From the NCBI GenBank assembly GCA_021162805.1, contig JAGGXZ010000151.1, positions 1 through 64,000 on the forward strand: a DNA stretch of 64,000 nucleotides, given 5' to 3'. The stretch is from Candidatus Poribacteria bacterium (GTDB lineage: Bacteria; Poribacteria; WGA-4E; B28-G17). Positions within the stretch are counted from its first letter, which is position 1. Every line of letters begins with the position of its first letter. Below, in pieces: positions 1 through 64,000 of the stretch. A program made the translations under genes and the position numbers. The notes under the pieces are model-generated. The model saw only the letters and a list, made by a program, of their open reading frames with translations. It was not told where the DNA came from and did no database searches.

Positions 1-974
1 TGCCACGTGATGCACGCACGCTTCGCCCACGCGGGCACGGAAAATTCGGAGCAAATCAACTCGCGGGTTGCGGTGACGGGTTCGTTCAACGGCGCACCTG
101 AAACCGTCGCATGTAATTCGTAAACGCCAGGTTCAAGTTCGTGCATTTTCAGGCGAATGCATCGCATGAGCCACAGGCGCGGTTTCAACGTTGACAAACG
201 CTCACGGTGAAGCCGCTTCACCATCCGACCGTCGCGCAAAATGCGCACGTCAAGCGAAAGCCCGTTAAGGGGTTGACTTGCGTTGTTGCGAGTCATGACG
301 GCGGCGAATGCGCACTCACCGCGACCGTAGTAGCGCTGCGGTGTTTCAATAAGCAAGTCGAGCGTGCGCTCGCCGAGCCGCGCTTTGATGTGCCCTTCGG
401 GTTGTGGCTTGTCACCGACACGAATGATCGGCTCACCGAGTTTCCTTGCGACGATGAGTTTCAACCAATCCACGCCGAACGAATTTGAAGTGCCTTCAAG
501 TTCCGCGTACGCCAATCGAATTCGGTGGCGACCGCGTGAAAGTTTCACAAAGCCCACGCGCACTTCGCGAAACGTGTTCTCCAACATGCGGGAGCGCTCA
601 CGTGCATCCTTCGGCGGTTTTATGTGTGGCGGAAGCATGGGTTGGTCAACCACCGTGATTGGCTCGCCGCCGTCAATGCTCACTTTCGCCGCTTGACGCG
701 TATTGTTACCACCACACCGCAACCACAGTTCGTAAACTCCACCGTTCACTTCAACATCGTATTCCACCCACGTTGGGTAACCCGTCGCGCGGCTGCGCAC
801 CACGACGAACTTCCCACCCGACGCCGCATTTCGGTATCCGATGTGCGGTGCAAAGATGCCGTCTTCATCCCATCGGTCAAAATTTTCCGCTTCACGAACC
901 CACGCCACCTGCGCCCATGCGACCGAGGCGATCACGAAAACCATCGCAACATGCAAAGCACCGTGTGCGTTCAC
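1..974 (-). CDS. Secreted protein with possible carbohydrate-binding module, truncated by window edge
   Basis: An open frame of 324 codons runs from a GTG at 974 off the left edge. GTG is preferred because a purine-rich AAGGGGAG lies just upstream and the next residues form a signal peptide (hydrophobic stretch ending AWAQ, about residue 22). The mature part begins VREAENFDRW and has alternating strand-like segments around residues 50-190, recalling CBM35/CBM6-like beta-sandwiches that bind sugars at the cell surface; this is inference from pattern, not a firm family call. Codon use is unlike the rest of the window: 33 of 34 Arg codons are CGN, whereas neighbours use AGG/AGA. It may belong to another organism or be acquired DNA. 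Confidence 0.7.
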   Translation of the reverse strand, partial: MNAHGALHVAMVFVIASVAWAQVAWVREAENFDRWDEDGIFAPHIGYRNAASGGKFVVVRSRATGYPTWVEYDVEVNGGVYELWLRCGGNNTRQAAKVSIDGGEPITVVDQPMLPPHIKPPKDARERSRMLENTFREVRVGFVKLSRGRHRIRLAYAELEGTSNSFGVDWLKLIVARKLGEPIIRVGDKPQPEGHIKARLGERTLDLLIETPQRYYGRGECAFAAVMTRNNASQPLNGLSLDVRILRDGRMVKRLHRERLSTLKPRLWLMRCIRLKMHELEPGVYELHATVSGAPLNEPVTATRELICSEFSVPAWAKRACITW

Positions 975-1020
975 GGCCCATCTCCCCTTCCCACCCGCAA
1001 TTGTATCCGTCCCAGATGCA

Positions 1021-1062
1021 CAAGTGATACTCCCCACCGCAGGCGGTGGAGAGTATCACTTG
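1021..1062. repeat. Long perfect-stem hairpin at a composition boundary
   Basis: Two 20-base arms (CAAGTGATACTCCCCACCGC and its complement) flank a 2-base loop AG. The only mismatch becomes a G-U pair in minus-strand RNA. The right arm contains the TGA stop (1056-1058) of the glycosidase-like gene. No T run follows on either strand, so it is not a standard terminator. It lies exactly where sequence composition changes. Confidence 0.8.
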
Positions 1063-3035
1063 CTTCTTAACTCCAAGATGAGGAAATCTCGGGGAGGAAT
1101 TTCCAGCTCCTCTATAACGACCGTCTCGCCCTCCTTCCTCCATTTATCAATGGTTCTCCCCTTCCTCCAATCTATCACCTTTAACCTTTCGATCTCCATA
1201 TCGATCATATACTTCCTCGGATCGATACGGAGGGAGATTTTAGCCTTCGCATATCTGTCCTTGTTCCAAACGCCGATATAGCCGTATCTGCCTTTATAAA
1301 GGTTTCTCAGATGCATTATGCCGTCCACTCCCATCAGATTGGTTTCAACGATTTCGAGCGGCTGGTTGTATTGGAGCCACCCCCTGTTCTCCCAATTCCA
1401 TTCAACCCATTTTCTGATCATCCGCCGCTCCTTCTTGGAGGTCTCCTCTATCCTTCCTGCAACGAGCATAGGGCTTGTAAAAGCGGTCGAAGCCAGCATG
1501 AACTCTAACCCTGCCGTGTTGGTCACTTTCTGCAACCCTCTGTTGCGCAGGGGCCAAGCGTTGAAAAGGGGACACGCCATCTGAGTCAACGTCAGAAATG
1601 AAGGACGGAACCACCACTTCACGCAGAACTCCCTCCACTGGTTGACTATTAGGAAAAATTGATCCGGCCAGATAGCCTTGTAGTAATTCAAGTAAGGTTG
1701 TCCCTCAGCATCCCACGGGGCGGCACCCTCAGCCATATCGTGTAACTCAACGAGTCTCTCCCACGTTCTGGCGATGGCTATCTCAGGATTAGCCTCTCGA
1801 ACCTTCTCGCTCAAACGTTTAAAAGCATGTCTCCACCACTCCGCACCGGCACGATCTTCATACCAGAGGAAGGTCGCCCCGGATTCCCTGACGAAATTCG
1901 CCAACGCCTCGGCATATCTATCTACGGTCGGGAAATCATCAGGAGGATAGTTGAAGCCGAAGGCATGGATGCCGAACTCCAACCCCGCCTCACGACAGGC
2001 GCCCGGAAGACTCTCAGGGTTATCTTTGGAAAACCCGTTCGGATAAGCCTCTACTGCCCTACTATCCCCCTCAGCCAAGCCGAAAACGGAAGGTTCTAAA
2101 TCCCGAAACTCCCACCGGTCAGGTATGAGGTAGAATATCTTGAACCCACACTCTTTCACTATCGGAATGAGCTTCTTCAACAGGTTCTCATCCCACGAGT
2201 AACCATCCCGCATCTCACCTCTGAACCAAACCTCATACATAGGTTTTATGCTGAAACAGTTGGCTTTCAACCAACGATGGATGAGGAAAAGTTCATATAT
2301 CCATACCGCTCTCTCTTTGTCGCCGTCGAACACCCCCTCACAGATCTTAGCCGTATCTCCGCCCACCATCTTTAAATACTTATCCAGATCGATATTCGGG
2401 CGATAACCGATCTCGAGAATACCCTTATCTTTTTCGAGCTCGACCTTCCAGTTGTAAGTTCCCACTGAGGCGAAAATCCCTCCTTCCAGATCATCGCTGT
2501 AAAACACAGATAAGGTTGAGTAAGGCTCGAAGGCGTATCGAGCGAAATCCCTCTCCTTCAAGCTCAGCCGGTCCAGGCAGATCTCCTCCACGACGCCCAA
2601 TTCCCTTTCGGTTTGAACGGAGAACCATTTTGTAATCCACGGTTCATCTCCGGGGTAGATATCGTAGTTGATCTCTATCCGGATACCCTTGTTCTTCCCC
2701 ACCCCGAGGGCGTGAATGACCAACCCGTACACCCCGCCTCCTTTAATATCCTTTCGTTCCTTCTCGGCGTATCCCCCTAGTTCGAAATCCTCCCCCAGAT
2801 CGATCAGCTCACCGGTTTGAAGCTTCAAAAACCCCTCGGGGCTTGGGGATTTTATAAACTCCCTCCCCATCCGTTTATCTAAAAACGATACGGTGTAAAA
2901 TCCTCTCCTCTGGATGTCATATTGAATTACCCTACAGATTCTCTCATTCTCTATTCTCCACATGAGAGAGGATTTATCGAAGGAGATCACCGGTTCGGTT
3001 ACGCTGAAGAACATAGGATCTATGCTCTGAACCAT
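1056..3035 (-). CDS. Putative glycoside hydrolase (alpha-galactosidase-like, TIM barrel)
   Basis: 659 residues, no signal peptide, start ATG at 3035 preceded by GGAGGAG. The first 250 residues look like a beta-rich domain, followed by a region typical of a TIM barrel in GH36/GH31-like enzymes (FLWYEDRAGAEWW, WDAEGQPYLNYY, about residues 380-450) and a C-terminal beta domain ending LEIPPRDFLIL. The conserved acidic and aromatic residues in the middle suggest glycosidic-bond hydrolysis, but the exact family and substrate are not recognised. It follows a LamG gene on the same strand, separated by a strong terminator, so it may be expressed by read-through. Another possibility is a non-catalytic relative. 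Confidence 0.6.
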   Translation of the reverse strand: MVQSIDPMFFSVTEPVISFDKSSLMWRIENERICRVIQYDIQRRGFYTVSFLDKRMGREFIKSPSPEGFLKLQTGELIDLGEDFELGGYAEKERKDIKGGGVYGLVIHALGVGKNKGIRIEINYDIYPGDEPWITKWFSVQTERELGVVEEICLDRLSLKERDFARYAFEPYSTLSVFYSDDLEGGIFASVGTYNWKVELEKDKGILEIGYRPNIDLDKYLKMVGGDTAKICEGVFDGDKERAVWIYELFLIHRWLKANCFSIKPMYEVWFRGEMRDGYSWDENLLKKLIPIVKECGFKIFYLIPDRWEFRDLEPSVFGLAEGDSRAVEAYPNGFSKDNPESLPGACREAGLEFGIHAFGFNYPPDDFPTVDRYAEALANFVRESGATFLWYEDRAGAEWWRHAFKRLSEKVREANPEIAIARTWERLVELHDMAEGAAPWDAEGQPYLNYYKAIWPDQFFLIVNQWREFCVKWWFRPSFLTLTQMACPLFNAWPLRNRGLQKVTNTAGLEFMLASTAFTSPMLVAGRIEETSKKERRMIRKWVEWNWENRGWLQYNQPLEIVETNLMGVDGIMHLRNLYKGRYGYIGVWNKDRYAKAKISLRIDPRKYMIDMEIERLKVIDWRKGRTIDKWRKEGETVVIEELEIPPRDFLILELRSK

Positions 3036-3056
3036 CGTTTCTCCTCCATAGTTGAT

Positions 3057-3091
3057 AAAAAGCCGGCGGGAGACATCATACTCCCACCGGC
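3057..3091 (-). terminator. Rho-independent terminator after LamG gene
   Basis: On the minus strand an 11-base arm GCCGGTGGGAG and its partner CTCCCGCCGGC enclose an 8-base loop and are followed at once by TTTTT. One T-G wobble interrupts the stem. It lies between the LamG stop (3123) and the next gene start (3035), whose ribosome site begins about 10 bases after the T run, leaving no room for a separate promoter. Confidence 0.88.
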
Positions 3092-3122
3092 GTTCAAGCC
3101 TGTTTTCCCTTCGGCTGAGACC

Positions 3123-3890
3123 CTATCTGCTTTGTTCCTTTATCCTTCCCCAGGTCGTGGTGAGCTTCGTATCGGGAGAGACAGCGGTTATACCCAGCAC
3201 AGCTCCAAGACCTTTGTTCATAATTTCTTTGATCTCGTCCTTTTCCAGAGCGACTTTGAAGATGGCAACCTCATCCAAGATGCCGATGAACCAATTGCCG
3301 CCTGGATCGAAAACACCGCACCCTCCGATGTTAACGTTATAGCTGGAGGTTTCGGGTTTGCCGGGGCTACCTTTAGCAGCTTCTTCTCCGTCGAGGTAAA
3401 CCGCTGAGCCGCTCGAGCTTGCAACCGCAGCTATGTGATGCCACTCCTTCTTGGGAAACCTATAGGTTGCGTCTACCCCGTGGGTGGTGGGAGTCCAATA
3501 TTGGACCGTGTTGGGATTGATAAAACCGAACTCCACAGCGTCGTTTTGTCCTATTAATCCCACTCTACTTGCAACTATATCCCCCGGTTTAGCCCAGAGC
3601 ACTATCGTGAGAGCGTCCAAGCTATCGAGGAGTTTCTTCTCAGTTGAAACGCAGGCGTCTTTACCGTTAAACTCCAGCGCTTTACCGAATTTGCCATCAA
3701 CCCATTTAACACCGCCTTTCAACTTACCATCGTTGCCGTTTCCGGACGCATCCTTTGTTATATCCCCTTTACCTTCGTCGAAGAGCCACACAGCGATGGC
3801 ATCTTCGAGCTTCACCTTGGCGCTACTTACACCTGTAAGCGCCAACCCGATAGCGATTAAACTAACGCATAGCATCGTTAAACCTTTCAT
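3123..3890 (-). CDS. Secreted LamG-domain (concanavalin A-like) protein
   Basis: 255 residues, start ATG 3890 with GGAGGAG upstream. Residues 1-24 are a signal peptide ending GVSSA. The rest is one LamG/concanavalin A-like jelly roll: IAVWLFDEGKGD near residue 32, GNGNDG, FNGKDACV, EWHHIAAV, VYLDGE and GILDEVAIF are the usual strand signatures. Such domains bind glycans or proteins outside the cell. The chain ends with a Gly-rich linker and LTTTWGRIKEQSR, a tail that recurs in other proteins here. Upstream lie two copies of the ATATGAGCGA repeat. The paralogue at 5358-6179 has the same layout. Confidence 0.85.
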   Translation of the reverse strand: MKGLTMLCVSLIAIGLALTGVSSAKVKLEDAIAVWLFDEGKGDITKDASGNGNDGKLKGGVKWVDGKFGKALEFNGKDACVSTEKKLLDSLDALTIVLWAKPGDIVASRVGLIGQNDAVEFGFINPNTVQYWTPTTHGVDATYRFPKKEWHHIAAVASSSGSAVYLDGEEAAKGSPGKPETSSYNVNIGGCGVFDPGGNWFIGILDEVAIFKVALEKDEIKEIMNKGLGAVLGITAVSPDTKLTTTWGRIKEQSR

Positions 3891-3949
3891 CGCCCGTCTC
3901 CTCCTCTCTTTAGGAATTACACGCTGCCTGCGAACCTCCTTGGCTGGGT

Positions 3950-4073
3950 TCGCTCATATTTTAACCTCACGACATACACCTCCCCGTAGTATAATATGGT
4001 CGCTCATATTCCCTAGAAATGTAGCATATCACCTCCCTCGTCAAGCAGGAATTTAACCATTAGGGCTTTTCAA
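3950..4073 (-). repeat. Intergenic repeat module, expanded form
   Basis: Read on the minus strand: TTGAAAAGCCCT (4062-4073), then TTGACG (4039-4044), GGTGATATGC, TACATT (4018-4023), eight bases, ATATGAGCGA (4000-4009), and a second ATATGAGCGA at 3950-3959. It precedes the LamG gene starting at 3890 and probably carries its promoter, although TTGACG to TACATT is only 15 bases. The same elements occur in compact form at 6202-6248. Confidence 0.7.
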
Positions 4074-4214
4074 TGTATCGTGGGCTGTATCGCCCCTCAT
4101 CTCGTCAAACAGCCATATCCCCACGGCGTCATCGAGAAATGACCCGGCGGATAGGCTTCCAACTGGGATTAAAATCAAGGAGACTAAAGCGATACCTACC
4201 AATGAGGTTCTCAT
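4053..4214 (-). pseudogene. Truncated LamG gene: signal peptide and first strand only
   Basis: A 53-codon frame starts at ATG 4214 with a GGAGGGA ribosome site. It encodes a signal peptide (hydrophobic to about residue 23, LSAG) and then AVGIWLFDEMRGDTAHD, which matches the first strand of the two intact LamG proteins nearby. It then stops. The last codons, TTG AAA AGC CCT, are exactly the 12-mer repeat TTGAAAAGCCCT, so the gene appears to have been broken at that repeat. It is the third gene of a minus-strand set after the LamG gene at 5358 and the UROD-like gene. A short secreted peptide cannot be excluded. Confidence 0.75.
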
Positions 4215-4259
4215 ACCTTGATCCCTCCTTTTCCGTGTTAAGTTTCTCCGATGGGAGCT

Positions 4260-5345
4260 TCACCCCCTACCCGTTCTGTATAACAGATACTCCATATACT
4301 CACACATGTTCGGCCAGGAGATGTCCGGCGGGGCGCCGTGGTCCAAGTCCGGTATGTATCCTCCCTCCTCCACCAGCGGCATCACCCTGTCGACCTCCCT
4401 CCGCATCGCCTCGCCCCCCACAGCCACCGCCCGTTTATCGATCCCTCCGATCAGCAGAAGATCCCGACCGTACTCCCGACGCAGTTCGACCACATCCATC
4501 CCCGCTGCCACCTCACACGGCCATATCCCGTTTATCCCAGCGTCGAGCCAGATCGGTATCAGTCCTCTCACATCCCCATCGCTATCCAGAAAGATGAACT
4601 CAACCCCTCTGCTCCGGAGGAAATCACACACCCTCCTGTAATATTTAAGGGCGAACTTTCGGAACATCTGCGGATTGATCAGAGAACCGGTCTTGCAAGC
4701 CATATCCTCCCAGAAAGCGAACATATCGATCTCCGCATCCTCCAAAACCTTTTCCGTGATGGCTATGATCGACTCAGCCCTCTCCTCCATCATCCTCTCG
4801 ATCAAGGTGGGTTGATCGTAGAAAGCCAAGCATAGGTTCTCCAGCCCCATCATGTTGCGCAGGGGACCGAAGAACCCTCCCCATCTGTCGGCGAAACACA
4901 TAAGCGGGTATGTGCGGTTTTTAAGCCTTTCCACCCTCGCCTTCCAATCCTGGGGCGCACGCAGATGGAAGTTCAACCCCAACCGTTCACGTCTGAACCT
5001 CTCGAAATCCTCCTCGTTCTCCACGGGGAACCTCAGGAACTGGGGCATGCTGGAGTTGCCGCCGTATTGTTTGAATTCGCGCATCAGTATCCCTTCGTGG
5101 TTTATGTAGGTGATAGTTCTCTCGTCCTCCTCCACGATCTGGCGTTGGAACTGGGGGACGGGACCGTAGTAAACCCCGATGTTGAGTATCAGGTCGGTTC
5201 CGAATATCTCATGTAGAGCTCGTCCGTCCCATCCTTCTCGGCGCCACCGTTGGTATGTCTCCACCCACGCGCCGGGCGTTTTGACGAAGGGGAGATCGGG
5301 TTTCTCGAAACGTAACGTTTTTGGGAACCGATCACGGGATGTCAT
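4260..5345 (-). CDS. Uroporphyrinogen decarboxylase-like (UROD/MtaA family) protein
   Basis: 361 residues in the UROD fold, a barrel shared by uroporphyrinogen decarboxylase and cobamide-dependent methyltransferases (MtaA, CmuA). Family features include FADRWGGFFGPLRNMMG (about residues 150-166), FWEDMACKTGSLINPQMF, FIFLDSDGDVRGLIPIWLD and LLIGGIDKR. It lacks the N-terminal Arg-rich signature of true HemE, so a methyl-transfer or other C1 role is more likely than haem synthesis; this is inferred from sequence type. It starts 12 bases after the LamG gene stop, with GAGGGGGAG upstream, suggesting co-transcription. The substrate is unknown. Confidence 0.75.
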   Translation of the reverse strand: MTSRDRFPKTLRFEKPDLPFVKTPGAWVETYQRWRREGWDGRALHEIFGTDLILNIGVYYGPVPQFQRQIVEEDERTITYINHEGILMREFKQYGGNSSMPQFLRFPVENEEDFERFRRERLGLNFHLRAPQDWKARVERLKNRTYPLMCFADRWGGFFGPLRNMMGLENLCLAFYDQPTLIERMMEERAESIIAITEKVLEDAEIDMFAFWEDMACKTGSLINPQMFRKFALKYYRRVCDFLRSRGVEFIFLDSDGDVRGLIPIWLDAGINGIWPCEVAAGMDVVELRREYGRDLLLIGGIDKRAVAVGGEAMRREVDRVMPLVEEGGYIPDLDHGAPPDISWPNMCEYMEYLLYRTGRG

Positions 5346-5357
5346 CTTCGCTCCCCC

Positions 5358-6179
5358 TCAGGGAGTCACCGAAGCCGTTTTGATATCCCCCCAGATGATC
5401 GGAAGGTTGCCTGAGGGATCAACTGCGACTATGCCCAGCACCGACCCCAACCCTTTTTCCATAATTTTCTTAAGGTCACCCTCCTCTAAAACCTCGTTGA
5501 AGATACCGACATCGTCGATGATCCCTTTGAAGTAACCTTTATCGCAGCCATGTCCGACGGGACAGAGACCGCTCCCGATGAGCAGCCCTCTCTCCTCAGG
5601 TCTCACGTCGTTAGGGCCGGAGGAGACGAATTTCCCATCCACATATAGCTTGTATGTGCCGCCTTCAAACGACCCTGCTATGAAATACCATTTGTTCGGG
5701 ACGTTTATGCTCGTCTTCGCCGCTGAGCAGTCCGGTTTACAGCTTTTGAACTCGAAGTTTCCGTTGTTCCAGAGTTCAAACCACCAGTTTCCACCACCGC
5801 CATCGCCGGGGTTTCCGTTTGTGACCACCAAGGTTGAGGAACCGGAGCCGGGCGGGTTGTTGCCTCCTATCGTCTCAGGGAACATCCAGAAGACCACCGT
5901 GAACTTCTCAGAGTTGAAGAGAGAAGAGGGCGGGATCTGAACGTAATCGTCCTTCCCGTCAAACCTCAAAGCGTATCCGAATTTCCCCTTCACCCATTCC
6001 GGGCCCTCTTTCAGTATCCCGTCGTTGCCGTTAGGGGAGGAATCTTTAGCCTTATCTCCTCGACCTTCGTCGAAGAGCCACACTCCGACCGCTGCCTCTT
6101 TGAGGTCAATCTGGGCATACCCCAGGTTTGAAAACACCAGACCTACGACGACCAATCCGATAAACCCTAGCCTTTTCAT
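5358..6179 (-). CDS. Secreted LamG-domain protein
   Basis: 273 residues. Signal peptide to about residue 22 (NLGYA). The LamG jelly roll is complete: VGVWLFDEGRGD, NGNDGILKEG, FDGKDDYVQIP, FTVVFWMFP, KWYFIAGSF, LYVDGKFV and GIIDDVGIF. An insert near residues 95-140 is rich in Gly and Asn, with Cys residues in KSCKPDCSA and GLCPVGHGCD that could form disulfides outside the cell. The C terminus, LGIVAVDPSGNLPIIWGDIK, is a variant of the shared tail. The promoter at 6220-6248 probably starts a unit with the UROD-like gene and the LamG fragment. Confidence 0.87.
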   Translation of the reverse strand: MKRLGFIGLVVVGLVFSNLGYAQIDLKEAAVGVWLFDEGRGDKAKDSSPNGNDGILKEGPEWVKGKFGYALRFDGKDDYVQIPPSSLFNSEKFTVVFWMFPETIGGNNPPGSGSSTLVVTNGNPGDGGGGNWWFELWNNGNFEFKSCKPDCSAAKTSINVPNKWYFIAGSFEGGTYKLYVDGKFVSSGPNDVRPEERGLLIGSGLCPVGHGCDKGYFKGIIDDVGIFNEVLEEGDLKKIMEKGLGSVLGIVAVDPSGNLPIIWGDIKTASVTP

Positions 6180-6201
6180 CCCTCCTCACCCCTTTTAAGT
6201 T

Positions 6202-6248
6202 TCGCTCATATTTTTCAAAAGTGTAGCATATCACCGAGGGCTTTTCAA
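6202..6248 (-). promoter_or_regulatory. Promoter within compact repeat module
   Basis: On the minus strand TTGAAA (6243-6248), 17 bases, TGC-TACACT (6220-6225), eight bases, then ATATGAGCGA (6202-6211), 22 bases before the LamG start. The TTGAAA is part of the TTGAAAAGCCCT 12-mer. Spacing fits a housekeeping sigma-factor promoter with an extended -10, so transcripts would begin at or near ATATGAGCGA. Confidence 0.72.
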
Positions 6249-6271
6249 TGATTTGGTATAATCAGGCATGG

Positions 6272-6299
6272 TAGGGGCGCACCCCTGTGCGTGCCCCTA
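6272..6299. repeat. GC-rich palindromic intergenic repeat
   Basis: TAGGGGCGCAC and GTGCGTGCCCCTA form an imperfect hairpin around CCCT. A cleaner relative lies at 41378-41403, and a fragment (GTAGGGGCG) at about 62597-62605. These resemble REP-like palindromes. No gene lies between 6249 and 6340. Confidence 0.6.
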
Positions 6300-6340
6300 A
6301 ATCCCCCTTCCAAAGCAACTTTTCCTATTTTTTCCTTCGC

Positions 6341-6369
6341 TTGACGAGGGTTAGACGAAATGCTATATT
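6341..6369 (+). promoter_or_regulatory. Promoter of membrane glycosyltransferase-like gene
   Basis: TTGACG (6341-6346), 17 bases, TATATT (6364-6369). The first ATG of the following frame (6373) lies only three bases after the -10 box, so transcription should begin inside the frame, favouring the ATG at 6397. Confidence 0.72.
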
Positions 6370-6396
6370 TGGATGAAAAAAGAGAGGATAAGCGGG

Positions 6397-7917
6397 ATGT
6401 CATCTCATGACAACAGATATGCTGGAGCTCTTATCTTCATCTTTCTGATCTTGGGAGCCCTAAACGCCTCACGCCATGAAATGTGGAGGGATGAAATACA
6501 AGCTTGGCTTCTTGCCAAGGACAGCTCCTCCCCCGTTCAACTTCTCAAAAACCTGAAATATGAGGGACATCCTGGAGTGTGGCATTTATCCCTTTTCCCT
6601 CTCTCACGCATAACCCCTTCGCCTATTGCAATGCAACCGTTTCATCTGATAATAGCTTGCTTGAGCGTATATCTGTTTTTGAGGTTTTCGCCTTTCACTA
6701 AGGTTCAGAAAGCGCTCTTCACTTTCGGCTATTTCCCGTTTTACGAATACTGTGTGATATGCAGGAATTACGCCCCCGGTTTATTTCTGCTTCTCCTCTT
6801 TTGTTCCCTTCTTCCCAGACGTTCAGGGAGATTCCCGCTTTTAGGTCTCATCCTTTTCTTCCTAGCTCACACCAGCGTCCACGCCCTCATCCTGGTCATA
6901 TCCATATGCCTGGGGTTGTCCTTAGATATCCTTCTCTCGAAGGATCGCCCGAACATAACGGTGTGTTTGGGTTTCCTTCTCATCGTTTCAGGGATCATCA
7001 CCTCCGTGGTTCAACTGAATCCTCCGCCCGACTCCGGTTTCGCCGTCGGGTGGAAGACCGATTTCGATCCTGACCACCTCAAAAAGGTTTTCAACCTCAT
7101 ACCGAGAGCTTTCATACCGATACCCAGGTTCACCTTCCATTTCTGGAACACCGCCATCTTGGACCAACTCCCAGGCTCCGAGGTGGTAAAGCTATCTTTA
7201 GGATGTTTGATCCTGCTTTATGGGATACTGCTCTTCATCAGGAAACCGGCTGCCCTTTTGATCTATCTGATCGGAACCTTAGGGCTCTGTTCGTTCTTCT
7301 ACACGAAATATTTCGGCTCGATGCGGCATCACGGTTTCCTGTTCATATCGTTCGTAAGCTCCATCTGGATCTCAAATTACTGTCGAGATGTCAGGATCTT
7401 CAACCCTATCGGAAAGCTCAGCCTCATTATTGAAAGAAGCCTGAACAAGGTGCTGACCGTGATCCTGTTCATCCACCTCGCCGGCGGGATTGCTGGGGCT
7501 GTCATGGATTATATGTATGTCTTCTCACAAGGTAAGGCGACAGCAGATTTCATCAGGAGAGAGGGGATGGAAGGGATGTTGATCGTAGGAGATACCGATT
7601 TCACAGCCAGCACGGTGGTGGGGTATCTGGAAAGGGAAATCTATTACCCCAGGGGCGATAGGGTGGGCTCCTTCGTCATTTGGGATAAGAAGAGGACCGA
7701 GCCTTTGACGGTTAAAGAGATACTTGAAAGGGCTGTGAAACTGAGCTTGAGGGAGAAGAAAGGTTGCCTGCTCGTCCTCAACTACCGGCTGAGCGATGAG
7801 ATGATTTCGAGATATTCCCTGAAGGAGATAGCCAGGTTTGAAAAGGCAGTGGTTGGAGATGAGGTGTATTACCTGTATTTGCGCCACTACTCCTCCAACA
7901 TGATGCGCCATATCTGA
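6397..7917 (+). CDS. Multi-spanning GT-C-type glycosyltransferase-like membrane protein
   Basis: 506 residues from ATG 6397; an in-frame ATG at 6373 would add eight residues but lies before the predicted transcription start. About ten hydrophobic helices fill the first 400 residues. The motif MWRDEIQAW shortly after helix 1 matches the acidic loop of GT-C enzymes (PMT/GT39-like), where the Asp or Glu helps transfer sugars from polyprenyl-phosphate donors on the outer face of the inner membrane. A soluble C-terminal part (about residues 390-506) is less conserved. The donor and acceptor are unknown. Unlinked to obvious polysaccharide genes, it stands alone between the LamG cluster and the GNAT gene. 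Confidence 0.68.
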   Translation: MSSHDNRYAGALIFIFLILGALNASRHEMWRDEIQAWLLAKDSSSPVQLLKNLKYEGHPGVWHLSLFPLSRITPSPIAMQPFHLIIACLSVYLFLRFSPFTKVQKALFTFGYFPFYEYCVICRNYAPGLFLLLLFCSLLPRRSGRFPLLGLILFFLAHTSVHALILVISICLGLSLDILLSKDRPNITVCLGFLLIVSGIITSVVQLNPPPDSGFAVGWKTDFDPDHLKKVFNLIPRAFIPIPRFTFHFWNTAILDQLPGSEVVKLSLGCLILLYGILLFIRKPAALLIYLIGTLGLCSFFYTKYFGSMRHHGFLFISFVSSIWISNYCRDVRIFNPIGKLSLIIERSLNKVLTVILFIHLAGGIAGAVMDYMYVFSQGKATADFIRREGMEGMLIVGDTDFTASTVVGYLEREIYYPRGDRVGSFVIWDKKRTEPLTVKEILERAVKLSLREKKGCLLVLNYRLSDEMISRYSLKEIARFEKAVVGDEVYYLYLRHYSSNMMRHI

Positions 7918-8001
7918 TCCTTCGAAACCAGCGTTCAGTCAGACTTAACCAACACCTGGGTTCGAGGTGGAAAGTTCACTCAGGGACATGAAACCTCCCG
8001 A

Positions 8002-8030
8002 TTGACACCAGATCAGTCCGGTGGTATCAT
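8002..8030 (+). promoter_or_regulatory. Promoter of GNAT/SCP2 gene
   Basis: A consensus TTGACA (8002-8007), 17 bases, TATCAT (8025-8030), 34 bases before the ATG. The ribosome site is GAGGTGAAG. Confidence 0.8.
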
Positions 8031-8064
8031 AGTCCCGATGATCCTTCGCTTATGAGGTGAAGAT

Positions 8065-9315
8065 ATGGACGGCGAGAGGATTAGGGTGAGGCGAGCGATC
8101 GATCGGGATGTAGAGGTAATCCACGCCGTTATGGTCTCGGCATTCGGGATAGAACGGGGATCGGAGAGATGGGAGAGCTGGAGAAGGCTCGCCGAAGGAT
8201 GGAGGAACTTCCTCGTGCTGGAGATGGACGGCGAGATCGTGGGCGTGACGAGGATCGGAAGGGACAAACTCCGCTACGGGGAGGCGACGATCCTTAAGGG
8301 CGACGTGGGATATGTGAGCGTGAGGAGGGAGCTTCAAGGGCAGGGTTTGGGAACAACGCTTATGAGAGAGGTCGTTAGGTTCATGAGGGAGGAGGGATTT
8401 CACATCTCACGGCTGGGCGGGCTCATCCGGTTCTACAGCCGTTTCGGCTATGTCCCCTTCCCAAGGAGGTTCTATGAGTTCCCGATCGAACCCGCCCGCG
8501 CGGGCGCCATGACATTACAGCCGGAGGAGTTCCTGGCTCTAACGCCGGAGAAGGGGGAGATAAGGGCTTATGAACCTCGAAGGGATTGGCCCGAGCGGAG
8601 AAGGCTATATGATCTCTTCAACCGTGCTCGAACGGGCTCGATCGTAGAGGAGACACCTCCGAGGCCGGAGGAAGGTGGACCGGATAGATCAGGTTTGAGA
8701 TGGGTTTACGAGGAGGAAGGAAAACTTCACGGTTACATCTTCGCCCATGTCCACGGCGAGGAGGCCGACATCCATGGCGCCTTCGATCTATCCCATCCCT
8801 CAGCTCTTCCCTCACTTGTGAGAAAGATCCTGCTTGAGCTGTATAGACGGGGCGTGAAACGCATCCTGGGCAGATTGCCGTTTGACCACGCCGTTGAGAA
8901 CAAGCTTGTGGAAGGAGGGATTTATTTCGTCCTTCGTGAGCTCAACTCATATCCGGCGTCGAACATGCTCTTATTGATCGATTTGAAGCGGTTCCTCAGA
9001 GCCGTAACCCCGGAGTGGTCGAGAAGGTTGCGCCGGATCGATATATCCCCGCCGTGGATGGGGACCTTTGAGATACGGGTGGAAGATCAGGCCGCGAAGA
9101 TCGCCGTGACGGAGGAGGGGATTAAGGTGGAGGAGGGGAGCGCTCCGAAATGCGTTCTCGATCTCGGGCGGCGCGATTTCCTGCTCCTCGCTTTGGGATA
9201 CCGGGGTTTTGACGAGCTCAGGGGGGCCATCAGGAGTGAGATTCCGAAATCGCTCGCCGTCCTTTTCTCCCTCCTCTTCAGGAGGGAACCGGTAGCTACG
9301 GGACCTCTGGGTTGA
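8065..9315 (+). CDS. Eis-like GNAT N-acetyltransferase with C-terminal SCP2-like domain
   Basis: 416 residues. An N-terminal GNAT domain (about residues 5-140) has the acetyl-CoA pyrophosphate loop QGQGLGTTLM after the strand VGYVSV, and the following FYSRFGYVPF typical of motif B. A second, weaker GNAT-like half (about 165-290) and a C-terminal SCP2-like domain (about 300-410) follow, which is the layout of Eis-type enzymes that acetylate amines. The substrate is not evident. It has its own strong promoter and is 40 bases upstream of the deacetylase gene, so both may be one unit. Confidence 0.8.
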   Translation: MDGERIRVRRAIDRDVEVIHAVMVSAFGIERGSERWESWRRLAEGWRNFLVLEMDGEIVGVTRIGRDKLRYGEATILKGDVGYVSVRRELQGQGLGTTLMREVVRFMREEGFHISRLGGLIRFYSRFGYVPFPRRFYEFPIEPARAGAMTLQPEEFLALTPEKGEIRAYEPRRDWPERRRLYDLFNRARTGSIVEETPPRPEEGGPDRSGLRWVYEEEGKLHGYIFAHVHGEEADIHGAFDLSHPSALPSLVRKILLELYRRGVKRILGRLPFDHAVENKLVEGGIYFVLRELNSYPASNMLLLIDLKRFLRAVTPEWSRRLRRIDISPPWMGTFEIRVEDQAAKIAVTEEGIKVEEGSAPKCVLDLGRRDFLLLALGYRGFDELRGAIRSEIPKSLAVLFSLLFRREPVATGPLG

Positions 9316-9355
9316 AAATCCAATAGGGGCTCAGCGCCTCGGAAAGGAGAGGGAT

Positions 9356-10267
9356 ATGACCAGTTACATCTTCGCGTATGACCTTGAGAGCGATCTCTGT
9401 GTGAAGGCCGCAGGTAAGCTGGTGGAAATACATAAAAGGTATGATATACCCGCTACCTTCTTCATCCTGGGGAGGGTCTTAGAGAGTCACGGGGATACCC
9501 TCAGGGAGATCTTCGGAGAGGATCCGCTCTTCGACCTTCAATCCCACACATACTCCCACCGTCTCCTTAAGGATAACCTCATGCACGGCTCAGGGATAGG
9601 GTTGGAGGAGCTGAGGGATGAGATATCACTGGGCAAGAAGCTCGTGGAGGATACCTTCGGGAGGGAGTGTTTGGGGGTCAGAAGCGGATGCGGGTTTTAC
9701 AGAGGTTTGCAGGGAGAGAGGGAGAGACTTAAGGTGATATGGGAGTGCGGGGTTAAGTATATAAGCACGGACCTGAGGGGACCGGCTGATTCCATTCCCT
9801 CCGGCCTTCAGCAGGCGTATTGGTATGACGAGGAAGGGATACCGAAACTTCTGGAGCTTCCCGGACATGGATGGCATGACAACGTGCTCAAAAGTTCCGA
9901 ACCGAGACTATGCCTACCCTGGCCGCCTGTGCTCATGTGGGGGATCCCGAACCGCCCGCCAAGGAACCCTGAGGAGGAAGTTGAGGTCCAAAAGATCTGG
10001 ATAGACAAGGCTATCTCCCTCGGCCTGGATTACATATCCCTGGTATATCACCCACACAGCATATATAGGATAAGCCAGGATTGTAGGACGATGGAACTTC
10101 TCATGAGGGAAGTTAAAAGGAGAAATATGCCTGCCACGACCTATACCGAGTTATACAGGTTCTACTCCTCTCATCCTGATGCGGTCCCGGGGAGAGAAGC
10201 GTGGGATTGGGAAGCTCAATATGAAAGGGACAAGCTGATATTGTGGAGGATGGCTAACACAATATAA
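9356..10267 (+). CDS. Polysaccharide deacetylase family (NodB-like) protein
   Basis: 303 residues, cytoplasmic by appearance, start ATG 9356 after GGAAAGGAGAGGG. The NodB fold is seen in FAYDLESD (motif 1, normally TFDD), TFFILGRVLE, and SHTYSH (about residues 62-67), the metal-binding His-x-x-x-His of motif 2. RSGCGFY fits motif 3 (RxPYG type, altered) and LVYHPHS motif 5. Such enzymes remove N-acetyl groups from sugars or act on related amides. The altered motifs 1 and 3 leave the substrate uncertain. The last 14 bases overlap the end of the convergent DeoR gene. Confidence 0.8.
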   Translation: MTSYIFAYDLESDLCVKAAGKLVEIHKRYDIPATFFILGRVLESHGDTLREIFGEDPLFDLQSHTYSHRLLKDNLMHGSGIGLEELRDEISLGKKLVEDTFGRECLGVRSGCGFYRGLQGERERLKVIWECGVKYISTDLRGPADSIPSGLQQAYWYDEEGIPKLLELPGHGWHDNVLKSSEPRLCLPWPPVLMWGIPNRPPRNPEEEVEVQKIWIDKAISLGLDYISLVYHPHSIYRISQDCRTMELLMREVKRRNMPATTYTELYRFYSSHPDAVPGREAWDWEAQYERDKLILWRMANTI

Positions 10268-11009
10268 CTTGAACGCTTTTCCCCTTTATTTTCTCGATGA
10301 TTCCCCCTGGAACCTCTTTATCCGTGATGAGCTTGCTCAAACTCTCAATAGGAGCGACGTATGCGAAAGCCCTTCGACCGAATTTGCTATGATCTGCAAC
10401 GCCTATGACCTCCCTTGCGGAGGCTATTATCGCCTTTTTCACGCTGGCTTCCGTTAAGGTTGATGTGCTCATGCCCTCCTCATCAATGGCACTTATCCCG
10501 ATAAAGGCTTTATCAACGGTCAATTCCCCAAAACATCTCTCAGCTAGTGGGCCCAGGAGCGCGAGGCTGTTGAAGTTCAGCTCGCCGCCCGTGAGGATGA
10601 CCTCCACCCCTCTTCGGAAAAGGAGCTCGTGAGCGATGGTTATCGAGTTCGTCACCACGGTGATATTTCCTTTGTTCTTGAGGTTCCTAGCGATTTGAAG
10701 GACGGTCGTGCTCGCCTCAAGTATGATGGTATCCCCATCCTCTATGAGTTTCACGGCTTCAGCGCCGATCCTCCTTTTATCCTCAAGGAACCTCTTCTCC
10801 TGAACGCTGTAAGGAGGCTCAAGTTTTGTTCCTCTTGGAAGCGCTCCTCCCCTGGTTCTTCTCAGTAGACCTTCCTTTTCGAGAATTTGGAGGTCGCGTC
10901 TTATGGTTATACCGCTTACACCTAAAAGCTCGCTTAGGGTTTTGACCTCCGCTTTCCCTTCGCTCTCAACTATTTCCAATATCTTGAGTCGTCTCTCCTC
11001 CGTTAACAC
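10254..11009 (-). CDS. DeoR-family transcriptional regulator
   Basis: 251 residues, GTG start at 11009 with GGAGGTG upstream. The N-terminal winged helix (TLSELLGVSGITIRRDLQILEKEGLL, split over residues 20-47) is the DeoR DNA-binding signature, followed by RTRGGA. The C-terminal DeoRC domain (about 75-240) is a phosphosugar sensor of the ISOCOT fold, with DGDTIILEAST and VTNS loops. Such proteins usually repress sugar-use genes until a phosphorylated sugar binds. It is divergent from the LamG remnant and MocA dehydrogenase, so a target in that direction is plausible. Confidence 0.9.
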   Translation of the reverse strand: MLTEERRLKILEIVESEGKAEVKTLSELLGVSGITIRRDLQILEKEGLLRRTRGGALPRGTKLEPPYSVQEKRFLEDKRRIGAEAVKLIEDGDTIILEASTTVLQIARNLKNKGNITVVTNSITIAHELLFRRGVEVILTGGELNFNSLALLGPLAERCFGELTVDKAFIGISAIDEEGMSTSTLTEASVKKAIIASAREVIGVADHSKFGRRAFAYVAPIESLSKLITDKEVPGGIIEKIKGKSVQVILC

Positions 11010-11032
11010 AGCGTTTCACCTCCGTGATAAAA

Positions 11033-11062
11033 ATAATATCATTGAACTGAGCTCAAAGGCAA
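11033..11062 (-). promoter_or_regulatory. Promoter of the DeoR-family gene
   Basis: On the minus strand TTGCCT (11057-11062), 18 bases, TATTAT (11033-11038), 23 bases before the GTG. The spacer contains the 8-base palindrome TGAGCTCA, a possible operator. The -35 match is only fair. Confidence 0.5.
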
Positions 11063-11112
11063 GCGCGAAATCGCAGGAATCCATGGAATGGATGGTTGCC
11101 GGGAGAAGTTTC

Positions 11113-11141
11113 TTGACGGATTTGAACATTTGTGGTATATT
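11113..11141 (+). promoter_or_regulatory. Promoter upstream of LamG remnants and MocA gene
   Basis: TTGACG (11113-11118), 17 bases, TATATT (11136-11141). It now drives a broken LamG gene and probably the MocA dehydrogenase beyond it, as no other promoter is seen before 11433. Confidence 0.7.
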
Positions 11142-11169
11142 ATAAGCGTTTAAATTTGAATGTTATTGA

Positions 11170-11337
11170 GCTTGTCCTCCCGAAGCTTTCGATGGGATCA
11201 TAGACGAGGTGGTGGTGTTCAACAGAGCGTTGTCCCAGGACGAGATAAAACAGATCATGAAAGGGATGGTGCAGGCAATGGCGGTTTTACCTTCAAACAA
11301 ACTCGCCACAAAATGGGGAGCTATCAAGATAAGATGA
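11170..11337 (+). pseudogene. LamG gene remnant: last strand and C-terminal tail
   Basis: The frame ending at TGA 11335-11337 encodes FDGIIDEVVVFNRALSQDEIK, then a linker and KLATKWGAIKIR. This matches the last LamG strand, the following helix and the tail of the intact paralogues, but everything before it is missing: an in-frame TGA lies at 11167-11169 and no start codon with a signal peptide is present. A promoter sits only 28 bases upstream, so an internal deletion joined the promoter region to the gene end. Confidence 0.82.
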
Positions 11338-11428
11338 AAGGGGGGATACGAATGAGAGGGCTCATTTATTCCATCGGAAAGGGAAACTGACCATCACCTG
11401 GGGCGACGTTAAATATGGAGGAGGTTAA
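11333..11428 (+). pseudogene. Second LamG tail remnant
   Basis: Immediately after the first remnant, in another frame, GKLTITWGDVKYGGG ends at TAA 11426-11428. It is a second copy of the C-terminal tail with no domain in front. It overlaps the ribosome site (GGAGGAGG) of the MocA gene. The likely history is loss of two LamG genes in tandem. Confidence 0.65.
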
Positions 11429-11432
11429 TGAG

Positions 11433-12404
11433 ATGATAAGGGTGGGGCTTATCGGTTGCGGAGGGATCAGCCGTGCCCATGCGGACGGTTGGAACTCCGT
11501 CAAGGAGAAAGCTAAGGTGGTCGCAACTGCCGATTTAATCCCCGAAAGGGCGAAAGAGAGAGCAAACCAACTCGGGGCGGAGGAGTTCTACACCGATTAT
11601 GAACCCCTGCTTGAAAGGGAGGATATAGACGCCGTGGATATCTGCCTGCCGCATTATCTGCACGCCGAGGCGACGATCAAGGCTGCTGAAAGAGGAAAAC
11701 ATGTCCTGATCGAAAAGCCGATGGCTAGAAATCTCAAGGAAGCTAAAGAGATGGTTCAAGCGTGCGAGAAGAACAAAGTCATACTGATGGTCGGGCATTG
11801 CATGAGGTTTGAGCCTGAAAACGAGAAGGCGAAGGAGATAATAGATAGCGGTAAACTGGGGAGGATAACGCTGGCTAGATTCCAATATGAGGTATATCCG
11901 GGGTTGAAGGATTTCCACTATAAGAGGGAGAAGATAGGTGGTGGAGGGGTTATCTCGGCGGGGATCCATTACGTCGATCTGATGAGATGGCTCGTAGGGG
12001 ATGTGGAGAGGGTTTCACTCTTCTCAAACAGTTTCGTAAGAGGGTTGGAGGGGGAGGACACGGCGGCGTTGTCTTTGGAGTTTCAAAACGGCGCCGTAGG
12101 AGTTCTCTCGTTCAGCTGGGCTACGAAATTCGGCGGCTCACTCTTCAGAATTCACGGCAGCGAAGGAACGCTCGCAAGGGAAGGAGGGCTGTGGCTTTAC
12201 TCCGAGGAATATCCTAAAGGGCTTAAAGTTGAGGTAACCCCTGAGTCCAGCTTCAGGAGGGAGATATCCCATTTCGTGGATTGCATGGAGGAATCGAGGG
12301 AACCGTTGACATCGGGAAGAGATGCTTATGAATCGTTGGAAGTGGTGATAGCCGCTTATAAATCGCTGGAGGAGGGGAGGATAATCCGCCTTAGTGAGAT
12401 TTAA
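11433..12404 (+). CDS. Gfo/Idh/MocA family NAD(P)-dependent oxidoreductase
   Basis: 323 residues from ATG 11433, chosen because GGAGGAGG precedes it and MIRVGLIGCGG then starts the Rossmann fold at once; an ATG at 11415 is upstream. The dinucleotide loop GLIGCGGISRAH and the catalytic-site motif HVLIEKPMA (about residues 88-96) are standard. GGGVISAGIHYVDLMRW carries the conserved Asp/His region. Family members oxidise or reduce sugars and cyclitols. A second family member lies at 55035-56054. The membrane protein gene follows after three bases. Confidence 0.88.
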   Translation: MIRVGLIGCGGISRAHADGWNSVKEKAKVVATADLIPERAKERANQLGAEEFYTDYEPLLEREDIDAVDICLPHYLHAEATIKAAERGKHVLIEKPMARNLKEAKEMVQACEKNKVILMVGHCMRFEPENEKAKEIIDSGKLGRITLARFQYEVYPGLKDFHYKREKIGGGGVISAGIHYVDLMRWLVGDVERVSLFSNSFVRGLEGEDTAALSLEFQNGAVGVLSFSWATKFGGSLFRIHGSEGTLAREGGLWLYSEEYPKGLKVEVTPESSFRREISHFVDCMEESREPLTSGRDAYESLEVVIAAYKSLEEGRIIRLSEI

Positions 12405-12407
12405 GTT

Positions 12408-14108
12408 ATGAGCAGATCCGCTCTGATCCCCTTAGTGATCTTTGTCTGTGCCGCCTCGATCCTGTGTAGGGCGGTTTTTTATAAGATCGGGAATTGGGGA
12501 ATCGATGATTGGGATCAACATCTCTTCTACCACGCCGTCCCTCGAGATACCATCCTGAGATACCATCAGTTTCCACTTTGGAACCCGTATTACTGCGGCG
12601 GCAACGTCATGCTGGCTAACCCCCAGGCGAGGTTTCTATCCCCCTTCTTCCTCCTACACCTCCCCTTCGGAACCGTCATCGGGATAAAGCTGGAGATATG
12701 GCTACATGTGGTGATCGCCATGTTCGGCATGTTTTTACTCTCAAAACAGATGGGGTTAACCCGTTTCTCCGCTTATCTCCCCCCTCTCCTCTTCGCCCTC
12801 AGCACACCGTATGCGATGCATCTGACGGAGGGACACACCTGGTTCATGGCGTTCGCTTATATGCCATATGTGGTGTTCTTCTACCTGAAATCTCGGGAAC
12901 GGTTCTTATACGCTTTAGCCGGATCGGCGTTCATAGCGTTGATGATACTTGAGGGCGGGACGTATCCCACCCCGTATACGTTGTTGCTTTTGGGGTTTTA
13001 TTCCGTCTGCCTCGCCCTGCGGAGGAGAACCCTCTCACCCCTGATCAGTTTGGGCGTGATGGTCGGGATGGGATTTCTGCTGAGCGCCGTCAAGCTCCTG
13101 CCCACCCTCTCGTTCCTACACCATCATCCCAGACCTACGGGGATGAACGATCACCTAAGCTTCTCCCTGCTACCGAGGATCTTTCTGAACAGGATGAGAT
13201 CGGGTACGCCCCGCTATGGCGATACACGGTGGGAGTGGCACGAGTACAGCACTTACATGGGTGTCGTGCCCCTGATGCTGCTCACCTTGGGCGTCATATC
13301 CTCCATCAGAAGAAGGAGGGGGTTTCCGCTCCTCATCACGACTCTTCTTTTCCTCCTTTTAGCTTTCGGCGAATTTCACCCGTTAGCGCCTTGGAGCCTG
13401 CTTCATCGGCTCCCTTTCTTCAGCTCGATGAGGGTTCCGTCCAGGTTCCTGGTGGTCTTCCTGTTCGGATCGGCGCTCATAGCGGGGAAAGGGTTCTCCT
13501 GGGTGGAGAGGTATCTGCTATCAGGCAAATTGGGTTGGAAGGTCGGGAGCCTCATATGTTTGGGGCTCCTGTTTCTCATCGGTTCCGACCTGATCCTCGT
13601 CAGCTCGAAAGCGTTCTTCGAAGCTTTCCCATATCCTCCAAAACACCCCGTCAGAAGAGAGGAGTTTCGGCAGATCAAAGGTTCAAACCACGCCATGCTT
13701 GAGGCTTTCCTGAGGAACGAGGGAACGATTGACGGATATGAACCGGTTCACCTGCCGATCAAAGCTATCCCATCCGATGATCCCAGGTATAGGGGTGAGG
13801 TTTTCCTGAAGGATGGCGAGGGGAAGGTCGAAATAGCCTTCTGGTCGCCCAATCGGATCGAAATCATCGCCGATATAACCCATAAAGGGTATCTGTGCGT
13901 GAATCAAAATTTCGATCCGGGCTGGAGGGTGAAGGGTGGAGGGGAGGTGATCCCGCTGGGAGGGATAATAGCGACGAAGGTGGATCGGGGTAGGAGGCAG
14001 ATCGTTTTCTACTATCTGCCAACTTCCTTCCTGATAGGCGCTTTTCTCTCCTTCCTCGGCGTCGGTATATCATTAATTCCTCTGGCTACCCGACGGTTTT
14101 GGATTTAA
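12408..14108 (+). CDS. YfhO-like multi-spanning membrane protein
   Basis: 566 residues with about 10-12 hydrophobic helices and a C-terminal non-membrane domain. Early loop NWGIDDWDQHLFYHAV and the segment PLWNPYYCGG (around residue 65) resemble YfhO and related GT-C membrane proteins, which glycosylate lipoteichoic acid or other surface polymers in some bacteria. The C-terminal NQNFDPGWRVKGGG segment also matches that group. It is read just after the MocA dehydrogenase with no clear ribosome site, so translational coupling is likely. The substrate is unknown. Confidence 0.72.
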   Translation: MSRSALIPLVIFVCAASILCRAVFYKIGNWGIDDWDQHLFYHAVPRDTILRYHQFPLWNPYYCGGNVMLANPQARFLSPFFLLHLPFGTVIGIKLEIWLHVVIAMFGMFLLSKQMGLTRFSAYLPPLLFALSTPYAMHLTEGHTWFMAFAYMPYVVFFYLKSRERFLYALAGSAFIALMILEGGTYPTPYTLLLLGFYSVCLALRRRTLSPLISLGVMVGMGFLLSAVKLLPTLSFLHHHPRPTGMNDHLSFSLLPRIFLNRMRSGTPRYGDTRWEWHEYSTYMGVVPLMLLTLGVISSIRRRRGFPLLITTLLFLLLAFGEFHPLAPWSLLHRLPFFSSMRVPSRFLVVFLFGSALIAGKGFSWVERYLLSGKLGWKVGSLICLGLLFLIGSDLILVSSKAFFEAFPYPPKHPVRREEFRQIKGSNHAMLEAFLRNEGTIDGYEPVHLPIKAIPSDDPRYRGEVFLKDGEGKVEIAFWSPNRIEIIADITHKGYLCVNQNFDPGWRVKGGGEVIPLGGIIATKVDRGRRQIVFYYLPTSFLIGAFLSFLGVGISLIPLATRRFWI

Positions 14109-14180
14109 TGCTCTAGCTTGCGCTTATAACGTGCCCTGAGGAAGGCGATTACAGATCATACCTTACCCCAGCGGAAATCA

Positions 14181-14192
14181 TTGAAAAGCCCT
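14181..14192 (+). repeat. TTGAAAAGCCCT 12-mer copy
   Basis: Exact copy of the 12-mer also found at 4062-4073, 6237-6248 and 51088-51099. No -10 box stands 16-18 bases downstream here, so it is not an obvious promoter. The rest of 14109-14258 shows no gene. Confidence 0.6.
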
Positions 14193-14258
14193 AGTTCGCT
14201 GTTAGAGCGGAAATTGCCCGTTACTCGGGTGTTCTCCGCTGTCGATGAGTTGGGATAA

Positions 14259-14287
14259 TTGCAAAAAAGCATCTAATGTGTTAAAAT
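14259..14287 (+). promoter_or_regulatory. Promoter of the glsB-nadC-birA unit
   Basis: TTGCAA (14259-14264), 17 bases, TAAAAT (14282-14287), 33 bases before ATG 14321. Confidence 0.6.
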
Positions 14288-14320
14288 TACCTTCATCAAG
14301 GTTTCCTGATCGGGGAACAT

Positions 14321-14602
14321 ATGTCTGTAGTCCAGATTCTGATCCTTCTGCTCATAGCTGCTGTATGCGGCTCTATTGGCAAGGCGATCGTCGGTTATTC
14401 GCGCGGGGGATGTCTGGTCTCGATCGCCCTCGGGTTTATCGGCGCCGTTATAGGGAGCTGGATAGCAATTAAGCTGGGGCTACCCGTTATATTTTCCGTT
14501 AGGGTGGGGAATGAGAGATTCCCCGTGATATGGTCCATAATAGGGTCGGCTATCTTCGTGGCATTCATAAATCTCCTCTCAGGAGGGCACGGTCGAAGAT
14601 GA
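14321..14602 (+). CDS. GlsB/YeaQ/YmgE-family membrane protein
   Basis: 93 residues forming three hydrophobic helices with Gly-rich packing motifs (VCGSIGKAIVG, GFIGAVIGSW, IIGSAIFVAFIN). This is the transglycosylase-associated protein family, small inner-membrane proteins often induced by stress; their molecular role is not settled. The inserted segment between helices 2 and 3 (about residues 52-68) is longer than in E. coli YeaQ. Its stop overlaps the start of nadC (ATGA), so the genes are coupled. Confidence 0.85.
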   Translation: MSVVQILILLLIAAVCGSIGKAIVGYSRGGCLVSIALGFIGAVIGSWIAIKLGLPVIFSVRVGNERFPVIWSIIGSAIFVAFINLLSGGHGRR

Positions 14603-15435
14603 TATCTCCTTTAACCATGAGGTTAATTCGGCTTGCCATTGAGGAGGATATAGGGTTAGGTGATATTACCTCCAGACTCGTGCTGCCCATAGGGCTCCGC
14701 GGGGAAGCTATCATCATCGCTAAAGACAACGGCATTCTGGCCGGCATGGAGTTCTTCAAGGCGGTGTATGCTGAGATCGATCCCCACCTTGAGATCTCCT
14801 TTGAGAAGGAGGACGGCGAGGAGATAAGATATGGTGAGGTAGTTTGCTCACTGAAGGGTTCGGTTGAGTCCATCCTGACCGGAGAAAGGACGGGTCTTAA
14901 CTTTCTGCAGAGGCTTTCCGGTATAGCGACCTTGACGGCGAAGTTCGTCAGGGAGGTTAAAGGATTTCCGGTTAAGATCACCGATACGAGAAAAACCACC
15001 CCCGGCTGGCGGGAGATGGAGAAATACGCCGTTAGGGTCGGAGGGGGATATAACCATAGACTTGGGCTATATGATTCAGTGCTTATAAAGGATAATCACA
15101 TAGCTGCCGCGGGCTCCATAACGGCGGCCGTCAAAGCCGCTAGGGAAAAAGCCCCCCACACGATGAAGATAGAAGTCGAGGTTGAAACTCTAGAGGGGGT
15201 CGAAGAGGCGCTTAGAGCTCATGTGGACATCATAATGCTGGACAATATGCCTATCGAAATGATCCGTCAGGCGGTGAACATGATAGATGGCAGGGCACTT
15301 GTGGAGGTCTCAGGCGGAATCTCCCTAAAGGACGTTCGGCAAATAGCCGAAATAGGGGTAGATATCATATCGATCGGTGCCCTGACCCACTCAGCTACGC
15401 CCGTCGATATGAGTATGAAGCTGGTATCCGGATGA
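14599..15435 (+). CDS. nadC: Nicotinate-nucleotide pyrophosphorylase (quinolinate phosphoribosyltransferase)
   Basis: 278 residues from ATG 14599, which overlaps the glsB stop. NadC converts quinolinate and PRPP to nicotinate mononucleotide, CO2 and PPi in de novo NAD synthesis. The signatures EEDIGLGDIT (near residue 14), TGERTGLNFLQRLSGIAT, TRKTTPGWREMEKYAVRVGG and KDNH are all present, including the Arg and Lys residues that bind quinolinate and the PRPP phosphate. Length is usual. It overlaps birA by four bases. No nadA or nadB is in the window. Confidence 0.95.
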   Translation: MISPLTMRLIRLAIEEDIGLGDITSRLVLPIGLRGEAIIIAKDNGILAGMEFFKAVYAEIDPHLEISFEKEDGEEIRYGEVVCSLKGSVESILTGERTGLNFLQRLSGIATLTAKFVREVKGFPVKITDTRKTTPGWREMEKYAVRVGGGYNHRLGLYDSVLIKDNHIAAAGSITAAVKAAREKAPHTMKIEVEVETLEGVEEALRAHVDIIMLDNMPIEMIRQAVNMIDGRALVEVSGGISLKDVRQIAEIGVDIISIGALTHSATPVDMSMKLVSG

Positions 15436-16187
15436 TGGATAGCCGTTTTGTCTCCGAGATACTGTTCAAATACGTAACTGGATCAACTAACGATGATGCG
15501 ATTCGACTTGCCCGGTCGGGCATGCCCGAAGGCACCCTGATCCTGGCCGATTATCAGACCAACGGGAGAGGAAGGCTCGGCAGAAGATGGGTGGCTCCAC
15601 CTGGGACTTCGGTATTGATGTCCCTGATTCTCAGACCGATCCTCCCCCTGGAAAAGATAGGAGCTTTGAACCTCGCTGCTTCCGTGGCGGTAGCGATGAC
15701 GGTTTCAAAGATGATCGGAATGAAGGCGATGATCAAATGGCCGAACGATATCCTCGTTAAAGGAAGAAAGGTGGCGGGAATCCTCATTGAAACAGGGCTA
15801 GACCTGAGCGGAAGACCGTTTTCGGCCTTGGGGATAGGGATCAACGTCAACATGTCGGAAGATGATTTTCCAATTGATATCAGACCGAAGGCCACCTCTT
15901 TAAGCGAATTGGCCGGTAGATATCTGGATAGGCTCGAATTAATAGATCTGTTCCTGTCGGAGTTCGAACCGAGATATAAGGAGATAAATTCCGGCGAATG
16001 GTTAACCCTCCTTTCGGAGTACAGACAACTATCCTGGACGTTAGGCAAGCAGGTGAGATTAATCACAGATGGATGTCGGATTGGAGGGTTAGCCTTGGAT
16101 ATCGGCGAGCAGGGAGAATTACTTGTTAGACTCCCTGACGGCAGGCTTGAAAGGGCGTTCAGCGGAGAATCCTCGATAGATTGTTGA
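15432..16187 (+). CDS. birA: Biotin--[acetyl-CoA-carboxylase] ligase, short form
   Basis: 251 residues. It activates biotin with ATP and attaches it to the Lys of biotin carboxyl carrier protein. Seen are the substrate loop GSTNDDA, the nucleotide loop GRGRLGRRW (about residues 46-54), the IKWPNDIL motif and a C-terminal SH3-like domain. There is no N-terminal helix-turn-helix, so this is a class I ligase that does not repress biotin genes itself. Its ATG overlaps the nadC stop. Confidence 0.95.
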   Translation: MMDSRFVSEILFKYVTGSTNDDAIRLARSGMPEGTLILADYQTNGRGRLGRRWVAPPGTSVLMSLILRPILPLEKIGALNLAASVAVAMTVSKMIGMKAMIKWPNDILVKGRKVAGILIETGLDLSGRPFSALGIGINVNMSEDDFPIDIRPKATSLSELAGRYLDRLELIDLFLSEFEPRYKEINSGEWLTLLSEYRQLSWTLGKQVRLITDGCRIGGLALDIGEQGELLVRLPDGRLERAFSGESSIDC

Positions 16188-16203
16188 TTGGGAATATGAC
16201 GCT

Positions 16204-18588
16204 ATGAACGTATACAGATATAAACCCAACCGGGAAACGCTCGATCTGATATTAAATCTGGCAGAGGAATTCCCCGATCTTCATGATCTGATCTCATATC
16301 CACACGTGGGAGAATGTTTTCTGACCAGACTGGCCATCCTCTATGAGCACGCACCGAGCTTTCTACTGGGAGGCGAGGTGGAGTCGGAAAGACTTAGGGA
16401 ACTTGTGTTGGTGCTGGCGCTTTCATATCTGGATCGGTTTTTGAGGAACGTGCCGGACGTAAATCTCCAGCCAAATCCCGACCCCAGAAGAGTCGTCATG
16501 TCTACCTTTTGGCATAGGGATGTATGGGACCCTGTCGAACATCTGATACAGGCGGCAAAAGAAGGGATTGAAGGGGTGGAGATAGCGCTGGACTTTCACC
16601 CGTTTAATCCAACCAAGTTGCTACCCTGTGAGATCCCACCGAACAAACGTCATCAGCTACGTTATATCTCAAAGGAGCTAAACGTGAGGTTATCATATCA
16701 TTCCCCGATTGTCGGGCCTTACTCTTCACCTGATCCGTCAGGAAGACAGCTCTTTTACGATCCTGCCGAAAACGTTGAGCTGATGAAGGAAGTGATCGAA
16801 TTGGCCAGGGAGACAGGGGCGGAGGCAGTTGTGATTCACCTCGTCGATCCCGAATCGCTGGAAAGGATAATCGAGATAATAAACAGCGCCTCTGGAAGTG
16901 ATGTCGTCGTTGCCCTGGAGAATTACTATCAAACCGGCTTCAGACAGGATTCAGAGGCGTTTATATCGGTGCTGGAAAAGCTGAAAGGCATGCTTGATCC
17001 TGAGGTGTTGAATCGCAATTTCGGGGTCACCTTTGACCCGGGCCATTACAACGTCGAGGGCGAAGATCCCATAATTTCGGCCTCCAGGGTGGGTAGATGG
17101 TGCCGGGATAACGGTATTAGGATCGTCAAGTTCCACGCGACTGTCAATTATGGACCTTTACACTGTTTCCCACCCAATTACAGCTCAGACGTCCATGACA
17201 GAGTCTCGAGCAAGGGGATAAATAATCCGCTGATAATTAAGCTGCTGAGGTCAATGGGTCATATCTTCTCCGTGACAGCGGAGCAAATTGCCCCTCTTGA
17301 CGAGGAGGATACGAGCGTCATAGATGAGGCACAGAGGGCGAAGATCGATCTCTCGTATGAAGCTATCGTGAGGAAGGGGAAGGAAGTTCTCACTGCTATC
17401 CCACCTGATAGGCTGATCACAACCGAATTCGCCCGTGAGGAGGCCTATCAATTTATAGCCGGACTTGAGGGGATCGAGGGATTAAGGGAGTACATGATTT
17501 ACAGACAGGTTCAACAGGTTGCCAATATGACCTCTGAGACGGCCAAAACCGCTACCACGCTTTTCATGAACCTGAGCGAAAGGGAACAGAAGCTGTTGCT
17601 TAACTCCCTGGATAACCTTCTCCTTTCATCTATAGGTCCTGCTTATGGTGAAATAGGCCCCGAGGATGTGGAGGAAATATGTGAACGACTCAGCGGGGCG
17701 ATCCTTGAAGCGCTTAACAGACAGATGCTGGCGGAGCTTTTCTCGGAGGTTCGGACCCTTAAAGCCGGCGATGTAATCTGTCACGAAGGAGATGTGGGGG
17801 ATGAGATGTTCTATATCAAAGATGGCTTCGTCAGCATCTATCTGGATGAGATATCGGTGGCACGCTTAGGTCCCGGCGAGGTGCTCGGCGAGATGTCGAT
17901 CTTCTACAATTTACCCCGAACCGCTACGATTAAAGCTCAAAGCGATCTCGAACTCGGCGTTATAAATCGGGAGAAGGTTCTTTCCATCCTTCGTGAAAAG
18001 GGCGATCAGGCCAAGGCTCTCCTCTACAGACTATACATGACCTTGCCCAGGAGGGTCAGGGAGATGAACTTGCTCTATACCGAGCGGTTCGGATATGTCG
18101 GACTTGAAATCGGTCAGAGATTGATCGATCAGATGATAGCGCTTGAGGGATTTCCCCTGATGGTGAGGCTTGATCGGATGAACTCTGAAGAGCTCAAGGA
18201 TCTCTTCGAGGACGGTAGGTTTTACCCTGAAGGTGTGGTCATAATCAAGAAGGGTTCCGATGGATCGGGTATATACTTCATAGATAGAGGTTCAGTACGA
18301 GTCGTGGATTTCCAGGAGGATAAACCGGTGTTGCTGGCATTGCTCAACGAGGGGGAGATATTCGGCGAGATGTCGGTGATCGATCGATCTAAAACCTCAG
18401 CCACCGTTATATCAGAGGGGGCTTTCATAAGGTTCCTGCCGAGGCGGAGGTTTAATGAGATCCTCTCAAGCGATCCAGGCCTCTCCTATAGGTTGATCTC
18501 CACTCTCTGTTCGATACTGATGGATAGACTTTACAGATTGGATAGGTTGTTTAAACTCACCAAAACCTTCGTGTCTAACGTCGCCTGA
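16204..18588 (+). CDS. AP-endonuclease-2-like TIM barrel fused to two cyclic-nucleotide-binding domains
   Basis: 794 residues. Residues 1-95 are helical and unrecognised. From about 98 to 365 comes a TIM barrel of the xylose isomerase-like/endonuclease IV superfamily: GVEIALDFHP, LSYHSPIVG, AVVIHLVD, VVALENYYQ, FGVTFDPGHYN and VKFHAT carry the metal-binding Glu, His and Asp positions. Two cNMP-binding jelly rolls follow (about 511-620 and 666-775), with LGEMSIFYNLPRTATI and IFGEMSVIDRSKTSATV as phosphate-binding cassettes. The second lacks the usual Arg (Thr in its place). The first could bind cAMP or cGMP; the enzyme may be gated by it, which is inference. No such fusion is known to me. Confidence 0.75.
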   Translation: MNVYRYKPNRETLDLILNLAEEFPDLHDLISYPHVGECFLTRLAILYEHAPSFLLGGEVESERLRELVLVLALSYLDRFLRNVPDVNLQPNPDPRRVVMSTFWHRDVWDPVEHLIQAAKEGIEGVEIALDFHPFNPTKLLPCEIPPNKRHQLRYISKELNVRLSYHSPIVGPYSSPDPSGRQLFYDPAENVELMKEVIELARETGAEAVVIHLVDPESLERIIEIINSASGSDVVVALENYYQTGFRQDSEAFISVLEKLKGMLDPEVLNRNFGVTFDPGHYNVEGEDPIISASRVGRWCRDNGIRIVKFHATVNYGPLHCFPPNYSSDVHDRVSSKGINNPLIIKLLRSMGHIFSVTAEQIAPLDEEDTSVIDEAQRAKIDLSYEAIVRKGKEVLTAIPPDRLITTEFAREEAYQFIAGLEGIEGLREYMIYRQVQQVANMTSETAKTATTLFMNLSEREQKLLLNSLDNLLLSSIGPAYGEIGPEDVEEICERLSGAILEALNRQMLAELFSEVRTLKAGDVICHEGDVGDEMFYIKDGFVSIYLDEISVARLGPGEVLGEMSIFYNLPRTATIKAQSDLELGVINREKVLSILREKGDQAKALLYRLYMTLPRRVREMNLLYTERFGYVGLEIGQRLIDQMIALEGFPLMVRLDRMNSEELKDLFEDGRFYPEGVVIIKKGSDGSGIYFIDRGSVRVVDFQEDKPVLLALLNEGEIFGEMSVIDRSKTSATVISEGAFIRFLPRRRFNEILSSDPGLSYRLISTLCSILMDRLYRLDRLFKLTKTFVSNVA

Positions 18589-18606
18589 TAAAAAGGGAGC
18601 AGAACG

Positions 18607-19614
18607 ATGGAAAAATGGGAGATAATAGATCGACGTGCTTTGATTGAAGACCTGAGCGAAGCGTTCGATCCTCATAGCGCTGAAGTGCTGGCGGATGTTA
18701 TGGGACGAGTGATATCCCAGTTGAAGCCTTTTAGCATTCTGCGGGAGGATATCCGCGAACTGAAAGAAACGGTAACCTTGCTCATCCAGGCCCAAGAACG
18801 TACCGAGAGACGTTTGGAGCAGCTTGCTCAAGCTCAAGCCAAGACAGAAGAGAGGGTCACAAGGCTTGAGATAGCCGTGGAGAAGTTGGCTCAGGCTCAG
18901 GCGCGGACGGAAGAGAGGGTTACAGGACTTGAGGAAGCTATGGAGAAGCTTGCCCAGGCTCAGGCACAGGCAGAGGAACGGATCACAAGGCTTGAAGCGG
19001 CTATAGAGAAATTAGCTCAGGCTCAGGCACGGACAGAAGAGAGGGTCACAGGGCTTGAGGCAGCTGTGGAGAAGCTTGCCCAAGCTCAGGCGCGGACAGA
19101 AGAGAGGGTTACAGGACTTGAGGCAGCTGTGGAGAAGCTTGCTCAGGCTCAGGCACGGACGGAGAAAGCTCTCCAGAATCTGGCCAAACAGTTGGGAGGT
19201 CTGAGCGATACCGTAGGAGGAGATATAGAGGATATCGCATACATCGTGGTGCATGATGTGTTAAGGAGGGAATACGGGTGGAAGGTTGGTCCGCTCGAGA
19301 GATCATGGCAGAGATGGGATGGTAAGGAGGTGGAGGTCAATCTCTTCGGCCAAGCCACCGATCCTGCCCATCCTGATAGAAGGATATGGATCGTCGGGGA
19401 AGCCAAACATAATCTGACTCTCAAAGAGGTCAGAAAATTCGTCAGACAGATTGCGCGGGCCCGTCGAAATTTGGAAGGAGAGGTTTTTCCCGTGTGTTTT
19501 TGCTACCGAGCTCGACCGGAAGTTCAGGATAGAATCCGATCTGAGGGGATATATCTGGTCTTCTCCTACGGTAAGCTGGTGTCACCTGACGAATGTCATC
19601 AAATACTCCAATAG
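18607..19614 (+). CDS. Coiled-coil protein with 21-residue repeats and PD-(D/E)XK nuclease-like C terminus
   Basis: 335 residues. After a helical head, five near-identical 21-residue units (type LAQAQARTEERVTGLEAAVEK, residues about 76-180; 63-base DNA repeats) form a three-heptad coiled coil. The C-terminal 130 residues contain VEVNLFGQ, then WIVGEAKHNL, a D/N-x(n)-ExK pattern of PD-(D/E)XK nucleases, as in DUF3782-type proteins. Whether it cuts DNA is not known. It begins 18 bases after the TIM-cNMP gene and ends within the ribosome site of the alcohol dehydrogenase gene. Repeat number could vary between strains. Confidence 0.75.
   Translation: MEKWEIIDRRALIEDLSEAFDPHSAEVLADVMGRVISQLKPFSILREDIRELKETVTLLIQAQERTERRLEQLAQAQAKTEERVTRLEIAVEKLAQAQARTEERVTGLEEAMEKLAQAQAQAEERITRLEAAIEKLAQAQARTEERVTGLEAAVEKLAQAQARTEERVTGLEAAVEKLAQAQARTEKALQNLAKQLGGLSDTVGGDIEDIAYIVVHDVLRREYGWKVGPLERSWQRWDGKEVEVNLFGQATDPAHPDRRIWIVGEAKHNLTLKEVRKFVRQIARARRNLEGEVFPVCFCYRARPEVQDRIRSEGIYLVFSYGKLVSPDECHQILQ
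18826..19165 (+). repeat. 63-base in-frame tandem repeat
   Basis: Five full and one partial 63-base units encode the coiled coil. Units four and five are almost identical in DNA, pointing to recent duplication. Confidence 0.8.
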
Positions 19615-19625
19615 GAGGTACAGCA

Positions 19626-20774
19626 ATGGCGGTCGAGATGACCTTCCAGCTTTACACGAAGGTAATTAAGGGCGTCGGGGCCATAAAAAGCGTCGGCGAG
19701 GAGGCGAAAGGGCTTAAAGGGGAGAGAGCCCTTATAGTTACGGGGCCGAAAATATTGAAGACGGGGTTAATCGATGAGGTGAGGAACTCCCTGAGCGATG
19801 CGGGTATAAGTTACGAGATCTTCTCGGAGGTCGAGCCCAATCCCTCCGTTAGGACGGTTGAAAAGGGCAAAGAGATTCTCCTCTCCGACGGATTTGACCT
19901 GATAATCGCCGTGGGAGGAGGGAGCAACATAGATGCTGCCAAAGCGATGGCTGTGATGGCCGTTAATCCCGGTTCGATCTGCGATTATGAAGGTGCCGAT
20001 AAGTTTCAAAATCCACCTCTGCCTATAATAGCCGTTCCGACGACCGCTGGAACGGGCAGCGAGGTCACGTTCGCATCGGTGGTGACCGATACGGAGAGAA
20101 ACTATAAGTTCGTCGTCTGGAGTCGTCTGTTAGCTCCTAAGGTGGCGATACTCGATCCACTGACCCTGTCCACCGCTCCCCGCTCGGTTGTGATCGCCGC
20201 TGGGATGGACGCCCTGACGCACGCTATAGAATCCTATGTCTCCAAGCTCGCTAATCCCTATACCGAGAATTTCGCCCTCACCGCCATAGAGATCATCTCC
20301 AAGAACCTGCCGCCCGCCGTTGCCGATCCGGCCAATCCGGTTGCCGCTGAGAACATGCTTACGGCGAGTAATATGGCCGGTATAGCGTTCACGAACACCA
20401 GGTTAGGGATCGTGCATGCGATGGCCCTTCCGCCGAGCGCCCTTTATGATGTACCCCATGGGATAGCCAATACGATACTTCTGCCTCACGGGATAGAGTT
20501 CAATCGGATCGGCAATCCGACCAAGTATGCGCATATAGCCTATGCGATGGGTGAATCGGCTCAGACGGTGAGGGAGGCATCTTTACTAGCGGCGGAGGCG
20601 GTCCGAAAGCTGGCGATGGATATAGGGGCACCGCTTTCCCTCTCCAGCGTCGGTGTCGAGAGCGATTCGATCCCCAAAATGGCTGAGGACGCTATGAAAA
20701 GCGGCCATTTAGCGGTCAACCCACGCAAGGTCACCTTCGAGGATATGATCAGGATTTATCAGGCGGCTTTCTAG
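19626..20774 (+). CDS. Iron-containing alcohol dehydrogenase
   Basis: 382 residues from ATG 19626, preceded by AGGAGG; earlier in-frame codons lie inside the previous gene. It is a group III metal-dependent dehydrogenase. GGGSNIDAAKAMAV (about residues 97-110) binds NAD(P), TTAGTGSEVT is the family loop, and iron ligands are in AAGMDALTHAIESY and GIVHAMALPPSALYDVPHG. Related enzymes reduce aldehydes or oxidise short alcohols or diols; the exact substrate cannot be read from sequence. Confidence 0.92.
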   Translation: MAVEMTFQLYTKVIKGVGAIKSVGEEAKGLKGERALIVTGPKILKTGLIDEVRNSLSDAGISYEIFSEVEPNPSVRTVEKGKEILLSDGFDLIIAVGGGSNIDAAKAMAVMAVNPGSICDYEGADKFQNPPLPIIAVPTTAGTGSEVTFASVVTDTERNYKFVVWSRLLAPKVAILDPLTLSTAPRSVVIAAGMDALTHAIESYVSKLANPYTENFALTAIEIISKNLPPAVADPANPVAAENMLTASNMAGIAFTNTRLGIVHAMALPPSALYDVPHGIANTILLPHGIEFNRIGNPTKYAHIAYAMGESAQTVREASLLAAEAVRKLAMDIGAPLSLSSVGVESDSIPKMAEDAMKSGHLAVNPRKVTFEDMIRIYQAAF

Positions 20775-20780
20775 TGCAGT

Positions 20781-20810
20781 TGACGTCCGACCGTCCATAG
20801 TAGTATAATT
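20781..20810 (+). promoter_or_regulatory. Promoter of the sigma-54 activator gene
   Basis: TTGACG (20781-20786), 18 bases, TATAAT (20805-20810), 45 bases before the TTG start. Confidence 0.78.
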
Positions 20811-20855
20811 GAAAACGTAATCCCTAGGAGATTCCCCCAGCGACAGGGTGATAGT

Positions 20856-22376
20856 TTGGACGATGTCCTGAAAATACCCGGCGACAGCCTGACCAGAGAT
20901 GAGTTGGTTGGGCTTCTGGAGATAAGCCGAACGATGAATTCCTCCCTTGATCTGGAGGAGGTATTGGATCGGGCGCTACATGAGGTTGTGGAGATCCTAC
21001 ATGCGGAGGCGAGTTCAATATGGCTCTTCGATGAGAAGGAGAGGGATCTGTATGTGGCCAGCGCCACGGGAATAAGGGAAAAAGAGGTAAAAAAGGTCAG
21101 GTTGGAGCCCGGCAAGGGGATCGTAGGTTGGGTCGTCAAAACAGGTGAACCCTTCATGACGCAGGATGCTCGTCTGGAGCCGAAACATGCCCGCGATATA
21201 GCGGAGATGCTGGAGTATGAGGGCAAGGAGATATTATGTGTGCCGATGCGGTCTAAAGGGAAGGTGATAGGAGCCATAGAGGTGATAAACAAATCGGATG
21301 GATCTGCCTTCACACAAAAGGACCTGTATCACCTCTCGATATTCGCAAACCTCGCCGGGATAGCCATCGAAAACGCAAAACTCTACGGGATGCTTCAGGA
21401 GGAGAACAGCTCGCTTCGGAGAAAGCTCGGCGAGATAGAGTTTGAGGATATCGTCGCCAAAAGCCAGAAGATGCTTGATGTCATAGATATGGCCAAGCGT
21501 GTGGCACAGGTCAATTCCACCGTCCTCATACGGGGCGAAAGTGGGACCGGAAAGGAGCTGATCGCCAGAGCCATTCATCGGGCAAGCCCCAGATGTGATG
21601 GGCCTTTCATCCCCGTAAACTGCGGGGCAATGCCCGATACCCTCCTGGAAAGCGAGCTCTTTGGACATGAAAAAGGGGCCTTTACGGGAGCTATCGCCCG
21701 AAAATTGGGTAGATTTGAACTGGCTGATAAGGGCACCATATTCCTGGACGAGATAGGTGATATGCCTCCGGCGCTCCAGGTCAAGCTGCTGAGGGTCCTA
21801 CAGGATAGGAGGTTTGAAAGAGTTGGTGGGACTAAAACGATCGAGGTGGACGTCAGGATAATAGCGGCGACGAATCAGAACCTCGAACAACTGATGGCGG
21901 AAAACAAGTTCCGAGAAGATCTCTATTACCGACTCAACGTCATAACTATCTTTGTCCCGCCGCTTCGGGAACGGCCCGAGGATATACCTCTCCTGGCGGA
22001 GCATTTCCTACGCAAATACCGGACGGAGACCAACAAGAAGGTGGTTGGGTTCTCGGAGGAGACGATGAACATGCTTATGAGCTACCATTGGCCGGGAAAC
22101 GTTCGGGAGCTTGAAAACGCCGTGGAACACGCCGTGGTGCTCACCAAGTCGCAGATCATACAGCCCGATGATCTCCCCTTTAACCTCAGGTCACATGAAC
22201 CAGAGGTGCCAGCTCAAATAACCACCCTGGAGGAAGCACAGAGGGAGTTCAAAAGACGGCTTATCATGAGGGTTCTACAGCAGACGGGGGGAAACAGGAC
22301 GAAAGCCGCCCAGATATTGAACATACAGAGAACCTACCTCTCCAGGCTCATCAAGGAACTGGGGATAAACGCCTAA
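20856..22376 (+). CDS. GAF-domain sigma-54-dependent transcriptional activator
   Basis: 506 residues with a TTG start (20856) after AGGGTG; ATG at residue 29 is an alternative. Residues about 20-170 are a GAF sensor domain. Residues about 195-430 are a AAA+ domain with Walker A GESGTGKE, the sigma-54 contact loop GAFTGA, Walker B IFLDEIGDMP and the RVGGTKTIEVDVRIIAATNQ segment. A Fis-type helix-turn-helix ends the protein (GNRTKAAQILNIQRTYLSRLIK). It would bind enhancer DNA and open sigma-54 promoters after a small-molecule signal. No -24/-12 promoter was recognised nearby. Confidence 0.93.
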   Translation: MDDVLKIPGDSLTRDELVGLLEISRTMNSSLDLEEVLDRALHEVVEILHAEASSIWLFDEKERDLYVASATGIREKEVKKVRLEPGKGIVGWVVKTGEPFMTQDARLEPKHARDIAEMLEYEGKEILCVPMRSKGKVIGAIEVINKSDGSAFTQKDLYHLSIFANLAGIAIENAKLYGMLQEENSSLRRKLGEIEFEDIVAKSQKMLDVIDMAKRVAQVNSTVLIRGESGTGKELIARAIHRASPRCDGPFIPVNCGAMPDTLLESELFGHEKGAFTGAIARKLGRFELADKGTIFLDEIGDMPPALQVKLLRVLQDRRFERVGGTKTIEVDVRIIAATNQNLEQLMAENKFREDLYYRLNVITIFVPPLRERPEDIPLLAEHFLRKYRTETNKKVVGFSEETMNMLMSYHWPGNVRELENAVEHAVVLTKSQIIQPDDLPFNLRSHEPEVPAQITTLEEAQREFKRRLIMRVLQQTGGNRTKAAQILNIQRTYLSRLIKELGINA

Positions 22377-22426
22377 TTTCCCTCCCTTTCACCCTCATTA
22401 TCTTTAAGCGGAGGCGCGGGTAGGTA

Positions 22427-23161
22427 GTGAGCGAAGAGAGGAAAAGAAATCTTATCAGTGAATGGCTTAGGATGAAAAGGAAGATCCAAAGGCATATCCT
22501 GCCTCAGAGGGTGATCCTGTTCGGTTCATTCGCCAGAGGTGCGATCTCCCGGTGGAGCGACATAGATCTGGTCATAATCAAAGAGAGTCGTAAACCCTTC
22601 TTCGAGAGGGTTAAAGAGGTGATAGAGGTACTGAAGCCGAGAGTAGGAGTTGATCTTCTGGTTTATACTCCTCAGGAGGTTGAAAGGGCAATACAGACCA
22701 ACTACTTTCTGAGAGAGGAGATTTTCAAAAAAGGGAGAGTGATAATGGGGAGCTTTAAAGATGAAGCTCTTAAATGGTTGCAGTTCTGTGAGGAGGATAT
22801 AAGAATGGCCGAGCTGGCAATGAGGGAAGGAATCTACAATCAGGTTTGTTTTCACTCACAACAGTGCATTGAGAAATCCCTCAAAGCCATATTGGTCGCT
22901 GAAGGGATAGATGTCCCCCGTACCCACAAGGTAGTGGATCTAATCGCCGAGGTTAATCGGGTGACCGGTGAAGATCTCTTCGAGAGGTTTAAAGGGATAG
23001 AGATCGTAGATCAGTATTACATTCCGACTCGGTATCCGGATGCGGTGCTAGGCATTTTGCCGGAGGGGATACCGGGAAAGGATGAAGCAACGGAAGCGAT
23101 CGAATTCGCACGAGCCGTCTCAGGATATGCCTCCCATAGGATAAGCCTCTCTCAGTCCTAA
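22427..23161 (+). CDS. Fused minimal nucleotidyltransferase (MNT) and HEPN domain protein
   Basis: 244 residues, GTG start at 22427. Residues 1-105 are a minimal nucleotidyltransferase with the active-site pattern ILFGSFARG-x(4)-WSDIDLVII, the Gly-Ser and Asp-x-Asp typical of Pol-beta-type transferases. Residues 110-240 are a HEPN helical domain (EEDIRMAELAMREGIYNQVCFHSQQCIEKSLKAI, split in description; RTHK and YPDA follow). In HepT-MntA systems these are two proteins, with MntA adenylylating the HEPN toxin. Here they are one chain, so a classical toxin-antitoxin role is uncertain. No strong promoter is visible. Confidence 0.82.
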   Translation: MSEERKRNLISEWLRMKRKIQRHILPQRVILFGSFARGAISRWSDIDLVIIKESRKPFFERVKEVIEVLKPRVGVDLLVYTPQEVERAIQTNYFLREEIFKKGRVIMGSFKDEALKWLQFCEEDIRMAELAMREGIYNQVCFHSQQCIEKSLKAILVAEGIDVPRTHKVVDLIAEVNRVTGEDLFERFKGIEIVDQYYIPTRYPDAVLGILPEGIPGKDEATEAIEFARAVSGYASHRISLSQS

Positions 23162-24681
23162 CAAGCACCACATGCCTTGCACCTACCCTGCTGATCACAT
23201 CCCGATGATGGTTGCCCTCTCTTGAATCTCTCAAACTCTCTTATGAGATATTCCTTCCTCACGCCCGTATCTATAAAATCCCAGGGCAGATCGCCTTGTA
23301 TGGGGATCTCGCCCAGATAAATCTCGGGATGAACGTCGTGTCTTCTCAAGGCCTGTTTCCAAGGGAGACCGTTTGCCGTGTCGATGATCACAGGGGTAAT
23401 TCGTCGGTCGCCGCGCGAGAGGATAGCCTGGATCACGGCCATCCGGGCGCTTGAGGATGAAAATTCCACTCCTCCCATCCTGCCGATCTCCTTTCGAATC
23501 ATATGAAGCCTGCGTGAAAGCACCCTCTCATCCTCCATCCTCATCCATTGCAGAGGGGTGTGCGGTTTAGGAATAAGGGGGGAGACCGTTACCCTGATCC
23601 GGACGGGATTTCTCCTCGGATATGAGAGGGCAATCTCCCTGACCATAATCAGAAAGCCGATTATCGCTTCGATCTCAGCCTCTCCTTCATCCGGCAGGCC
23701 GGTGATGAAGTAAAGCTTAAGGTTTGGTATTCCGAACGATATCGCCCTCTCCAGGGCCGAGATGATCGTCTCGTTCGGTATGTCTTTGTTGATCGCCGAT
23801 TTCAAATCGGGCAGTATCACCTCAGGGGCGAGGGTAAGGGTTTTAACTCCGCCCTGAGCCAGGGCCTTTAACAGCTCATCACTCGTCGAATCGGCGCGCA
23901 GGGAGGAGATCGATATGCTGGCTCCCATCTTGACAAGGCGATGGGCGATCTCCTCTATGTGAGGATGATCGGAGACGGCAGCGCCTAATAGCCCGATTCT
24001 GTCGGTATATCTCATTCCTCTTTTCGCCAGCTTCAGAGCAGCTTTCACGGAGAGGAATCTAGGCGGACGATGGGTGAAATCGGCAACACAGAACCTACAA
24101 CCTCTGCCGCAGCCTCTTATCAGCTCCAAGAGCCACATGTTCGAAAACTCGGTCTCATTCGTCACCAATTCGGAACATGGCTCGATCGAATCCATTTCCC
24201 CTGCCCGGAGCCATTTGATTTTTCTCCGTCCGATACCAATCGAAGGGACGTATACCCCTTCAAGCTCGGAGAGCTCCTCCATAAGCTCATCGCGCGAGAT
24301 CCGGTTTTCCTTCCATGAGATAAGTCGATCGAGGAGCAGGCTAAGGTTCCCCTCCGCCTCACCGATGAAAACCAGATCCATCAACTCCGCTATAGGTTCG
24401 GGGTTAATGGACGGGGCGATTCCGCCCGCCATGATGATCGGATCCCTCGGTCCTCTTTCGCTTGAGAGAAATGGGATATTGAAATAGGAGAGAAATATCG
24501 GTAGGTTCAGATAATCGATCTCAAAGGGAATGGAAAAAGCCCAGACGTCAAATTCGGAAAGCGCCGAATTGCTTTCTATCGAACGTCCGGGCACATCCCC
24601 TTCAAGAAAGAACCTTTCACATCTTACATCGGGATGTCGGTTGAGCTCCCTATATACGATCTGGAAGCCGAGGTTTGACAT
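23158..24681 (-). CDS. Radical SAM protein, start uncertain
   Basis: 507 residues from ATG 24681. RGCGRGCRFC holds the Cys-x3-Cys-x2-Cys that binds the 4Fe-4S cluster, after a B12-binding-like Rossmann domain (MAGGIAPSINPEPIAE, FIGEAEG). The C-terminal tail CDQQGRCKACGAC could bind a second cluster. The reading frame stays open upstream to a TAG at about 24777-24779 and encodes LRVALIFPNTYFVG directly before this Met, a sequence typical of the start of this family, yet no ATG, GTG or TTG occurs there. It follows ftsZ and probably belongs to that transcript. The substrate is unknown. Confidence 0.82.
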   Translation of the reverse strand: MSNLGFQIVYRELNRHPDVRCERFFLEGDVPGRSIESNSALSEFDVWAFSIPFEIDYLNLPIFLSYFNIPFLSSERGPRDPIIMAGGIAPSINPEPIAELMDLVFIGEAEGNLSLLLDRLISWKENRISRDELMEELSELEGVYVPSIGIGRRKIKWLRAGEMDSIEPCSELVTNETEFSNMWLLELIRGCGRGCRFCVADFTHRPPRFLSVKAALKLAKRGMRYTDRIGLLGAAVSDHPHIEEIAHRLVKMGASISISSLRADSTSDELLKALAQGGVKTLTLAPEVILPDLKSAINKDIPNETIISALERAISFGIPNLKLYFITGLPDEGEAEIEAIIGFLIMVREIALSYPRRNPVRIRVTVSPLIPKPHTPLQWMRMEDERVLSRRLHMIRKEIGRMGGVEFSSSSARMAVIQAILSRGDRRITPVIIDTANGLPWKQALRRHDVHPEIYLGEIPIQGDLPWDFIDTGVRKEYLIREFERFKRGQPSSGCDQQGRCKACGAC

Positions 24682-24767
24682 CCCGACGAAGTAGGTATTC
24701 GGAAATATAAGGGCGACTCTCAGCTTGCCTTTCAGTTTGGGCTTACGACCTCTTTCTTTTCTCGAAC

Positions 24768-25991
24768 CTATCTCCTCCTTCCCCTATCCCTGTTTATCCT
24801 CATATAGGCAGGGATATCGTACACGGGGTTATTGGTTTCATCCTGGACGCCTTCCGGCTGGAATGGTGAGGTGGCTTGTTCCTGCGGTTCTCTCTGATAG
24901 GGCACAGAAGGCTGGATCGTGCTTTCATATTCCGGTCGTCTTCTTCTGAAATCCCTTCTGAAGCTTCTGGTTAGCAGGTCGTCTATGTCCAGTCCCTCTG
25001 CTCCACGAGCTGCTCTGATCTTACGTCGTCTTCTCTGATCGAATCCCGTGGCGATGACGGTAACCTTCATGTTTTCGCCCATCGATTCGTCGTAGACCAA
25101 TCCGAAGATGATATGTGCGTCCTCATCGGCTGCCTCGTAGATGACTTCAAGCGCTTCGTCCAGTTCGTGCAGCCGCATATCCGGCGCCGCTGTGACGTTG
25201 ACCAGCAATCCCGTGGCACCTTGTATGGAGGTCTCCTCCAGAAGAGGGCAGGATATAGCCTTTTCCGCCGCCAATTGAGCTCGATTTTCCCCGGACGCTA
25301 CGCCGATACCCATCAGCGCCCCGCCGGTTTCGGACATTATGGTTTTGACATCAGCGAAATCCACGTTTATCTCACCCGGTATGGTTATTATATCTGAGAT
25401 GCTCTGCACTCCCTGCCTGAGCACGTCATCGGCCACGCGGAAGGCCTCGGATATGGAGGTATTTCTGTCCACGACCTCGAGCAGCCTCTGGTTCGGGATG
25501 ACTATGGCGGTATCGGCCACCCCTTTGAGCTTAACGATTCCCTCTTCGGCCTGGATCTTGCGCTTTTTACCCTCGAAATCAAAGGGCCTCGTCACGACTG
25601 CGACCGTAAGTGCTCCTGTTGCCTTCGCCAGCTCAGCGATCACCGGTGCGGCGCCGGTACCCGTTCCTCCACCCATTCCGGCTGTGATGAACACCATATC
25701 GGCGCCTTCGACGATCTGATTGAGTTTATCCTTGTCCTCCAAAGCGGCCTTTTCGCCTATCTCCGGGTTAGATCCGGCGCCAAGCCCATGGGTGATGGCC
25801 TCGCCTATCTGGACTTTTATGGCGTCATGGCAGCTTTGGAGGGCCTGTGCATCGGTGTTAACGGCATAGAACTCCACTCCGCGGAGGTTCGCCTCGATCA
25901 TTCTTCTAACGGCGTTCCCCCCTCCGCCACCGACCCCTATGACCTTTATTACGGCGATGTTCCTCGCCTCCTCCTTTTCAAATTCGATCAT
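24768..25991 (-). CDS. ftsZ: Cell division protein FtsZ
   Basis: 407 residues. FtsZ is the tubulin-like GTPase that polymerises into the division ring under the inner membrane. The tubulin signature [13 protein letters not shown] (near residue 107), NTDAQAL, and the T7-loop region [14 protein letters not shown] are intact. A long linker rich in Arg and Gln leads to the conserved C-terminal peptide ([10 protein letters not shown]) that binds FtsA, then a basic end. The start ATG follows GGAGGGATATAG. It lies 77 bases after ftsA in a spacer that is AT-rich and may hold an additional promoter. Confidence 0.98.
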
Positions 25992-26068
25992 CTATATCCC
26001 TCCAGAGAAGCTTTTTATATTTAACCATAATTAAATCTGAAATTAAAGCCCTTTTTCATCCTTCACCT

Positions 26069-27310
26069 TCAGAAGTAATCGGCGAACCACTCCTTCATGC
26101 GTTTCCATATCTCCTCGAATTGCCGAGAGCTTTTAAATCTACCTTTTTGGCCTTTTCCCTTCTTTCGATCCTCCGCTCCGAAGAGGACCAGCCCCACTCC
26201 CGTGGCGTAGATCGGGCTATTGACCTTATCGACAAGCCCTCTCAGCGGTCCCGGATAACCTATCCTGACGGGAAGATCGAACATCTGCTCGGCCAACTCC
26301 GGCAGCCCCTCCATCAGGGCACACCCGCCGGTTAGGATAACCCCTTCGGTGATGATCACCCTGCTCTTTTCGACCTCGCGGGCGACAAGGTCGAGGATCT
26401 CCATCATCCTCGGCTGTATTATCTCGGCCAGCACCTTTCTCATTATCAGCCTCGGTCTTCTTCCGCCGGAGACGTTAACGGAAACGGTCTCCGTATCGTC
26501 CACCAATCCTACAAGGGCACAGCCGCTTTGTATCTTCACTTTCTCAGCCTCAGGTACTGGTATCCTCAATCCCATCGCTATATCATTGGTGACATGCCAA
26601 CCCCCGAGGGAGAGCACCTTGGTATGAACGATAGCGCCGTTTCTGAAGACCACTATGTCTGTCGTTCCGGCTCCCATATCGACGAGCGCTGCCCCTGATT
26701 CCCTCTCAGAGGGGGTCATCACAGCTTTACTCGAGGCCAGAGGCTCCAGGACGATATCCTCGACCGATATCCCCGCCATGTGGACGCTTTTGACGAGGTT
26801 CTGAGCGGAGGTGACGGCGCCTGTCACGATATGAACGCGCGCTTCAAGCCTTACCCCATTTAGACCCACGGGGTCCTTGATCCCATCTTGTCCATCGACG
26901 ACGAACTCCTGTGGGATGACGTGAATCACCTCCCGTTCGACCGGTATGGCGAGGGCCTGAGCGGCGTTTATCGCCCTGTCCACATCTGACTGCGTTATCT
27001 CGTGATTTTCACCCGAAACAGCTACCACGCCGCTGACGTTGGTGCCCATTATATGGCCTCCGGCTATCCCAACGTATGCTGAACCGATTTCGACTCCCGA
27101 CATCAGCTCGGCATCCTCGACCGCCTGTCTTATGGAGGCTGCTGTCTTTTCTATATCGATTACCACGCCCTTACGCAGCCCCTCCGAGGGCGCGGTCCCA
27201 ACGCCTATAACCTCGATTTCACTCTCATCGCCCGATCCGACATCGGCGATCACCGCCGCTATCTTGCTCGTGCCGATATCCAACCCGGCGATGACGTTTT
27301 CCCTTGCCAT
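26069..27310 (-). CDS. ftsA: Cell division protein FtsA
   Basis: 413 residues. FtsA is an actin-like ATPase that tethers FtsZ to the membrane. The nucleotide-binding phosphate loops AGLDIGTSKIAAVI and VDMGAGTTDIVVF and the adenosine loop VILTGGCALMEGL are present, as is an SHS2 (1C) subdomain near residues 85-165. The C terminus ends RMKEWFADYF, the amphipathic helix that inserts into the membrane. Spacing from ftsQ is three bases, so translation is probably coupled. Confidence 0.97.
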   Translation of the reverse strand: MARENVIAGLDIGTSKIAAVIADVGSGDESEIEVIGVGTAPSEGLRKGVVIDIEKTAASIRQAVEDAELMSGVEIGSAYVGIAGGHIMGTNVSGVVAVSGENHEITQSDVDRAINAAQALAIPVEREVIHVIPQEFVVDGQDGIKDPVGLNGVRLEARVHIVTGAVTSAQNLVKSVHMAGISVEDIVLEPLASSKAVMTPSERESGAALVDMGAGTTDIVVFRNGAIVHTKVLSLGGWHVTNDIAMGLRIPVPEAEKVKIQSGCALVGLVDDTETVSVNVSGGRRPRLIMRKVLAEIIQPRMMEILDLVAREVEKSRVIITEGVILTGGCALMEGLPELAEQMFDLPVRIGYPGPLRGLVDKVNSPIYATGVGLVLFGAEDRKKGKGQKGRFKSSRQFEEIWKRMKEWFADYF

Positions 27311-27313
27311 ATC

Positions 27314-28036
27314 TCACGTCCCTCCGCAGTAAACTAACTTATCATACCTTGCATCGATGTATCCCCCGCTTTCGCCCTGACATCTTCTCATCGAATCGAT
27401 GAGATATGCGTTTTCAAGCCCCTCCTCGATGTTACCCGATCTTAAAAGCATACGCGTCCCATCCTTGAGACGCACCACGATCCTGGACGGCTTTTCGGCA
27501 GAGATAAGCTTAACCTTCTCAAACAGCACCGGATACAACATCTCGATATATCTCATAGTAGCCAGGGCGATCTTTACATCACCTTCTATCACTTTAAACC
27601 CCCTGTATTTATCGGGGGATACATCCTCCTCCAATACGAAACCCTCATCGTCCACCAGATAATACCTACCCCTGGATCGCAGGACGGCCTCAGGCCGTCT
27701 CTCCCAAACCCTTATTATGACCTGCCCCGATAGGCCCTTGTTCACTCTAACCTTTCTGAGATATTTGGAATGAGAAAGCAGCTTTGCCGAGATTAAATCC
27801 GGAGATACACGCCTCATATCCGTTCCCACCCGAATTCCCGAAAGAGCTACTATCTTCGATTCAGGGATAACTCGGGCGCCTATGACGGATATCCTATCGA
27901 CTAGAAGCACATCGCCTGATCCGCTCTTATATGCCCTCACTCCTCCATAGAGGAGTACCGATAGGATAATCATAAGCAATACACACCTTCCTATTCTTAC
28001 CCTTCGCCTCTTTCCACTTTTAAGGCTATTCGACAT
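27314..28036 (-). CDS. ftsQ: Cell division protein FtsQ/DivIB
   Basis: 240 residues from ATG 28036, which overlaps the murB stop by 11 bases; a longer frame opens at 28084. A basic N terminus (GKRRRVRIGR) precedes one membrane helix, then a POTRA domain (VDRISVIGARVIPESKIVAL) and a beta domain. It links cytoplasmic and periplasmic parts of the divisome through FtsL and FtsB. Sequence conservation in this family is low, so the call rests on domain layout and position between murB and ftsA. Confidence 0.85.
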   Translation of the reverse strand: MSNSLKSGKRRRVRIGRCVLLMIILSVLLYGGVRAYKSGSGDVLLVDRISVIGARVIPESKIVALSGIRVGTDMRRVSPDLISAKLLSHSKYLRKVRVNKGLSGQVIIRVWERRPEAVLRSRGRYYLVDDEGFVLEEDVSPDKYRGFKVIEGDVKIALATMRYIEMLYPVLFEKVKLISAEKPSRIVVRLKDGTRMLLRSGNIEEGLENAYLIDSMRRCQGESGGYIDARYDKLVYCGGT

Positions 28037-28934
28037 ATTCAACTTCGAGCTGGAGTTCAACCCCCGATTTCTCCCTGACCTCATCTTTCACCCTATGGAT
28101 AAGCTCAATTATATCGGAGGCGGTGGCTGTTCCGATGTTGATTATAAAATTTGCGTGTACCATCGATACCATAGCGCCGCCGATCCTAAGGCCTTTAAGG
28201 CCACATCTTTCGATCAAAGCGCCGGCGGAGATATCCGGCGGATTTTTAAACACGCATCCCGCGCTCAAAGCGCCCAAGGGCTGTTTCATTCGCCTTTCAG
28301 CCCAGAAGGCATCAATTCTCCGTCTGAGCTCCCATCTATCAGATCGATGTAGTTTGAATCTAGCCCCCACAGCGCAGAGAAACCGATCGAGTCGGCTTCC
28401 TCTGTATTCGAAGCCGAGATCCTCTCCCCCTACCTTAACAAGTTCGCCGTTGAACGTCACCACCTCGGCCTCTTCGATCACATCGGAGATCTGCCGGGAA
28501 TGTGCTCCAGCGTTCATCTTGATCCCCCCGCCGACCGTTCCCGGTATGCCGTAGGCGAACTCCAGACCACCGAGCCCTTTCTCGGCCGTTTCCCTGGCAA
28601 GTCTGCTCAGCGGAAAGGCAGCGCCACATGAAACGTATTCACCTTCGAAATCGATCCAGGAGAACGCATCTCCCAATTTTACCACCACCCCTCTAAACCC
28701 ATCATCCGAGAAGAGAAGATTGGTGCCGTTACCGATGAGAAAGAATTTGACATCGTTGTCGAGCGTTAGATTATACAGCTCCACCAGGGCTTGGGGCGAA
28801 TTGACTATGGCGAACACGTCGGCAGGCCCACCTACCCCGAAGGAGGTATGGCTTGACATCGGCTCATTATATCTTAACTCCAAACGGTCAATTTTTTCAA
28901 GTTCCCTTTTCAATGAGCCTATCCCGTAGTCCAT
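28026..28934 (-). CDS. murB: UDP-N-acetylenolpyruvoylglucosamine reductase
   Basis: 302 residues, type II MurB. It reduces enolpyruvyl-UDP-GlcNAc to UDP-MurNAc with NADPH and FAD. FAD-binding motifs SSHTSFGVGGPAD and GNGTNLLFSDDGFRG, the GIPGTVGGGIKMNAG loop, YRGSRLDRF and the catalytic Ser in LSAGCVFKNP are visible. The C-terminal Glu is in QLEVEYV. Its first 38 bases overlap murC, which suggests coupling; a slightly later start is possible. Confidence 0.95.
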   Translation of the reverse strand: MDYGIGSLKRELEKIDRLELRYNEPMSSHTSFGVGGPADVFAIVNSPQALVELYNLTLDNDVKFFLIGNGTNLLFSDDGFRGVVVKLGDAFSWIDFEGEYVSCGAAFPLSRLARETAEKGLGGLEFAYGIPGTVGGGIKMNAGAHSRQISDVIEEAEVVTFNGELVKVGGEDLGFEYRGSRLDRFLCAVGARFKLHRSDRWELRRRIDAFWAERRMKQPLGALSAGCVFKNPPDISAGALIERCGLKGLRIGGAMVSMVHANFIINIGTATASDIIELIHRVKDEVREKSGVELQLEVEYVE

Positions 28935-30282
28935 AAGCCACCTTCCAGATATCCCCTGCCCCGGCCGTTATGACAAGGTCGCCGGGCCGAACGAGCTTGA
29001 CCAGATATTCGATCACATCCTCCAGGTTAGGGATATATACCACGTTTCTATGCCCGTGATCACGTATGGATGATGCCAGACTGTCACCCGTCACGCCTTC
29101 TATCGGTTTTTCCCCCGCGCCATAGATCGCCGTCACGATCAACAGGTCGGTTTGGAAGAAGGAGTTGGCGAACTCCTCGGCCAGATGTTTAACCCTTTGA
29201 TATCGGTGAGGTTGAAAGATCGCCACCACTCTCCTTCCAGGGAAGGAAAGCCTAGCGGCGCTGAAGGTGGCCTTGAGTTTGGCCGGGTTATGAGCGTAAT
29301 CGTCCACGATCAAAACACCCTTGAACTCGCCGATTATCTCGAACCTGCGGTGTACCCCCTTAAACCCCTCAAGGCCCTTCTTGATCGATTCGAAGTCGAT
29401 CTCCAGCTCGAGACCTACCGCCACGGCCGCAAGCGAATTTTGAACGTTATGTATGCCGGGCATAGGCAGATATATCTCCCCTAGAGGTTCCCCCCGGAAC
29501 TTGACCTCATACCGTGCGGTTGGCCCCTTATATCTGATCTCATGTGCCGTTACGTCAGCTAGGGTCTCAACCCCATAGGTGATGAATCTCCTCTTGATGT
29601 GAGGAATGAGATTCTGTATGTTCTCCTGATCCAAACATAAGATGGCGACACCGTAGAAGGGAACGCGATTGATAAAATCCAAGAAGGTTTTCTTGATGTC
29701 CTCTATGTCCCTGTAATAGTCAAGATGATCGGCATCGATTGAGGTGACAACAGCAATTGTGGGCGATACCCTCTTTATCGATCCATAAGCCTCATCCGCC
29801 TCCACCACCATGAAATGGCTATTACCGAGCCTGGCTCCTGTGCCCAAACTTACGAGTTTCCCGCCGTCTATCACCGTGGGATCTAACCCGCCCATCTCCA
29901 GGACAGATGCGATCATCGCCGTGGTGGTGGTCTTGCCATGGGTGCCTCCAATAGCTATGCTGAACTTCATCCTCATCAGTTCCGCCAGCATCTCAGCCCT
30001 CGGTATCACAGGTGTTTTGATCTTTCTGGCCTCCTGTACCTCAGGATTGTCCTCCGGTATGGCCGATGAGACCACCACAACATCCGCTCCGTGGATGTTC
30101 TCTCCGCTATGTCCTATGTTTATCTTACAGCCCAATCTTCTGAGCCGCTCTACCGTGTCGGACTCCCTTATATCCGATCCGGTCACAGTGAATCCCTGGC
30201 TGACCAGTATCTCGGCTATCCCGCTCATCCCCGAACCACCGATGCCCACCAGATGTATATGTCTCGTTTTGCCGAACAACAT
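28897..30282 (-). CDS. murC: UDP-N-acetylmuramate--L-alanine ligase
   Basis: 461 residues. MurC adds L-Ala to UDP-MurNAc with ATP, the first step of the stem peptide. The Mur-ligase layout is complete: N-terminal Rossmann domain HLVGIGGSGMSGIAE, ATP loop GGTHGKTTTTAMI (about residue 115), VVEADE and DDYAHNP in the C-terminal domain. It is the first of four Mur ligases here and is spaced one base from murG, so the two are coupled. Confidence 0.97.
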   Translation of the reverse strand: MLFGKTRHIHLVGIGGSGMSGIAEILVSQGFTVTGSDIRESDTVERLRRLGCKINIGHSGENIHGADVVVVSSAIPEDNPEVQEARKIKTPVIPRAEMLAELMRMKFSIAIGGTHGKTTTTAMIASVLEMGGLDPTVIDGGKLVSLGTGARLGNSHFMVVEADEAYGSIKRVSPTIAVVTSIDADHLDYYRDIEDIKKTFLDFINRVPFYGVAILCLDQENIQNLIPHIKRRFITYGVETLADVTAHEIRYKGPTARYEVKFRGEPLGEIYLPMPGIHNVQNSLAAVAVGLELEIDFESIKKGLEGFKGVHRRFEIIGEFKGVLIVDDYAHNPAKLKATFSAARLSFPGRRVVAIFQPHRYQRVKHLAEEFANSFFQTDLLIVTAIYGAGEKPIEGVTGDSLASSIRDHGHRNVVYIPNLEDVIEYLVKLVRPGDLVITAGAGDIWKVAYGLRDRLIEKGT

Positions 30283-30283
30283 C

Positions 30284-31375
30284 TCACCTCCGAAGGTCCT
30301 TCAGTATCGAATCGAGGATCATCCCGGCGGCGTTGGGGTTGCCAAGAGCTCTGCTTGCCCGAGACATGGCGGATAACTTCGACTCGTCTAGGATGATCTC
30401 CTTTATCTTCACGGCAAGACTTTCAGGCGATATCTCCTTTTCCGGGATTACGGTTGCAGCCCCTTTACGTTCAAGCGACAGGGCGTTAAGCCTTTGATGG
30501 TCATTGGTCGCCCTTGCGAACGGCACCAGGATAGCTGGCAGGCCGAACGCTGTGATCTCGGCTATCGTCATTCCGCCCGCCCTGCAGAGCATCAGATCGG
30601 TCGCCGAGTAGATCAGGTGTATCTCATCGAAGAACGGCCTCACGAGGTGTCTGATCCCGGATCGCCTGTAAGCTTCGATCACCATATCGTAATCCAGCTT
30701 TCCCGTCTGATGGACGATCTGAAGCTTATCGGCTATATCTCTTAGGAAAGGGAGGGTTTCGACCATGGCATCGTTTATCACTGATGCGCCTTGGCTTCCT
30801 CCCATCACGAAGAGGGTTTTCATATCCGGATCGAGGCCGATCCGACCGGCGGCGACATGCCGCGGAGGTGGATCTCGGAAGCGGATCGGGTTGCCGGTGA
30901 TTTCAACCTTACGGCGGTCGAACCATCCGGCGGCCTCCTCAAATCCGAGGAATACCCTTCTCGCCCATCGGCCCACAGCCTTGTTCGTCAGCCCTGGCAC
31001 TGCGTTCTGCTCTTGAACGAAAAGGGGAACGCCCGTTACGATCCCCGCAAAGGCCACCGGCGCGCAGACGTATCCTCCCGTGATAAATATCGATTCCGGT
31101 TCAAACGATCTCACAATCCCCATGGCCTGGATCATCCCGAATGTCAGTTCCCTTCCGGCTGTGAGAAGATAGGGTGATATCCTCCTCGGCAAAGCAGCCG
31201 TGTGTATAACTTTGAAATCGAATCCCATAGCCGGTATGATCTTGGATTCCATTCTATTTCCGCTCCCCACGAAGAGCACCTTTGAACTGGGATCTCTCCT
31301 TTTCAGCTCTTCGACCACGGCGATGGCCGGAAAAATATGACCTCCTGTCCCACCAGCGGCCACCAGAAGCCTCAC
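30284..31375 (-). CDS. murG: UDP-GlcNAc:undecaprenyl-PP-MurNAc-pentapeptide transferase (lipid II synthase)
   Basis: 363 residues from GTG 31375, chosen because VRLLVAAGGTGGHIFPAI is the family start, AAGGAGGGGG lies upstream and GTGA overlaps the ftsW stop; an earlier ATG frame runs inside ftsW. MurG adds GlcNAc to lipid I on the inner face of the membrane. The donor loops GGSQGASVINDA and RAGGMTIAEITAFGLPAILVP (about residues 265-285) are intact. Confidence 0.96.
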   Translation of the reverse strand: MRLLVAAGGTGGHIFPAIAVVEELKRRDPSSKVLFVGSGNRMESKIIPAMGFDFKVIHTAALPRRISPYLLTAGRELTFGMIQAMGIVRSFEPESIFITGGYVCAPVAFAGIVTGVPLFVQEQNAVPGLTNKAVGRWARRVFLGFEEAAGWFDRRKVEITGNPIRFRDPPPRHVAAGRIGLDPDMKTLFVMGGSQGASVINDAMVETLPFLRDIADKLQIVHQTGKLDYDMVIEAYRRSGIRHLVRPFFDEIHLIYSATDLMLCRAGGMTIAEITAFGLPAILVPFARATNDHQRLNALSLERKGAATVIPEKEISPESLAVKIKEIILDESKLSAMSRASRALGNPNAAGMILDSILKDLRR

Positions 31376-32643
31376 ACTTCCCCCTCCTTGGAGATATTCA
31401 GGAGGATCCCGATCATGATCATGTTGATCATCAGAGAGGACCCTCCCTTGCTTATGAAGGGCAGCGTCACCCCGGTTATGGGGAGCAGTCCCAGAGCGAC
31501 TCCCATGTTCATCAGGATCTGATAAGCGAAGATACATGTTATACCTATGGCTAACATGCCGCCGAAGAGATCAGGAGCCTTCGATGCGATCGATATCCCA
31601 CGCCATATCAGGATCATATAGAGGATTATCAGGCTTATCATTCCCAAAGCGCCCAGCTCTTCGCCGATGATCGAAAATATAAAGTCCGTATGCGCCATCG
31701 GCAGGAAGAACATCTTGTAGATTCCCTCGCCGAACCCGACGCCGGTTATTCCCCCTCGTCCTATAGCTTCAAACGATCTCATTATATGATAGTTGCCCGT
31801 CAGGTTAAAGAGCTGATCGGTATAATCCTTGAGTCTGCTCAGCTTATAAGGATCGTTCTTTATGGCGAAGTAGACCAAGGCGCCGGAGATCAGCCCGAAG
31901 AGAGCGATCTGTGATACCCTTGCTCCGCCGATGAATAACATCGTGAAGACCACCAGTCCCAGGAAAGCGGCTGAACTTAAATCGGGCTGAAGGTAGATCA
32001 AGGCGAAGAAGACCAGGAGGATCAACAGGCTTGGAAGGACACCCCTGCTAAGCCTTCTTATCTCAGGTGTTTTCCGGCTCAAAAAATCAGCCATGTATAT
32101 CACCAGGGCAAGCTTGACGAACTCCACAGGTTGAAAGGTCATGAATCCCAGATTAAGCGATCTATGGAATACCCTGCCGGTGGCGGACCTAGCCGGAATA
32201 CCTAAGGGCGTGAAAACAGCCACCAACATCGCAAAGGCGGTGCCGAGGAGATACCAATATTTCCCTTGGTAAAACCTGTAGGGTATCACATAGGTGATGA
32301 TCAACCCGACCAATCCCACCACCGCCGCAAGTAGCTGTCTCTTCATAAAGAGCATATCATCCCCGTATAACATGAATGCGGAGAAGGAGCTAGAGCTATA
32401 AACCATGACGAGGCCCGTAACGATCAGCACAGCCACAACGCTCGATAGAACCAGATCAGGCATTCTCTTCGTTCTCTCGGCGACGCTCACCGTGGAGAAT
32501 ATAATGGACTTCCTGTATTCCGACAGGCTGGTCCCAGTATCCATCAGCCTCCTGTATCTGGAATTCGCAGGCGGCTTTTTATACCCATAGGACGGACCGG
32601 AGTACCCTTTCCTTTTGAGCTTATCAGCCAGAACGGATCGCAT
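31372..32643 (-). CDS. ftsW: Peptidoglycan polymerase FtsW (SEDS family)
   Basis: 423 residues with about ten membrane helices. FtsW polymerises glycan strands at the septum with FtsI. The SEDS signatures YSSSSFSAF after helix 1, QPVEFVKLALVIYMADFL, LQPDLSSAAFLGLV and the ending TGVTLPFISKGGSSL are present. The first 60 residues form a basic cytoplasmic extension (KRKGYSGPSYGYKK) longer than usual; the start may be later. It overlaps murD by 20 bases. Confidence 0.95.
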   Translation of the reverse strand: MRSVLADKLKRKGYSGPSYGYKKPPANSRYRRLMDTGTSLSEYRKSIIFSTVSVAERTKRMPDLVLSSVVAVLIVTGLVMVYSSSSFSAFMLYGDDMLFMKRQLLAAVVGLVGLIITYVIPYRFYQGKYWYLLGTAFAMLVAVFTPLGIPARSATGRVFHRSLNLGFMTFQPVEFVKLALVIYMADFLSRKTPEIRRLSRGVLPSLLILLVFFALIYLQPDLSSAAFLGLVVFTMLFIGGARVSQIALFGLISGALVYFAIKNDPYKLSRLKDYTDQLFNLTGNYHIMRSFEAIGRGGITGVGFGEGIYKMFFLPMAHTDFIFSIIGEELGALGMISLIILYMILIWRGISIASKAPDLFGGMLAIGITCIFAYQILMNMGVALGLLPITGVTLPFISKGGSSLMINMIMIGILLNISKEGEV

Positions 32644-33991
32644 TCACGGCCTCCCTAAATCTCTCTCCCCTCTCCCTATAGTCTCTGAAGAGATCAAAGC
32701 TTGCATTTGCCGGTGAAAGGAGAACATATCCTCCGGGAAGGGCGAGCGATGAGGCAAGATATACCGCCTCACACATATCCCTTACTCTGTGCATCGGACA
32801 TATGCCCCTGAAAACCTCCTCGATCTTCCCGATCTCAACCCCCAACAGGATGAGATGTCTTACCTTCTCCTTGACCAGCTCTATCAGTTCCCCGTAATCA
32901 TTTCCCTTATCTACCCCTCCCATGATGAGCACCACATCGCCCGGTAAAGCCTCAAGGGCAGCCTTTGTAGCTGCCACGTTGGTAGCCTTCGTGTCGTTTA
33001 TGTATGTCACATCGTTTATACGAGCGACGATTTCGAGTGCGTGTTCTATCCCATGGAACTCCAACACCACATCGGCGATTCCCCCGGTTTCAATCCCCAT
33101 GATCGAGCCGACGGCGATGGCAGCGGCTATGTTGCTCAGGTTATGCCTCCCCATCAGTTTGATCTTTTCTGTTGAAACGATCCTCTCATTATCCCCCCTT
33201 ATCTCCGAGATCAACCATCCCTCTTTCAGATAAACTCCCCCCTTAACCCTTCTCCTAAGGCTGAAGGGGACTATCTTAGATCTGATGCCCCGGGATACGG
33301 AAGTAACAATCGGATCGTCGGCGTTGACGACGGCAAAGTCATCCTCAGTTTGATTTTTGAAAATCCGGCTTTTAGCCGCTATATACTCCCCCATATCCCG
33401 ATGTCTATCCATATGGTCGCGATAGATGTTGAGCATCACGGCCACAAGGGGTCTGAACCGCTCTATCGTTTCCAGCTGGAAGCTGCTCACTTCGGCTACG
33501 ATGATATCCTTCTCCTTTAAGTCCAGCGCTTCCCGGCACAGCGCCGTGCCGATGTTTCCCGCCGTCACAACCTTGTCGAATCGTCCCCGTTTGAGCATCT
33601 CGCCCACGAGCGTGGCGGTGGTGGATTTCCCCTTGGTCCCTGTAATTCCGATAAAGGGCGCCCGCGAGATCCTGTAGGCCAATTCTACCTCACCCCAGAC
33701 GGGGATGCCTCTCCTTCGCGCCTCCACGAGGATCGGATTATCGAAGGGGATTCCAGGCGAGGTTATGACGAGGTCGATCCCATTGAGCAGCTCGATCGGA
33801 TGTGATCCGAGAAGGAGTTTTATTCCTTCTTTCTCCAGTTGATCTGCCACCTCACCCAGCTCTCTCCTCGATTTCCGATCGTTCCCTATCACCTCGGCGC
33901 CCAATCTTCTGAGCGCGTGGATGGCGGCCATTCCACTTCTTCCCAATCCTACAACTAAAACTCTTTTGCCTTTAAGATCGATTCTCTCCAT
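32624..33991 (-). CDS. murD: UDP-N-acetylmuramoylalanine--D-glutamate ligase
   Basis: 455 residues. MurD adds D-Glu to UDP-MurNAc-L-Ala. VLVVGLGRSGMAAI begins the N-terminal domain; GITGTKGKSTTATLVGEML is the ATP loop; SSFQLE and NDTKATN (the substrate-binding Asn/Lys segment) and the C-terminal LLSPANASFDLFRDY are all family marks. It lies 22 bases after mraY in the same operon. Confidence 0.97.
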   Translation of the reverse strand: MERIDLKGKRVLVVGLGRSGMAAIHALRRLGAEVIGNDRKSRRELGEVADQLEKEGIKLLLGSHPIELLNGIDLVITSPGIPFDNPILVEARRRGIPVWGEVELAYRISRAPFIGITGTKGKSTTATLVGEMLKRGRFDKVVTAGNIGTALCREALDLKEKDIIVAEVSSFQLETIERFRPLVAVMLNIYRDHMDRHRDMGEYIAAKSRIFKNQTEDDFAVVNADDPIVTSVSRGIRSKIVPFSLRRRVKGGVYLKEGWLISEIRGDNERIVSTEKIKLMGRHNLSNIAAAIAVGSIMGIETGGIADVVLEFHGIEHALEIVARINDVTYINDTKATNVAATKAALEALPGDVVLIMGGVDKGNDYGELIELVKEKVRHLILLGVEIGKIEEVFRGICPMHRVRDMCEAVYLASSLALPGGYVLLSPANASFDLFRDYRERGERFREAVNAIRSG

Positions 33992-34013
33992 ATGCCTATC
34001 CTACCGTGTTGGA

Positions 34014-35111
34014 CTACCTCAGTTTCAGGGTGCTAAGCGTTATCAAGACGAATATGGCAGCGATTATCCAGAATCTCACCACCACTTTCGTCTCTGACCA
34101 TCCTTTCTGCTCGAAGTGATGATGCAGCGGGGCCATTTTGAAAACCCTTTTCCCCGTGAGTTTATAGGACCATACCTGAATAATCACCGAGAGGGCTTCT
34201 ATAACGAAGACCCCTCCGACGATCACCAGAAGTATCTCCTCCTTGATGAGCACAGCCACCGTTCCGATGGCCGCTCCCAGCGAAAGCGCCCCTACATCTC
34301 CCATGAACATCTCCGCCGGATGGCAGTTATACCATAAAAACCCCAATCCTGCCCCCACCATGGTAGCGCAGAAGACGGCCAACTCCCCGGCAAGTGGGAT
34401 ATGAACGATATCCAGGTAATCGGCCATTTTGAAGTTGCTGGTGATGTGTGATAGCACCGCATACGTTCCCGCCACGAAAATCGTGCATGTTATCGCCAGC
34501 CCATCCAGTCCATCGGTCAAATTGACCGCGTTGGAGGTGCCCACTATGACCAGCATGGCGAAGGGGATGAAGAGCGGTCCCAGATCAGGCCTGAAATTCT
34601 TGAAAAATGGGAAAAGCAAGGCTGTCTTCGACTCCATCCCGCTGGGGACGGGACCCCATCTGTAAACCCAATACGCTATGATGAACGCGCCGAACGATTG
34701 GATGATGATCTTATGCCATCCCCTTAGCCCCAGTGACCGTCTATTTCTGACCTTGAGGTAATCATCCAGAAAACCCAACCCTCCGAACCATATCAGCGAG
34801 AACAGAACGATATAGATAAGCGGATCGTCCAGGCGAGCCCATAGGAAGGTGGAGATGATAATCGCCGAGAGTATCAGAACCCCGCCCATGGTCGGCGTTC
34901 CGGCTTTTGACATGTGAGTCTTCGGCCCATCGTTCCGTATCTGTTGGCCGATTTTCATCCTTCGTAACCTCTCTATCGTGAACGGCCCGAGGATCAGGCT
35001 GATCGCCAGCGCCGTCACCGTCGCATACATTGCCCTGAAGGTTATGTACTGAAAGACGTTAAAAGGCGAAAAGAACTGTATCAGCTTTTTGAAGAAGAGG
35101 TAGTAGAACAT
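34014..35111 (-). CDS. mraY: Phospho-N-acetylmuramoyl-pentapeptide transferase
   Basis: 365 residues with ten membrane helices. MraY transfers phospho-MurNAc-pentapeptide to undecaprenyl phosphate to form lipid I. The Mg-binding and catalytic loops are MSKAGTPTMGG, FLDDYLK, NAVNLTDGLDGLA, FMGDVGALSLG and APLHHHFEQKGW. It overlaps the murF stop by 31 bases. Confidence 0.98.
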   Translation of the reverse strand: MFYYLFFKKLIQFFSPFNVFQYITFRAMYATVTALAISLILGPFTIERLRRMKIGQQIRNDGPKTHMSKAGTPTMGGVLILSAIIISTFLWARLDDPLIYIVLFSLIWFGGLGFLDDYLKVRNRRSLGLRGWHKIIIQSFGAFIIAYWVYRWGPVPSGMESKTALLFPFFKNFRPDLGPLFIPFAMLVIVGTSNAVNLTDGLDGLAITCTIFVAGTYAVLSHITSNFKMADYLDIVHIPLAGELAVFCATMVGAGLGFLWYNCHPAEMFMGDVGALSLGAAIGTVAVLIKEEILLVIVGGVFVIEALSVIIQVWSYKLTGKRVFKMAPLHHHFEQKGWSETKVVVRFWIIAAIFVLITLSTLKLR

Positions 35112-36475
35112 CTTCTCTCCCTGATCGCCTCGAGGATTTTCTCGAACCTCATGGCGCGGGATGCCTTAAGCAGCACCACATCGCCCGGCTCAATCAGATC
35201 GCATACCCGAGAAGAAGCCTCCTCGGAAGTGTTGAAATGAAGGGTGGGCTTTCCGAACTTCAAAGGGAGCTCTGCAATAAGCTTTGATCTCTCGCCGACG
35301 GTGATCACAATGTCCGGATCGGCTTTCAGGATCATCTCGCCGGCTTGTCTGTGAAGCTCGTCCTCCCGTTCGCCCAACTCCAGCATATCACCTAGAACGA
35401 CCACTTTCCTGCGTCCGTTACCGACTTCGATCAATATTTCAACGGCAGCCTGGAGGGATTTTGGATTTGAGTTGTAGGCGTCGTTTATAAGGGTGATTCC
35501 CCCCTCCAACTCGATCAACTCCGATCTCATATGTGGTGGAGTGAACCTGTTGAGTCCATCGATGATCTCCCGTGGTTTAATCCCTATGCTCCATGCAGCG
35601 CAGGTTGAGGCAAGGGCGTTAAGGACGTTATGCGTTCCCAACGCCGATAGTCTCACCTGCCCGATTCGCTCACCGCGTATCGAGATGTTAAAGCACATCC
35701 CTTCGCCGGTGAACCTCACCTCCTCGCCTCTCACGTCCGCCCTTTCGCTCAGCCCGAAAGTGAACACATCGCCTCTAGCCCTATCTCTGAGCCTGGGCGT
35801 GAAGGGATCGTCCACGTTCAACACCGCCGTTTGGACGAAGCGGAGCAGCTCACCTTTTTCGCGTGCAACCCCATCCAGATCGCCGAAGAACTGGAGATGT
35901 GAGGGTCCTATGTTGGTGATCACACCCACCTGAGGGGAGGATATCTCCGAAAGCCTACTGATCTCACCGAACCGGCTGGTTCCGAGCTCAAGCACAACGT
36001 AGAGGTGTTCCCCGGTCAACCGAAAGAGGGTCAGCGGGACTCCGATCAGGTTGTTCAGATTCCCCTCATTTTTGAGAACTGAGTGAGAAAGAGAGAGAAT
36101 CGAGCTGATCATCTCCTTAACGGTGGTTTTCCCGTTGCTACCGGTCACCGCTACGACCGTAGGATTGAATCTTCTTCTCCACCCAGCGGCAAGATCTCCC
36201 AGCGCCCGCAGGGTATCATCGACCGAGATAATCGGAAATCCATCGGGGCAGATGACATCCCGTGATACAATAGCAGCGACTGCCCCCTTAGAGGCAGCAT
36301 CTCGGACGAAATCGTGTCCGTCAAACCTCTCCCCCCTTAAGGCCACAAAGAGCTCACCGGGAGAAATCGTGCGGGAATCGGTCGATACGCCTGAGATCTC
36401 CAACTCTTCGGCTTCTCTTCCCCCTGATATCCTTCCGGATACAATCCCAGCTATCTCCCTCAGTTTAAGGTTCAC
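35081..36475 (-). CDS. murF: UDP-N-acetylmuramoyl-tripeptide--D-alanyl-D-alanine ligase
   Basis: 464 residues, GTG start adjoining the murE stop. MurF adds D-Ala-D-Ala to complete the pentapeptide. VAVTGSNGKTTVKEMI is the ATP loop, LELGTSRFGEI and INDAYNSNPKSL are family motifs, and the N-terminal domain has VSTDSRTISPGELFVALRGERFDGHDF-like MurE/F sequence in shorter blocks. No ddl gene is in the cluster, so D-Ala-D-Ala must be made elsewhere. Confidence 0.97.
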   Translation of the reverse strand: MNLKLREIAGIVSGRISGGREAEELEISGVSTDSRTISPGELFVALRGERFDGHDFVRDAASKGAVAAIVSRDVICPDGFPIISVDDTLRALGDLAAGWRRRFNPTVVAVTGSNGKTTVKEMISSILSLSHSVLKNEGNLNNLIGVPLTLFRLTGEHLYVVLELGTSRFGEISRLSEISSPQVGVITNIGPSHLQFFGDLDGVAREKGELLRFVQTAVLNVDDPFTPRLRDRARGDVFTFGLSERADVRGEEVRFTGEGMCFNISIRGERIGQVRLSALGTHNVLNALASTCAAWSIGIKPREIIDGLNRFTPPHMRSELIELEGGITLINDAYNSNPKSLQAAVEILIEVGNGRRKVVVLGDMLELGEREDELHRQAGEMILKADPDIVITVGERSKLIAELPLKFGKPTLHFNTSEEASSRVCDLIEPGDVVLLKASRAMRFEKILEAIRERRCSTTSSSKS

Positions 36476-37942
36476 CTAACACCTCTTTTTAATATATTTA
36501 GCGGCAACCTCTCTGTCGTCGAAATGTATCTTCCGATCACCTATGATCTGGTAATCCTCATGTCCCTTACCGGCGATGAGGATCAGATCATCTTTCCGTG
36601 CGGATCGGACAGCTTTAGCTATCGCCTGTTCCCTATCAGGTTCCACTTCGTAACTTGCATCGGGGTGAACCCCTTTCAGGATCTGCTTGATGATCTCCAT
36701 CGGCTCCTCCGTACGGGGGTTATCGGAGGTGATGATGGTGTGATCCGCCAGTCTCGTCGAGATCTCCCCCATTTTTGGCCGTTTGGCCCTATCTCTGTCC
36801 CCGCCACAGCCGAAAACCGAGATCAGTCTGCCTCCCGTGATTTTCCTCGCCGTTTTCAGCGCCCTTTCCAGTGCATCGGGCGTATGGGCGTAATCGACTA
36901 TCACGGCGAAATCCTGTCCAAGATCCACCAGCTCGAATCTCCCAGCGACTTTATCTAGCGATTCCAAACCCGACTTTATAGCATCAAAGCTTAATCCCAT
37001 CGCCACACCGACGCCTGATGCAGCCATGGCGTTGTAGATGTTATGATCGCCGGGGAGCTTAAGCTCAATTATCCCATCACCGATCGGAGTTTTCAAACGA
37101 AAGTGAAGTCCGTTGATCGTGGATTCAATCGGATCGGCCGAGATCCCGCCATTACGGTTATTCAGCCCGTACCCGATGATCCCGGCCCCAACTGATTCAG
37201 CTTTCCTCAGGAAATATTCAGCGGAGGGATCGTCGACGTTTATGACGGCATATCCTTCCTCCTTGAGCAAATCCAGCAGCTTGAGTTTCGCCTTACGATA
37301 GTTTTCGAAGGTTCCGTGGAAATCCAGGTGATCCCATGTGAGATTTGTGAAGACTCCCACGTCGAACCTGACACCATCTACCCTTCTAAGCTCAAGGGCG
37401 TGTGACGATACCTCCATCACCACGCCATTGAGCCCTTCTTCGATTGATTTCCTCATCATCCTCTGTATCTCAAGCCCGTCCGGCGTCGTATTCAGAGCTG
37501 ATATGAGGCGAGAACCGATTCTATGCGCTATCGTGCCGAAGATAGCAGATTGGATTCCAGCCGATCTGAGGATCGCCCATGTCAGATAAGCTGTTGTGGT
37601 CTTACCGTTCGTGCCCGTCACCCCTATGACCTTAAGCTCGGAAGAGGGATTACCGTAGAAGTTCGCCGCCATAAGCGCCAGCGCCCTCCTAGCGTCCTTG
37701 ACTTTAACCCTGCCGACCCCATCGATGGGGTGAAGATCCCTTTCAGAGACCAGGAGGACGGCACCTCTTGTGATAGCATCCTTAATGAACCGATGGCCAT
37801 CCTGTTTAAAACCTGCCAGGCATACGAAGGCATAACCGGGGGCTACCCGACGGGAGTCATGCTCTATGCCGGATATCTCCATATCCGGATCGGCATCACA
37901 GTATAAAGGCTCAAGGTCCTGAAATAACTCCTTCAATCTCAT
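36476..37942 (-). CDS. murE: UDP-MurNAc-tripeptide synthetase, meso-DAP type
   Basis: 488 residues from ATG 37942; the longer frame to 38122 lies inside ftsI and adds a low-complexity, non-homologous stretch. MurE adds the third amino acid. Motifs: GIEHDSRRVAPGYAFV, GVTGTNGKTTTAYLTWAIL, VMEVSSHAL, and TSDNPRTEEP; DNPR is the signature of enzymes that use meso-diaminopimelate, so the wall is of the DAP type. It overlaps ftsI by 32 bases. Confidence 0.96.
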   Translation of the reverse strand: MRLKELFQDLEPLYCDADPDMEISGIEHDSRRVAPGYAFVCLAGFKQDGHRFIKDAITRGAVLLVSERDLHPIDGVGRVKVKDARRALALMAANFYGNPSSELKVIGVTGTNGKTTTAYLTWAILRSAGIQSAIFGTIAHRIGSRLISALNTTPDGLEIQRMMRKSIEEGLNGVVMEVSSHALELRRVDGVRFDVGVFTNLTWDHLDFHGTFENYRKAKLKLLDLLKEEGYAVINVDDPSAEYFLRKAESVGAGIIGYGLNNRNGGISADPIESTINGLHFRLKTPIGDGIIELKLPGDHNIYNAMAASGVGVAMGLSFDAIKSGLESLDKVAGRFELVDLGQDFAVIVDYAHTPDALERALKTARKITGGRLISVFGCGGDRDRAKRPKMGEISTRLADHTIITSDNPRTEEPMEIIKQILKGVHPDASYEVEPDREQAIAKAVRSARKDDLILIAGKGHEDYQIIGDRKIHFDDREVAAKYIKKRC

Positions 37943-39659
37943 GTCTTTCCCCGGCGAAGGCCTTTGCATAGACACCGCGGACTTTCTCATACTGCAGTAT
38001 CTTCCTCCCAACAGCGCTGAAGACGGGAGCCGCCACATCTCCCCCGTGATGTTTTCCCTCCGGCTCGTCGATGACGACCACGATGGAATAGGAGGGGCTA
38101 TCCATGGGGAAGAAGCCGACAAAAGTCGAGACGAACTTCTCCCTTGAATATCCCCTTCTCCCCGCTTTCTGGGCGGTCCCGGTCTTACCTGCCACCTCCA
38201 CTCCTTCTATCTGAGCATTTGTACCTGTTCCCTCTTTGACGACCAGATTCAACATACGTGCCATCATATCAGCCGTTCTGGCTGATATAACCCTCCTTTC
38301 AACCTGAGGTTTAAACCTCCTGATCAATCTCCCTCGGCTATCCCGTATCTCCATTCCGATATGAGGTTTCATCATCACACCGCCGTTAGCTATGGCATTG
38401 AAGGCGCAGAGTATCTGAAGGGGGGTGACGGTTATGCCCTGGCCGAACGGGATATAGGTCAGGATAGCTTTGTCGCTCCAGACATTTAACGCTGAGATAT
38501 CCCCTTTCTTCTCAAACGGCAGATCTATACCCGTCTTCCGTCCAAATCCAAAAAGCCTTATGTACTTTTCAAACTTCTCCCTACCTAAGGTTCTGGCTAC
38601 CTTGAGAGCGCCAATATTGCTGGATTTAGCCAGAACCTGACGCAGCGTCAGCCATCCATAGGGGGCGATATCGTGTATGGGATGTCCTCGGAAATACAGC
38701 ACACCGTTCTCACAGAAGATGCTGGAGGATGGCGAGAGTAGCCCCTCTTCGATGGCGCCCGAAATCGGAACTATCTTGAATACGGACCCGGGTTCGAACG
38801 TCATCTGAATGGCCCTGTTCAGCTTGATCTTCTCCGGTGTCGTTCCATATCTATTCAGATCAAATGGGGGATAGTTGGCCATGGCGAGCACTTCACCCGT
38901 TTTGGGATTCATCACGATGATCGTACCGCCGGAGGCTTTCCAGAACCTGCACGCTTTATCGAGCTCATCCTCAGCGATATGTTGTATCATCTCGTCTATC
39001 GTCAATATCAGTTCACTGTTGTATCTGGGAAGATTCGGCTCGCCGTCGGGATACTGAAAGATCCTGTTACGGGCATCCTTGTATATATGAAGGGTGGTTT
39101 CGTAATACCTGATCTGATCGTTATAATACTTTTCAACCCCGCTGATGCCTCCCCCGCGGAAGTTAACATATCCTATAACGTGTGAGAGCAGGTCTTTCTT
39201 AGGATAAATCCTCTTCTCCTGAACCTCAAACCAAACTCCCCTGATCTCGCCCGATCTGACCATTTCGATTATGGGTTTCATCAAGGATAAATCCCGCTTT
39301 TTAGTCAACCATACAAACTTTCTATCCTTACGACTTAATTTCTCCCTGATCTTTTCGGGATCGATTTTAAGAAGGGGTGCCAGCTTTCGAGCCGTAGCAT
39401 CCGGGTCTTTCACGAGGGTTGGATCGGCCCAAACTGAGAGGGTGTCTATGTTGACCGCCAGGCTTTTCCCATTTCTATCCGTGATCTTACCTCTTCGAAC
39501 CCTGGTTCCCAGCTCCCCTGTGATAAGCTCCTCCGAGCGTTTCCTAAGCGCTTTAGCGTTCATCTCGATGTGTAACACTCTGGCTATCATTATAAGGAAG
39601 AAAACCTGAACGGCTATGAAGAAGATGATAGTCCTAACCTTTTGAACCCTCGATACCAT
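37911..39659 (-). CDS. ftsI: Septal peptidoglycan transpeptidase (class B PBP, FtsI type)
   Basis: 582 residues. One N-terminal membrane helix, a pedestal domain (RGKITDRNGKSLAVN) and a C-terminal penicillin-binding transpeptidase. Catalytic motifs are Ser-x-x-Lys in FEPGSVFKIVP, Ser-x-Asn in KSSNIGA and KTGTAQK. A disordered tail follows. It cross-links septal wall with FtsW. The MraZ-MraW-FtsL-FtsI order is the classic dcw order. There is no PASTA domain. Confidence 0.95.
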   Translation of the reverse strand: MVSRVQKVRTIIFFIAVQVFFLIMIARVLHIEMNAKALRKRSEELITGELGTRVRRGKITDRNGKSLAVNIDTLSVWADPTLVKDPDATARKLAPLLKIDPEKIREKLSRKDRKFVWLTKKRDLSLMKPIIEMVRSGEIRGVWFEVQEKRIYPKKDLLSHVIGYVNFRGGGISGVEKYYNDQIRYYETTLHIYKDARNRIFQYPDGEPNLPRYNSELILTIDEMIQHIAEDELDKACRFWKASGGTIIVMNPKTGEVLAMANYPPFDLNRYGTTPEKIKLNRAIQMTFEPGSVFKIVPISGAIEEGLLSPSSSIFCENGVLYFRGHPIHDIAPYGWLTLRQVLAKSSNIGALKVARTLGREKFEKYIRLFGFGRKTGIDLPFEKKGDISALNVWSDKAILTYIPFGQGITVTPLQILCAFNAIANGGVMMKPHIGMEIRDSRGRLIRRFKPQVERRVISARTADMMARMLNLVVKEGTGTNAQIEGVEVAGKTGTAQKAGRRGYSREKFVSTFVGFFPMDSPSYSIVVVIDEPEGKHHGGDVAAPVFSAVGRKILQYEKVRGVYAKAFAGERHEIEGVISGP

Positions 39660-39668
39660 CTTCCTCCC

Positions 39669-39938
39669 TCATTTGATGATGATAATCGGTTCCTCATCGG
39701 GGAGGGTCATATCGAACTTATCGGCCAGTTTCCCAAGCCTTTCAGGCGATCTCAAATACTCCTTCTCACATCTGAGTTTGTCGATGTCGTTCTTGAGGAT
39801 GAGCTTTTCGCGGTTGAGCTCCTGAAACCTTATGTTGATAAACCTCATCTGCATGTTAAACCAGATGTGAAAGAAGGCCAAAACTCCGAAAGCGGTGACC
39901 AGGAAACAGATTATAACCAAGTAAAGCCCTTTTCTCAT
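39669..39938 (-). CDS. ftsL: Cell division protein FtsL
   Basis: 89 residues: short basic start, one membrane helix (about residues 5-25) and a periplasmic coiled coil (FQELNREKLILKNDIDKLR). Small and weakly conserved, it is identified mainly by layout and by lying between rsmH and ftsI, where FtsL occurs. FtsL joins FtsQ and FtsB to activate FtsWI. It adjoins the rsmH stop (TAG ATG). Confidence 0.82.
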   Translation of the reverse strand: MRKGLYLVIICFLVTAFGVLAFFHIWFNMQMRFINIRFQELNREKLILKNDIDKLRCEKEYLRSPERLGKLADKFDMTLPDEEPIIIIK

Positions 39939-40820
39939 CTAAATCGCCTCGGCGGCTCTCAGTTTGGCACTCCTGGAACGGGGGTTCTCCCTCACCTCCT
40001 CATCCCCAGGAGTTACAGGTTTTCGGGTGATTATCTTCAGACAGGTCCCTTCACGGAACTTCCACTTCACGATTCTATCCTCGAGCGAGTGAAAAGATAT
40101 TACGCATATCCTCCCGCCCGGTTTCAGCCATCTTATAGCCGAATCCAATCCTCTTTCCAGGTTATCGAGCTCCCTGTTGACGTATATCCTCAGCGCTAGG
40201 AAGATCCTCGTCGCCGGATGAAACCTCCCATGACGGGGCACGGTGGATTCGACTATCTGCGCAAGTTGCCTGGTGGTAAGTATAGGCGATTTCTCCCTGA
40301 GCCTCGTTATCCTCCTGGCTATCCTCCCGGCCCATCTCTCCTCGCCGTATCTACGAAATATCTCACGAAGCTCCCTCTCGCTTTTAGTGTTGACCACCTC
40401 ACGGGCGGTCAGGGGGATTCTCCTATCCATCCTCATATCCAGAGGCGCGTCCAGACGAAAACTGAACCCCCTCTCCGGATCGGAGAGTTGAATCCACGAA
40501 ACACCCAGATCCATGAGTATGCCGTCCACCTCATCCACATCCAGTGAACGAAGGATATCATCTAGATCGGCGAAATTGGCATGGGCAAACCTCACTCTAT
40601 CCCCAAATCTTTTTAATCTCTCTTTGGCGATGGATATCGCCTCCGAATCCAAGTCTATTCCTATCAACCTTCCGCCGGGAGAACTGAGCTCCAATATTCT
40701 CTCGGCATGTCCGCCGGCTCCCAAAGTACAGTCCACATAAACCCCTCCATCTTTGGGGTTTAAAAGTGACATAACCTCATCGAGCAGAACCGGTATGTGG
40801 AAGCGATCATAGCTGGACAT
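39939..40820 (-). CDS. rsmH: 16S rRNA (cytosine-1402-N4)-methyltransferase
   Basis: 293 residues. RsmH methylates C1402 of 16S rRNA with S-adenosylmethionine. HIPVLLDEVMSLL starts the protein, DCTLGAGGHAERIL is the SAM loop, and GILMDLGVSWIQLSDPERGFSFR and ICVISFHSLEDRIVK are family blocks. It overlaps mraZ by 14 bases, as common in dcw operons. Confidence 0.97.
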   Translation of the reverse strand: MSSYDRFHIPVLLDEVMSLLNPKDGGVYVDCTLGAGGHAERILELSSPGGRLIGIDLDSEAISIAKERLKRFGDRVRFAHANFADLDDILRSLDVDEVDGILMDLGVSWIQLSDPERGFSFRLDAPLDMRMDRRIPLTAREVVNTKSERELREIFRRYGEERWAGRIARRITRLREKSPILTTRQLAQIVESTVPRHGRFHPATRIFLALRIYVNRELDNLERGLDSAIRWLKPGGRICVISFHSLEDRIVKWKFREGTCLKIITRKPVTPGDEEVRENPRSRSAKLRAAEAI

Positions 40821-41253
40821 TTATCATCTCGGCCAGATCTTCCAACCCTTGTTCCATCTCCTCGCTGTAATACTTATCTATAACTTCTTTTGCCCAAATC
40901 TCTATCTTGTCCACGATCCCGATCATGACAACTCGTCGGTTTATCCCTGCCATCTGCCTTTGCCGCTGCGGGATCATCAGCCTGCCCTGCTTGTCGAGGG
41001 AGCATTCTATAGCGCTGCTGAAGAAGAGCCTCTGTAGTTTTCGTCCTTCCGGCTGAGTGAACGATGTGGTTTCCCTAAGTTTATTGGCTATCTTAACCCA
41101 TTCCTCATAGGGGAAGAGAGCCAGACATCCATCGAACCAGCGGGAGAGGATCAGCTTACAGTTATATCTCTGATTCAGCACTTCCCTGAATTTGGAAGGT
41201 ATACTAACCCTTCCCTTCTCGTCGAGGGTGCATTCATACTCGCCGGTGAACAT
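40807..41253 (-). CDS. mraZ: Transcriptional regulator MraZ
   Basis: 148 residues from ATG 41253; the frame also opens at GTG 41274 but that codon lies inside the operator boxes. Two AbrB-like SpoVT half-domains are visible: EYECTLDEKGRVSIPSKFRE and ECSLDKQGRLMIPQRQR. MraZ binds TGGGN repeats upstream of its own gene as a ring and usually represses the dcw operon. Three such boxes lie just upstream, so autoregulation is well supported by the DNA. Confidence 0.96.
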   Translation of the reverse strand: MFTGEYECTLDEKGRVSIPSKFREVLNQRYNCKLILSRWFDGCLALFPYEEWVKIANKLRETTSFTQPEGRKLQRLFFSSAIECSLDKQGRLMIPQRQRQMAGINRRVVMIGIVDKIEIWAKEVIDKYYSEEMEQGLEDLAEMINVQL

Positions 41254-41258
41254 ACCTC

Positions 41259-41283
41259 TCCCACTTTTCCCCACTTTCTCCCA
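41259..41283 (-). promoter_or_regulatory. Three MraZ-box direct repeats
   Basis: On the minus strand TGGGA (41279-41283), TGGGG (41269-41273) and TGGGA (41259-41263) are separated by five bases each, a 10-base period that puts them on one DNA face. This is the known MraZ operator pattern. The last box overlaps the mraZ ribosome site. Confidence 0.9.
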
Positions 41284-41287
41284 CTGT

Positions 41288-41315
41288 ATTATATCACAAT
41301 TGAAATCCTTGTCAA
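41288..41315 (-). promoter_or_regulatory. Promoter of the dcw operon
   Basis: On the minus strand TTGACA (41310-41315), 16 bases, TATAAT (41288-41293). The MraZ boxes begin four bases after the -10 box, so bound MraZ would block initiation. Confidence 0.88.
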
Positions 41316-41377
41316 GAGAAAAATTTCATTCGATATGATTTTTTTCAGCGTTTCAGATTGATCGTCGTCGGATAATG

Positions 41378-41403
41378 TAGAGGCGCACAGTTGTGCGCCT
41401 CTA
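41378..41403. repeat. Perfect palindromic hairpin, REP-like
   Basis: TAGAGGCGCACA, GT, TGTGCGCCTCTA: a 12-base perfect stem with a two-base gap. It begins five bases after the metalloprotease stop, and no T run follows. It resembles the 6272-6299 repeat. Confidence 0.78.
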
Positions 41404-41407
41404 TAAC

Positions 41408-43984
41408 TCAATCGGTAAGTTTCTTCTCGGCGACGGGCTTGAGGGCGATTTCGATTCGGGCGAGAGACTCATCCAGATGAGCCCGCGTGTATGGCTCTAG
41501 GTCTCCTTCCGTCAGCGCCCTTTTGATCCCCTCCATGATGGCTATAAGATCCATACGAGCCAAGCTGCTGGCGTCCTGAGGGGTTCTCCCTTCCGGTTTC
41601 AGCACCAGTTTTATCAGCTTGGATAGATGTTCGCGCTGAAGAGCTCGCCGGAAGCTATTGATATTGGTCATTTTCTCCAGCTCCGACCATATAGCTTCCC
41701 TCAGCTTCCGGAACATCTCCGCCATCGTGAATTTATCCTTCCCCTCGCCGTATCTCAGCTCTATATCCAGAAGCCGCGATAGCAGCAGGGGATGATAGAG
41801 GTTGTCCAGGATTGATTTTTGGATCGAAAGCACAACGTCATGGACGGGATAGTCGATCCGATCCATCCGCCACACTGATCCCTCAAAATCCCAAAATCTC
41901 TCAGGGGCGAGCTTGTTTAGGAGCTGGGGGGAGAACCTAAAGGAATCCGAGCTGAAGAACTCCACTGTCAGAAATTCGAGCGCCTCACGCTGTTTCGAGG
42001 GTGGAACGGGTTCAAACGGCAGTCGCCCGCCCGGATCGCCTATGTGATCCCTCCTGTGATAGATTCCGCCGATATACTTCGGCACATTCATGGCAGCGAT
42101 CCGATATTGTGAAAGCCCATAGCCGAAAGCACGTCGGATCTTCTGATACCGGATGCCGGGTCTATCGAAGTGATCCTCTATCTTTTCCCACAACTCCTTC
42201 GCTAATGCGATCTGCTTCTTATGATATTCCAGCATATCCTCACCGAGATCCCATCTGTTACAGGTTGGATCAATCCCCCAAGGCGGCGGGAAGGCATCCT
42301 CATCCGTCCCATATGCCAGCTTTGGATCGGAGACCTTGGAAGCTATCCTCTCCAATTCCCCCAGCTCATCCTCAGGCGTCTCAGCATCTATCGGTTTATA
42401 GGCGTACTCGATCGCCCAATAATCGTAGGGCCCCAGCGTGGTCTGCCAGTAATCCCCCTGCTCGATTCCTTCGGGAGCGACGTTAACTGGGACATAATCC
42501 ATGATGGATCCGGTTAATCCCTTCTCTCTCGTCAGTTCCTTGTCCTGTAACTTATCGACGGGATGAAGAATACTTCCTTTGAAATTGTGCCGAAGCCCCA
42601 ACGTATGGCCGACCTCATGCGCCACCAGATGGACGAGATAGTCATGCAGATATTTCTTAGCCTTTGGATGGTCCGGCGAAATACCTTCCCTTGCTGAGAT
42701 GATATGCCAGCCGAAGGCCGCATGCAGCGCAAGGCCCATCTGGTGGTTCAATAGAAGCTTTTCAAATGAGTCTCTGTCATCGGGATTCATCGAAACCGGA
42801 TCTACGAACTGTTCCAGCTCTCCGAACGCCGCTCGGATCATATCGGCCCCGATGCGTATGTCGGCGTGATATATCTCACCGGTGAAGGGATTCGCCCGAG
42901 AAGGGCCTACCGCATAGCTACCTCCGGGATGGACGATCCATCGAACGGTATTATACCGGATATCCCCCGCCTCCCAGTCAGCATCATCCGGTTGCTCCTT
43001 GACCACGATCGCATCCTTAAACCCGATTCTCTCAAATGCCTTGTTCCAGAGCAGGATTCCTTCCTTAACCGCCTCGCGATACTCATGTGGGATCGTATTC
43101 TCAAGCCAAAAGACAATGGGCTTTTTAGGCGGTGAGATCTCAGCATCGGGATCGGCCTTCTCAAGATGCCACCTCTCGACATACCGGACATAGGGCGTTT
43201 CCCGCGTTAGATCTGTATAGTCCTGATACATCGTCAGGAAATGCCCGACCCTATCATCTCCCAGGCGGGGACGATAGCTCGTCTCAGGGATAATTGAGAG
43301 GCTGTAATGATACCGATGAATGAAGCTACGAGAGTCAGCCACGGTGTAGACCGATTTGGGCTTTGTGCTTTTGAAATGGATTATTACGCCGATCTCGACG
43401 TTTTGAGGGTAGGGCTTGACAAAATCGATATAGCTATTTTCCTCGTCGAAGGAGTATTCCGCCTTGATCCTCTCGTTCAACGAGTAGGTTACCAGATCGA
43501 TGTCCTGAACGAAAAAACCTCTGGCATCCACGAGTATACTCTTCCTTTCAGGATGAGGTTTGCTTTCGATCTTGACGGAACCCATGATCGAGTTGCTCAC
43601 GCCTCTTTCGATCGCCTTTCTGATCGGAGATCTCTCATCCGCCCTGAACCTGACGTTTTTGTATATCAGCTGGACCCTCCTGCCGATCCGCTTGAAGAAG
43701 AAAGGGAAGTCCCACATCATCGAACCGGAGTCGAAGTAATAGCCGTCGGATGCCTCCCTGGTTAAAGAGCAGAGGAAGAGTTTATCGAACTGATCGGGGA
43801 GTATCTCCATCAGAACCTTGTTCTCCTCTCTGTTTATGTAGAAGGAGAAAAGCCCTTCAACCCTTTCGCACTCCTTGATAGCCTCCTCAAAAGGTGGCAG
43901 CTCCTTCTTCTCTTTCTCCTCTTTTTTCTCCTTCTTCTCCTCCTTCCCCTCGTCAAGGGCCTGCAGGTCATCCTTCTCCACCAT
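41408..43984 (-). CDS. Metzincin-type zinc metalloprotease (DUF5117/DUF4953 type)
   Basis: 858 residues. The zinc motif HEVGHTLGLRHNF (His-Glu-x2-His-x2-Gly-x2-His, about residues 467-479) is followed by SIMDYV, the Met-turn. The N-terminal half (LPDQFDKLFLCS, then SIMGSVKIESKP) and the C-terminal helical region match large zinc-dependent proteases of this type. Relatives are secreted or lipoproteins, but this start (MVEKDDLQALDEG and a Lys/Glu-rich stretch) has no signal peptide, and GGAGGGGG lies before ATG 43984, so the start seems right. Function is unknown. It has its own promoter at 44026-44055. Confidence 0.85.
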   Translation of the reverse strand: MVEKDDLQALDEGKEEKKEKKEEKEKKELPPFEEAIKECERVEGLFSFYINREENKVLMEILPDQFDKLFLCSLTREASDGYYFDSGSMMWDFPFFFKRIGRRVQLIYKNVRFRADERSPIRKAIERGVSNSIMGSVKIESKPHPERKSILVDARGFFVQDIDLVTYSLNERIKAEYSFDEENSYIDFVKPYPQNVEIGVIIHFKSTKPKSVYTVADSRSFIHRYHYSLSIIPETSYRPRLGDDRVGHFLTMYQDYTDLTRETPYVRYVERWHLEKADPDAEISPPKKPIVFWLENTIPHEYREAVKEGILLWNKAFERIGFKDAIVVKEQPDDADWEAGDIRYNTVRWIVHPGGSYAVGPSRANPFTGEIYHADIRIGADMIRAAFGELEQFVDPVSMNPDDRDSFEKLLLNHQMGLALHAAFGWHIISAREGISPDHPKAKKYLHDYLVHLVAHEVGHTLGLRHNFKGSILHPVDKLQDKELTREKGLTGSIMDYVPVNVAPEGIEQGDYWQTTLGPYDYWAIEYAYKPIDAETPEDELGELERIASKVSDPKLAYGTDEDAFPPPWGIDPTCNRWDLGEDMLEYHKKQIALAKELWEKIEDHFDRPGIRYQKIRRAFGYGLSQYRIAAMNVPKYIGGIYHRRDHIGDPGGRLPFEPVPPSKQREALEFLTVEFFSSDSFRFSPQLLNKLAPERFWDFEGSVWRMDRIDYPVHDVVLSIQKSILDNLYHPLLLSRLLDIELRYGEGKDKFTMAEMFRKLREAIWSELEKMTNINSFRRALQREHLSKLIKLVLKPEGRTPQDASSLARMDLIAIMEGIKRALTEGDLEPYTRAHLDESLARIEIALKPVAEKKLTD

Positions 43985-44025
43985 TATTCCCCCTCCTTAC
44001 CGTGGTGAGATAAACCTGTGTTCTT

Positions 44026-44055
44026 ATGATACGACGGGCAAACCCGATCAGTCAA
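44026..44055 (-). promoter_or_regulatory. Promoter of the metalloprotease gene
   Basis: On the minus strand TTGACT (44050-44055), 18 bases, TATCAT (44026-44031), 41 bases before the start. Confidence 0.7.
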
Positions 44056-44126
44056 TTGAATGTGACTCCGCGGATGTATAAGAACTTAAGAATTGCCAGA
44101 AGCAGGGAGGAGTGTCGGTGAGATTC

Positions 44127-44155
44127 TTGATCTTCAATCTCAGCCGTGATATTAT
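44127..44155 (+). promoter_or_regulatory. Promoter of the YidD-like gene group
   Basis: TTGATC (44127-44132), 17 bases, TATTAT (44150-44155), 59 bases before ATG 44215. The region 43985-44214 otherwise shows only the divergent promoter. Confidence 0.62.
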
Positions 44156-44214
44156 ATCCATAACCCAAGTTCTACATCCGGGTCGTAAGCGAGGCGAGGG
44201 GCGTTGCTTGGGAT

Positions 44215-44679
44215 ATGAGCTCAGGGGATATCGATAAAATGATGAGCGCTGTGATCCTCATATATGCCTTGATGGCTCTCTCCCCGAGGGAGGAGTTGTT
44301 GAATGATATCGAATACCTGATGAAGATGGCTCCGATTGGGGTGAAGATGAACGATCATTATCGCCCCAGATCCGATGTGGTTAGGCCGAATAACGAGCTC
44401 TCGCTTCTCATGCTCACCGGGATAAGGTTCTACCAGATCTTTATATCCTCCCAGGATATGTCCGTTTGTAATTTCATCCCCACCTGTTCGAGCTTCGCCT
44501 TTCAGGCGATAAGGAGGTTCGGGCCGATCAAAGGGGCGCTTCTGACATCCGATCGGCTTCAAAGATGTCATGGCTTCGCCCACCTCTACGCCGGGACGAT
44601 CTACGAGGTGGATGAGGCCAGCGGGAAATTGAGGGACCCGATAGAGAGGTACGAAGCATGGCCTTACACCTCGCGCTGA
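44215..44679 (+). CDS. YidD-like membrane protein insertion efficiency factor with N-terminal extension
   Basis: 154 residues. Residues about 65-130 carry the YidD signature: GIRFYQIFISSQDMSVCNFIPTCS (Cys-x-Phe-x-Pro-Thr-Cys-Ser), then AFQAIRRFGPIKGALLTSDRLQRCH. YidD assists insertion of proteins by YidC. Unlike the usual 70-80 residue protein, this one has about 60 residues in front with a hydrophobic stretch (AVILIYALMAL), which may be a signal or anchor. It overlaps the following TPR gene by 22 bases, so the three genes 44215-46296 look co-translated. Confidence 0.78.
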   Translation: MSSGDIDKMMSAVILIYALMALSPREELLNDIEYLMKMAPIGVKMNDHYRPRSDVVRPNNELSLLMLTGIRFYQIFISSQDMSVCNFIPTCSSFAFQAIRRFGPIKGALLTSDRLQRCHGFAHLYAGTIYEVDEASGKLRDPIERYEAWPYTSR

Positions 44680-45542
44680 TCCTGATGGTATCCATCTCCT
44701 ATCTCTCGCCCGAAAACATCCTCAAATTCGCAGACCATCTCTTCGAGGAGGGCGATTATAAGAGGGCGATAGGGGAGTATGAGAGATATCTCTTCTTCGC
44801 CGGCGAGGATGACGACAGGGATTGGGCCGTTTACAGGATAGGGCTTGGCTATGAGATGATCGGGGAGTATAGAAGAGCCCTGTCCTTTTATAAAAAGCTG
44901 GGCGGTCAGGAGATCCTTTATCGGGTGGGATGTCTGTATTTCAAAATGGGCGATTTCGCTAGCTCTGTCGATACGCTGAGGAAATTGAAGAGGGCGAAGG
45001 GCATATCCGAAAGGGCTCTATGTCTTGAGGCCGCAGGGCTGATGATGCTCGGCAGGGCAGATCGTGCGAGGTCAACGTTGAGATCGCTCCTTAACTCGCT
45101 GTCAAGGGAGGATGTGTTGGGCGTCGCGGAAAGGTTGATGAAGCTTATGCCCTTGGTGGAGTCCAAACCACATAAGAGTCCTTTCCTAGCGGCATTCCTC
45201 TCGGCCCTGCTTCCAGGAGCGGGTAAGGTATATGCCGGCAGGGGATATGACGGGCTGTACTCGCTCTCAGTCGTCGGGTTCTCCGCTGGCATGGCCTATG
45301 ACGGGTTCAGGGATAACGGCGTCAGATCGGCGAAAGGTTGGCTTTTCGGCGGGGCGACCCTCTTCTTTTACCTAGGAAACATCTATGGCTCAGCCATAGC
45401 CGCCGGGGAGTTTAACGCGAGGGAGAATGAGAGGCTGAAGGAGGAGATACTTGGCTCAGTTGGCCCTCTGCTTGGTGATTTTCTCGGCGATTTTCACGCC
45501 TTTAAAGCTCGGCGATCATCTCCTGAACATGGGAAACCCTGA
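44658..45542 (+). CDS. Secreted or membrane TPR protein with C-terminal membrane segment (paralogue 1)
   Basis: 294 residues. N-terminal hydrophobic stretch (signal or anchor), then TPR-like helices with the pattern ADHLFEEGDYKRAIGEYERYL and AVYRIGLGYEMIGEYRRALSFY (split at residues 27-75). The C-terminal part has SALLPGAGKVYAGRGYDGL and two membrane helices, like DUF5683-type proteins. Function unknown; such proteins often sit beside YidD, which suggests a membrane-biogenesis role by context. Its last 92 bases are overprinted by the start of paralogue 2. Confidence 0.72.
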   Translation: MALHLALILMVSISYLSPENILKFADHLFEEGDYKRAIGEYERYLFFAGEDDDRDWAVYRIGLGYEMIGEYRRALSFYKKLGGQEILYRVGCLYFKMGDFASSVDTLRKLKRAKGISERALCLEAAGLMMLGRADRARSTLRSLLNSLSREDVLGVAERLMKLMPLVESKPHKSPFLAAFLSALLPGAGKVYAGRGYDGLYSLSVVGFSAGMAYDGFRDNGVRSAKGWLFGGATLFFYLGNIYGSAIAAGEFNARENERLKEEILGSVGPLLGDFLGDFHAFKARRSSPEHGKP

Positions 45543-46296
45543 GGAGGCGATCACCGAATACAAGAGATTCATCTTCTTCTCCTCCTCAACCAAGGAGATC
45601 AAGCTCGGTATGATGAAGATAGGTGAGGCGTATCGCCATATGGGAAGATGGGATCTGGCGGCCGACGCCGTTCATGACGCTATCCTCCTCATGAGGGATC
45701 GATCCGAGATAGCAACCGCTAGGATAAGATCGGCGCTCGATATGATCTGCGCCGGCGATTACAGCTCAGCGAAGTTCGATCTGCTGGAGGTGCTGAACTC
45801 CGACGTCGATAGATCCATTAAAATCAGAGCGAGGTTTCTCCTGGGCATAGCGGAGATCTATGAGGGCAAACGCGTGGAAAGCGCGGGAGACCTGATCCCC
45901 TCTCTCAGAGAGATGGGCGTGGATGAAAGGGATATATCGAAGCTCAACCGCCTTCTCCTCACGCCGCCCGCCGGGCGCAGATCGCCAAAAGCAGCCGCTC
46001 TGCTCTCGGCCCTCCTTCCAGGGGCAGGGCAGATCTATGCAGGTTGCTGGAGAGATGGGATTAACGCCCTTTTGTTGAACGGGGCCATAGCTTTGTGGGC
46101 GTGGAGGGAGTTTAAATCGCGAGATATAAGCGATGGATTGCTGATTCTCACCTTGGTCCTCCCGCGATACTATCTGGGCAATGTCCGCAAAAGCCGCAGG
46201 TTGGCTGAGTCGAGAAACGCCGACCTGGAGCTCAGGAGATCCAGGGAGATTCTGAAGGAACTCAAAAGGGTGTTGGGAAGGGAGACATCGAGATAG
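45451..46296 (+). CDS. Secreted or membrane TPR protein with C-terminal membrane segment (paralogue 2)
   Basis: 281 residues, TTG start at 45451 with GGAGGAGATAC upstream, inside paralogue 1. The signal-like start (LALCLVIFSAIFT) leads to LGDHLLNMGNPEEAITEYKRF, a TPR unit like that of paralogue 1, and SALLPGAGQIYAGCWRDGI matches its C-terminal motif. The pair is a tandem duplication. The 92-base overlap is long, so one sequence encodes the signal of one and the end of the other. The true start could be ATG 45529 (LNMGNPEE), which would lose the signal. Confidence 0.7.
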   Translation: MAQLALCLVIFSAIFTPLKLGDHLLNMGNPEEAITEYKRFIFFSSSTKEIKLGMMKIGEAYRHMGRWDLAADAVHDAILLMRDRSEIATARIRSALDMICAGDYSSAKFDLLEVLNSDVDRSIKIRARFLLGIAEIYEGKRVESAGDLIPSLREMGVDERDISKLNRLLLTPPAGRRSPKAAALLSALLPGAGQIYAGCWRDGINALLLNGAIALWAWREFKSRDISDGLLILTLVLPRYYLGNVRKSRRLAESRNADLELRRSREILKELKRVLGRETSR

Positions 46297-46305
46297 AGCG
46301 GTTGG

Positions 46306-46604
46306 ATGAACAACTACTCGCGGGCCGCTTTCATAAACATGGGTATAGGGGATATCGAGCGATATAGGACGTCGGTCGGAAAGATCCCGATGGAAACGGC
46401 TGGCGGTTCGAGGAGCTTGAGGGGGGCTGGAGGCTCATAGGAAACTTCCTCTCAGGTGAATGGGATAAGGATGATTTCCTGATCGTCCGACGAGGACAGA
46501 AGGTGGTGGACATCTACAACGAGGAGATCATGATGGCGGAGAAAGCTTGTTTTCCGTCTGAGGATCTGGTATCCTCTCCGTCAGATATTCTATCACAGCG
46601 GTAA
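46306..46604 (+). pseudogene. Frameshifted gene fragment, unrecognised
   Basis: ATG 46306 opens MNNYSRAAFINMGIGDIERYRTSVG, which then runs into nonsense; in the next frame, after a TAG, DPDGNGWRFEELEGGWRLIG and LSGEWDKDDFLIVRRGQKVVDIY read as ordinary protein and end at TAA 46602-46604. A single frameshift near 46380 joins them into about 100 residues. No family is recognised. It fills most of the gap between the TPR gene and the isomerase-like gene. Confidence 0.5.
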
Positions 46605-46657
46605 GGTAGGGTTCAACGCCCTGACCTTCTCCGTCTAAGGGTTTAGGAGGACGAAAC

Positions 46658-47416
46658 ATGGGCAGGATTAAACAATCCATCGCTTGGTGGTGTTTCGCTC
46701 GTAGGGTTGAGCCTATGGAGCTCATCAAAAAGGCGGCTCAAATAGGCTACGCGTCGATCGAGATGCTGCCGAGGGAGTACTGGGATGCTGTGCTGGATCA
46801 CGGCATGAAAATCGCCATAATCGGCGGCCATGGGACGCTGACGGATGGGCTGAATAGGAGGGAAAATCACGATCGGATAGAGGAGGAGCTTTCGAGGAAC
46901 ATAGAGCTGGCCGCTGAGTATGGGATACCAAGCCTTATCTGCTTCTCAGGAAACAGGAGAGGACTTCCGGATGATGAGGGGATTCAGATCACGGCGGAGG
47001 GTCTCAGGCGTGTGGCGAAAATGGCTGAGGAGAAAGGGGTTCAGCTCTGTCTCGAACTGCTTAACAGCAAGGTGAATCATCCCGATTACCAGTGCGATCA
47101 CACCTGGTGGGGTGTGGAGGTCTGTAAGGCGGTCAACTCTCCCGCCGTAAAGCTGCTCTACGATATCTATCATATGCAGATCATGGAGGGCGACCTGATC
47201 CGAACGATCAAGGAGAACATCGATTATATCGGTCATTTCCACACCGCCGGTAACCCCGGACGTCACGATCTGGACGACGAACAGGAGATAAACTATCGGG
47301 CCGTCATGAAGGCGATAGCCGAGACGAATTACACGGGATTCGTGGGACATGAGTTCACGCCGAAGGGCGATCCGATAGAGGCGCTCGAAAGGACGTTCTC
47401 CCTCTGCGACGTATAA
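46658..47416 (+). CDS. Hydroxypyruvate isomerase-like TIM-barrel protein
   Basis: 252 residues, start ATG after GGAGGACGAAAC. Xylose isomerase-like barrel of the Hyi group: SIAWWCFARRVEPMELIKKA begins it, and CLELLNSKVNHPDYQ, KLLYDIYHMQIMEGD, GHFHTAGNPGRHD and GFVGHEFTPKG carry the conserved Glu, Asp, His and Glu metal or catalytic positions. Relatives isomerise hydroxypyruvate and tartronate semialdehyde or epimerise sugars; the substrate here is inferred only by family. It stands between a gene remnant and a fragment region. Confidence 0.88.
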   Translation: MGRIKQSIAWWCFARRVEPMELIKKAAQIGYASIEMLPREYWDAVLDHGMKIAIIGGHGTLTDGLNRRENHDRIEEELSRNIELAAEYGIPSLICFSGNRRGLPDDEGIQITAEGLRRVAKMAEEKGVQLCLELLNSKVNHPDYQCDHTWWGVEVCKAVNSPAVKLLYDIYHMQIMEGDLIRTIKENIDYIGHFHTAGNPGRHDLDDEQEINYRAVMKAIAETNYTGFVGHEFTPKGDPIEALERTFSLCDV

Positions 47417-47423
47417 CCCCTAT

Positions 47424-47450
47424 GTCGGCGGGGCGTTATGCCCCGTCGAC
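47424..47450. repeat. GC-rich hairpin after the isomerase gene
   Basis: CGGGGC, GTTAT, GCCCCG flanked by GTCGG and TCGAC. It begins eight bases after the isomerase gene end. No T run follows, so termination is uncertain. Confidence 0.5.
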
Positions 47451-47708
47451 CCTGCGGAGTATATCCCAATAGGCTCCTCGATATCCCTTCTGGATGGCTT
47501 CCACAAGCAGTTGATTGGCGTTGTAGTTGTAATTTCTCTCGGGCTCTGTGGGATCAAAGAAGAAGAAACGCTTGTCCTCGCCTATGAGGTTATCCAGCAG
47601 ATCGAAAACGAAGGGGGCGATCGAGGGCTCGAGGAAGAAAAGGGGATCGACGGGGTTATCTCCGCCGATGATGTCACCATCCAATCGGGGCTTGACCTTA
47701 CTTGGGGA
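47436..47708 (-). pseudogene. C-terminal fragment of an unrecognised protein
   Basis: The open frame from after a TAA at about 47709 to 47436 reads LDGDIIGGDNPVDPLFFLEP, then FVFDLLDNLIGEDKRFFFFD, NYNYNANQLLVEAIQKGYRG and ends LRRVDGA. The composition is that of a real protein, but only a TTG (47684) could start it and no ribosome site or signal precedes it. I do not recognise the family. It overlaps the hairpin at its end. Confidence 0.45.
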
Positions 47709-47834
47709 TTAGCATACACTAAGCTGTGGAGGTAGATCAAGTCAGGAGATGCAAATATCCCGGTGGACATCTCTCATCTAGGCCGAACCTTTTCCCCGTG
47801 AATTTCGTATTTACCGGGTGAAAGGAGGAAACGG

Positions 47835-48023
47835 ATGGATCAAGTGAGCGACGAAGAGCTTGTCCGAAAGGTTCTAGGTGGCGATCGGGATGCGTTCAGC
47901 GCACTTGTCGAACGATACAAGGATATGGTCTACGGTGTGGCTTATGCCCATCTCCGTAACTTCCACGATGCACGGAGGATCAGCGAGAGTATCTCTGGAA
48001 GACACTACATGAGCTCGAGCTGA
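47835..48023 (+). pseudogene. Truncated ECF sigma factor
   Basis: ATG 47835 follows a strong AAAGGAGGAAACGG site. MDQVSDEELVRKVLGGDRDA and FSALVERYKDMVYGVAYAHL are regions 2.1-2.2 of an ECF sigma factor, but after HLRNFHDA the expected QDLTQEAF block is missing and the frame ends at TGA 48021-48023. The domain needed for -35 binding is absent, so it is very likely inactive. Confidence 0.75.
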
Positions 48024-48223
48024 TGGAGGTTCTCAGCATGTTGAGGGGAGTCACGATTTTCACGCCGTTGATCAAGGATTTCCACTCGGTGGAGGTGAAA
48101 CTGGGGCTATACAAAGCGCCCTATTTGAAGGAGATTCACAACCGACCCTATATCCGATTTGCCTGTCCCAACCCCGATGGATCGGAACATTCCATCCAGC
48201 TAGGAACTATAGATAAAGACTGA
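47960..48223 (+). pseudogene. Second fragment joined to the sigma factor remnant
   Basis: In a different frame, overlapping the end of the sigma fragment, LWKTLHELELMEVLSMLRGV, DFHSVEVKLGLYKAPYLKEI and FACPNPDGSEHSIQLGTIDKD read as protein to a stop at 48221-48223. An ATG at 48023 could start it. It is probably the end of another gene fused by deletion. Family unknown. Confidence 0.4.
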
Positions 48224-48244
48224 TAACGTTTGATCCTATCGATC

Positions 48245-48991
48245 TCATCTATCATGCCACGCACAGCGACATAGCGGCAACGGCTTTTCAACCGTGTATT
48301 TCAATGCTGGTCTCCGTCCGTCAGCAGGTAGAGCGGGAATATCCGCAGAACGATTCAGGGAGTAAGGCCTATAAACCTGCCGCCGCGGCGAATTTCCGCC
48401 GCCTTCACGCCATGAGTGGGGCAGAAGGTGATCTCTGTATCGCCACGCCAACCTGCCACATAGATATCCGATCCCGGCGCCGGCGAGGACATCCATCGGA
48501 TAGTGTCGCCCGTTGTATATACGTGAATAGGCTATAAGGGCAGCAGCAACATATAAAGGCAGCCTAACTTTAGGGTATGCTGCGCCCCAAACATATGCCA
48601 TAGCATAGGCGCTGGTCGCGTGTCCCGAGGGAAAGGAGGAATTCCACCGATCGGTATCGCCGGTCGGTCGACGTCGGTTTACCAGGCCTTTCAGAAGGAA
48701 GGTTACCGTCTCCGCGCCTACCGTCGCTGCTATCGAGGTGTAGCTTACATCTCTTCTAACGCCGAAGATAGGGAGGATAAAGGCAATGACGATTTCACTC
48801 TCGCCGCTGCCGATCCTGGAAACCCACGGCATAACGGCATCCAGAGGAGAGGCCCTGTGATCGTGAATGAGATGATACATCCTCTCATCGGCATCCCTCA
48901 GCCAGTTGGCCGAGGCCGTATAACACCAGACGATCTGTAAAAGGAGAAGAAATGGAACCGTCAACCGTGTTATATTCCCTCTATCTCTCAT
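48245..48991 (-). CDS. PAP2-family membrane phosphatase
   Basis: 248 residues with about five membrane helices. The three PAP2 motifs are present: KGLVNRRRP (about residues 105-113), SFPSGHATSAY, and SRIYNGRHYPMDVLAG, holding the catalytic His pair, Arg and Asp. Relatives dephosphorylate undecaprenyl pyrophosphate, phosphatidic acid or phosphatidylglycerophosphate in the membrane. The last 50 residues are Pro/Arg-rich with no motif. Its ATG overlaps the end of the RND pump scar, so it once followed that gene. Confidence 0.88.
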   Translation of the reverse strand: MRDRGNITRLTVPFLLLLQIVWCYTASANWLRDADERMYHLIHDHRASPLDAVMPWVSRIGSGESEIVIAFILPIFGVRRDVSYTSIAATVGAETVTFLLKGLVNRRRPTGDTDRWNSSFPSGHATSAYAMAYVWGAAYPKVRLPLYVAAALIAYSRIYNGRHYPMDVLAGAGIGYLCGRLAWRYRDHLLPHSWREGGGNSPRRQVYRPYSLNRSADIPALPADGRRPALKYTVEKPLPLCRCAWHDR

Positions 48992-49070
48992 TTGGGTTGC
49001 TCCTTTTTCTCCCGATGAGGCCGTAGAAGCTCGGCAGGGCCACCAGGGTCAGGGATGTCCCCTCGGGTGA
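48981..49070 (-). pseudogene. C-terminal scar of an RND efflux pump
   Basis: In one minus-strand frame SLTLVALPSFYGLIGRKRS runs to TAG at 48981-48983, which matches the last helix and end of RND pumps of the AcrB/CusA type (LLTLVVLPALYGLIG pattern). All upstream pump sequence is missing. It overlaps the TolC fragment in another frame. Confidence 0.5.
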
Positions 49071-49266
49071 GTTCTGATTCGGTCTCAGGATTGCTCCAGA
49101 GGCGGCTGGTTTTTACAAGCGCCTTCGTCGTTTTGATCCTCGGGTTATTTGTCAGTGCCGTCTGCAGGGCTTTATCAAGGGAAAGCTTTTCAGGAACTGA
49201 GCTTCCCAGGGAGATGGAGACGGATAGGGCGAGAGATCCTATCATGATAAGGTTTCTCCATTTCAT
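48988..49266 (-). pseudogene. N-terminal fragment of a TolC-like outer-membrane efflux protein
   Basis: From ATG 49266, after GGAGGTGAGGAG, a signal peptide (SLALSVSISLG) and LSLDKALQTALTNNPRIKTT match the start of TolC-family proteins. After about residue 55 the frame becomes RLWSNPETESELTRGDIPDPG, which is non-homologous and overlies the RND pump scar. A deletion between the tolC start and the end of the pump gene explains both, as these genes are normally neighbours. Confidence 0.65.
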
Positions 49267-49287
49267 CTCCTCACCTCCTCAATTCCT

Positions 49288-49674
49288 TCAGATTAACCTT
49301 CGGACAAGCTTCAGAATCATATAGATCGCCGCCAGCCAGATCATCAATATGAAAACGGCCGCGATGATACGGCTTTTCGGTTTCGCCTCGAGGGTCTCAG
49401 ATCTTGCTCTCTCCCTGCATTCATCCAGAACCTCCTTCGGTATCATCTTCAGCGCCAAAAAAACACCGAGGGGTATGAGGATCAGATCGTCCACATATCC
49501 CAGAACGGGAATGAAATCCGGGATCAGATCTAAGGGATTGAGCGCGTAGGCGATGACGGCGGCGGCAAACAGCTTGGCGTATAGCGGAACCCCCGGATCT
49601 TTATAGGCTAGATAGAGGACATACACCTCCGTTTTCAATCGTTTCGCTTTGTCCTTCCAAAATGACATTCCCAC
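49288..49674 (-). CDS. YkvA-like DUF1232 membrane protein
   Basis: 128 residues. The core YAKLFAAAVIAYALNPLDLIPDFIPVLGYVDDLILIPLGVFLAL is recognised in pieces: ALNPLDLIPDFIP and GYVDDLILIP are the DUF1232 hallmark. A second hydrophobic helix is at the C terminus (IIAAVFILMIWLAAIYMI). Role unknown; these are small membrane proteins. A TATAAT lies about 22 bases upstream of the start, with no good -35 box. Confidence 0.88.
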   Translation of the reverse strand: MGMSFWKDKAKRLKTEVYVLYLAYKDPGVPLYAKLFAAAVIAYALNPLDLIPDFIPVLGYVDDLILIPLGVFLALKMIPKEVLDECRERARSETLEAKPKSRIIAAVFILMIWLAAIYMILKLVRRLI

Positions 49675-49721
49675 TTTCGTTCCTCCTTACGGATATTATA
49701 CAGGTTGAAGATTACAGAGGG

Positions 49722-49737
49722 ATTACAATTTTGTAAT
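49722..49737. promoter_or_regulatory. AT-rich palindrome
   Basis: ATTACAA-TT-TTGTAAT, perfect 7-base arms, between the YkvA-like gene and the toxin-antitoxin pair. A candidate operator for either; it has no T run for a terminator. The rest of 49675-49873 shows no gene. Confidence 0.4.
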
Positions 49738-49873
49738 ACAGGATACTACATCGGTGGCAGGTTTGCCATCTGACATCACTCTTAATCTGTTCCTTCACAA
49801 ACAGATCATTTGCGCCTGATCTGGAGGAGATAAGAGGGAGCCCGGTGTTAATGACTGAGGAGTTAAAAATTAA

Positions 49874-49906
49874 GTATTGATTTTAATACATACTTTATTG
49901 TAGAAT
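49874..49906 (+). promoter_or_regulatory. Promoter and candidate operator of the toxin-antitoxin pair
   Basis: TTGATT (49877-49882), 18 bases, TAGAAT (49901-49906), 28 bases before the toxin start. Overlapping the -35, GTATT-GATTTT-AATAC (49874-49889) is an inverted repeat where the ribbon-helix-helix antitoxin could bind. Confidence 0.55.
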
Positions 49907-49934
49907 ATCGCTAGCACCAAGAAGAGGGCTAAGA

Positions 49935-50213
49935 TTGAAGATTACCTATATCCATATCCCCAGGGCTGTCGCCGATAAGATCCTAAAGAAACACAACGTA
50001 GCAACTAAGGAAGTGAGGGAGGTCTTCTCAAACGCATATTTCAAACCGAGGATATTCAGAAGCAACCGAATCTCCAACGCATATGTAGCCTATGGAAGAA
50101 CCCTGGAGGGGAGATACCTCATGGTCGCCTTCTTCCTCTACGGGGAGAGAGCGAAGGTGATAACCGCCAGGGATATGACCAGAGCGGAAAGAAGGAGATA
50201 TGAAAGGAAGTGA
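49935..50213 (+). CDS. BrnT-like toxin
   Basis: 92 residues, TTG start at 49935. BrnT is a RelE-fold ribonuclease toxin. The end YLMVAFFLYGERAKVITARDMTRAERRRYERK, split here as YLMVAFFLYG and ITARDMTRAERRRYERK, is the BrnT hallmark with the basic catalytic residues. The N-terminal part differs from typical BrnT (usual WDP-x-KN start absent). The next gene is the antitoxin partner, four bases away. Toxin first, antitoxin second is the standard brnTA order. Confidence 0.8.
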   Translation: MKITYIHIPRAVADKILKKHNVATKEVREVFSNAYFKPRIFRSNRISNAYVAYGRTLEGRYLMVAFFLYGERAKVITARDMTRAERRRYERK

Positions 50214-50217
50214 TAAC

Positions 50218-50505
50218 ATGTCTAGAAGAAAGGGTTTAACGGAGATCGAAAGGGAATTCGCCGATTTCGTCGAAAGCCATGATACAGCCGGGATGATAGA
50301 AAAGGGAGAGTTCGAGGAGGTGAAGGAGGTTGAGATAGCGATTCCTCCCAAGAAAGTCCCGATCACCATGAGGATATACCCTGCTCTGTTGGAAAGGATA
50401 AAAAGGATAGCGAAGAGGCAGGGGATGCCTTACCAGACGTTGATCAACCAGTGGCTGGCCGAACGGGTCTATCTCGAGGAGCGCCGTTCAGAAAAGCGAA
50501 TTTGA
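50218..50505 (+). CDS. BrnA/CopG-like antitoxin
   Basis: 95 residues from ATG 50218 (site GAAAGGAAG), after the toxin stop. Residues 55-90 are a ribbon-helix-helix: VPITMRIYPALLERIKRIAKRQGMPYQTLINQWLAERV in short blocks (ITMRIYPALLERIKRIA, YQTLINQWL). The N-terminal half would wrap the toxin, as in BrnA. It probably represses its own promoter through the inverted repeat at 49874-49889. Confidence 0.82.
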   Translation: MSRRKGLTEIEREFADFVESHDTAGMIEKGEFEEVKEVEIAIPPKKVPITMRIYPALLERIKRIAKRQGMPYQTLINQWLAERVYLEERRSEKRI

Positions 50506-50659
50506 GCCTCTCGCTGATGATCTTTTATATATCCCTCGTCTCGTCCTGCTATGCAATTAATGCATATTATACGGGAAATTTTAAATGCGCTGCCAGCGAC
50601 CCGCTTGAGGAAATGATGGAGGTGATGGAGAAAGCCAGAGCAGATAAAAGAGTTAAGCC

Positions 50660-50944
50660 GTGGCGATGGGAGATAAAAATGTGTCCAAAATAATGGGTGC
50701 ACTTCACTCTGAAGGGATAAGAGGCCGCTGGAGTGTGGAGAATGGAGTATTCAGGGTGAGGGATGTAAGCTATGATGAAGACAGGTTGCATTCCAGGAAG
50801 ATAGCTCATCACCTCAGCCAGATACGTAACGGTGCGATAACGCTGATAAGGAGAGCAGGCTTCAGGTACATACCGGACGGATGGAGGTGCTTCTCTGCCA
50901 GGAGTGAGAAGGGAATAGAACTACTTTTGGGTATGAGTTGGTAA
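50660..50944 (+). pseudogene. C-terminal fragment of an ISAs1-like transposase
   Basis: The frame holds EGIRGRWSVENGVFRVRDVS, YDEDRLHSRKIAHHLSQIRN and LIRRAGFRYIPDGW, the end of DDE transposases of the ISAs1 type, including the catalytic Glu in WSVEN. The N-terminal two thirds are missing and no terminal repeats are seen. In 50506-50659 a short stretch (DPLEEMMEVMEKARADKR) also reads like protein but is too short to assign. Confidence 0.68.
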
Positions 50945-51087
50945 GGGGAAGAGAAAGGAAGGGAGATTCAAAGATAGGTTAGGTGATTTAGGGATTTAGG
51001 CGGGAAAATAGGGATAGGAAAATGACAGGATTTGATTCTCTTTCGGCCTTTGGGGCCGGGAGAAGGGATTTTATCCTTATCTAAGCG

Positions 51088-51099
51088 TTGAAAAGCCCT
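51088..51099 (+). repeat. TTGAAAAGCCCT 12-mer copy
   Basis: Exact copy, 18 bases upstream of the promoter of the CBM9-like gene. The stretch 50945-51116 otherwise shows no gene; it is AT-rich with GATTTAGGGATTTAGG repeats. Confidence 0.6.
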
Positions 51100-51116
51100 G
51101 AAGTCTACGCAGTCGC

Positions 51117-51146
51117 TTGATCCCATACGCGAATCCGTAGTATAAT
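51117..51146 (+). promoter_or_regulatory. Promoter of the CBM9-like gene
   Basis: TTGATC (51117-51122), 18 bases, TATAAT (51141-51146), 31 bases before ATG 51178. Confidence 0.72.
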
Positions 51147-51177
51147 TAAGAAGATCTTGTGTGAGGAGGGGAATGAA

Positions 51178-51981
51178 ATGAAGATTTCGATTTTCATAGG
51201 TCTTCTGATTATCGCCTTCACTTGTTTGGGCCTTGCAGATCCTCCGGCCAAACACCCCAAAACGGGGGAGCCGCTTGTGATCGAGTGCCTCAGGGGGACG
51301 CCCAAGGCGATCGACGGCAATCTAAACGACTGGCCGCTCAAATCCCTCACCCCCGCCGTGCTGGACACGAAAGAGCAGATATTCCCGGGAGTGGCTCCTG
51401 GAGCCGCCGGCTGGAACGGACCGAGCGACAGCAGCGGGAAGTTCTATCTGATGTGGGACGATAAATACGTCTACATCGGCGTGATCATGAAGGACGATAA
51501 GATCGTCGTAACACAGGCAGGAGGGGACATCTGGAGGACGGACTGCATAGAGATATTCTTCGCCACCACTGAAGCGGTAGCGTGTCCCGAATGTCATAAC
51601 CATCATTACCAATACGGATTCACCTGCAAAAATCAAAAGTGGAACTGGTGCAATATGGACGGAGCGGGCCAGAGGGAGCCGGACTATATGAAGGTTGGCT
51701 CAACCACGACCGCCGACGGATATATATGTGAGGCCGCTATCGAATACAAACAGATGAAATCGCTGAAATGGGAGGCCGGCCAGGAGCTGGGATTCCATCC
51801 CGTCTTCGATGATGCCGATAACCCCGGCGGTACCAGAAAGCTGCAGATGACGTGGACGGGAAGGGAGGCACATGACCAAAGCCAGGGTTTCGGACATATG
51901 ATCCTCTCGGATAAACCCGCCGCCGTCTGTTGCTCGGCCGATAAGATGGCGACGACATGGGCTCAGATCAAGGAATGGTAA
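51178..51981 (+). CDS. Secreted CBM9-like carbohydrate-binding protein
   Basis: 267 residues from ATG 51178, which follows GGAGGGG; an ATG at 51157 gives a poorer signal. Signal peptide to about residue 19 (CLGLA). Then a family 9 carbohydrate-binding fold: AIDGNLNDWP, FYLMWDDKYVYIGVIMKDD, DCIEIFF and YICEAAIEY are the common strands. ACPECHNHHYQ gives a Cys-x2-Cys-x-His-like pair that may bind metal or form a disulfide. It ends KMATTWAQIKEW, a form of the shared tail. It precedes the second tail-bearing secreted protein by 58 bases, likely one unit. Confidence 0.82.
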   Translation: MKISIFIGLLIIAFTCLGLADPPAKHPKTGEPLVIECLRGTPKAIDGNLNDWPLKSLTPAVLDTKEQIFPGVAPGAAGWNGPSDSSGKFYLMWDDKYVYIGVIMKDDKIVVTQAGGDIWRTDCIEIFFATTEAVACPECHNHHYQYGFTCKNQKWNWCNMDGAGQREPDYMKVGSTTTADGYICEAAIEYKQMKSLKWEAGQELGFHPVFDDADNPGGTRKLQMTWTGREAHDQSQGFGHMILSDKPAAVCCSADKMATTWAQIKEW

Positions 51982-52039
51982 CGAATGATGGACGGGCGGC
52001 CCATCGGGTTGCCCCACTCCTTTAAGAGGAGGGTTCATT

Positions 52040-52720
52040 ATGAAGGGGGATAGGAGGTTTCAGACTTCAATATCATGCCTTTTCATGGCGGTGCTGCTTG
52101 TATCCTCCGCCGTTGGTGCCGAATGGGGGGTGCTTAGCATCCAGCTCGGCAAAAAGAGCATCTCAAACGGCATCATCGAGAAACCTCAGGCCGATGGCGT
52201 CACTGAACCAAAGGAGATCGGCGGCAAAGAGTGTAAGTTCGTCCCTAAAACGCCACCTGGGATGAACACAGGCAATCACATATACTTCAGCGTCGATCCG
52301 GCTGTCATACCCGATAAGGACAAAACCAACGAGCTTTGGATAGCGGTGGAGTTCTATGATTCAGCCAAGGCCGCCACGGGGTTGATATTGGATTGGGATG
52401 ACAAAGGCGACGTTTACCCTCAGCAGGCATTCGCCCTCAACGCCCCGGCCGATCTGAAGAAGATCCCATTCGAATACACCGATCGGTGGAGGATCGCCAT
52501 AAAACACATCACGAATGCCGAATTCAAGGATCAAGGCAACAACGCCGATTTCAGGTTCCATATAGATCCCTATATGTCGGAGGGGTTTTACATCCATCAG
52601 GTCTGGGTGAGCGATCACGAGCTGACGGAGAGGGATCTCATAGGCGGAGGTCAGGCGGTCTCACCGTCGGGCAGGATAACGACGTTCTGGGCTGAGGTGA
52701 AACGCTTAAGGTGGCGATAA
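52040..52720 (+). CDS. Secreted protein of unknown function with Trp tail
   Basis: 226 residues, ATG 52040 after AGAGGAGGG. Signal peptide to about residue 27 (AVGA). The rest is beta-rich (IYFSVDPAVIPDK, ELWIAVEFYDS, LILDWDDKGD, FRFHIDPYMSEGFYIHQVWVSDHE) without a recognised family; it looks like a jelly-roll ligand-binding domain. It ends AVSPSGRITTFWAEVKRLRWR, a diverged form of the LamG tail. It converges on guaA with six bases between stops. Confidence 0.7.
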   Translation: MKGDRRFQTSISCLFMAVLLVSSAVGAEWGVLSIQLGKKSISNGIIEKPQADGVTEPKEIGGKECKFVPKTPPGMNTGNHIYFSVDPAVIPDKDKTNELWIAVEFYDSAKAATGLILDWDDKGDVYPQQAFALNAPADLKKIPFEYTDRWRIAIKHITNAEFKDQGNNADFRFHIDPYMSEGFYIHQVWVSDHELTERDLIGGGQAVSPSGRITTFWAEVKRLRWR

Positions 52721-52726
52721 CGATGC

Positions 52727-54268
52727 TCATTCCCATTCGATCGTGCTCGGAGGCTTGGAGCTTATGTCGTAGACCACCCTGTTAACCCCTTTGACCTCAT
52801 TTATAATCCGGTTGGAGACGTCGTTTAAGACATCGTATGGTATCCTCGCCCAGTCGGCGGTCATACCGTCAACGCTTGTGACGGCCCTTAGGGCGATGAC
52901 GCTTTCATAGGTTCGCTCATCTCCCATCACGCCCACGCTTTTAACCGGCAGCAGCACGGCGAAAGCCTGCCATATCTTGTCGTATATCCCCGCTCGACGG
53001 ATCTCCTCGATGAAGATGGCATCGGCCTGTCTGAGAACCTCCAGCCTCTCACGGGTCACCTCGCCTATCACCCTTATCGCCAATCCGGGACCGGGGAATG
53101 GGTGTCTGCCGAGTATCTCCTCTGGTATACCGAGCTCCCTGCCCACCGCCCGTACCTCATCCTTGAAAAGCTCCCTGAATGGCTCTATAAGCTCAAACGG
53201 TATCACATCGGGAAGCCCGCCGACGTTGTGATGGGTCTTTATCGTGGCTGAAGGCCCTTTGACCGATACGCTCTCTATGACGTCGGGATAGAGCGTTCCC
53301 TGGGCGAGGAACTTGATTTTGCCCAGCCTCTTGAGCTCATCGGCGAAGACCGCTATGAACTCCTCGCCTATAATCTTACGCTTTCTCTCAGGGTCAACCA
53401 CGCCGCGGAGTTTATCGAGGAACCTCTCGCCGGCTTCTATATAGTTGAGCTTTATACCCAGGCGGGCGAAATTCCTCCTGACCTCCTCACCCTCGTTCAG
53501 CCTCATCAACCCCGTATCGACGAAAACACAGACGAGCCTGTCGCCTATCGCCCTGTGAACCAGAGCCGCCAAGGTGGTCGAATCGACACCTCCGCTTACG
53601 GCGCATAGAACCTTCTCATCCCCAACCCGTTTTTTTATCTCCCTGATGCTCGCCTCGACGAAGGATGTCACATCCCATGACGGGGAACATCCACATATCT
53701 CGAAGAGGAAGTTGGATATGATCTGCGGCCCATAGGCGGTGTGTTTGACCTCAGGATGAAACTGAAGGCCATAGAACTTCCTCACCTCATCCGCCATGGC
53801 GGCGATGGGAGAGTTGGGGGTATGGGCTATGACTTTAAAACCGGGCGGTACATGGGTTATCCTGTCGCCGTGGCTCATCCAGACCTGGCTTTCATCCGGG
53901 AGGTCTTTGAAGATCGAGGATCGATCGTCCAGTTGAAGTTTGGCGAAGCCATACTCCCGCTTCCTCGCCGGCTCCACCTTTCCACCCAAAATATAGGCCA
54001 TCAATTGCATCCCATAGCATATGCCCAGGATCGGTATACCGAGATCGAAGATCCCCCTATCGCATATCGGCGCCCCTTCATCGTAGACGTTGGCAGGGCC
54101 ACCTGAGAGAATGATACCCTTAACCTTCATCTCCGCAAGCTTCTCAGCCGGAAGGTTGAAAGGGTGGATCTCGCAGTAAACCTTCGCCTCCCTCACCCTT
54201 CTGGCGATGAGTTGGCTGTATTGAGAACCGAAGTCCAGAACCACAACCATCTGATCGTGCTGATTCAT
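52727..54268 (-). CDS. guaA: GMP synthase (glutamine-hydrolysing)
   Basis: 513 residues. GuaA aminates XMP to GMP using ATP and glutamine ammonia. The class I glutamine amidotransferase domain has GICYGMQL (nucleophile Cys about residue 83) and FHPEV; the ATP pyrophosphatase domain has [14 protein letters not shown] (about 229) and [15 protein letters not shown]; the end [18 protein letters not shown] is the XMP-binding tail. It overlaps the rfaE2 stop by four bases, so the two genes are coupled. Confidence 0.98.
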
Positions 54269-54783
54269 CTCGTCTCCTCCCTTTGTGATCCATATCTCCT
54301 AAGGATATCCGTGATTATCTCGCTCGTCGATCTGCCCTCGACCTTGATCCCGACGATGGGTTTCCCACCGGCCTCCTCCACCGCCTCACGTTCGATCATC
54401 TCATCCAAAGTGTAATCTCCTCCCTTAACATGGTAATCCGGCCTGATCGCCCTTATGAGCGGGATCGGAGTGTCCTCGCTGAAGATCGTGACATAATCCA
54501 CACATTCAAGCGAAGCCACCATCTCAGCCCGTTCCTCTTGAGGGATGATCGGACGAAGCTGGCCTTTAAGCCTCCTGACCGAATCATCGTCGTTTATCGC
54601 CACGATCAGAATATCACCATACCGACTTGCTTCATAGAGATACCTTATATGTCCAACATGCAGCAAATCGAAACACCCGTTGGTTGTAACTATGGTATGG
54701 CCGCGGCTCCTTTCACTCCGGATCAGGTCTATAAGCTCCCTCCTATCGAGGATGATCTTCTCTGAAGGTTTCCTAACCCTCAT
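54265..54783 (-). CDS. rfaE2: D-glycero-beta-D-manno-heptose 1-phosphate adenylyltransferase
   Basis: 172 residues from ATG 54783; a longer frame opens at 54840. [18 protein letters not shown] is the cytidylyltransferase-type nucleotidyl loop with the HxGH motif, and [10 protein letters not shown] and [11 protein letters not shown] are typical of the C-terminal half of HldE as a separate protein. It makes ADP-heptose for lipopolysaccharide core or glycoprotein sugars. This fits a Gram-negative type surface. Upstream is a 10-bp-phased repeat array. Confidence 0.88.
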
Positions 54784-54849
54784 CTCAATCGTCAGCTCCC
54801 CTGTAAAAGCTAAATTTACAGGTTCTTTAAGGTTAAGCACAGTTCAACC

Positions 54850-54917
54850 GTCATTTGTAGTCATTAAGTCATTCGGCTTCGCCGTCATTTAAATGACGAC
54901 AAATGACAATAAATGAC
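54850..54917. repeat. Phased GTCATTT/AAATGAC array upstream of rfaE2-guaA
   Basis: GTCATTT (54850), GTCATTA (54860), GTCATTC (54868), GTCATTT (54884), then AAATGAC at 54891, 54901 and 54911. Right-hand copies start exactly 10 bases apart and the first two left copies also. The two sides are inverted; GTCATTTAAATGAC at 54884-54897 is a perfect 14-base palindrome. It looks like a multi-site operator for a dimeric regulator. Confidence 0.62.
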
Positions 54918-54939
54918 CTATAGGCGGCGGACGGTAGCT

Positions 54940-54977
54940 TTAAAAGCCTTCGCTACACTCAGCGCTGATATGAGCGA
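54940..54977 (+). repeat. Repeat module copy without a downstream gene
   Basis: TTTAAAAGCCTT (variant of the 12-mer), TACACT (54954-54959), eight bases, ATATGAGCGA (54968-54977). It points into the 3' end of the MocA gene on the other strand, so it does not serve as a normal promoter of a known gene. The stretch 54978-55034 is empty. Confidence 0.6.
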
Positions 54978-55034
54978 GCGGATTAATCGCCTTATCCCGT
55001 CGCAATCTCTCACGCCGCCCTTATTTTATCACAC

Positions 55035-56054
55035 CTAACCCTGCCTTTCAACTTCGTTTCGATCATACCCGGCTAGGTAGCCGGATGAGGAAGAGAGACG
55101 ATAGGCGGTCAGGACCAGCTCGACCTCCCTTCTTGAGCTTTCGCCCGTGTAACGCGGCGTTTCCGAACGCAACACACACTCCGCGAAATGCGCTATCTCG
55201 TTCCGATAGGACTCCAGCGATGGGAAACGGGATGGAACGGATGGGGAGTAGGGAACGTCTGAGAAGATTCGGAGCTCATGTCGGCCGTAGAGCGCTTCAT
55301 AGAAGGCTGAACCCCTATCGCCGTGGAACTCGAACCGGAAAAGCCCTGGTTGGATGTCCAATCCCGCCTCGATAACCGCTATTCCACCATCGGAGAAATC
55401 CAAGATCACGACGGCGTGGTTTTCGACATCTACTCCCTCAGGCGCCCCGAACCTTTTGACAAGCGCCTGAACCTCTGTTGGCTCACCCATGAAATATCTC
55501 GCCAAGGCGATAAGGTGCACGCCATCGTCCATCAAGCATCCTCCTCCCGCCATCGCTCTTCTTCTTCGCCACGAACTTGCAGGCGCCCCTTTCCATCCCT
55601 GAAACAGACGCAACCTCCTCAGCTCTCCCAGTTTCCCCTCATTCAGGGCCCTTTCGATCTCCAGAATGACGGGGTCGAAGAGATAGTTCTCGGCGACCAT
55701 CAGGATAACCCCCGCCCTTTTCGCCGCCTCGATACAGGCGTCACAATCCTCAAGGGTGAACTCGAGCGGTTTCTCGCAAAGAATATGTTTTGAGGCGCTC
55801 GCGGCAGCTTCGATTATCTCCCGGTGTTTCGGCGTGCATATATCCACCGCTTCGATCCCATCATCCTCCAGGACGTCCTCCAGACGGGTTGTCCATCTCG
55901 CCCCAAGGGACTCAGCACCCCTTCTGGCCGCTTCCTCGTCGCGATCGCAGACCCAGACCACCTGTGTCACATCTGAAAGCTCCTTATAGGCGGGCATATG
56001 AGCGCCCTTGAAGATCCCTCCGGCTCCGATCACACCTATCCTGACCTTCTCCAT
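55035..56054 (-). CDS. Gfo/Idh/MocA family oxidoreductase
   Basis: 339 residues. VRIGVIGAGGIFKGAHMPA is the NAD(P) loop; HILCEKPLEFT (about residues 88-98) holds the catalytic-site Lys; RRRAMAGGGCLMDDGVHLIALARYF is the conserved substrate-site block, in shorter pieces. Sequence identity with the 11433-12404 protein is clearly low outside these motifs, so substrates may differ. It is 29 bases after the metallophosphoesterase gene on the same strand. Confidence 0.88.
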   Translation of the reverse strand: MEKVRIGVIGAGGIFKGAHMPAYKELSDVTQVVWVCDRDEEAARRGAESLGARWTTRLEDVLEDDGIEAVDICTPKHREIIEAAASASKHILCEKPLEFTLEDCDACIEAAKRAGVILMVAENYLFDPVILEIERALNEGKLGELRRLRLFQGWKGAPASSWRRRRAMAGGGCLMDDGVHLIALARYFMGEPTEVQALVKRFGAPEGVDVENHAVVILDFSDGGIAVIEAGLDIQPGLFRFEFHGDRGSAFYEALYGRHELRIFSDVPYSPSVPSRFPSLESYRNEIAHFAECVLRSETPRYTGESSRREVELVLTAYRLSSSSGYLAGYDRNEVERQG

Positions 56055-56083
56055 TACTCATCCCCTCCTTCTTCGAAACGAGT

Positions 56084-57274
56084 TTATTCCGGGGGATAAA
56101 ACAGTTCGAACACCATCTCCCTCCCGGATTGGGCGGAGGCTGGAACCATCGGCGTGCACTCCCGCTCCGCCAATCTGATCGGGATGGCGTCGTAAGCCCT
56201 GTTTCCATCCATATCCTCGGCTCTAACGATCAAGATATGTTCCCCCAACGCCCTCTCTTCAAGAGGATCGATCGATCCCTCCCATTCGCTCCACAGTCCT
56301 TCGAACGTGATCCTCATCGGTCTCCACCTGCTCCTTTCGATGCTCCATTCCACCTTCGTTATCTTTCCCCCGCGGGCGTAAGCCGTCACGCGAAGCATTG
56401 TTTTGGCGAAGACCTCGATCGGCCTCACCTGAGGTCGCGGGCCGCCTGTATGTGCTTCGCCTACGTGTACAAGGCTCACCTGAACCTTCGGAGCCGGCGT
56501 TTCCCAGAAGGAACCGTCGCGCCAGAAGGAGCGAAGCGTTCTCTTCCCATCGAAATGGAACAGCCTGTAGCCGGGTCTGGTGGGGAAACAGCGATGTGGC
56601 GGTATTCCGGTCCATTGCCACCCGCACAAGGCGCCGGTGTTGATCACCCTCACTCCTTTAGCGTTCCACTCCCCGTTCCTATGCCAGTGCCCTGTTATCA
56701 TCGCCAACACGTTATATCGCGAGAGGAGTTCCAGAAGCTCGTCAGCGTTCGAGCCGCGCCACTGATCGTGGTAATCTCCGCCGACGGGAAGAGGAGGACA
56801 GTGTTGAGCGACGATGACCGGTTTCCCCTCAGCCCCCTCCAGTTCCTCCTCAAACCACTCTCTTTGTTCCTCCCTCAGCTCTGCCTTCCATCCGCCCTCG
56901 GGCTGGCGTTGGATGTCGTTCCAGATCAGAAATCTGAGGCCCTTCACCTCGGTGCTCTGACGGAGTGGGCCTATGATCTCCGTCCAGGCACTCTCATCGG
57001 GCTCGCCCCAGAGATCATGGTTCGTCGGCAGAGCTAAAATGGGTATCGAGCTATCCTTCACCAACTCGGCGAACTCACGGAGCTCGGAGGCTTTACCTGC
57101 ACAAACCAGATCTCCTGTGGCCAGGATCAACTCCGGTTTAGGTGAGAGCATCTCCAGCTCCTCAAGGGCCCAACGAAGGTTCCAAGCGGCCTCCTTCGGA
57201 TTGAGCCCCTCGCCGACATGGATGTCAGTCAGTTGAGCGAAGTAGAATTCTCCTTTAGTCACGGCATCCCTCAC
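56084..57274 (-). CDS. Calcineurin-type metallophosphoesterase
   Basis: 396 residues. The two-metal motifs are LTDIHVGEG (Asp-x-His), ATGDLVCAG, LPTNHDLWG (usual GNHD with Thr in place of Gly), VAQHCPP and ITGHWHRNG. A C-terminal beta domain (about residues 285-396) follows, like phosphodiesterases that act outside or on 3',5'-cyclic nucleotides or sugars. No signal peptide. Upstream a TTGACA-18-TAAAAA promoter is visible. The substrate is unknown; the neighbour MocA gene suggests sugar metabolism only by context. Confidence 0.85.
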   Translation of the reverse strand: MRDAVTKGEFYFAQLTDIHVGEGLNPKEAAWNLRWALEELEMLSPKPELILATGDLVCAGKASELREFAELVKDSSIPILALPTNHDLWGEPDESAWTEIIGPLRQSTEVKGLRFLIWNDIQRQPEGGWKAELREEQREWFEEELEGAEGKPVIVAQHCPPLPVGGDYHDQWRGSNADELLELLSRYNVLAMITGHWHRNGEWNAKGVRVINTGALCGWQWTGIPPHRCFPTRPGYRLFHFDGKRTLRSFWRDGSFWETPAPKVQVSLVHVGEAHTGGPRPQVRPIEVFAKTMLRVTAYARGGKITKVEWSIERSRWRPMRITFEGLWSEWEGSIDPLEERALGEHILIVRAEDMDGNRAYDAIPIRLAERECTPMVPASAQSGREMVFELFYPPE

Positions 57275-57299
57275 TGGAGATATCCTTAAGTGACAGCTA

Positions 57300-57329
57300 T
57301 TTTAAATCCCGGATGATCTCCGTGTCAAC
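57300..57329 (-). promoter_or_regulatory. Promoter of the metallophosphoesterase gene
   Basis: On the minus strand TTGACA (57324-57329), 18 bases, TAAAAA (57300-57305), 25 bases before the start. The -10 is poor, the -35 is consensus. Confidence 0.5.
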
Positions 57330-57429
57330 CTACCATCGCCGATCTCAGACGGAAGATCAGACGAGGAGAGATTGGAAATAAAAACACCTCCCTGCTGTGC
57401 TATAAGGATAAGAGCCAGTGCTCCCCTCA

Positions 57430-58770
57430 TCAAAAGGAAGGGGAAGAGGGAAATATCAGCTGATAAACCAACTTGTTTACTCCCCCGATCCACCTATCCT
57501 CTTCCTCCAATTTGACCTCTCCTTTGACGAAGAGAAAAGCGTCGTCATATGTATGCATACCGACGATCTTTCCCCTTCCGATCAGCCCCTCGGCCGATAC
57601 CTTTCCCTTTAGATCATAACCCGTTTTCGGAACCGCTATCAGATCCGCAGCTTCCTCCAGATATGGTCCGTCGTAAATCTCCTCTCGCCTGTAGACCCTC
57701 TCCACGATCGGCGTTCCGTCCTCCGGATCTCTGAACTCCTCGATCAGCCTCTTTGCGATCTCATCGCGCAACGGCTCGTAATCTTCCCTCTCGACGCTTC
57801 CCATCTCCTCCCTGCCCTTCAGGTTTATGAATATCCGCCCGGGAATGAGGCTATATGCCTTGCTTTCGGGGGCGATGTTCTCGAGCGATTTCGACCCCTC
57901 GGATTTGAAGCTCAGATAACCCTCCCTTTCCAGCCAGAGGTTCAGGTAGACCTCCTTTTTAAGCGTGCAAAAGCCGTGATCGGAAAGCACCATCATCTCA
58001 TAGTTTTCCCTTTCGCCGAACTTGTCCCATATCTCACCCAGGTAATCGTCTATCTTCCGGTAGAGATCCATGAACTTCGGCGCGAAGCTCGGATCTCCCC
58101 TCTCATAATCCTCCCAGAAGAAGTGGTTTATCCGATCGGTCTCCATCACGTGGAGCTGGAAGAAATCCCATTTCTCCCTCTCCATCAAGTATTTCGCCAC
58201 CTTAATCCGCTTCTCAAATGTTTTGTGTATCTCCTCCATGAACCCCTTCCTATCGGTATGCCCCTTGCTGGCATCGACGTCTATCACATAGTTCATCCGA
58301 ACAAGGGTGCGGTTGATCTGAGGCGGATAGCCGATCCTGTTCACATCTGTCCCTAGAAACCCGCCGATCAGAATTCCGTTCACCGGTTTCGGAGGATATG
58401 TGACAGGGACGTTCATGACGACCACCCTTTTGCCCTGTCGGCTGAGCCTTTCCCAGATGGTCTCGGCCCTCAGGTTGCGGGCGTTGGGGATGAAAAGGGA
58501 AAACGGATTCGGCCGGCGGTCGATAAACCCGAAGATCCCATGTCCGGCCGGGTTCTTGCCCGTCATGTAAGAGGACCAAGCGCAGGAGGAAACGGTCGGA
58601 ATCACCGAGTTTATCCTGAAGAAGCTTCCCGAGCTCAACATCCTCGCCATGTTCGGAAGCTCCCCACTTTGAGCGTGCCTCCTTATGAAGGAGTGCGGCA
58701 CGCCGTCAAGACCTATCACTATCACGCGCCTGTCGCTTGATCTTCTCCTTCCGAAAAGCCTGCCTAGCAT
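57430..58770 (-). CDS. Alkaline-phosphatase-superfamily phosphodiesterase (paralogue 1)
   Basis: 446 residues from ATG 58770, which follows AGGAGG; a start at 58797 is upstream. It belongs to the nucleotide pyrophosphatase/phosphodiesterase branch. VIVIGLDGVPHSF holds the first metal Asp; PTVSSCAWSSYMTGKNPAGHG holds the nucleophile position (Ser where paralogue 2 has Thr); METDRINHFFW and VLSDHGF are the metal-binding Asp/His blocks, and GMHTYDDA the last His. It diverges from cysC across a shared 105-base promoter region. The natural substrate is unknown; in this context it may act on sulfated or phosphorylated compounds. Confidence 0.85.
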   Translation of the reverse strand: MLGRLFGRRRSSDRRVIVIGLDGVPHSFIRRHAQSGELPNMARMLSSGSFFRINSVIPTVSSCAWSSYMTGKNPAGHGIFGFIDRRPNPFSLFIPNARNLRAETIWERLSRQGKRVVVMNVPVTYPPKPVNGILIGGFLGTDVNRIGYPPQINRTLVRMNYVIDVDASKGHTDRKGFMEEIHKTFEKRIKVAKYLMEREKWDFFQLHVMETDRINHFFWEDYERGDPSFAPKFMDLYRKIDDYLGEIWDKFGERENYEMMVLSDHGFCTLKKEVYLNLWLEREGYLSFKSEGSKSLENIAPESKAYSLIPGRIFINLKGREEMGSVEREDYEPLRDEIAKRLIEEFRDPEDGTPIVERVYRREEIYDGPYLEEAADLIAVPKTGYDLKGKVSAEGLIGRGKIVGMHTYDDAFLFVKGEVKLEEEDRWIGGVNKLVYQLIFPSSPSF

Positions 58771-58831
58771 CTCTGCCTCCTGAAAGTCTGAGGTCAAGGA
58801 TCTCTGAGGGGATAATCCCCTTCCTCAGTCC

Positions 58832-58871
58832 TTGACATATCCTTGTAGTATTGTTATAATACAATTATAAC
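58832..58871 (+). promoter_or_regulatory. Promoter and palindromic operator of the sulfate-activation genes
   Basis: TTGACA (58832-58837), 17 bases, TATAAT (58855-58860): a perfect consensus promoter. The -10 is embedded in the palindrome GTTATAAT-ACA-ATTATAAC (58853-58871), with perfect 8-base arms, so a dimeric repressor could block it. Confidence 0.82.
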
Positions 58872-58905
58872 CTAATTGGGATACAATTGCAAGCTGGAGG
58901 AGATG

Positions 58906-59469
58906 ATGTCATCGGGCAGCAGCCGTTGGAAAGGTTTCACGGTTTGGTTCACCGGCATGAGTGGATCGGGTAAGACCACGCTCTCGATGGCGCTTGAAAG
59001 GGCGCTAAGGGAACGTGGGATCCCATTCGTTCAGAGGCTGGATGGGGATGTAGTCAGGCGGGATCTCACCAGGGATTTGGGGTTCTCGAAGGAGGACAGG
59101 AACGAGAACATCAGGAGGGTGAGCTTCGTCGCCTCGCTCCTGAGCAGGAACGGCGTGGCAACCCTCTGTGCCTTCATCTCGCCCTACCGGCAGGCCCGTC
59201 AGGAGGCCCGCGCAAGGCACAAGGACGGAAGGTTCATTGAGGTCTATCTCAAATGCCCGCTCGACATCCTGATACAGCGAGATCCGAAGGGCCTCTATAA
59301 GAGGGCCCTGGCCGGGGAGATCAAGAACTTCACGGGCATAGACGATCCCTACGAGGAGCCTGAAAATCCCGAGATAACACTTGAGACAGATAGGATGTCC
59401 GTGGAGGAGTGTGTCCAGGTGATAATGAGATATCTCGATGAAAGGGGATTACTACCAGGGGGCATGTGA
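58906..59469 (+). CDS. cysC: Adenylylsulfate kinase
   Basis: 187 residues from ATG 58906, just after GGAGGAG. CysC phosphorylates APS to PAPS with ATP. Walker A GMSGSGKTT (about residues 18-26), RLDGDVVRRDLTRDLGFSKEDR, the conserved Ser-Pro-Tyr in FISPYRQARQ, and DPKGLYKRALAGEIKNFTGIDDPYE are family blocks, in pieces. It overlaps nothing and is one base before the sat start codon, so the two are coupled. No PAPS reductase gene is seen, so PAPS might serve sulfation rather than assimilation. Confidence 0.96.
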   Translation: MSSGSSRWKGFTVWFTGMSGSGKTTLSMALERALRERGIPFVQRLDGDVVRRDLTRDLGFSKEDRNENIRRVSFVASLLSRNGVATLCAFISPYRQARQEARARHKDGRFIEVYLKCPLDILIQRDPKGLYKRALAGEIKNFTGIDDPYEEPENPEITLETDRMSVEECVQVIMRYLDERGLLPGGM

Positions 59470-59470
59470 T

Positions 59471-60628
59471 ATGATAGAACCTCACGGCGGAAAGCTGGTA
59501 AACAGGATGCTCTCCGATCAGGAGAGGGAGGAATGGCTCGCCCGGGCCGACCGGCTTCCCAAGATCTCCGTCTCATATTTCGATCTCCAGGAGATCGAAA
59601 ACATCGCTACCGGACTTTTCAGCCCGCTTACGGGATTCATGTGCAGGGAGGATTATGAGAGCGTCTTAGACGAGATGCGCCTTTCGGACGGAACGGTCTG
59701 GTCGATTCCCATCCTGTTGCCCATCGAAAAGGATGCGATACCCCGTGTCGGGCGAAGCGAGTATGCGTTGATAACCGATGAAGAGGGAGCGGAGTATGCC
59801 GTAATACATGTCCAGGATATATTTGAGAGGGACAAGAGACGCGAGGCCTATGCAGTCTATAAGACTACGGATGACGCTCATCCGGGGGTGGCGAGGGTCT
59901 ATAGACAACCTGAGATGGCGATCGGAGGGGAGATCTGGCTTTTGAGGCGGATCGAGCACGCAAGGTTCAATCGATATCGCCTCGATCCGATCGATACGCG
60001 CAGGATATTCAAATCGAAAGGATGGAGGACAGTTGTCGCCTTCCAGACCAGAAATCCGATCCATCGGGCGCACGAGTATCTGCAGAAGGTCGCCCTTGAG
60101 ATCGTCGATGGGTTGTTCCTCAACCCGCTTGTCGGCGAAACTAAATCGGACGACATACCCGCTGAGGTGAGGATGAGATGCTATGAGACGGTGCTTGAGC
60201 TTTATTATCCGAAGGACAGATATGTGATGGCGGTCTTCCCCGTCAACATGAGATACGCCGGGCCGCGGGAGGCGATCTTCCACGCTATCTGTCGTAAGAA
60301 TTACGGCTGCACACATATCATCATCGGGAGAGATCATGCCGGAGTGGGAAACTACTACTCCCCCTACGAGGCTCAGGAGATATTCGATCAGTTCGATCCG
60401 AATGAAATAGGTATCGTGCCGCTTAAATTCGAGCACGCCTTCTATTGCAGGAGATGCGGTGGGATGGCCACCGGCAAGACCTGTCCGCATCCCTCGACGG
60501 ATCATATCTTCTTAAGCGGCACAAAGGTAAGGGAGATGCTCCGCAGAGGGATCTATCCGCCGCCTGAGTTCACAAGACCCGAGGTCGCCGAGATCCTGAT
60601 GAAGGCGATGAAGGAAAGCGAGGGATGA
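59471..60628 (+). CDS. sat: Sulfate adenylyltransferase (ATP sulfurylase)
   Basis: 385 residues from ATG 59471 (AGGGGGC upstream); an earlier frame opening runs within cysC. It makes APS from sulfate and ATP. QTRNPIHRAHEYL is the HxxH motif, GRDHAGVGNYYSPYE the PP-loop region, and GLFSPLTGFMCREDY the substrate block. FYCRRCGGMATGKTCPHPSTDH near the C terminus holds Cys and His residues that can bind zinc, as in archaeal-type and dissimilatory sulfurylases. It precedes the AP-superfamily gene by three bases. Confidence 0.96.
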   Translation: MIEPHGGKLVNRMLSDQEREEWLARADRLPKISVSYFDLQEIENIATGLFSPLTGFMCREDYESVLDEMRLSDGTVWSIPILLPIEKDAIPRVGRSEYALITDEEGAEYAVIHVQDIFERDKRREAYAVYKTTDDAHPGVARVYRQPEMAIGGEIWLLRRIEHARFNRYRLDPIDTRRIFKSKGWRTVVAFQTRNPIHRAHEYLQKVALEIVDGLFLNPLVGETKSDDIPAEVRMRCYETVLELYYPKDRYVMAVFPVNMRYAGPREAIFHAICRKNYGCTHIIIGRDHAGVGNYYSPYEAQEIFDQFDPNEIGIVPLKFEHAFYCRRCGGMATGKTCPHPSTDHIFLSGTKVREMLRRGIYPPPEFTRPEVAEILMKAMKESEG

Positions 60629-60631
60629 AAA

Positions 60632-61969
60632 ATGGGAAAGCTGGTTGTAATCGGGCTGGATTGTGCCGATCCGAAGCTCATCTTTCAGGAGATGATAGAT
60701 GATCTTCCCAACATCAGATCGCTGATAAGGGAATCAACTTACGGCAGGATGAAATCCATTATCCCGCCCATAACCGTTCCGGCGTGGATGTGTATGATGA
60801 CTGGTAAGGACCCGGGCGAGCTAGGGATATACGGGTTCAGGAATCGCAAGGACTACTCCTATGATTCACTCTCCTTTGCCAACTCCAGAATGGTGAAATA
60901 TCCGAAGGTCTGGGACAGGCTCGGAATGAAGGGGCTCACCTCCATATTGTTGGGGATCCCTCTCACCTATCCTCCTAAGCCGATAAGAGGATGTTTGATC
61001 TCCGGCTTTCTAGCGCCCGATACCGAATCGGATTACACATATCCGAAAGGGCTGAAGGAAGAGATCAGATCGTGGGTGGGAGGGTATATGCTCGACGTGC
61101 CGGATTTCCGGACGGATGATAAGGACAGGGTCATAAGGGATATCTATAGCATGACCGATAAACGGTTCGAGGTCGCCAAACGCCTGATCACAGGGAGGAA
61201 GTGGGATTTCTTCATGATGGTTGAGATGGGGTTGGACAGGATCTATCACGGGTTCTGGGCTTATCACGACTCCGGCCATCCGAAACATGATCCGAATAGC
61301 CCTTACAGAGATGTTATCAGGGAATACACGGCATATCTCGATAGGAAGATAGGTGAGATACTCAATCTGATTCCAGATGAAACGAGGGTGATTATCATCT
61401 CAGATCACGGCGTGCAGAGAATGAGCGGTGGAATCAGCATAAACGAGTGGTTCATCCGTAACGGGTATCTGACGCTGAAGGAATATCCGAAGGAGCCGAT
61501 CAGAATGGGCGATCTCATACGAAAGGGAATGGTGGACTGGTCCAAAACGATCGCCTGGGGGGAAGGGGGATATTACGGTAGGGTCTTCCTAAACGTCAAG
61601 GGGAGAGAGCCGGAGGGGATCGTGCCCCAGGAGGAGTATGAGAAAGTTAGGGATGAGATAAAATCGGCCATCGAGGGGATAACCGATGAGTTCGGCACCC
61701 CGTTAGGAACCGTCGTCTATAAGCCTCAGGAGATCTACAGGACCGTCAGGAATATCCCTCCCGACCTGATAGTTTACTTCGGAGGACTCAAATGGCGTTC
61801 CCTCGGAACGGTCGGCTCCGGCAAGATCCATCATCATGAGAACGACACGGGACCTGACGACGCCAATCACGCCCAATATGGGATGTGGTTGATGACGGGA
61901 GGAAAAGGGAAGGAAAGGGAGATAGATATATTAGAGGTGCATGATCTGATAATGTCCGTTGTTAATTAA
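60632..61969 (+). CDS. Alkaline-phosphatase-superfamily phosphodiesterase (paralogue 2)
   Basis: 445 residues. VIGLDCADPKLIF begins the metal site; PPITVPAWMCMMTGKDPGELG holds the Thr nucleophile; EMGLDRIYHGFW and IISDHGVQRM are the Asp/His metal ligands and KIHHHENDTGPDD the last His. It is clearly a paralogue of the 57430-58770 protein. Both flank cysC-sat, so a role with sulfated or nucleotide-activated compounds is likely but unproven. The stop is TAA 61967-61969. Confidence 0.85.
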   Translation: MGKLVVIGLDCADPKLIFQEMIDDLPNIRSLIRESTYGRMKSIIPPITVPAWMCMMTGKDPGELGIYGFRNRKDYSYDSLSFANSRMVKYPKVWDRLGMKGLTSILLGIPLTYPPKPIRGCLISGFLAPDTESDYTYPKGLKEEIRSWVGGYMLDVPDFRTDDKDRVIRDIYSMTDKRFEVAKRLITGRKWDFFMMVEMGLDRIYHGFWAYHDSGHPKHDPNSPYRDVIREYTAYLDRKIGEILNLIPDETRVIIISDHGVQRMSGGISINEWFIRNGYLTLKEYPKEPIRMGDLIRKGMVDWSKTIAWGEGGYYGRVFLNVKGREPEGIVPQEEYEKVRDEIKSAIEGITDEFGTPLGTVVYKPQEIYRTVRNIPPDLIVYFGGLKWRSLGTVGSGKIHHHENDTGPDDANHAQYGMWLMTGGKGKEREIDILEVHDLIMSVVN

Positions 61970-61987
61970 CAGGTTAAGGTTTAGGTT

Positions 61988-62062
61988 GAGGTTAAGATGG
62001 TCGAGAGTCGAGAGGCAAAAAAGACTCTGGACTCTAGACTCTTGTCCCTCGACTTTAACCTC
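61988..62062 (+). repeat. Long imperfect inverted repeat after the AP gene
   Basis: GAGGTTAA (61988-61995) and TCGAG (62001-62005) pair with CTCGA (62048-62052) and TTAACCTC (62055-62062). Inside, GACTCT occurs three times at 7-base spacing (62023-62042). It may act as a transcription barrier, but no T run follows. Confidence 0.5.
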
Positions 62063-62100
62063 TGATCGCGAAGGGGATAGAACGTTGATTGGCAGCATAC

Positions 62101-62125
62101 TACACTCAAGGTGAAATATGAGCGA
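62101..62125 (+). promoter_or_regulatory. Repeat module before the CopG-like gene
   Basis: TACACT (62101-62106), nine bases, ATATGAGCGA (62116-62125), 26 bases before the ATG 62152. No good -35 box is seen. Confidence 0.55.
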
Positions 62126-62151
62126 ATGACCTTATTCCGATGGAGGTAGGG

Positions 62152-62367
62152 ATGTCAGACAAGAGAAAGGTGGAGATATCGGCCGAGCTTTATGAGGCCA
62201 TAGAAAAGAGATTGGAGGAGTATGGATTTTCCACCGTCGATGAGTACATCGAGTTCGTCCTACAGGAGCTCTTATATGAGGATGAATCCGATGCACCCGT
62301 ATTTGATGAGGATGAGGAGGAGAAGATCAGGAAGAGGCTGCGCGATCTGGGATATATCGACGGGTAA
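62152..62367 (+). CDS. Small CopG/ribbon-helix-helix-like protein
   Basis: 71 residues from ATG 62152, after GGAGGTAGGG. The start KVEISAELYEAIEKRLEEYGFSTVDEYIEFVLQELL, read as KVEISAELYEAIEKRLEEYG and STVDEYIEFVLQ, fits a ribbon-helix-helix dimerisation and DNA-binding unit, followed by an acidic tail ending LGYIDG. Proteins like it occur next to AP-superfamily and sulfate-activation genes in other genomes, and it could regulate that group, but this is inference. Confidence 0.65.
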   Translation: MSDKRKVEISAELYEAIEKRLEEYGFSTVDEYIEFVLQELLYEDESDAPVFDEDEEEKIRKRLRDLGYIDG

Positions 62368-62447
62368 TTCCCCCCTTAAAACCACAACGCTCAAATTCCC
62401 TTTGAGTACAGCGGTTATCCATGAGAAGGAACGAGGAGAAAGGAACC

Positions 62448-62477
62448 AGGAACGAGGATTTTTCTCTCCTCGTTCCT
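62448..62477 (+). terminator. Stem-loop after the CopG-like gene
   Basis: AGGAACGAGGA and TCCTCGTTCCT form a perfect 11-base stem around an 8-base T-rich loop. A further GGAACGAGGA lies at 62428-62437. It is followed by TTTCTC, a weak T run, so it could terminate. Confidence 0.55.
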
Positions 62478-62521
62478 TTTCTCCCAGAGAAATAAGCATT
62501 TCTGACCTCTCAGATCTCTGC

Positions 62522-62545
62522 TACACTTAACAATAATATGAGCGA
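62522..62545 (+). repeat. Repeat module copy before ackA
   Basis: TACACT (62522-62527) with TGC before it, eight bases, ATATGAGCGA (62536-62545), 131 bases before the acetate kinase start. The intervening stretch shows no gene. Confidence 0.58.
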
Positions 62546-62611
62546 ACCACAAACCCATCTGGCCCTCACCTGTGAACATCTGTATCTACTGGTAGGGTAG
62601 GGGCGTCATAC

Positions 62612-62640
62612 TTTAAAAATCGGGGCGGAAAGGGTATCAT
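62612..62640 (+). promoter_or_regulatory. Possible ackA promoter
   Basis: TTTAAA (62612-62617), 17 bases, TATCAT (62635-62640), 36 bases before ATG 62677. Confidence 0.45.
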
Positions 62641-62676
62641 AAATATCCCAGGCTAAATCCAACGGGGAGGTTTTCC

Positions 62677-64000
62677 ATGAAGATACTCACGCTTAACTGT
62701 GGAAGCTCTTCGGTCAAATATATGCTCTATGACTGGCAGAAGAGATGGATCCTGGCGAAGGGGATCGTGGAGAGGGTCACGGTGGGAGGTTCGTTCTGCG
62801 TCCATGAGAAATACGGCGAGGACAGGATCACCGTGGAACATGAGTGTCCCGATCACAGCATCGCCATAGAGCTGATCCTGAAACTGCTTCTGGGGGGGTA
62901 TCGCGGATATGAGAGATACGGCGTTATAGGAAGGGCGGAGGAGATAGATGCGGTGGGACATAGGGTGGTTCACGGCGGCGAGAGGTTTGCAAAATCGGTG
63001 ATCATCGATGAGAAGGTCCTCGAGACGTTCAGGGAGCTATTTGATCTGGCCCCACTCCATAACCCACCCAATGTCCTGGGGATAGAGGCGGCGATGAAGA
63101 TACTGCCCGACGTCCCACATATGGCCGTGATGGATACCGCCTGGCATCAGACGATCAGCCCGCCACAGTATATCTATGCCCTGCCGTATGAATGGTATGA
63201 TAGGTACAGGGTGAGAAGATATGGATTCCACGGGACCTCGCTCCTATATGTGGCCAAGCGTGCGGCGGTGTTGTTGGGGAGAGATCCGTTCGACGTGAAC
63301 GTGATCTCGCTGCACGTAGGAAATGGAGTCAGCGCCAATGCTGTCAAAAACGGACTCTCGTTTGACACCAGCATGGGATTCACACCCCTTGAGGGACTGG
63401 TGATGGGTACCAGGGCGGGGGATCATGACGCCGCTATAGATCTGTTCATCATGGAGAAGGAGAACCTCTCGCCTAAGGAGATGAACGATATCCTCAACAG
63501 GAAAAGCGGCATTCTGGGCGTAACGGGGAGATATACGGATCGGCGCGACGTGCAGAAGGCGATGAAGGAGGGAGATGAGAGGGCGACCCTCGCCTTTGAG
63601 ATCGAATGTTACAGGCTGCGGAAATACATAGGGGCGTATTATGCAGCCCTGGGACATGTGGATGCCGTCGTCTGGACGGCCGGTGTCGGCGAGATGTCGC
63701 CTGAGATGAGGGGAAGAACGATGGAGGGTTTGGAGGAGCTGGGGATAAAGATAGATCCCGAGAGAAACGAGCTGGCCAAATCAAGAAACGCCGAGTTCAC
63801 CATCTCCGCCGATGACTCCAAGGTGAAGGTCTTCGTCATTCCCACCGATGAGGAGATCGTCTTCGTGGAGGACGTCGTGGCGCTGCTGGAAGGAAGATAT
63901 GACGTACACACTAATTTCAGATATTCGTTCCAGGAGCCGGATTACAGAAATCAAATGCGTGACGAGGCCTTCGCCGGAGAGCTTAAGGAAACCCCCCAGA
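62677..64000 (+). CDS. ackA: Acetate kinase, extends past window edge
   Basis: At least 441 codons from ATG 62677 (site GGGGAGG), open to the last base. AckA interconverts acetyl phosphate + ADP and acetate + ATP. ILTLNCGSSSVKY is the phosphate loop, GHRVVHGGERF and HNPPN are substrate blocks, FHGTS and SLHVGNGVSANA bind nucleotide, and GVGEMSPEMRGR carries the conserved Gly/Glu. The usual protein is about 400 residues and ends shortly after VFVIPTDEE (about residue 392), so this one carries an extra C-terminal segment of at least 50 residues, mixed charged and aromatic, of unknown role. Complete only beyond the window. Confidence 0.93.
   Translation, partial: MKILTLNCGSSSVKYMLYDWQKRWILAKGIVERVTVGGSFCVHEKYGEDRITVEHECPDHSIAIELILKLLLGGYRGYERYGVIGRAEEIDAVGHRVVHGGERFAKSVIIDEKVLETFRELFDLAPLHNPPNVLGIEAAMKILPDVPHMAVMDTAWHQTISPPQYIYALPYEWYDRYRVRRYGFHGTSLLYVAKRAAVLLGRDPFDVNVISLHVGNGVSANAVKNGLSFDTSMGFTPLEGLVMGTRAGDHDAAIDLFIMEKENLSPKEMNDILNRKSGILGVTGRYTDRRDVQKAMKEGDERATLAFEIECYRLRKYIGAYYAALGHVDAVVWTAGVGEMSPEMRGRTMEGLEELGIKIDPERNELAKSRNAEFTISADDSKVKVFVIPTDEEIVFVEDVVALLEGRYDVHTNFRYSFQEPDYRNQMRDEAFAGELKETPQ

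Follow-up and report, generated by a model that had tools for sequence, protein, structure and literature searches.

A short Trp-centred C-terminal tail on exported proteins of Poribacteria that behaves like an address label

Introduction

Four secreted proteins and two gene remnants in a window of 64 kb (the whole stretch of Poribacteria DNA analysed here) end in a similar short block built around a Trp residue. This raises the question whether the shared end is an address that is read by some sorting machinery of the cell or only the inherited end of one protein family. In this study we asked how often, on which proteins and in which organisms this end occurs, and we compared it with the known C-terminal sorting signals of bacteria.

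Results and discussion

The six tails of the window

A tail profile was run over every open frame of the window, and it returned all six tails listed in the first-pass annotation, at the same places and on the same strands, and no further ones; the E values were 4.5e-9 to 5e-5 with a profile whose training set contains the four intact window proteins. The six features are as follows.

3123..3890, minus strand: exported LamG (Laminin_G_3) protein of 255 aa, ending ...AVSPDTKLTTTWGRIK-EQSR; tail at 3138-3185, profile E 4.5e-9
5358..6179, minus strand: exported LamG protein of 273 aa, ending ...AVDPSGNLPIIWGDIK-TASVTP; tail at 5379-5426, profile E 2.1e-7
11170..11337, plus strand: LamG gene remnant, the C-terminal part with the tail intact, AVLPSNKLATKWGAIK-IR; tail at 11281-11328, profile E 1.9e-6
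11333..11428, plus strand: second remnant, a lone tail frame, KGKLTITWGDVK-YGGG; core at 11384-11413, profile E 5e-5
51178..51981, plus strand: exported CBM9-like protein of 267 aa, ending ...AVCCSADKMATTWAQIK-EW; tail at 51922-51972, profile E 2.7e-7
52040..52720, plus strand: exported protein of 226 aa, ending ...AVSPSGRITTFWAEVK-RLRWR; tail at 52655-52702, profile E 6.8e-6

The domains in front of these tails do differ, as had been claimed. In Pfam the first two proteins match Laminin_G_3 (PF13385, E 6.5e-20 and 1.2e-20, respectively) and the CBM9-like protein matches CBM9_1 (PF06452, E 4.1e-19), and for the 226-aa protein there was no match in Pfam or PDB and no close relative was found among the genome contigs. 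The first of the two remnants lacks the start and the N-terminal part of the LamG domain. The two remnants follow each other directly at 11170-11428 on the plus strand and are flanked by a DeoR-like regulator, which is intact, and a gene for an oxidoreductase, both named from a reading of the sequence, and we read them as traces of duplication and decay of a tail gene.

Sequence and abundance of the tail

The consensus of 306 tails is [A/P]-V-[E/D/S]-P-x-[G/D]-K-L-[A/T/S]-T-T-W-[G/A]-x-[I/L/V]-K, which in its short form is a tag of ~18 residues, V-x-P-x-G-K-L-x-T-x-W-G-x-I-K, in which two lysines hardly ever vary. The search pattern covered neither the V at position -5 (94-95% of tails) nor the P at -3 (63-66%), and these two therefore confirm the tag independently. 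Between the tag and the stop there are 0-8 residues in 299 of the 306 tails, most commonly three, and these are mostly polar or basic and form no helix, which bears out the earlier remark that the tail is without a hydrophobic helix.

The genome from which the window comes (G000; 4.35 Mb in 232 contigs) contains 54 matches when T-x-W-[GA]-x-[IV]-K is searched as a DNA pattern, compared to a single match for the reversed pattern, and a looser pattern gave 81 matches against none for its reversed control. In an unbiased sample of this genome, taken from the start of 59 contigs with at most 20 kb from each (764 kb in total), the motif was found 13 times at the C-terminus of an ORF and not once inside an ORF, which extrapolates to ~75 tails per genome; the overall estimate is about 75-80. 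Over the 5,494 ORFs of all the loci that were examined, the tail profile matched 308 C-termini, whereas in the same ORFs it matched only one reversed C-terminus and no internal 45-residue window. Thus, the tail occurs far beyond chance.

Because the tag is short, repeated and always situated at gene ends, it could be thought of as a nucleic-acid element, such as a repeat, a terminator or an uptake sequence, that is translated there by chance, but this we consider barely conceivable. The synonymous codons of K, L, T, G and I/V in the tails vary freely (those of Leu, for example, are CTC 40, CTT 25, CTG 25, TTG 10, TTA 7 and CTA 6) and therefore selection acts on the protein; moreover, the frame is always the same, internal copies number zero and the tail goes together with signal peptides.

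Export signals and bodies of the tail proteins

With a simple home-made signal-peptide rule, used in place of SignalP, an export signal was called in 258 of 269 and in 294 of 308 tail ORFs. When the 11 ORFs without a called signal among the 269 were read by eye, most of them appeared truncated or frameshifted at the N-terminus, three had readable borderline Sec signals and one, a DUF362 protein (L151), had a twin-arginine signal. In the unbiased sample a signal was present in 10 of the 13 tail genes compared to 135 of the 581 other genes (p = 8e-5), and roughly 8% of all proteins predicted to be exported bear the tail. The first-pass annotation had proposed to check whether the tail is restricted to proteins with a signal peptide, and this is essentially so; nothing in the sequences suggests that any tail protein is cytoplasmic.

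The bodies in front of the tail fall at E<=1e-3 into 36 clusters for 123 proteins and into 34 clusters for 290 proteins. The largest cluster is that of the LamG relatives, with 55 of the 123 and 176 of the 290 bodies, and the others include CBM9, CBM4/9, GH43_C2-like, 3-keto-disaccharide-hydrolase-like, esterase, beta-lactamase-fold and DUF362 proteins, PD40 and YCF48/sortilin propellers, a cohesin+PKD combination, DUF3108-like proteins and many unnamed families. This size of the LamG cluster is what would be expected if the tail had been inherited within one LamG family as its terminal part and had spread from there by a few fusions. That explanation is highly improbable, however, because about 34-36 unrelated body clusters share the tail, and it is only the tail and not the body that they share; confinement of the tail to LamG relatives, which had been named beforehand as the outcome that would overturn the idea, is thus not what was found. 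The tail is also kept where the bodies have diverged to 32-52% identity, and CBM9 relatives retain it at 22-27% identity.

Distribution of the tail among genomes

The strict pattern had matches in 84 of 85 Poribacteria genomes and no control matches. In the remaining genome, G008, proteins with a signal peptide carry tails of the variant forms KLAARWAELK and KLAMRWADLK, and when these are counted the tail is present in 85 of 85 Poribacteria genomes. The strict pattern under-counts, since L or M is frequent at the last hydrophobic position in one family of genomes. G008 had been considered as a tail-free genome that had lost a PorV-type reader, since its PorV copy b lies on a long branch, and this argument fell because G008 does carry variant tails.

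Outside the phylum, 2 of 302 genomes had a match to the tail pattern, one chance-like match in each. When KLATTWGxIK, a pattern with a near-zero expectation by chance, was searched against 84,980 species genomes, 79 of the 80 loci among the matches listed were Poribacteria by title, and at the loci examined in other genomes all 83 in-frame occurrences of KLATTWGxIK lay 0-12 residues from the stop. The sole non-Poribacteria locus among the 80 (L307) is on a 3.8-kb contig that was binned as Deltaproteobacteria and also encodes an esterase; its tail, VHPRGKLATTWGEIKGSR, looks genuine and lies in a frame of 28 residues, and it is due either to a misbinned contig or to transfer.

A tag that is C-terminal, sits on unrelated exported proteins and is confined to one phylum has the signature of a sorting signal that is read after export. 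A C-terminal, flexible end that is hydrophobic and basic could also serve as a quality-control or proteolysis tag for an envelope protease. We think that this is very unlikely, since whole conserved gene families carry the tail and keep it through the depth of the phylum, to which a localisation tag is better suited, and since SsrA-like tags are added in trans whereas the tail is encoded.

Structure of the tail

In the AlphaFold2 model of the window LamG protein at 3123..3890 the core of the body scores >90 and the tail, which is of low confidence, 55-66, and in the unrelated family L049 the body core is likewise >90 and the tail <40. Because the confidence is low in the tail while it is high in the body cores, the tail is probably a flexible extension outside the fold of the body. 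The hydrophobic moment of the tail peaks at 160 degrees with a z of about 2, a weak strand-like periodicity, and when bound the tail may be either a strand or a helix.

These properties would also suit a peptide for docking or retention, rather than for export, which plugs into a groove on a scaffold, an outer-membrane protein or a surface polymer, the proteins themselves leaving the cell or staying in the periplasm by some other route; such a peptide would resemble a mini-dockerin or, with an internal compartment as the site of retention, a KDEL signal. The tail is short, flexible and sequence-specific, carbohydrate-binding folds are abundant among the bodies, and the weak periodicity fits a peptide that adds a strand to its receptor. 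Nevertheless, we hold this to be unlikely: the tail is found on enzymes, propellers and DUF362 proteins as well, no scaffold of matching distribution was identified, and the extreme C-terminal position is equally like that of export signals. The dockerin-cohesin and KDEL-type signals, which are also recognition tags and often C-terminal, act in non-covalent docking or retention and have no sequence relation to the tail.

Comparison with known C-terminal sorting signals

The earlier statement that no known sorting family fits the tail agrees with our searches. Among 32 diverse tails of 42 residues there was no match to any NCBIfam model at E<=1, including the CTERM models, and at the same threshold Pfam gave only scattered single matches at chance level, none of them relevant. 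No match to TIGR04183/PF18962, the type A C-terminal domain (CTD) of type IX secretion (T9SS), was obtained when three window tail proteins were scanned whole. PDB matches to the tail profile covered only 11-13 residues, mostly of designed propellers, and were judged to be due to chance. No description of the tail was found in the open-licence literature, and to judge from this it has not been described before.

Closest to the tail in concept is MYXO-CTERM with its myxosortase in Myxococcota, a sorting tag that is spread over the whole phylum and is found in each genome on dozens of proteins with signal peptides, 35 of them in M. xanthus (PMC11980579). MYXO-CTERM, however, consists of a Cys motif, a transmembrane helix and an Arg cluster and is handled by a CAAX-type protease, whereas the tail has no helix. 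PEP-CTERM/exosortase, LPXTG/sortase and GlyGly-CTERM/rhombosortase likewise use a short motif near the C-terminus of unrelated exported proteins, but there the motif is followed by a hydrophobic helix and then by basic residues, which are absent from the tail. The first-pass annotation had taken the shared end for a sorting or attachment signal of the LPXTG or PEP-CTERM kind. The idea of a sorting signal withstood those of the proposed tests that could be run, and as a putative sorting tag the tail is well supported by the sequence data; the likeness to LPXTG and PEP-CTERM holds by analogy only, since the tripartite architecture of motif, transmembrane helix and basic end was not found in the tail and no CTERM model matched it.

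The type A (TIGR04183/PF18962) and type B (TIGR04131) CTDs of T9SS resemble the tail in that they are C-terminal on Sec-exported proteins with diverse bodies, have conserved basic residues near the very end and belong to a system that occurs in the same phylum. They differ from it in being domains of ~70-235 residues, that of type A a ~70-residue Ig-like domain and that of type B paired with PorP/SprF, whereas the tail has ~18 residues, is probably unfolded, is centred on a Trp and matches no model.

Type IX secretion in Poribacteria and its relation to the tail

An earlier study saw T9SS sorting domains of type A in Poribacteria and did not see any of the structural genes of the system (Kamke et al. 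2014, PMC3909097). Profile scores picked out two candidates for such structural genes.

L063 4668-10568, minus strand: PorU-type T9SS sortase, 457 bits against a cut-off of 420, which bears a type A signal of its own
L105 8364-14396, minus strand: SprA/Sov-like translocon protein of 2,010 aa, 161 bits, below the cut-off of 200

PorV-family barrels scored above cut-off in 85 of 85 genomes, with 10-26 matches each, and type A signals were also found in 85 of 85 genomes, with 53 in G000. With PorU above and the SprA-like protein below cut-off, these predictions indicate that T9SS machinery is present in the same phylum as the tail.

The type A signals of Poribacteria end in K or R in 91% of cases and have another basic residue at position -6 in 88%. 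For secretion of HBP35 the final 22 residues of its signal are enough, and signals of this kind need their last 13 residues, which include conserved lysines (PMC10202324). With ~18 residues and two lysines that hardly vary, the tail could be a reduced type A signal, although no homology between the two was detectable with a home-built Poribacterial CTD profile or in the searches of the 32 tails against NCBIfam and Pfam. As judged with the same CTD profile, the tail and the type A signal are mutually exclusive, the tail being present on none of 52 type A ORFs. One domain is shared between a type A protein and a tail protein.

L110 11810-16453, plus strand: type A surface protein of 1,548 aa with an internal domain 53% identical to the stand-alone tail protein L015

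As one and the same domain occurs in both of these proteins, either signal can be used for this kind of cargo. The L110 protein also has cyclase-like repeats and, as read by eye, possible dockerin- and cohesin-like regions.

At 23 of the 42 loci of the PorV-family paralogues (L243-L284) a gene with a type A signal at its end lies beside the barrel gene. The type B signals of Flavobacterium are usually neighbours of their shuttles (PMC12618676), and by analogy this suggests that the PorV-type A neighbours may be dedicated pairs of barrel and substrate. A tail ORF adjoined a PorV-family gene at 1 of 42 loci, which is no better than background, so that a pairing of the type B style between tail gene and shuttle was not seen at these loci and PorV paralogues are unsupported as shuttles for the tail. 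Nor were any tail ORFs found beside the PorU loci. DUF6785/DUF6784 was considered as a dedicated partner of the tail, being beside tail genes at 8 of 27 loci compared to 37 of 400 random windows, but it was rejected because other genomes do not show this association (3 of 29). These DUF6785/DUF6784 proteins (L187-L213) are multi-pass membrane proteins, about 24-27 of them in one genome.

A probable explanation for all of this is that the tail is a targeting tag peculiar to the phylum, which sits at the C-terminus and is read after export by a common receptor or translocon serving the outer cell surface. The tail proteins would first cross the inner membrane by Sec and occasionally by Tat, the tail would then project flexibly from the end of a body that has already folded, exposed to the common receptor or translocon, and this would move the protein across, or fix it to, the outer cell surface. 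Recognition after export, the destination at the outer surface and the machine are what we infer here. The likeliest machine would be the Poribacterial T9SS, for which the tail would represent, in minimal form, the final ~20 residues of a canonical CTD; the alternative to it would be a dedicated receptor or sortase. Because the gene neighbourhood does not support a tie to PorV or PorU, the T9SS route, with the tail as a minimal T9SS-like signal, is put forward tentatively, as our leading mechanism. It is conceivable, and we take it as a serious if doubtful competitor, that the tail belongs to a new sorting system that runs parallel to T9SS, in which an 18-residue soluble tag and a phylum-specific receptor of its own bring the proteins that bear the tag, about 75-80 in each genome, to a single destination. 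Such a destination may be the cell surface, the matrix or an internal compartment, and a compartment of this last kind was once postulated for the cells of Poribacteria.

Conclusions

The finding of PorU, SprA-like and PorV-family genes means that the question of structural T9SS genes raised by Kamke et al. (2014) is now testable. For the uncultured Poribacteria, both sponge-associated and free-living, the tail helps to define the surface or matrix repertoire from the sequence alone. In the bacterial C-terminal sorting tags known to us, a hydrophobic helix or a folded domain is the basis, and a short, soluble, Trp-centred tag that is used throughout a phylum would be a new design.

Follow-up and report, generated by a model that had tools for sequence, protein, structure and literature searches.

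We find that a single open reading frame joins an endonuclease IV (EndoIV)-type TIM barrel to two cyclic-nucleotide-binding domains (CNBDs). This fusion is also conserved in a second bacterial phylum, which points to an uncharacterised family of enzymes under cyclic-nucleotide control. The gene lies in the window, the whole 64,000-nucleotide stretch of Candidatus Poribacteria DNA that was analysed, and encodes 794 residues in the order N-terminal helical region, AP_endonuc_2/xylose-isomerase-like barrel, helical linker and two cNMP-binding domains. Both Pfam families scored above their cut-offs: PF01261 (AP_endonuc_2) matched residues 116-352 with 44.8 bits (cut-off 31.1, E 1.7e-11), and PF00027 (cNMP_binding) matched two stretches with 123.6 bits (cut-off 27.5, E 3.1e-36), confirming the original prediction of a complete barrel and two cNMP-binding domains in one chain. 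No such fusion was known to the author of that prediction, and our searches of open-access papers for the combination returned no report. Each part is of a known kind; what is new is the combination of a full EndoIV-type ligand set with sensors resembling those of the PKA regulatory subunit (PKA-R). To our knowledge, the bacterial CNBDs described so far belong for the most part to transcription factors, channels and a small number of effectors. If our reading is correct, a CNBD-gated EndoIV-type metalloenzyme family would give cAMP-type signalling in bacteria a direct enzymatic output and, should the substrate be a nucleotide, reveal a new role for the EndoIV fold.

Table. Features of the fusion gene in the window, with the evidence for each.
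Feature	Position	Strand	Evidence
Whole fusion gene, 794 aa	16204..18588	+	Open frame from ATG to stop; orthologs with the same layout
N-terminal helical region, residues 1-93	16204..16482	+	No Pfam match
AP_endonuc_2 TIM barrel, about residues 94-379 (Pfam 116-352)	16483..17340	+	Pfam, AlphaFold2, Foldseek
Family-specific motif D-F-H-P-F-N, residues 130-135, at a barrel-strand end	16591..16608	+	
Putative ligand H166 (EndoIV H69)	16699..16701	+	Invariant 17/17; column shared with E. coli Nfo
Putative ligand H212 (EndoIV H109, by order and spacing only)	16837..16839	+	17/17; not aligned on Nfo H109
Putative ligand E239 (EndoIV E145)	16918..16920	+	Conservation, alignment
Putative ligands D278 and H281, motif DPGH (EndoIV D179/H182)	17035..17046	+	Conservation, alignment
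Putative ligand H311 (EndoIV H216)	17134..17136	+	Conservation, alignment
Putative ligands D329 and H331, motif D-x-H (EndoIV D229/H231)	17188..17196	+	H331 17/17, D329 16/17
Putative ligand E360 (EndoIV E261)	17281..17283	+	Conservation, alignment
Helical linker from barrel to first CNBD, about residues 380-513	17341..17742	+	No Pfam match; low-confidence model
First cNMP-binding domain, residues 517-598, cassette LGEMSIFYNLPRTA with Arg572	17752..17997	+	Pfam, cassette listing, Foldseek
Second cNMP-binding domain, about residues 664-758, cassette FGEMSVIDRSKTSA with Thr731 replacing Arg	18193..18477	+	

Counting the window protein, 17 full-length proteins share this layout, coming from the window's phylum and from Desulfobacterota-type genomes. 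Deltaproteobacteria or Desulfobacterales genomes supplied all seven full-length relatives found in one scan of 84,980 species genomes; an eighth relative was truncated by a contig end, and nearly all remaining loci kept from that scan were CNBD-only matches. In a tree of the 17 proteins, the window's phylum forms one clade and all others a second, each with a support of 100. Mean column identity reaches 63% across ten of the full-length proteins, overall identity of family members to the window protein is about 40%, and the N-terminal region is about 60-75 residues longer in the Desulfobacterota orthologs than in the window protein. Because the same layout recurs in two lineages that form two supported clades, the fusion is old and retained and not the product of chance or of an assembly accident. 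Its spread is nonetheless patchy: the barrel profile matched 3 of the 85 genomes of the window's phylum, a fourth (G001) carrying fragments, and 10 of the 292 genomes in the order of G100, so the fusion is dispensable in many relatives. In every match examined the CNBDs were joined to the barrel, and the family barrel was never found without its sensors; searches of phage, plasmid and viral-contig collections for the barrel gave no match. One ortholog (L143, in G149) has its coding sequence split across two frames, reflecting either an assembly frameshift or a decaying gene.

Membership of the PF01261 superfamily was recovered at E 0.1 or better for all ten family members scanned, with full-length L005 and L084 scoring under the PF01261 cut-off. 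AlphaFold2 models, built on an alignment of eight sequences, were of moderate quality for the barrel alone (pTM 0.74, pLDDT 68) and poor for the full-length protein (pLDDT 56), which was used for the CNBDs only. Foldseek placed the barrel model in the TIM-barrel fold with a probability of 1.00 against superfamily members; its best match was the epimerase UlaE, and Mycobacterium EndoIV, the African swine fever virus AP endonuclease AsfvAP and E. coli Nfo were matched as well. By sequence, the similarity of the barrel to EndoIV and CbiR is weak. The window barrel gave no match to deoxyribonuclease IV models, whose best match in the family was itself weak (E 0.0017, in one of ten members), and an hhalign comparison of the family profile with the single Nfo sequence was not significant. 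CbiR (NF041277) was the best-matching named subfamily for nine of the ten members, again weakly (best E 2.4e-6), and its equivalog cut-off was not reached (27.2 bits vs 105). CbiR, a cobamide phosphodiesterase, is sensitive to EDTA, its activity is lost on mutation of conserved His/Asp/Glu residues, and the AP_endonuc_2 superfamily as a whole binds one to three metals (PMC7733943). Such barrels are abundant in the host genome (G000), with 48 PF01261 matches, and the window itself holds a second AP_endonuc_2 gene at 46727-47365. Two further arrangements were seen. In G001 the fusion gene immediately precedes a further PF01261 barrel gene and then a gene resembling penicillin acylase; the same pair occurs in G000 on contig C11, away from the fusion (L115 and L159). 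At L182:1420-3819 (G083), an AP_endonuc_2 barrel continues into a C-terminal half, roughly 500 aa long, without a Pfam match.

By order and spacing, all nine metal-ligand positions of EndoIV are present in the window barrel as putative ligands (H166, H212, E239, D278, H281, H311, D329, H331 and E360), which speaks against the possibility, raised with the original prediction, that the barrel lacks metal ligands. Eight of the positions are invariant in 17/17 proteins, and D329 is kept in 16/17, being Gly in the most divergent ortholog (L144). The mapping is based on multiple alignment, a spacing test and conservation. In a joint alignment of the family with Nfo and 36 PF01261-type loci, from which the row for L175 was left out, all positions except H212 (8/9) fall on Nfo ligands, whose numbering and roles are those known for EndoIV. 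The spacing pattern, a loose regular expression drawn up after the family had been viewed and widened from an initially narrower spacing, was matched by 16 of the 17 members, Nfo, the host EndoIV (L145) and the CbiR-like L177, and by 23 to 30 of 20,000 barrel shuffles. The D-x-H pair is common to the family, Nfo, L145 and CbiR-like proteins (the CbiR of L175 was read by eye) and the genome's isomerase-type paralogs mostly lack it. The window barrel also has the epimerase core of four residues, E-D-H-E. Four residues of the family-specific D-F-H-P-F-N motif, D130, H132, F134 and N135, are invariant in all 17 proteins.

For the sensor half, Foldseek matched the C-terminal part of the full-length model to the tandem CNBDs of PKG and PKA-R (4z07, 1rl3), in line with the cNMP fold on which the original prediction depended. 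As that prediction had noted, the two phosphate cassettes differ: the first, LGEMSIFYNLPRTA, has the G-E pair and an Arg at the key position, and the second, FGEMSVIDRSKTSA, carries Thr there. Across the family, 15 of the 17 proteins have Arg at the key position of the first cassette, L001 and L004 having Lys there; in the second cassette Arg is again found in 15, the exceptions being Thr in the window protein and Cys in L085. The G001 fragment, which belongs to the same family and is the nearest relative of the window protein, has Thr in its second cassette too. Given Thr in these two and Arg in nearly all others, sequence comparison indicates that the second site is probably weakened in the window's lineage only. 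The earlier idea that one cNMP site is dead or specialised is therefore plausible for this lineage but does not extend to the family. We also considered whether the second CNBD might be a nucleoside sensor of the trypanosomatid type. Nucleoside-binding CNBDs of trypanosome PKA are recognised by Glu at the position of PKA-RI Ala202/326 together with loss of the Arg (PMC10959531); the candidate was rejected, as Ser and not Glu occupies the diagnostic position.

The genes beside the fusion vary between lineages. In G075 and G080, the fusion is immediately followed on the same strand by a gene (L113, L114) whose large product combines a pair of Guanylate_cyc matches with an AAA domain and TPRs. 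A homolog of this dual cyclase is present in the window's genome (contig C125:12000-24000, L185) and matches structures of adenylyl cyclases. Inspection by eye places the Asn/Arg pair in its first cyclase domain, where a metal Asp is missing, and the metal Asp residues in its second. The domains would thus have to complement each other, in the reverse of the order in mammalian soluble adenylyl cyclase. The dual cyclase occurs in 4/4 carrier genomes of the window's phylum vs 13/85 genomes overall, with a chance of about 3.5e-4 when counted by genome and about 0.05 by genus (4/4 vs 11/22); because of the count by genus, this co-occurrence is moderate evidence for a link, weakened by shared ancestry. 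Class III cyclases were found in all eight other carrier genomes tested. In three further genomes (L001, L004 and L008) the fusion adjoins a Ser/Thr kinase gene, similar in kind in all three, and the L004 kinase, the only one scanned, carries a CNBD; beyond the kinase, L001 and L008 have a Ras-like GTPase gene (scanned in L008). Elsewhere the fusion stands beside genes for PAS proteins (L003, L141, L142), an FHA kinase (L144) or a GAF histidine kinase (L139); in L007 a 5'-nucleotidase-like gene lies immediately upstream, and L006 has a comparable ORF. The neighbours also include housekeeping genes, among them birA and nusG. Taken together, the neighbouring cyclase and kinases support a signalling role.

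In the window, the fusion gene is flanked by a biotin ligase gene (birA) on one side and a coiled-coil gene on the other. The latter (18607-19614) starts 18 bases past the fusion stop and contains a 63-bp tandem repeat of 5.5 copies (18815-19160). The original prediction had called it PD-(D/E)XK-like; the spacing is as described and its C-terminal region does resemble this fold by eye, but the label is by eye only, because no Pfam family reached its cut-off. Such a neighbour was absent beside the orthologs in every other gene context read and, not being conserved there, is probably incidental.

The explanation that we favour, and to which we give about an even chance of being right, is a cyclic-nucleotide-gated metalloenzyme, in which cNMP-sensing CNBDs switch an EndoIV/CbiR-type barrel that hydrolyses a phosphoester or phosphodiester. 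It starts from what is observed: a layout conserved in two lineages, EndoIV-type ligand residues at all nine positions, a first cassette that is intact, and neighbouring cyclase or kinase genes; from these we infer metal binding, hydrolase rather than isomerase chemistry, the bound cyclic nucleotide and the direction of gating. A 3',5'-cyclic nucleotide, most likely cAMP made by the genome's class III cyclases, would be sensed by the C-terminal tandem CNBDs, binding at the first of them at least, and the helical linker would relay the resulting change to the barrel. The barrel, in turn, would bind two or three divalent metals and hydrolyse a small or nucleotide-like substrate at a phosphoester or phosphodiester bond; bulk AP-site DNA would not be its target. 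Hydrolysis is favoured because the nine ligand positions are kept, the D-x-H pair is common with Nfo and the host EndoIV, and CbiR is the best named match. Against it stand the fold match to UlaE, the moderate quality of the barrel model, the loss of D329 in L144, the change of neighbours from lineage to lineage and the weak similarity to EndoIV and CbiR.

UlaE, as an L-xylulose-5-phosphate 3-epimerase, points instead to a cyclic-nucleotide-gated sugar isomerase or epimerase with one metal, whose CNBDs would couple a carbohydrate step to a catabolite signal. The wealth of PF01261 proteins in the host genome and the E-D-H-E core fit this reading, which the original prediction had raised as a sugar enzyme. 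We consider it doubtful, however: a one-metal epimerase needs none of H166, H212, H281, D329 and H331, all of which are kept, most isomerase-type paralogs of the genome are missing the D-x-H pair that 16/17 family members have, and no sugar gene was among the conserved neighbours in the contexts read. The EndoIV-type ligands also suit a nuclease, that is, a second, cNMP-switched EndoIV acting on damaged or foreign DNA or RNA and possibly serving as a Pycsar-like defence effector, and in its favour the CNBDs score against the PycTIR CNBD in PADLOC and a cyclase adjoins the fusion in two genomes. Yet the PADLOC match is limited to the CNBDs, phage and plasmid collections contained no match, and neighbours such as birA and nusG are housekeeping genes. 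Moreover, the deoxyribonuclease IV models barely match the barrel, and the genome encodes a clear, separate EndoIV (L145; 311 bits vs cut-off 129.65). A regulated AP endonuclease or nuclease thus seems quite improbable; because the genome has its own canonical EndoIV, AP-site repair is unlikely to be the main role of the fusion, and the nucleotide-gated DNA-repair enzyme proposed at the outset is not supported.

Within the hydrolase explanation, a narrower form would make the protein a feedback cNMP phosphodiesterase, its barrel hydrolysing the product of the neighbouring cyclase and its CNBDs serving as allosteric sensors, much as tandem GAF domains do in mammalian PDEs. Besides the phosphodiesterase-type ligand set and the adjoining cyclase in G075 and G080, the 5'-nucleotidase-like gene of L007 and the similar ORF of L006 would fit an AMP product. 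This neighbour evidence is circumstantial and lineage-specific, however, and we know of no cNMP phosphodiesterase in the EndoIV superfamily; we hold this form to be unlikely. The same low expectation applies to the bolder proposal of a new EndoIV-fold cNMP phosphodiesterase or nucleotide hydrolase under allosteric control by tandem CNBDs of the PKA-R kind and partnered by a dual cyclase whose domains appear to complement each other. Finally, the barrel might bind a metal or ligand without turnover, making the protein a pseudo-enzyme or scaffold that acts as a cNMP-dependent regulator. The signalling neighbours (kinases, PAS and GAF proteins, cyclase) would suit such a role, as would the cassette changes, which indicate drift of the sensor part, but the residues of the active face are the most conserved, with eight ligands invariant despite the modest overall identity, and we regard this option as very improbable.

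Among known systems, EndoIV (Nfo, TIGR00587) shares with the fusion the PF01261 TIM barrel, the nine metal-ligand positions (by order and spacing) and the D-x-H motif, whereas the window barrel has no significant EndoIV family match and the fusion adds an N-terminal region, a linker and two CNBDs. CbiR resembles it in the H, E, DxxH, H, E core and in being the best-scoring named subfamily, but the CbiR model comprises 249 positions without regulatory domains, and no cobamide genes were seen beside the fusions in the contexts examined. UlaE has the best-matching fold and the same four-residue core, although epimerases carry no regulatory domains and most epimerase-type paralogs lack D-x-H. PycTIR likewise combines a cNMP sensor with an effector enzyme and shows similarity at the level of the CNBD, and a class III cyclase lies near the fusion in two genomes. 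Unlike PycTIR, the fusion has a barrel as effector (Pfam found no TIR domain in the window protein), two CNBDs, and a large dual cyclase-AAA-TPR protein in place of PycC. The closest parallel for the sensor half is the PKA regulatory subunit and PKG, with their tandem CNBDs, PBC-type cassette and matching fold; in the fusion, however, the second cassette of the window's lineage carries Thr, and the CNBDs are joined to a metalloenzyme-type barrel instead of regulating a kinase.
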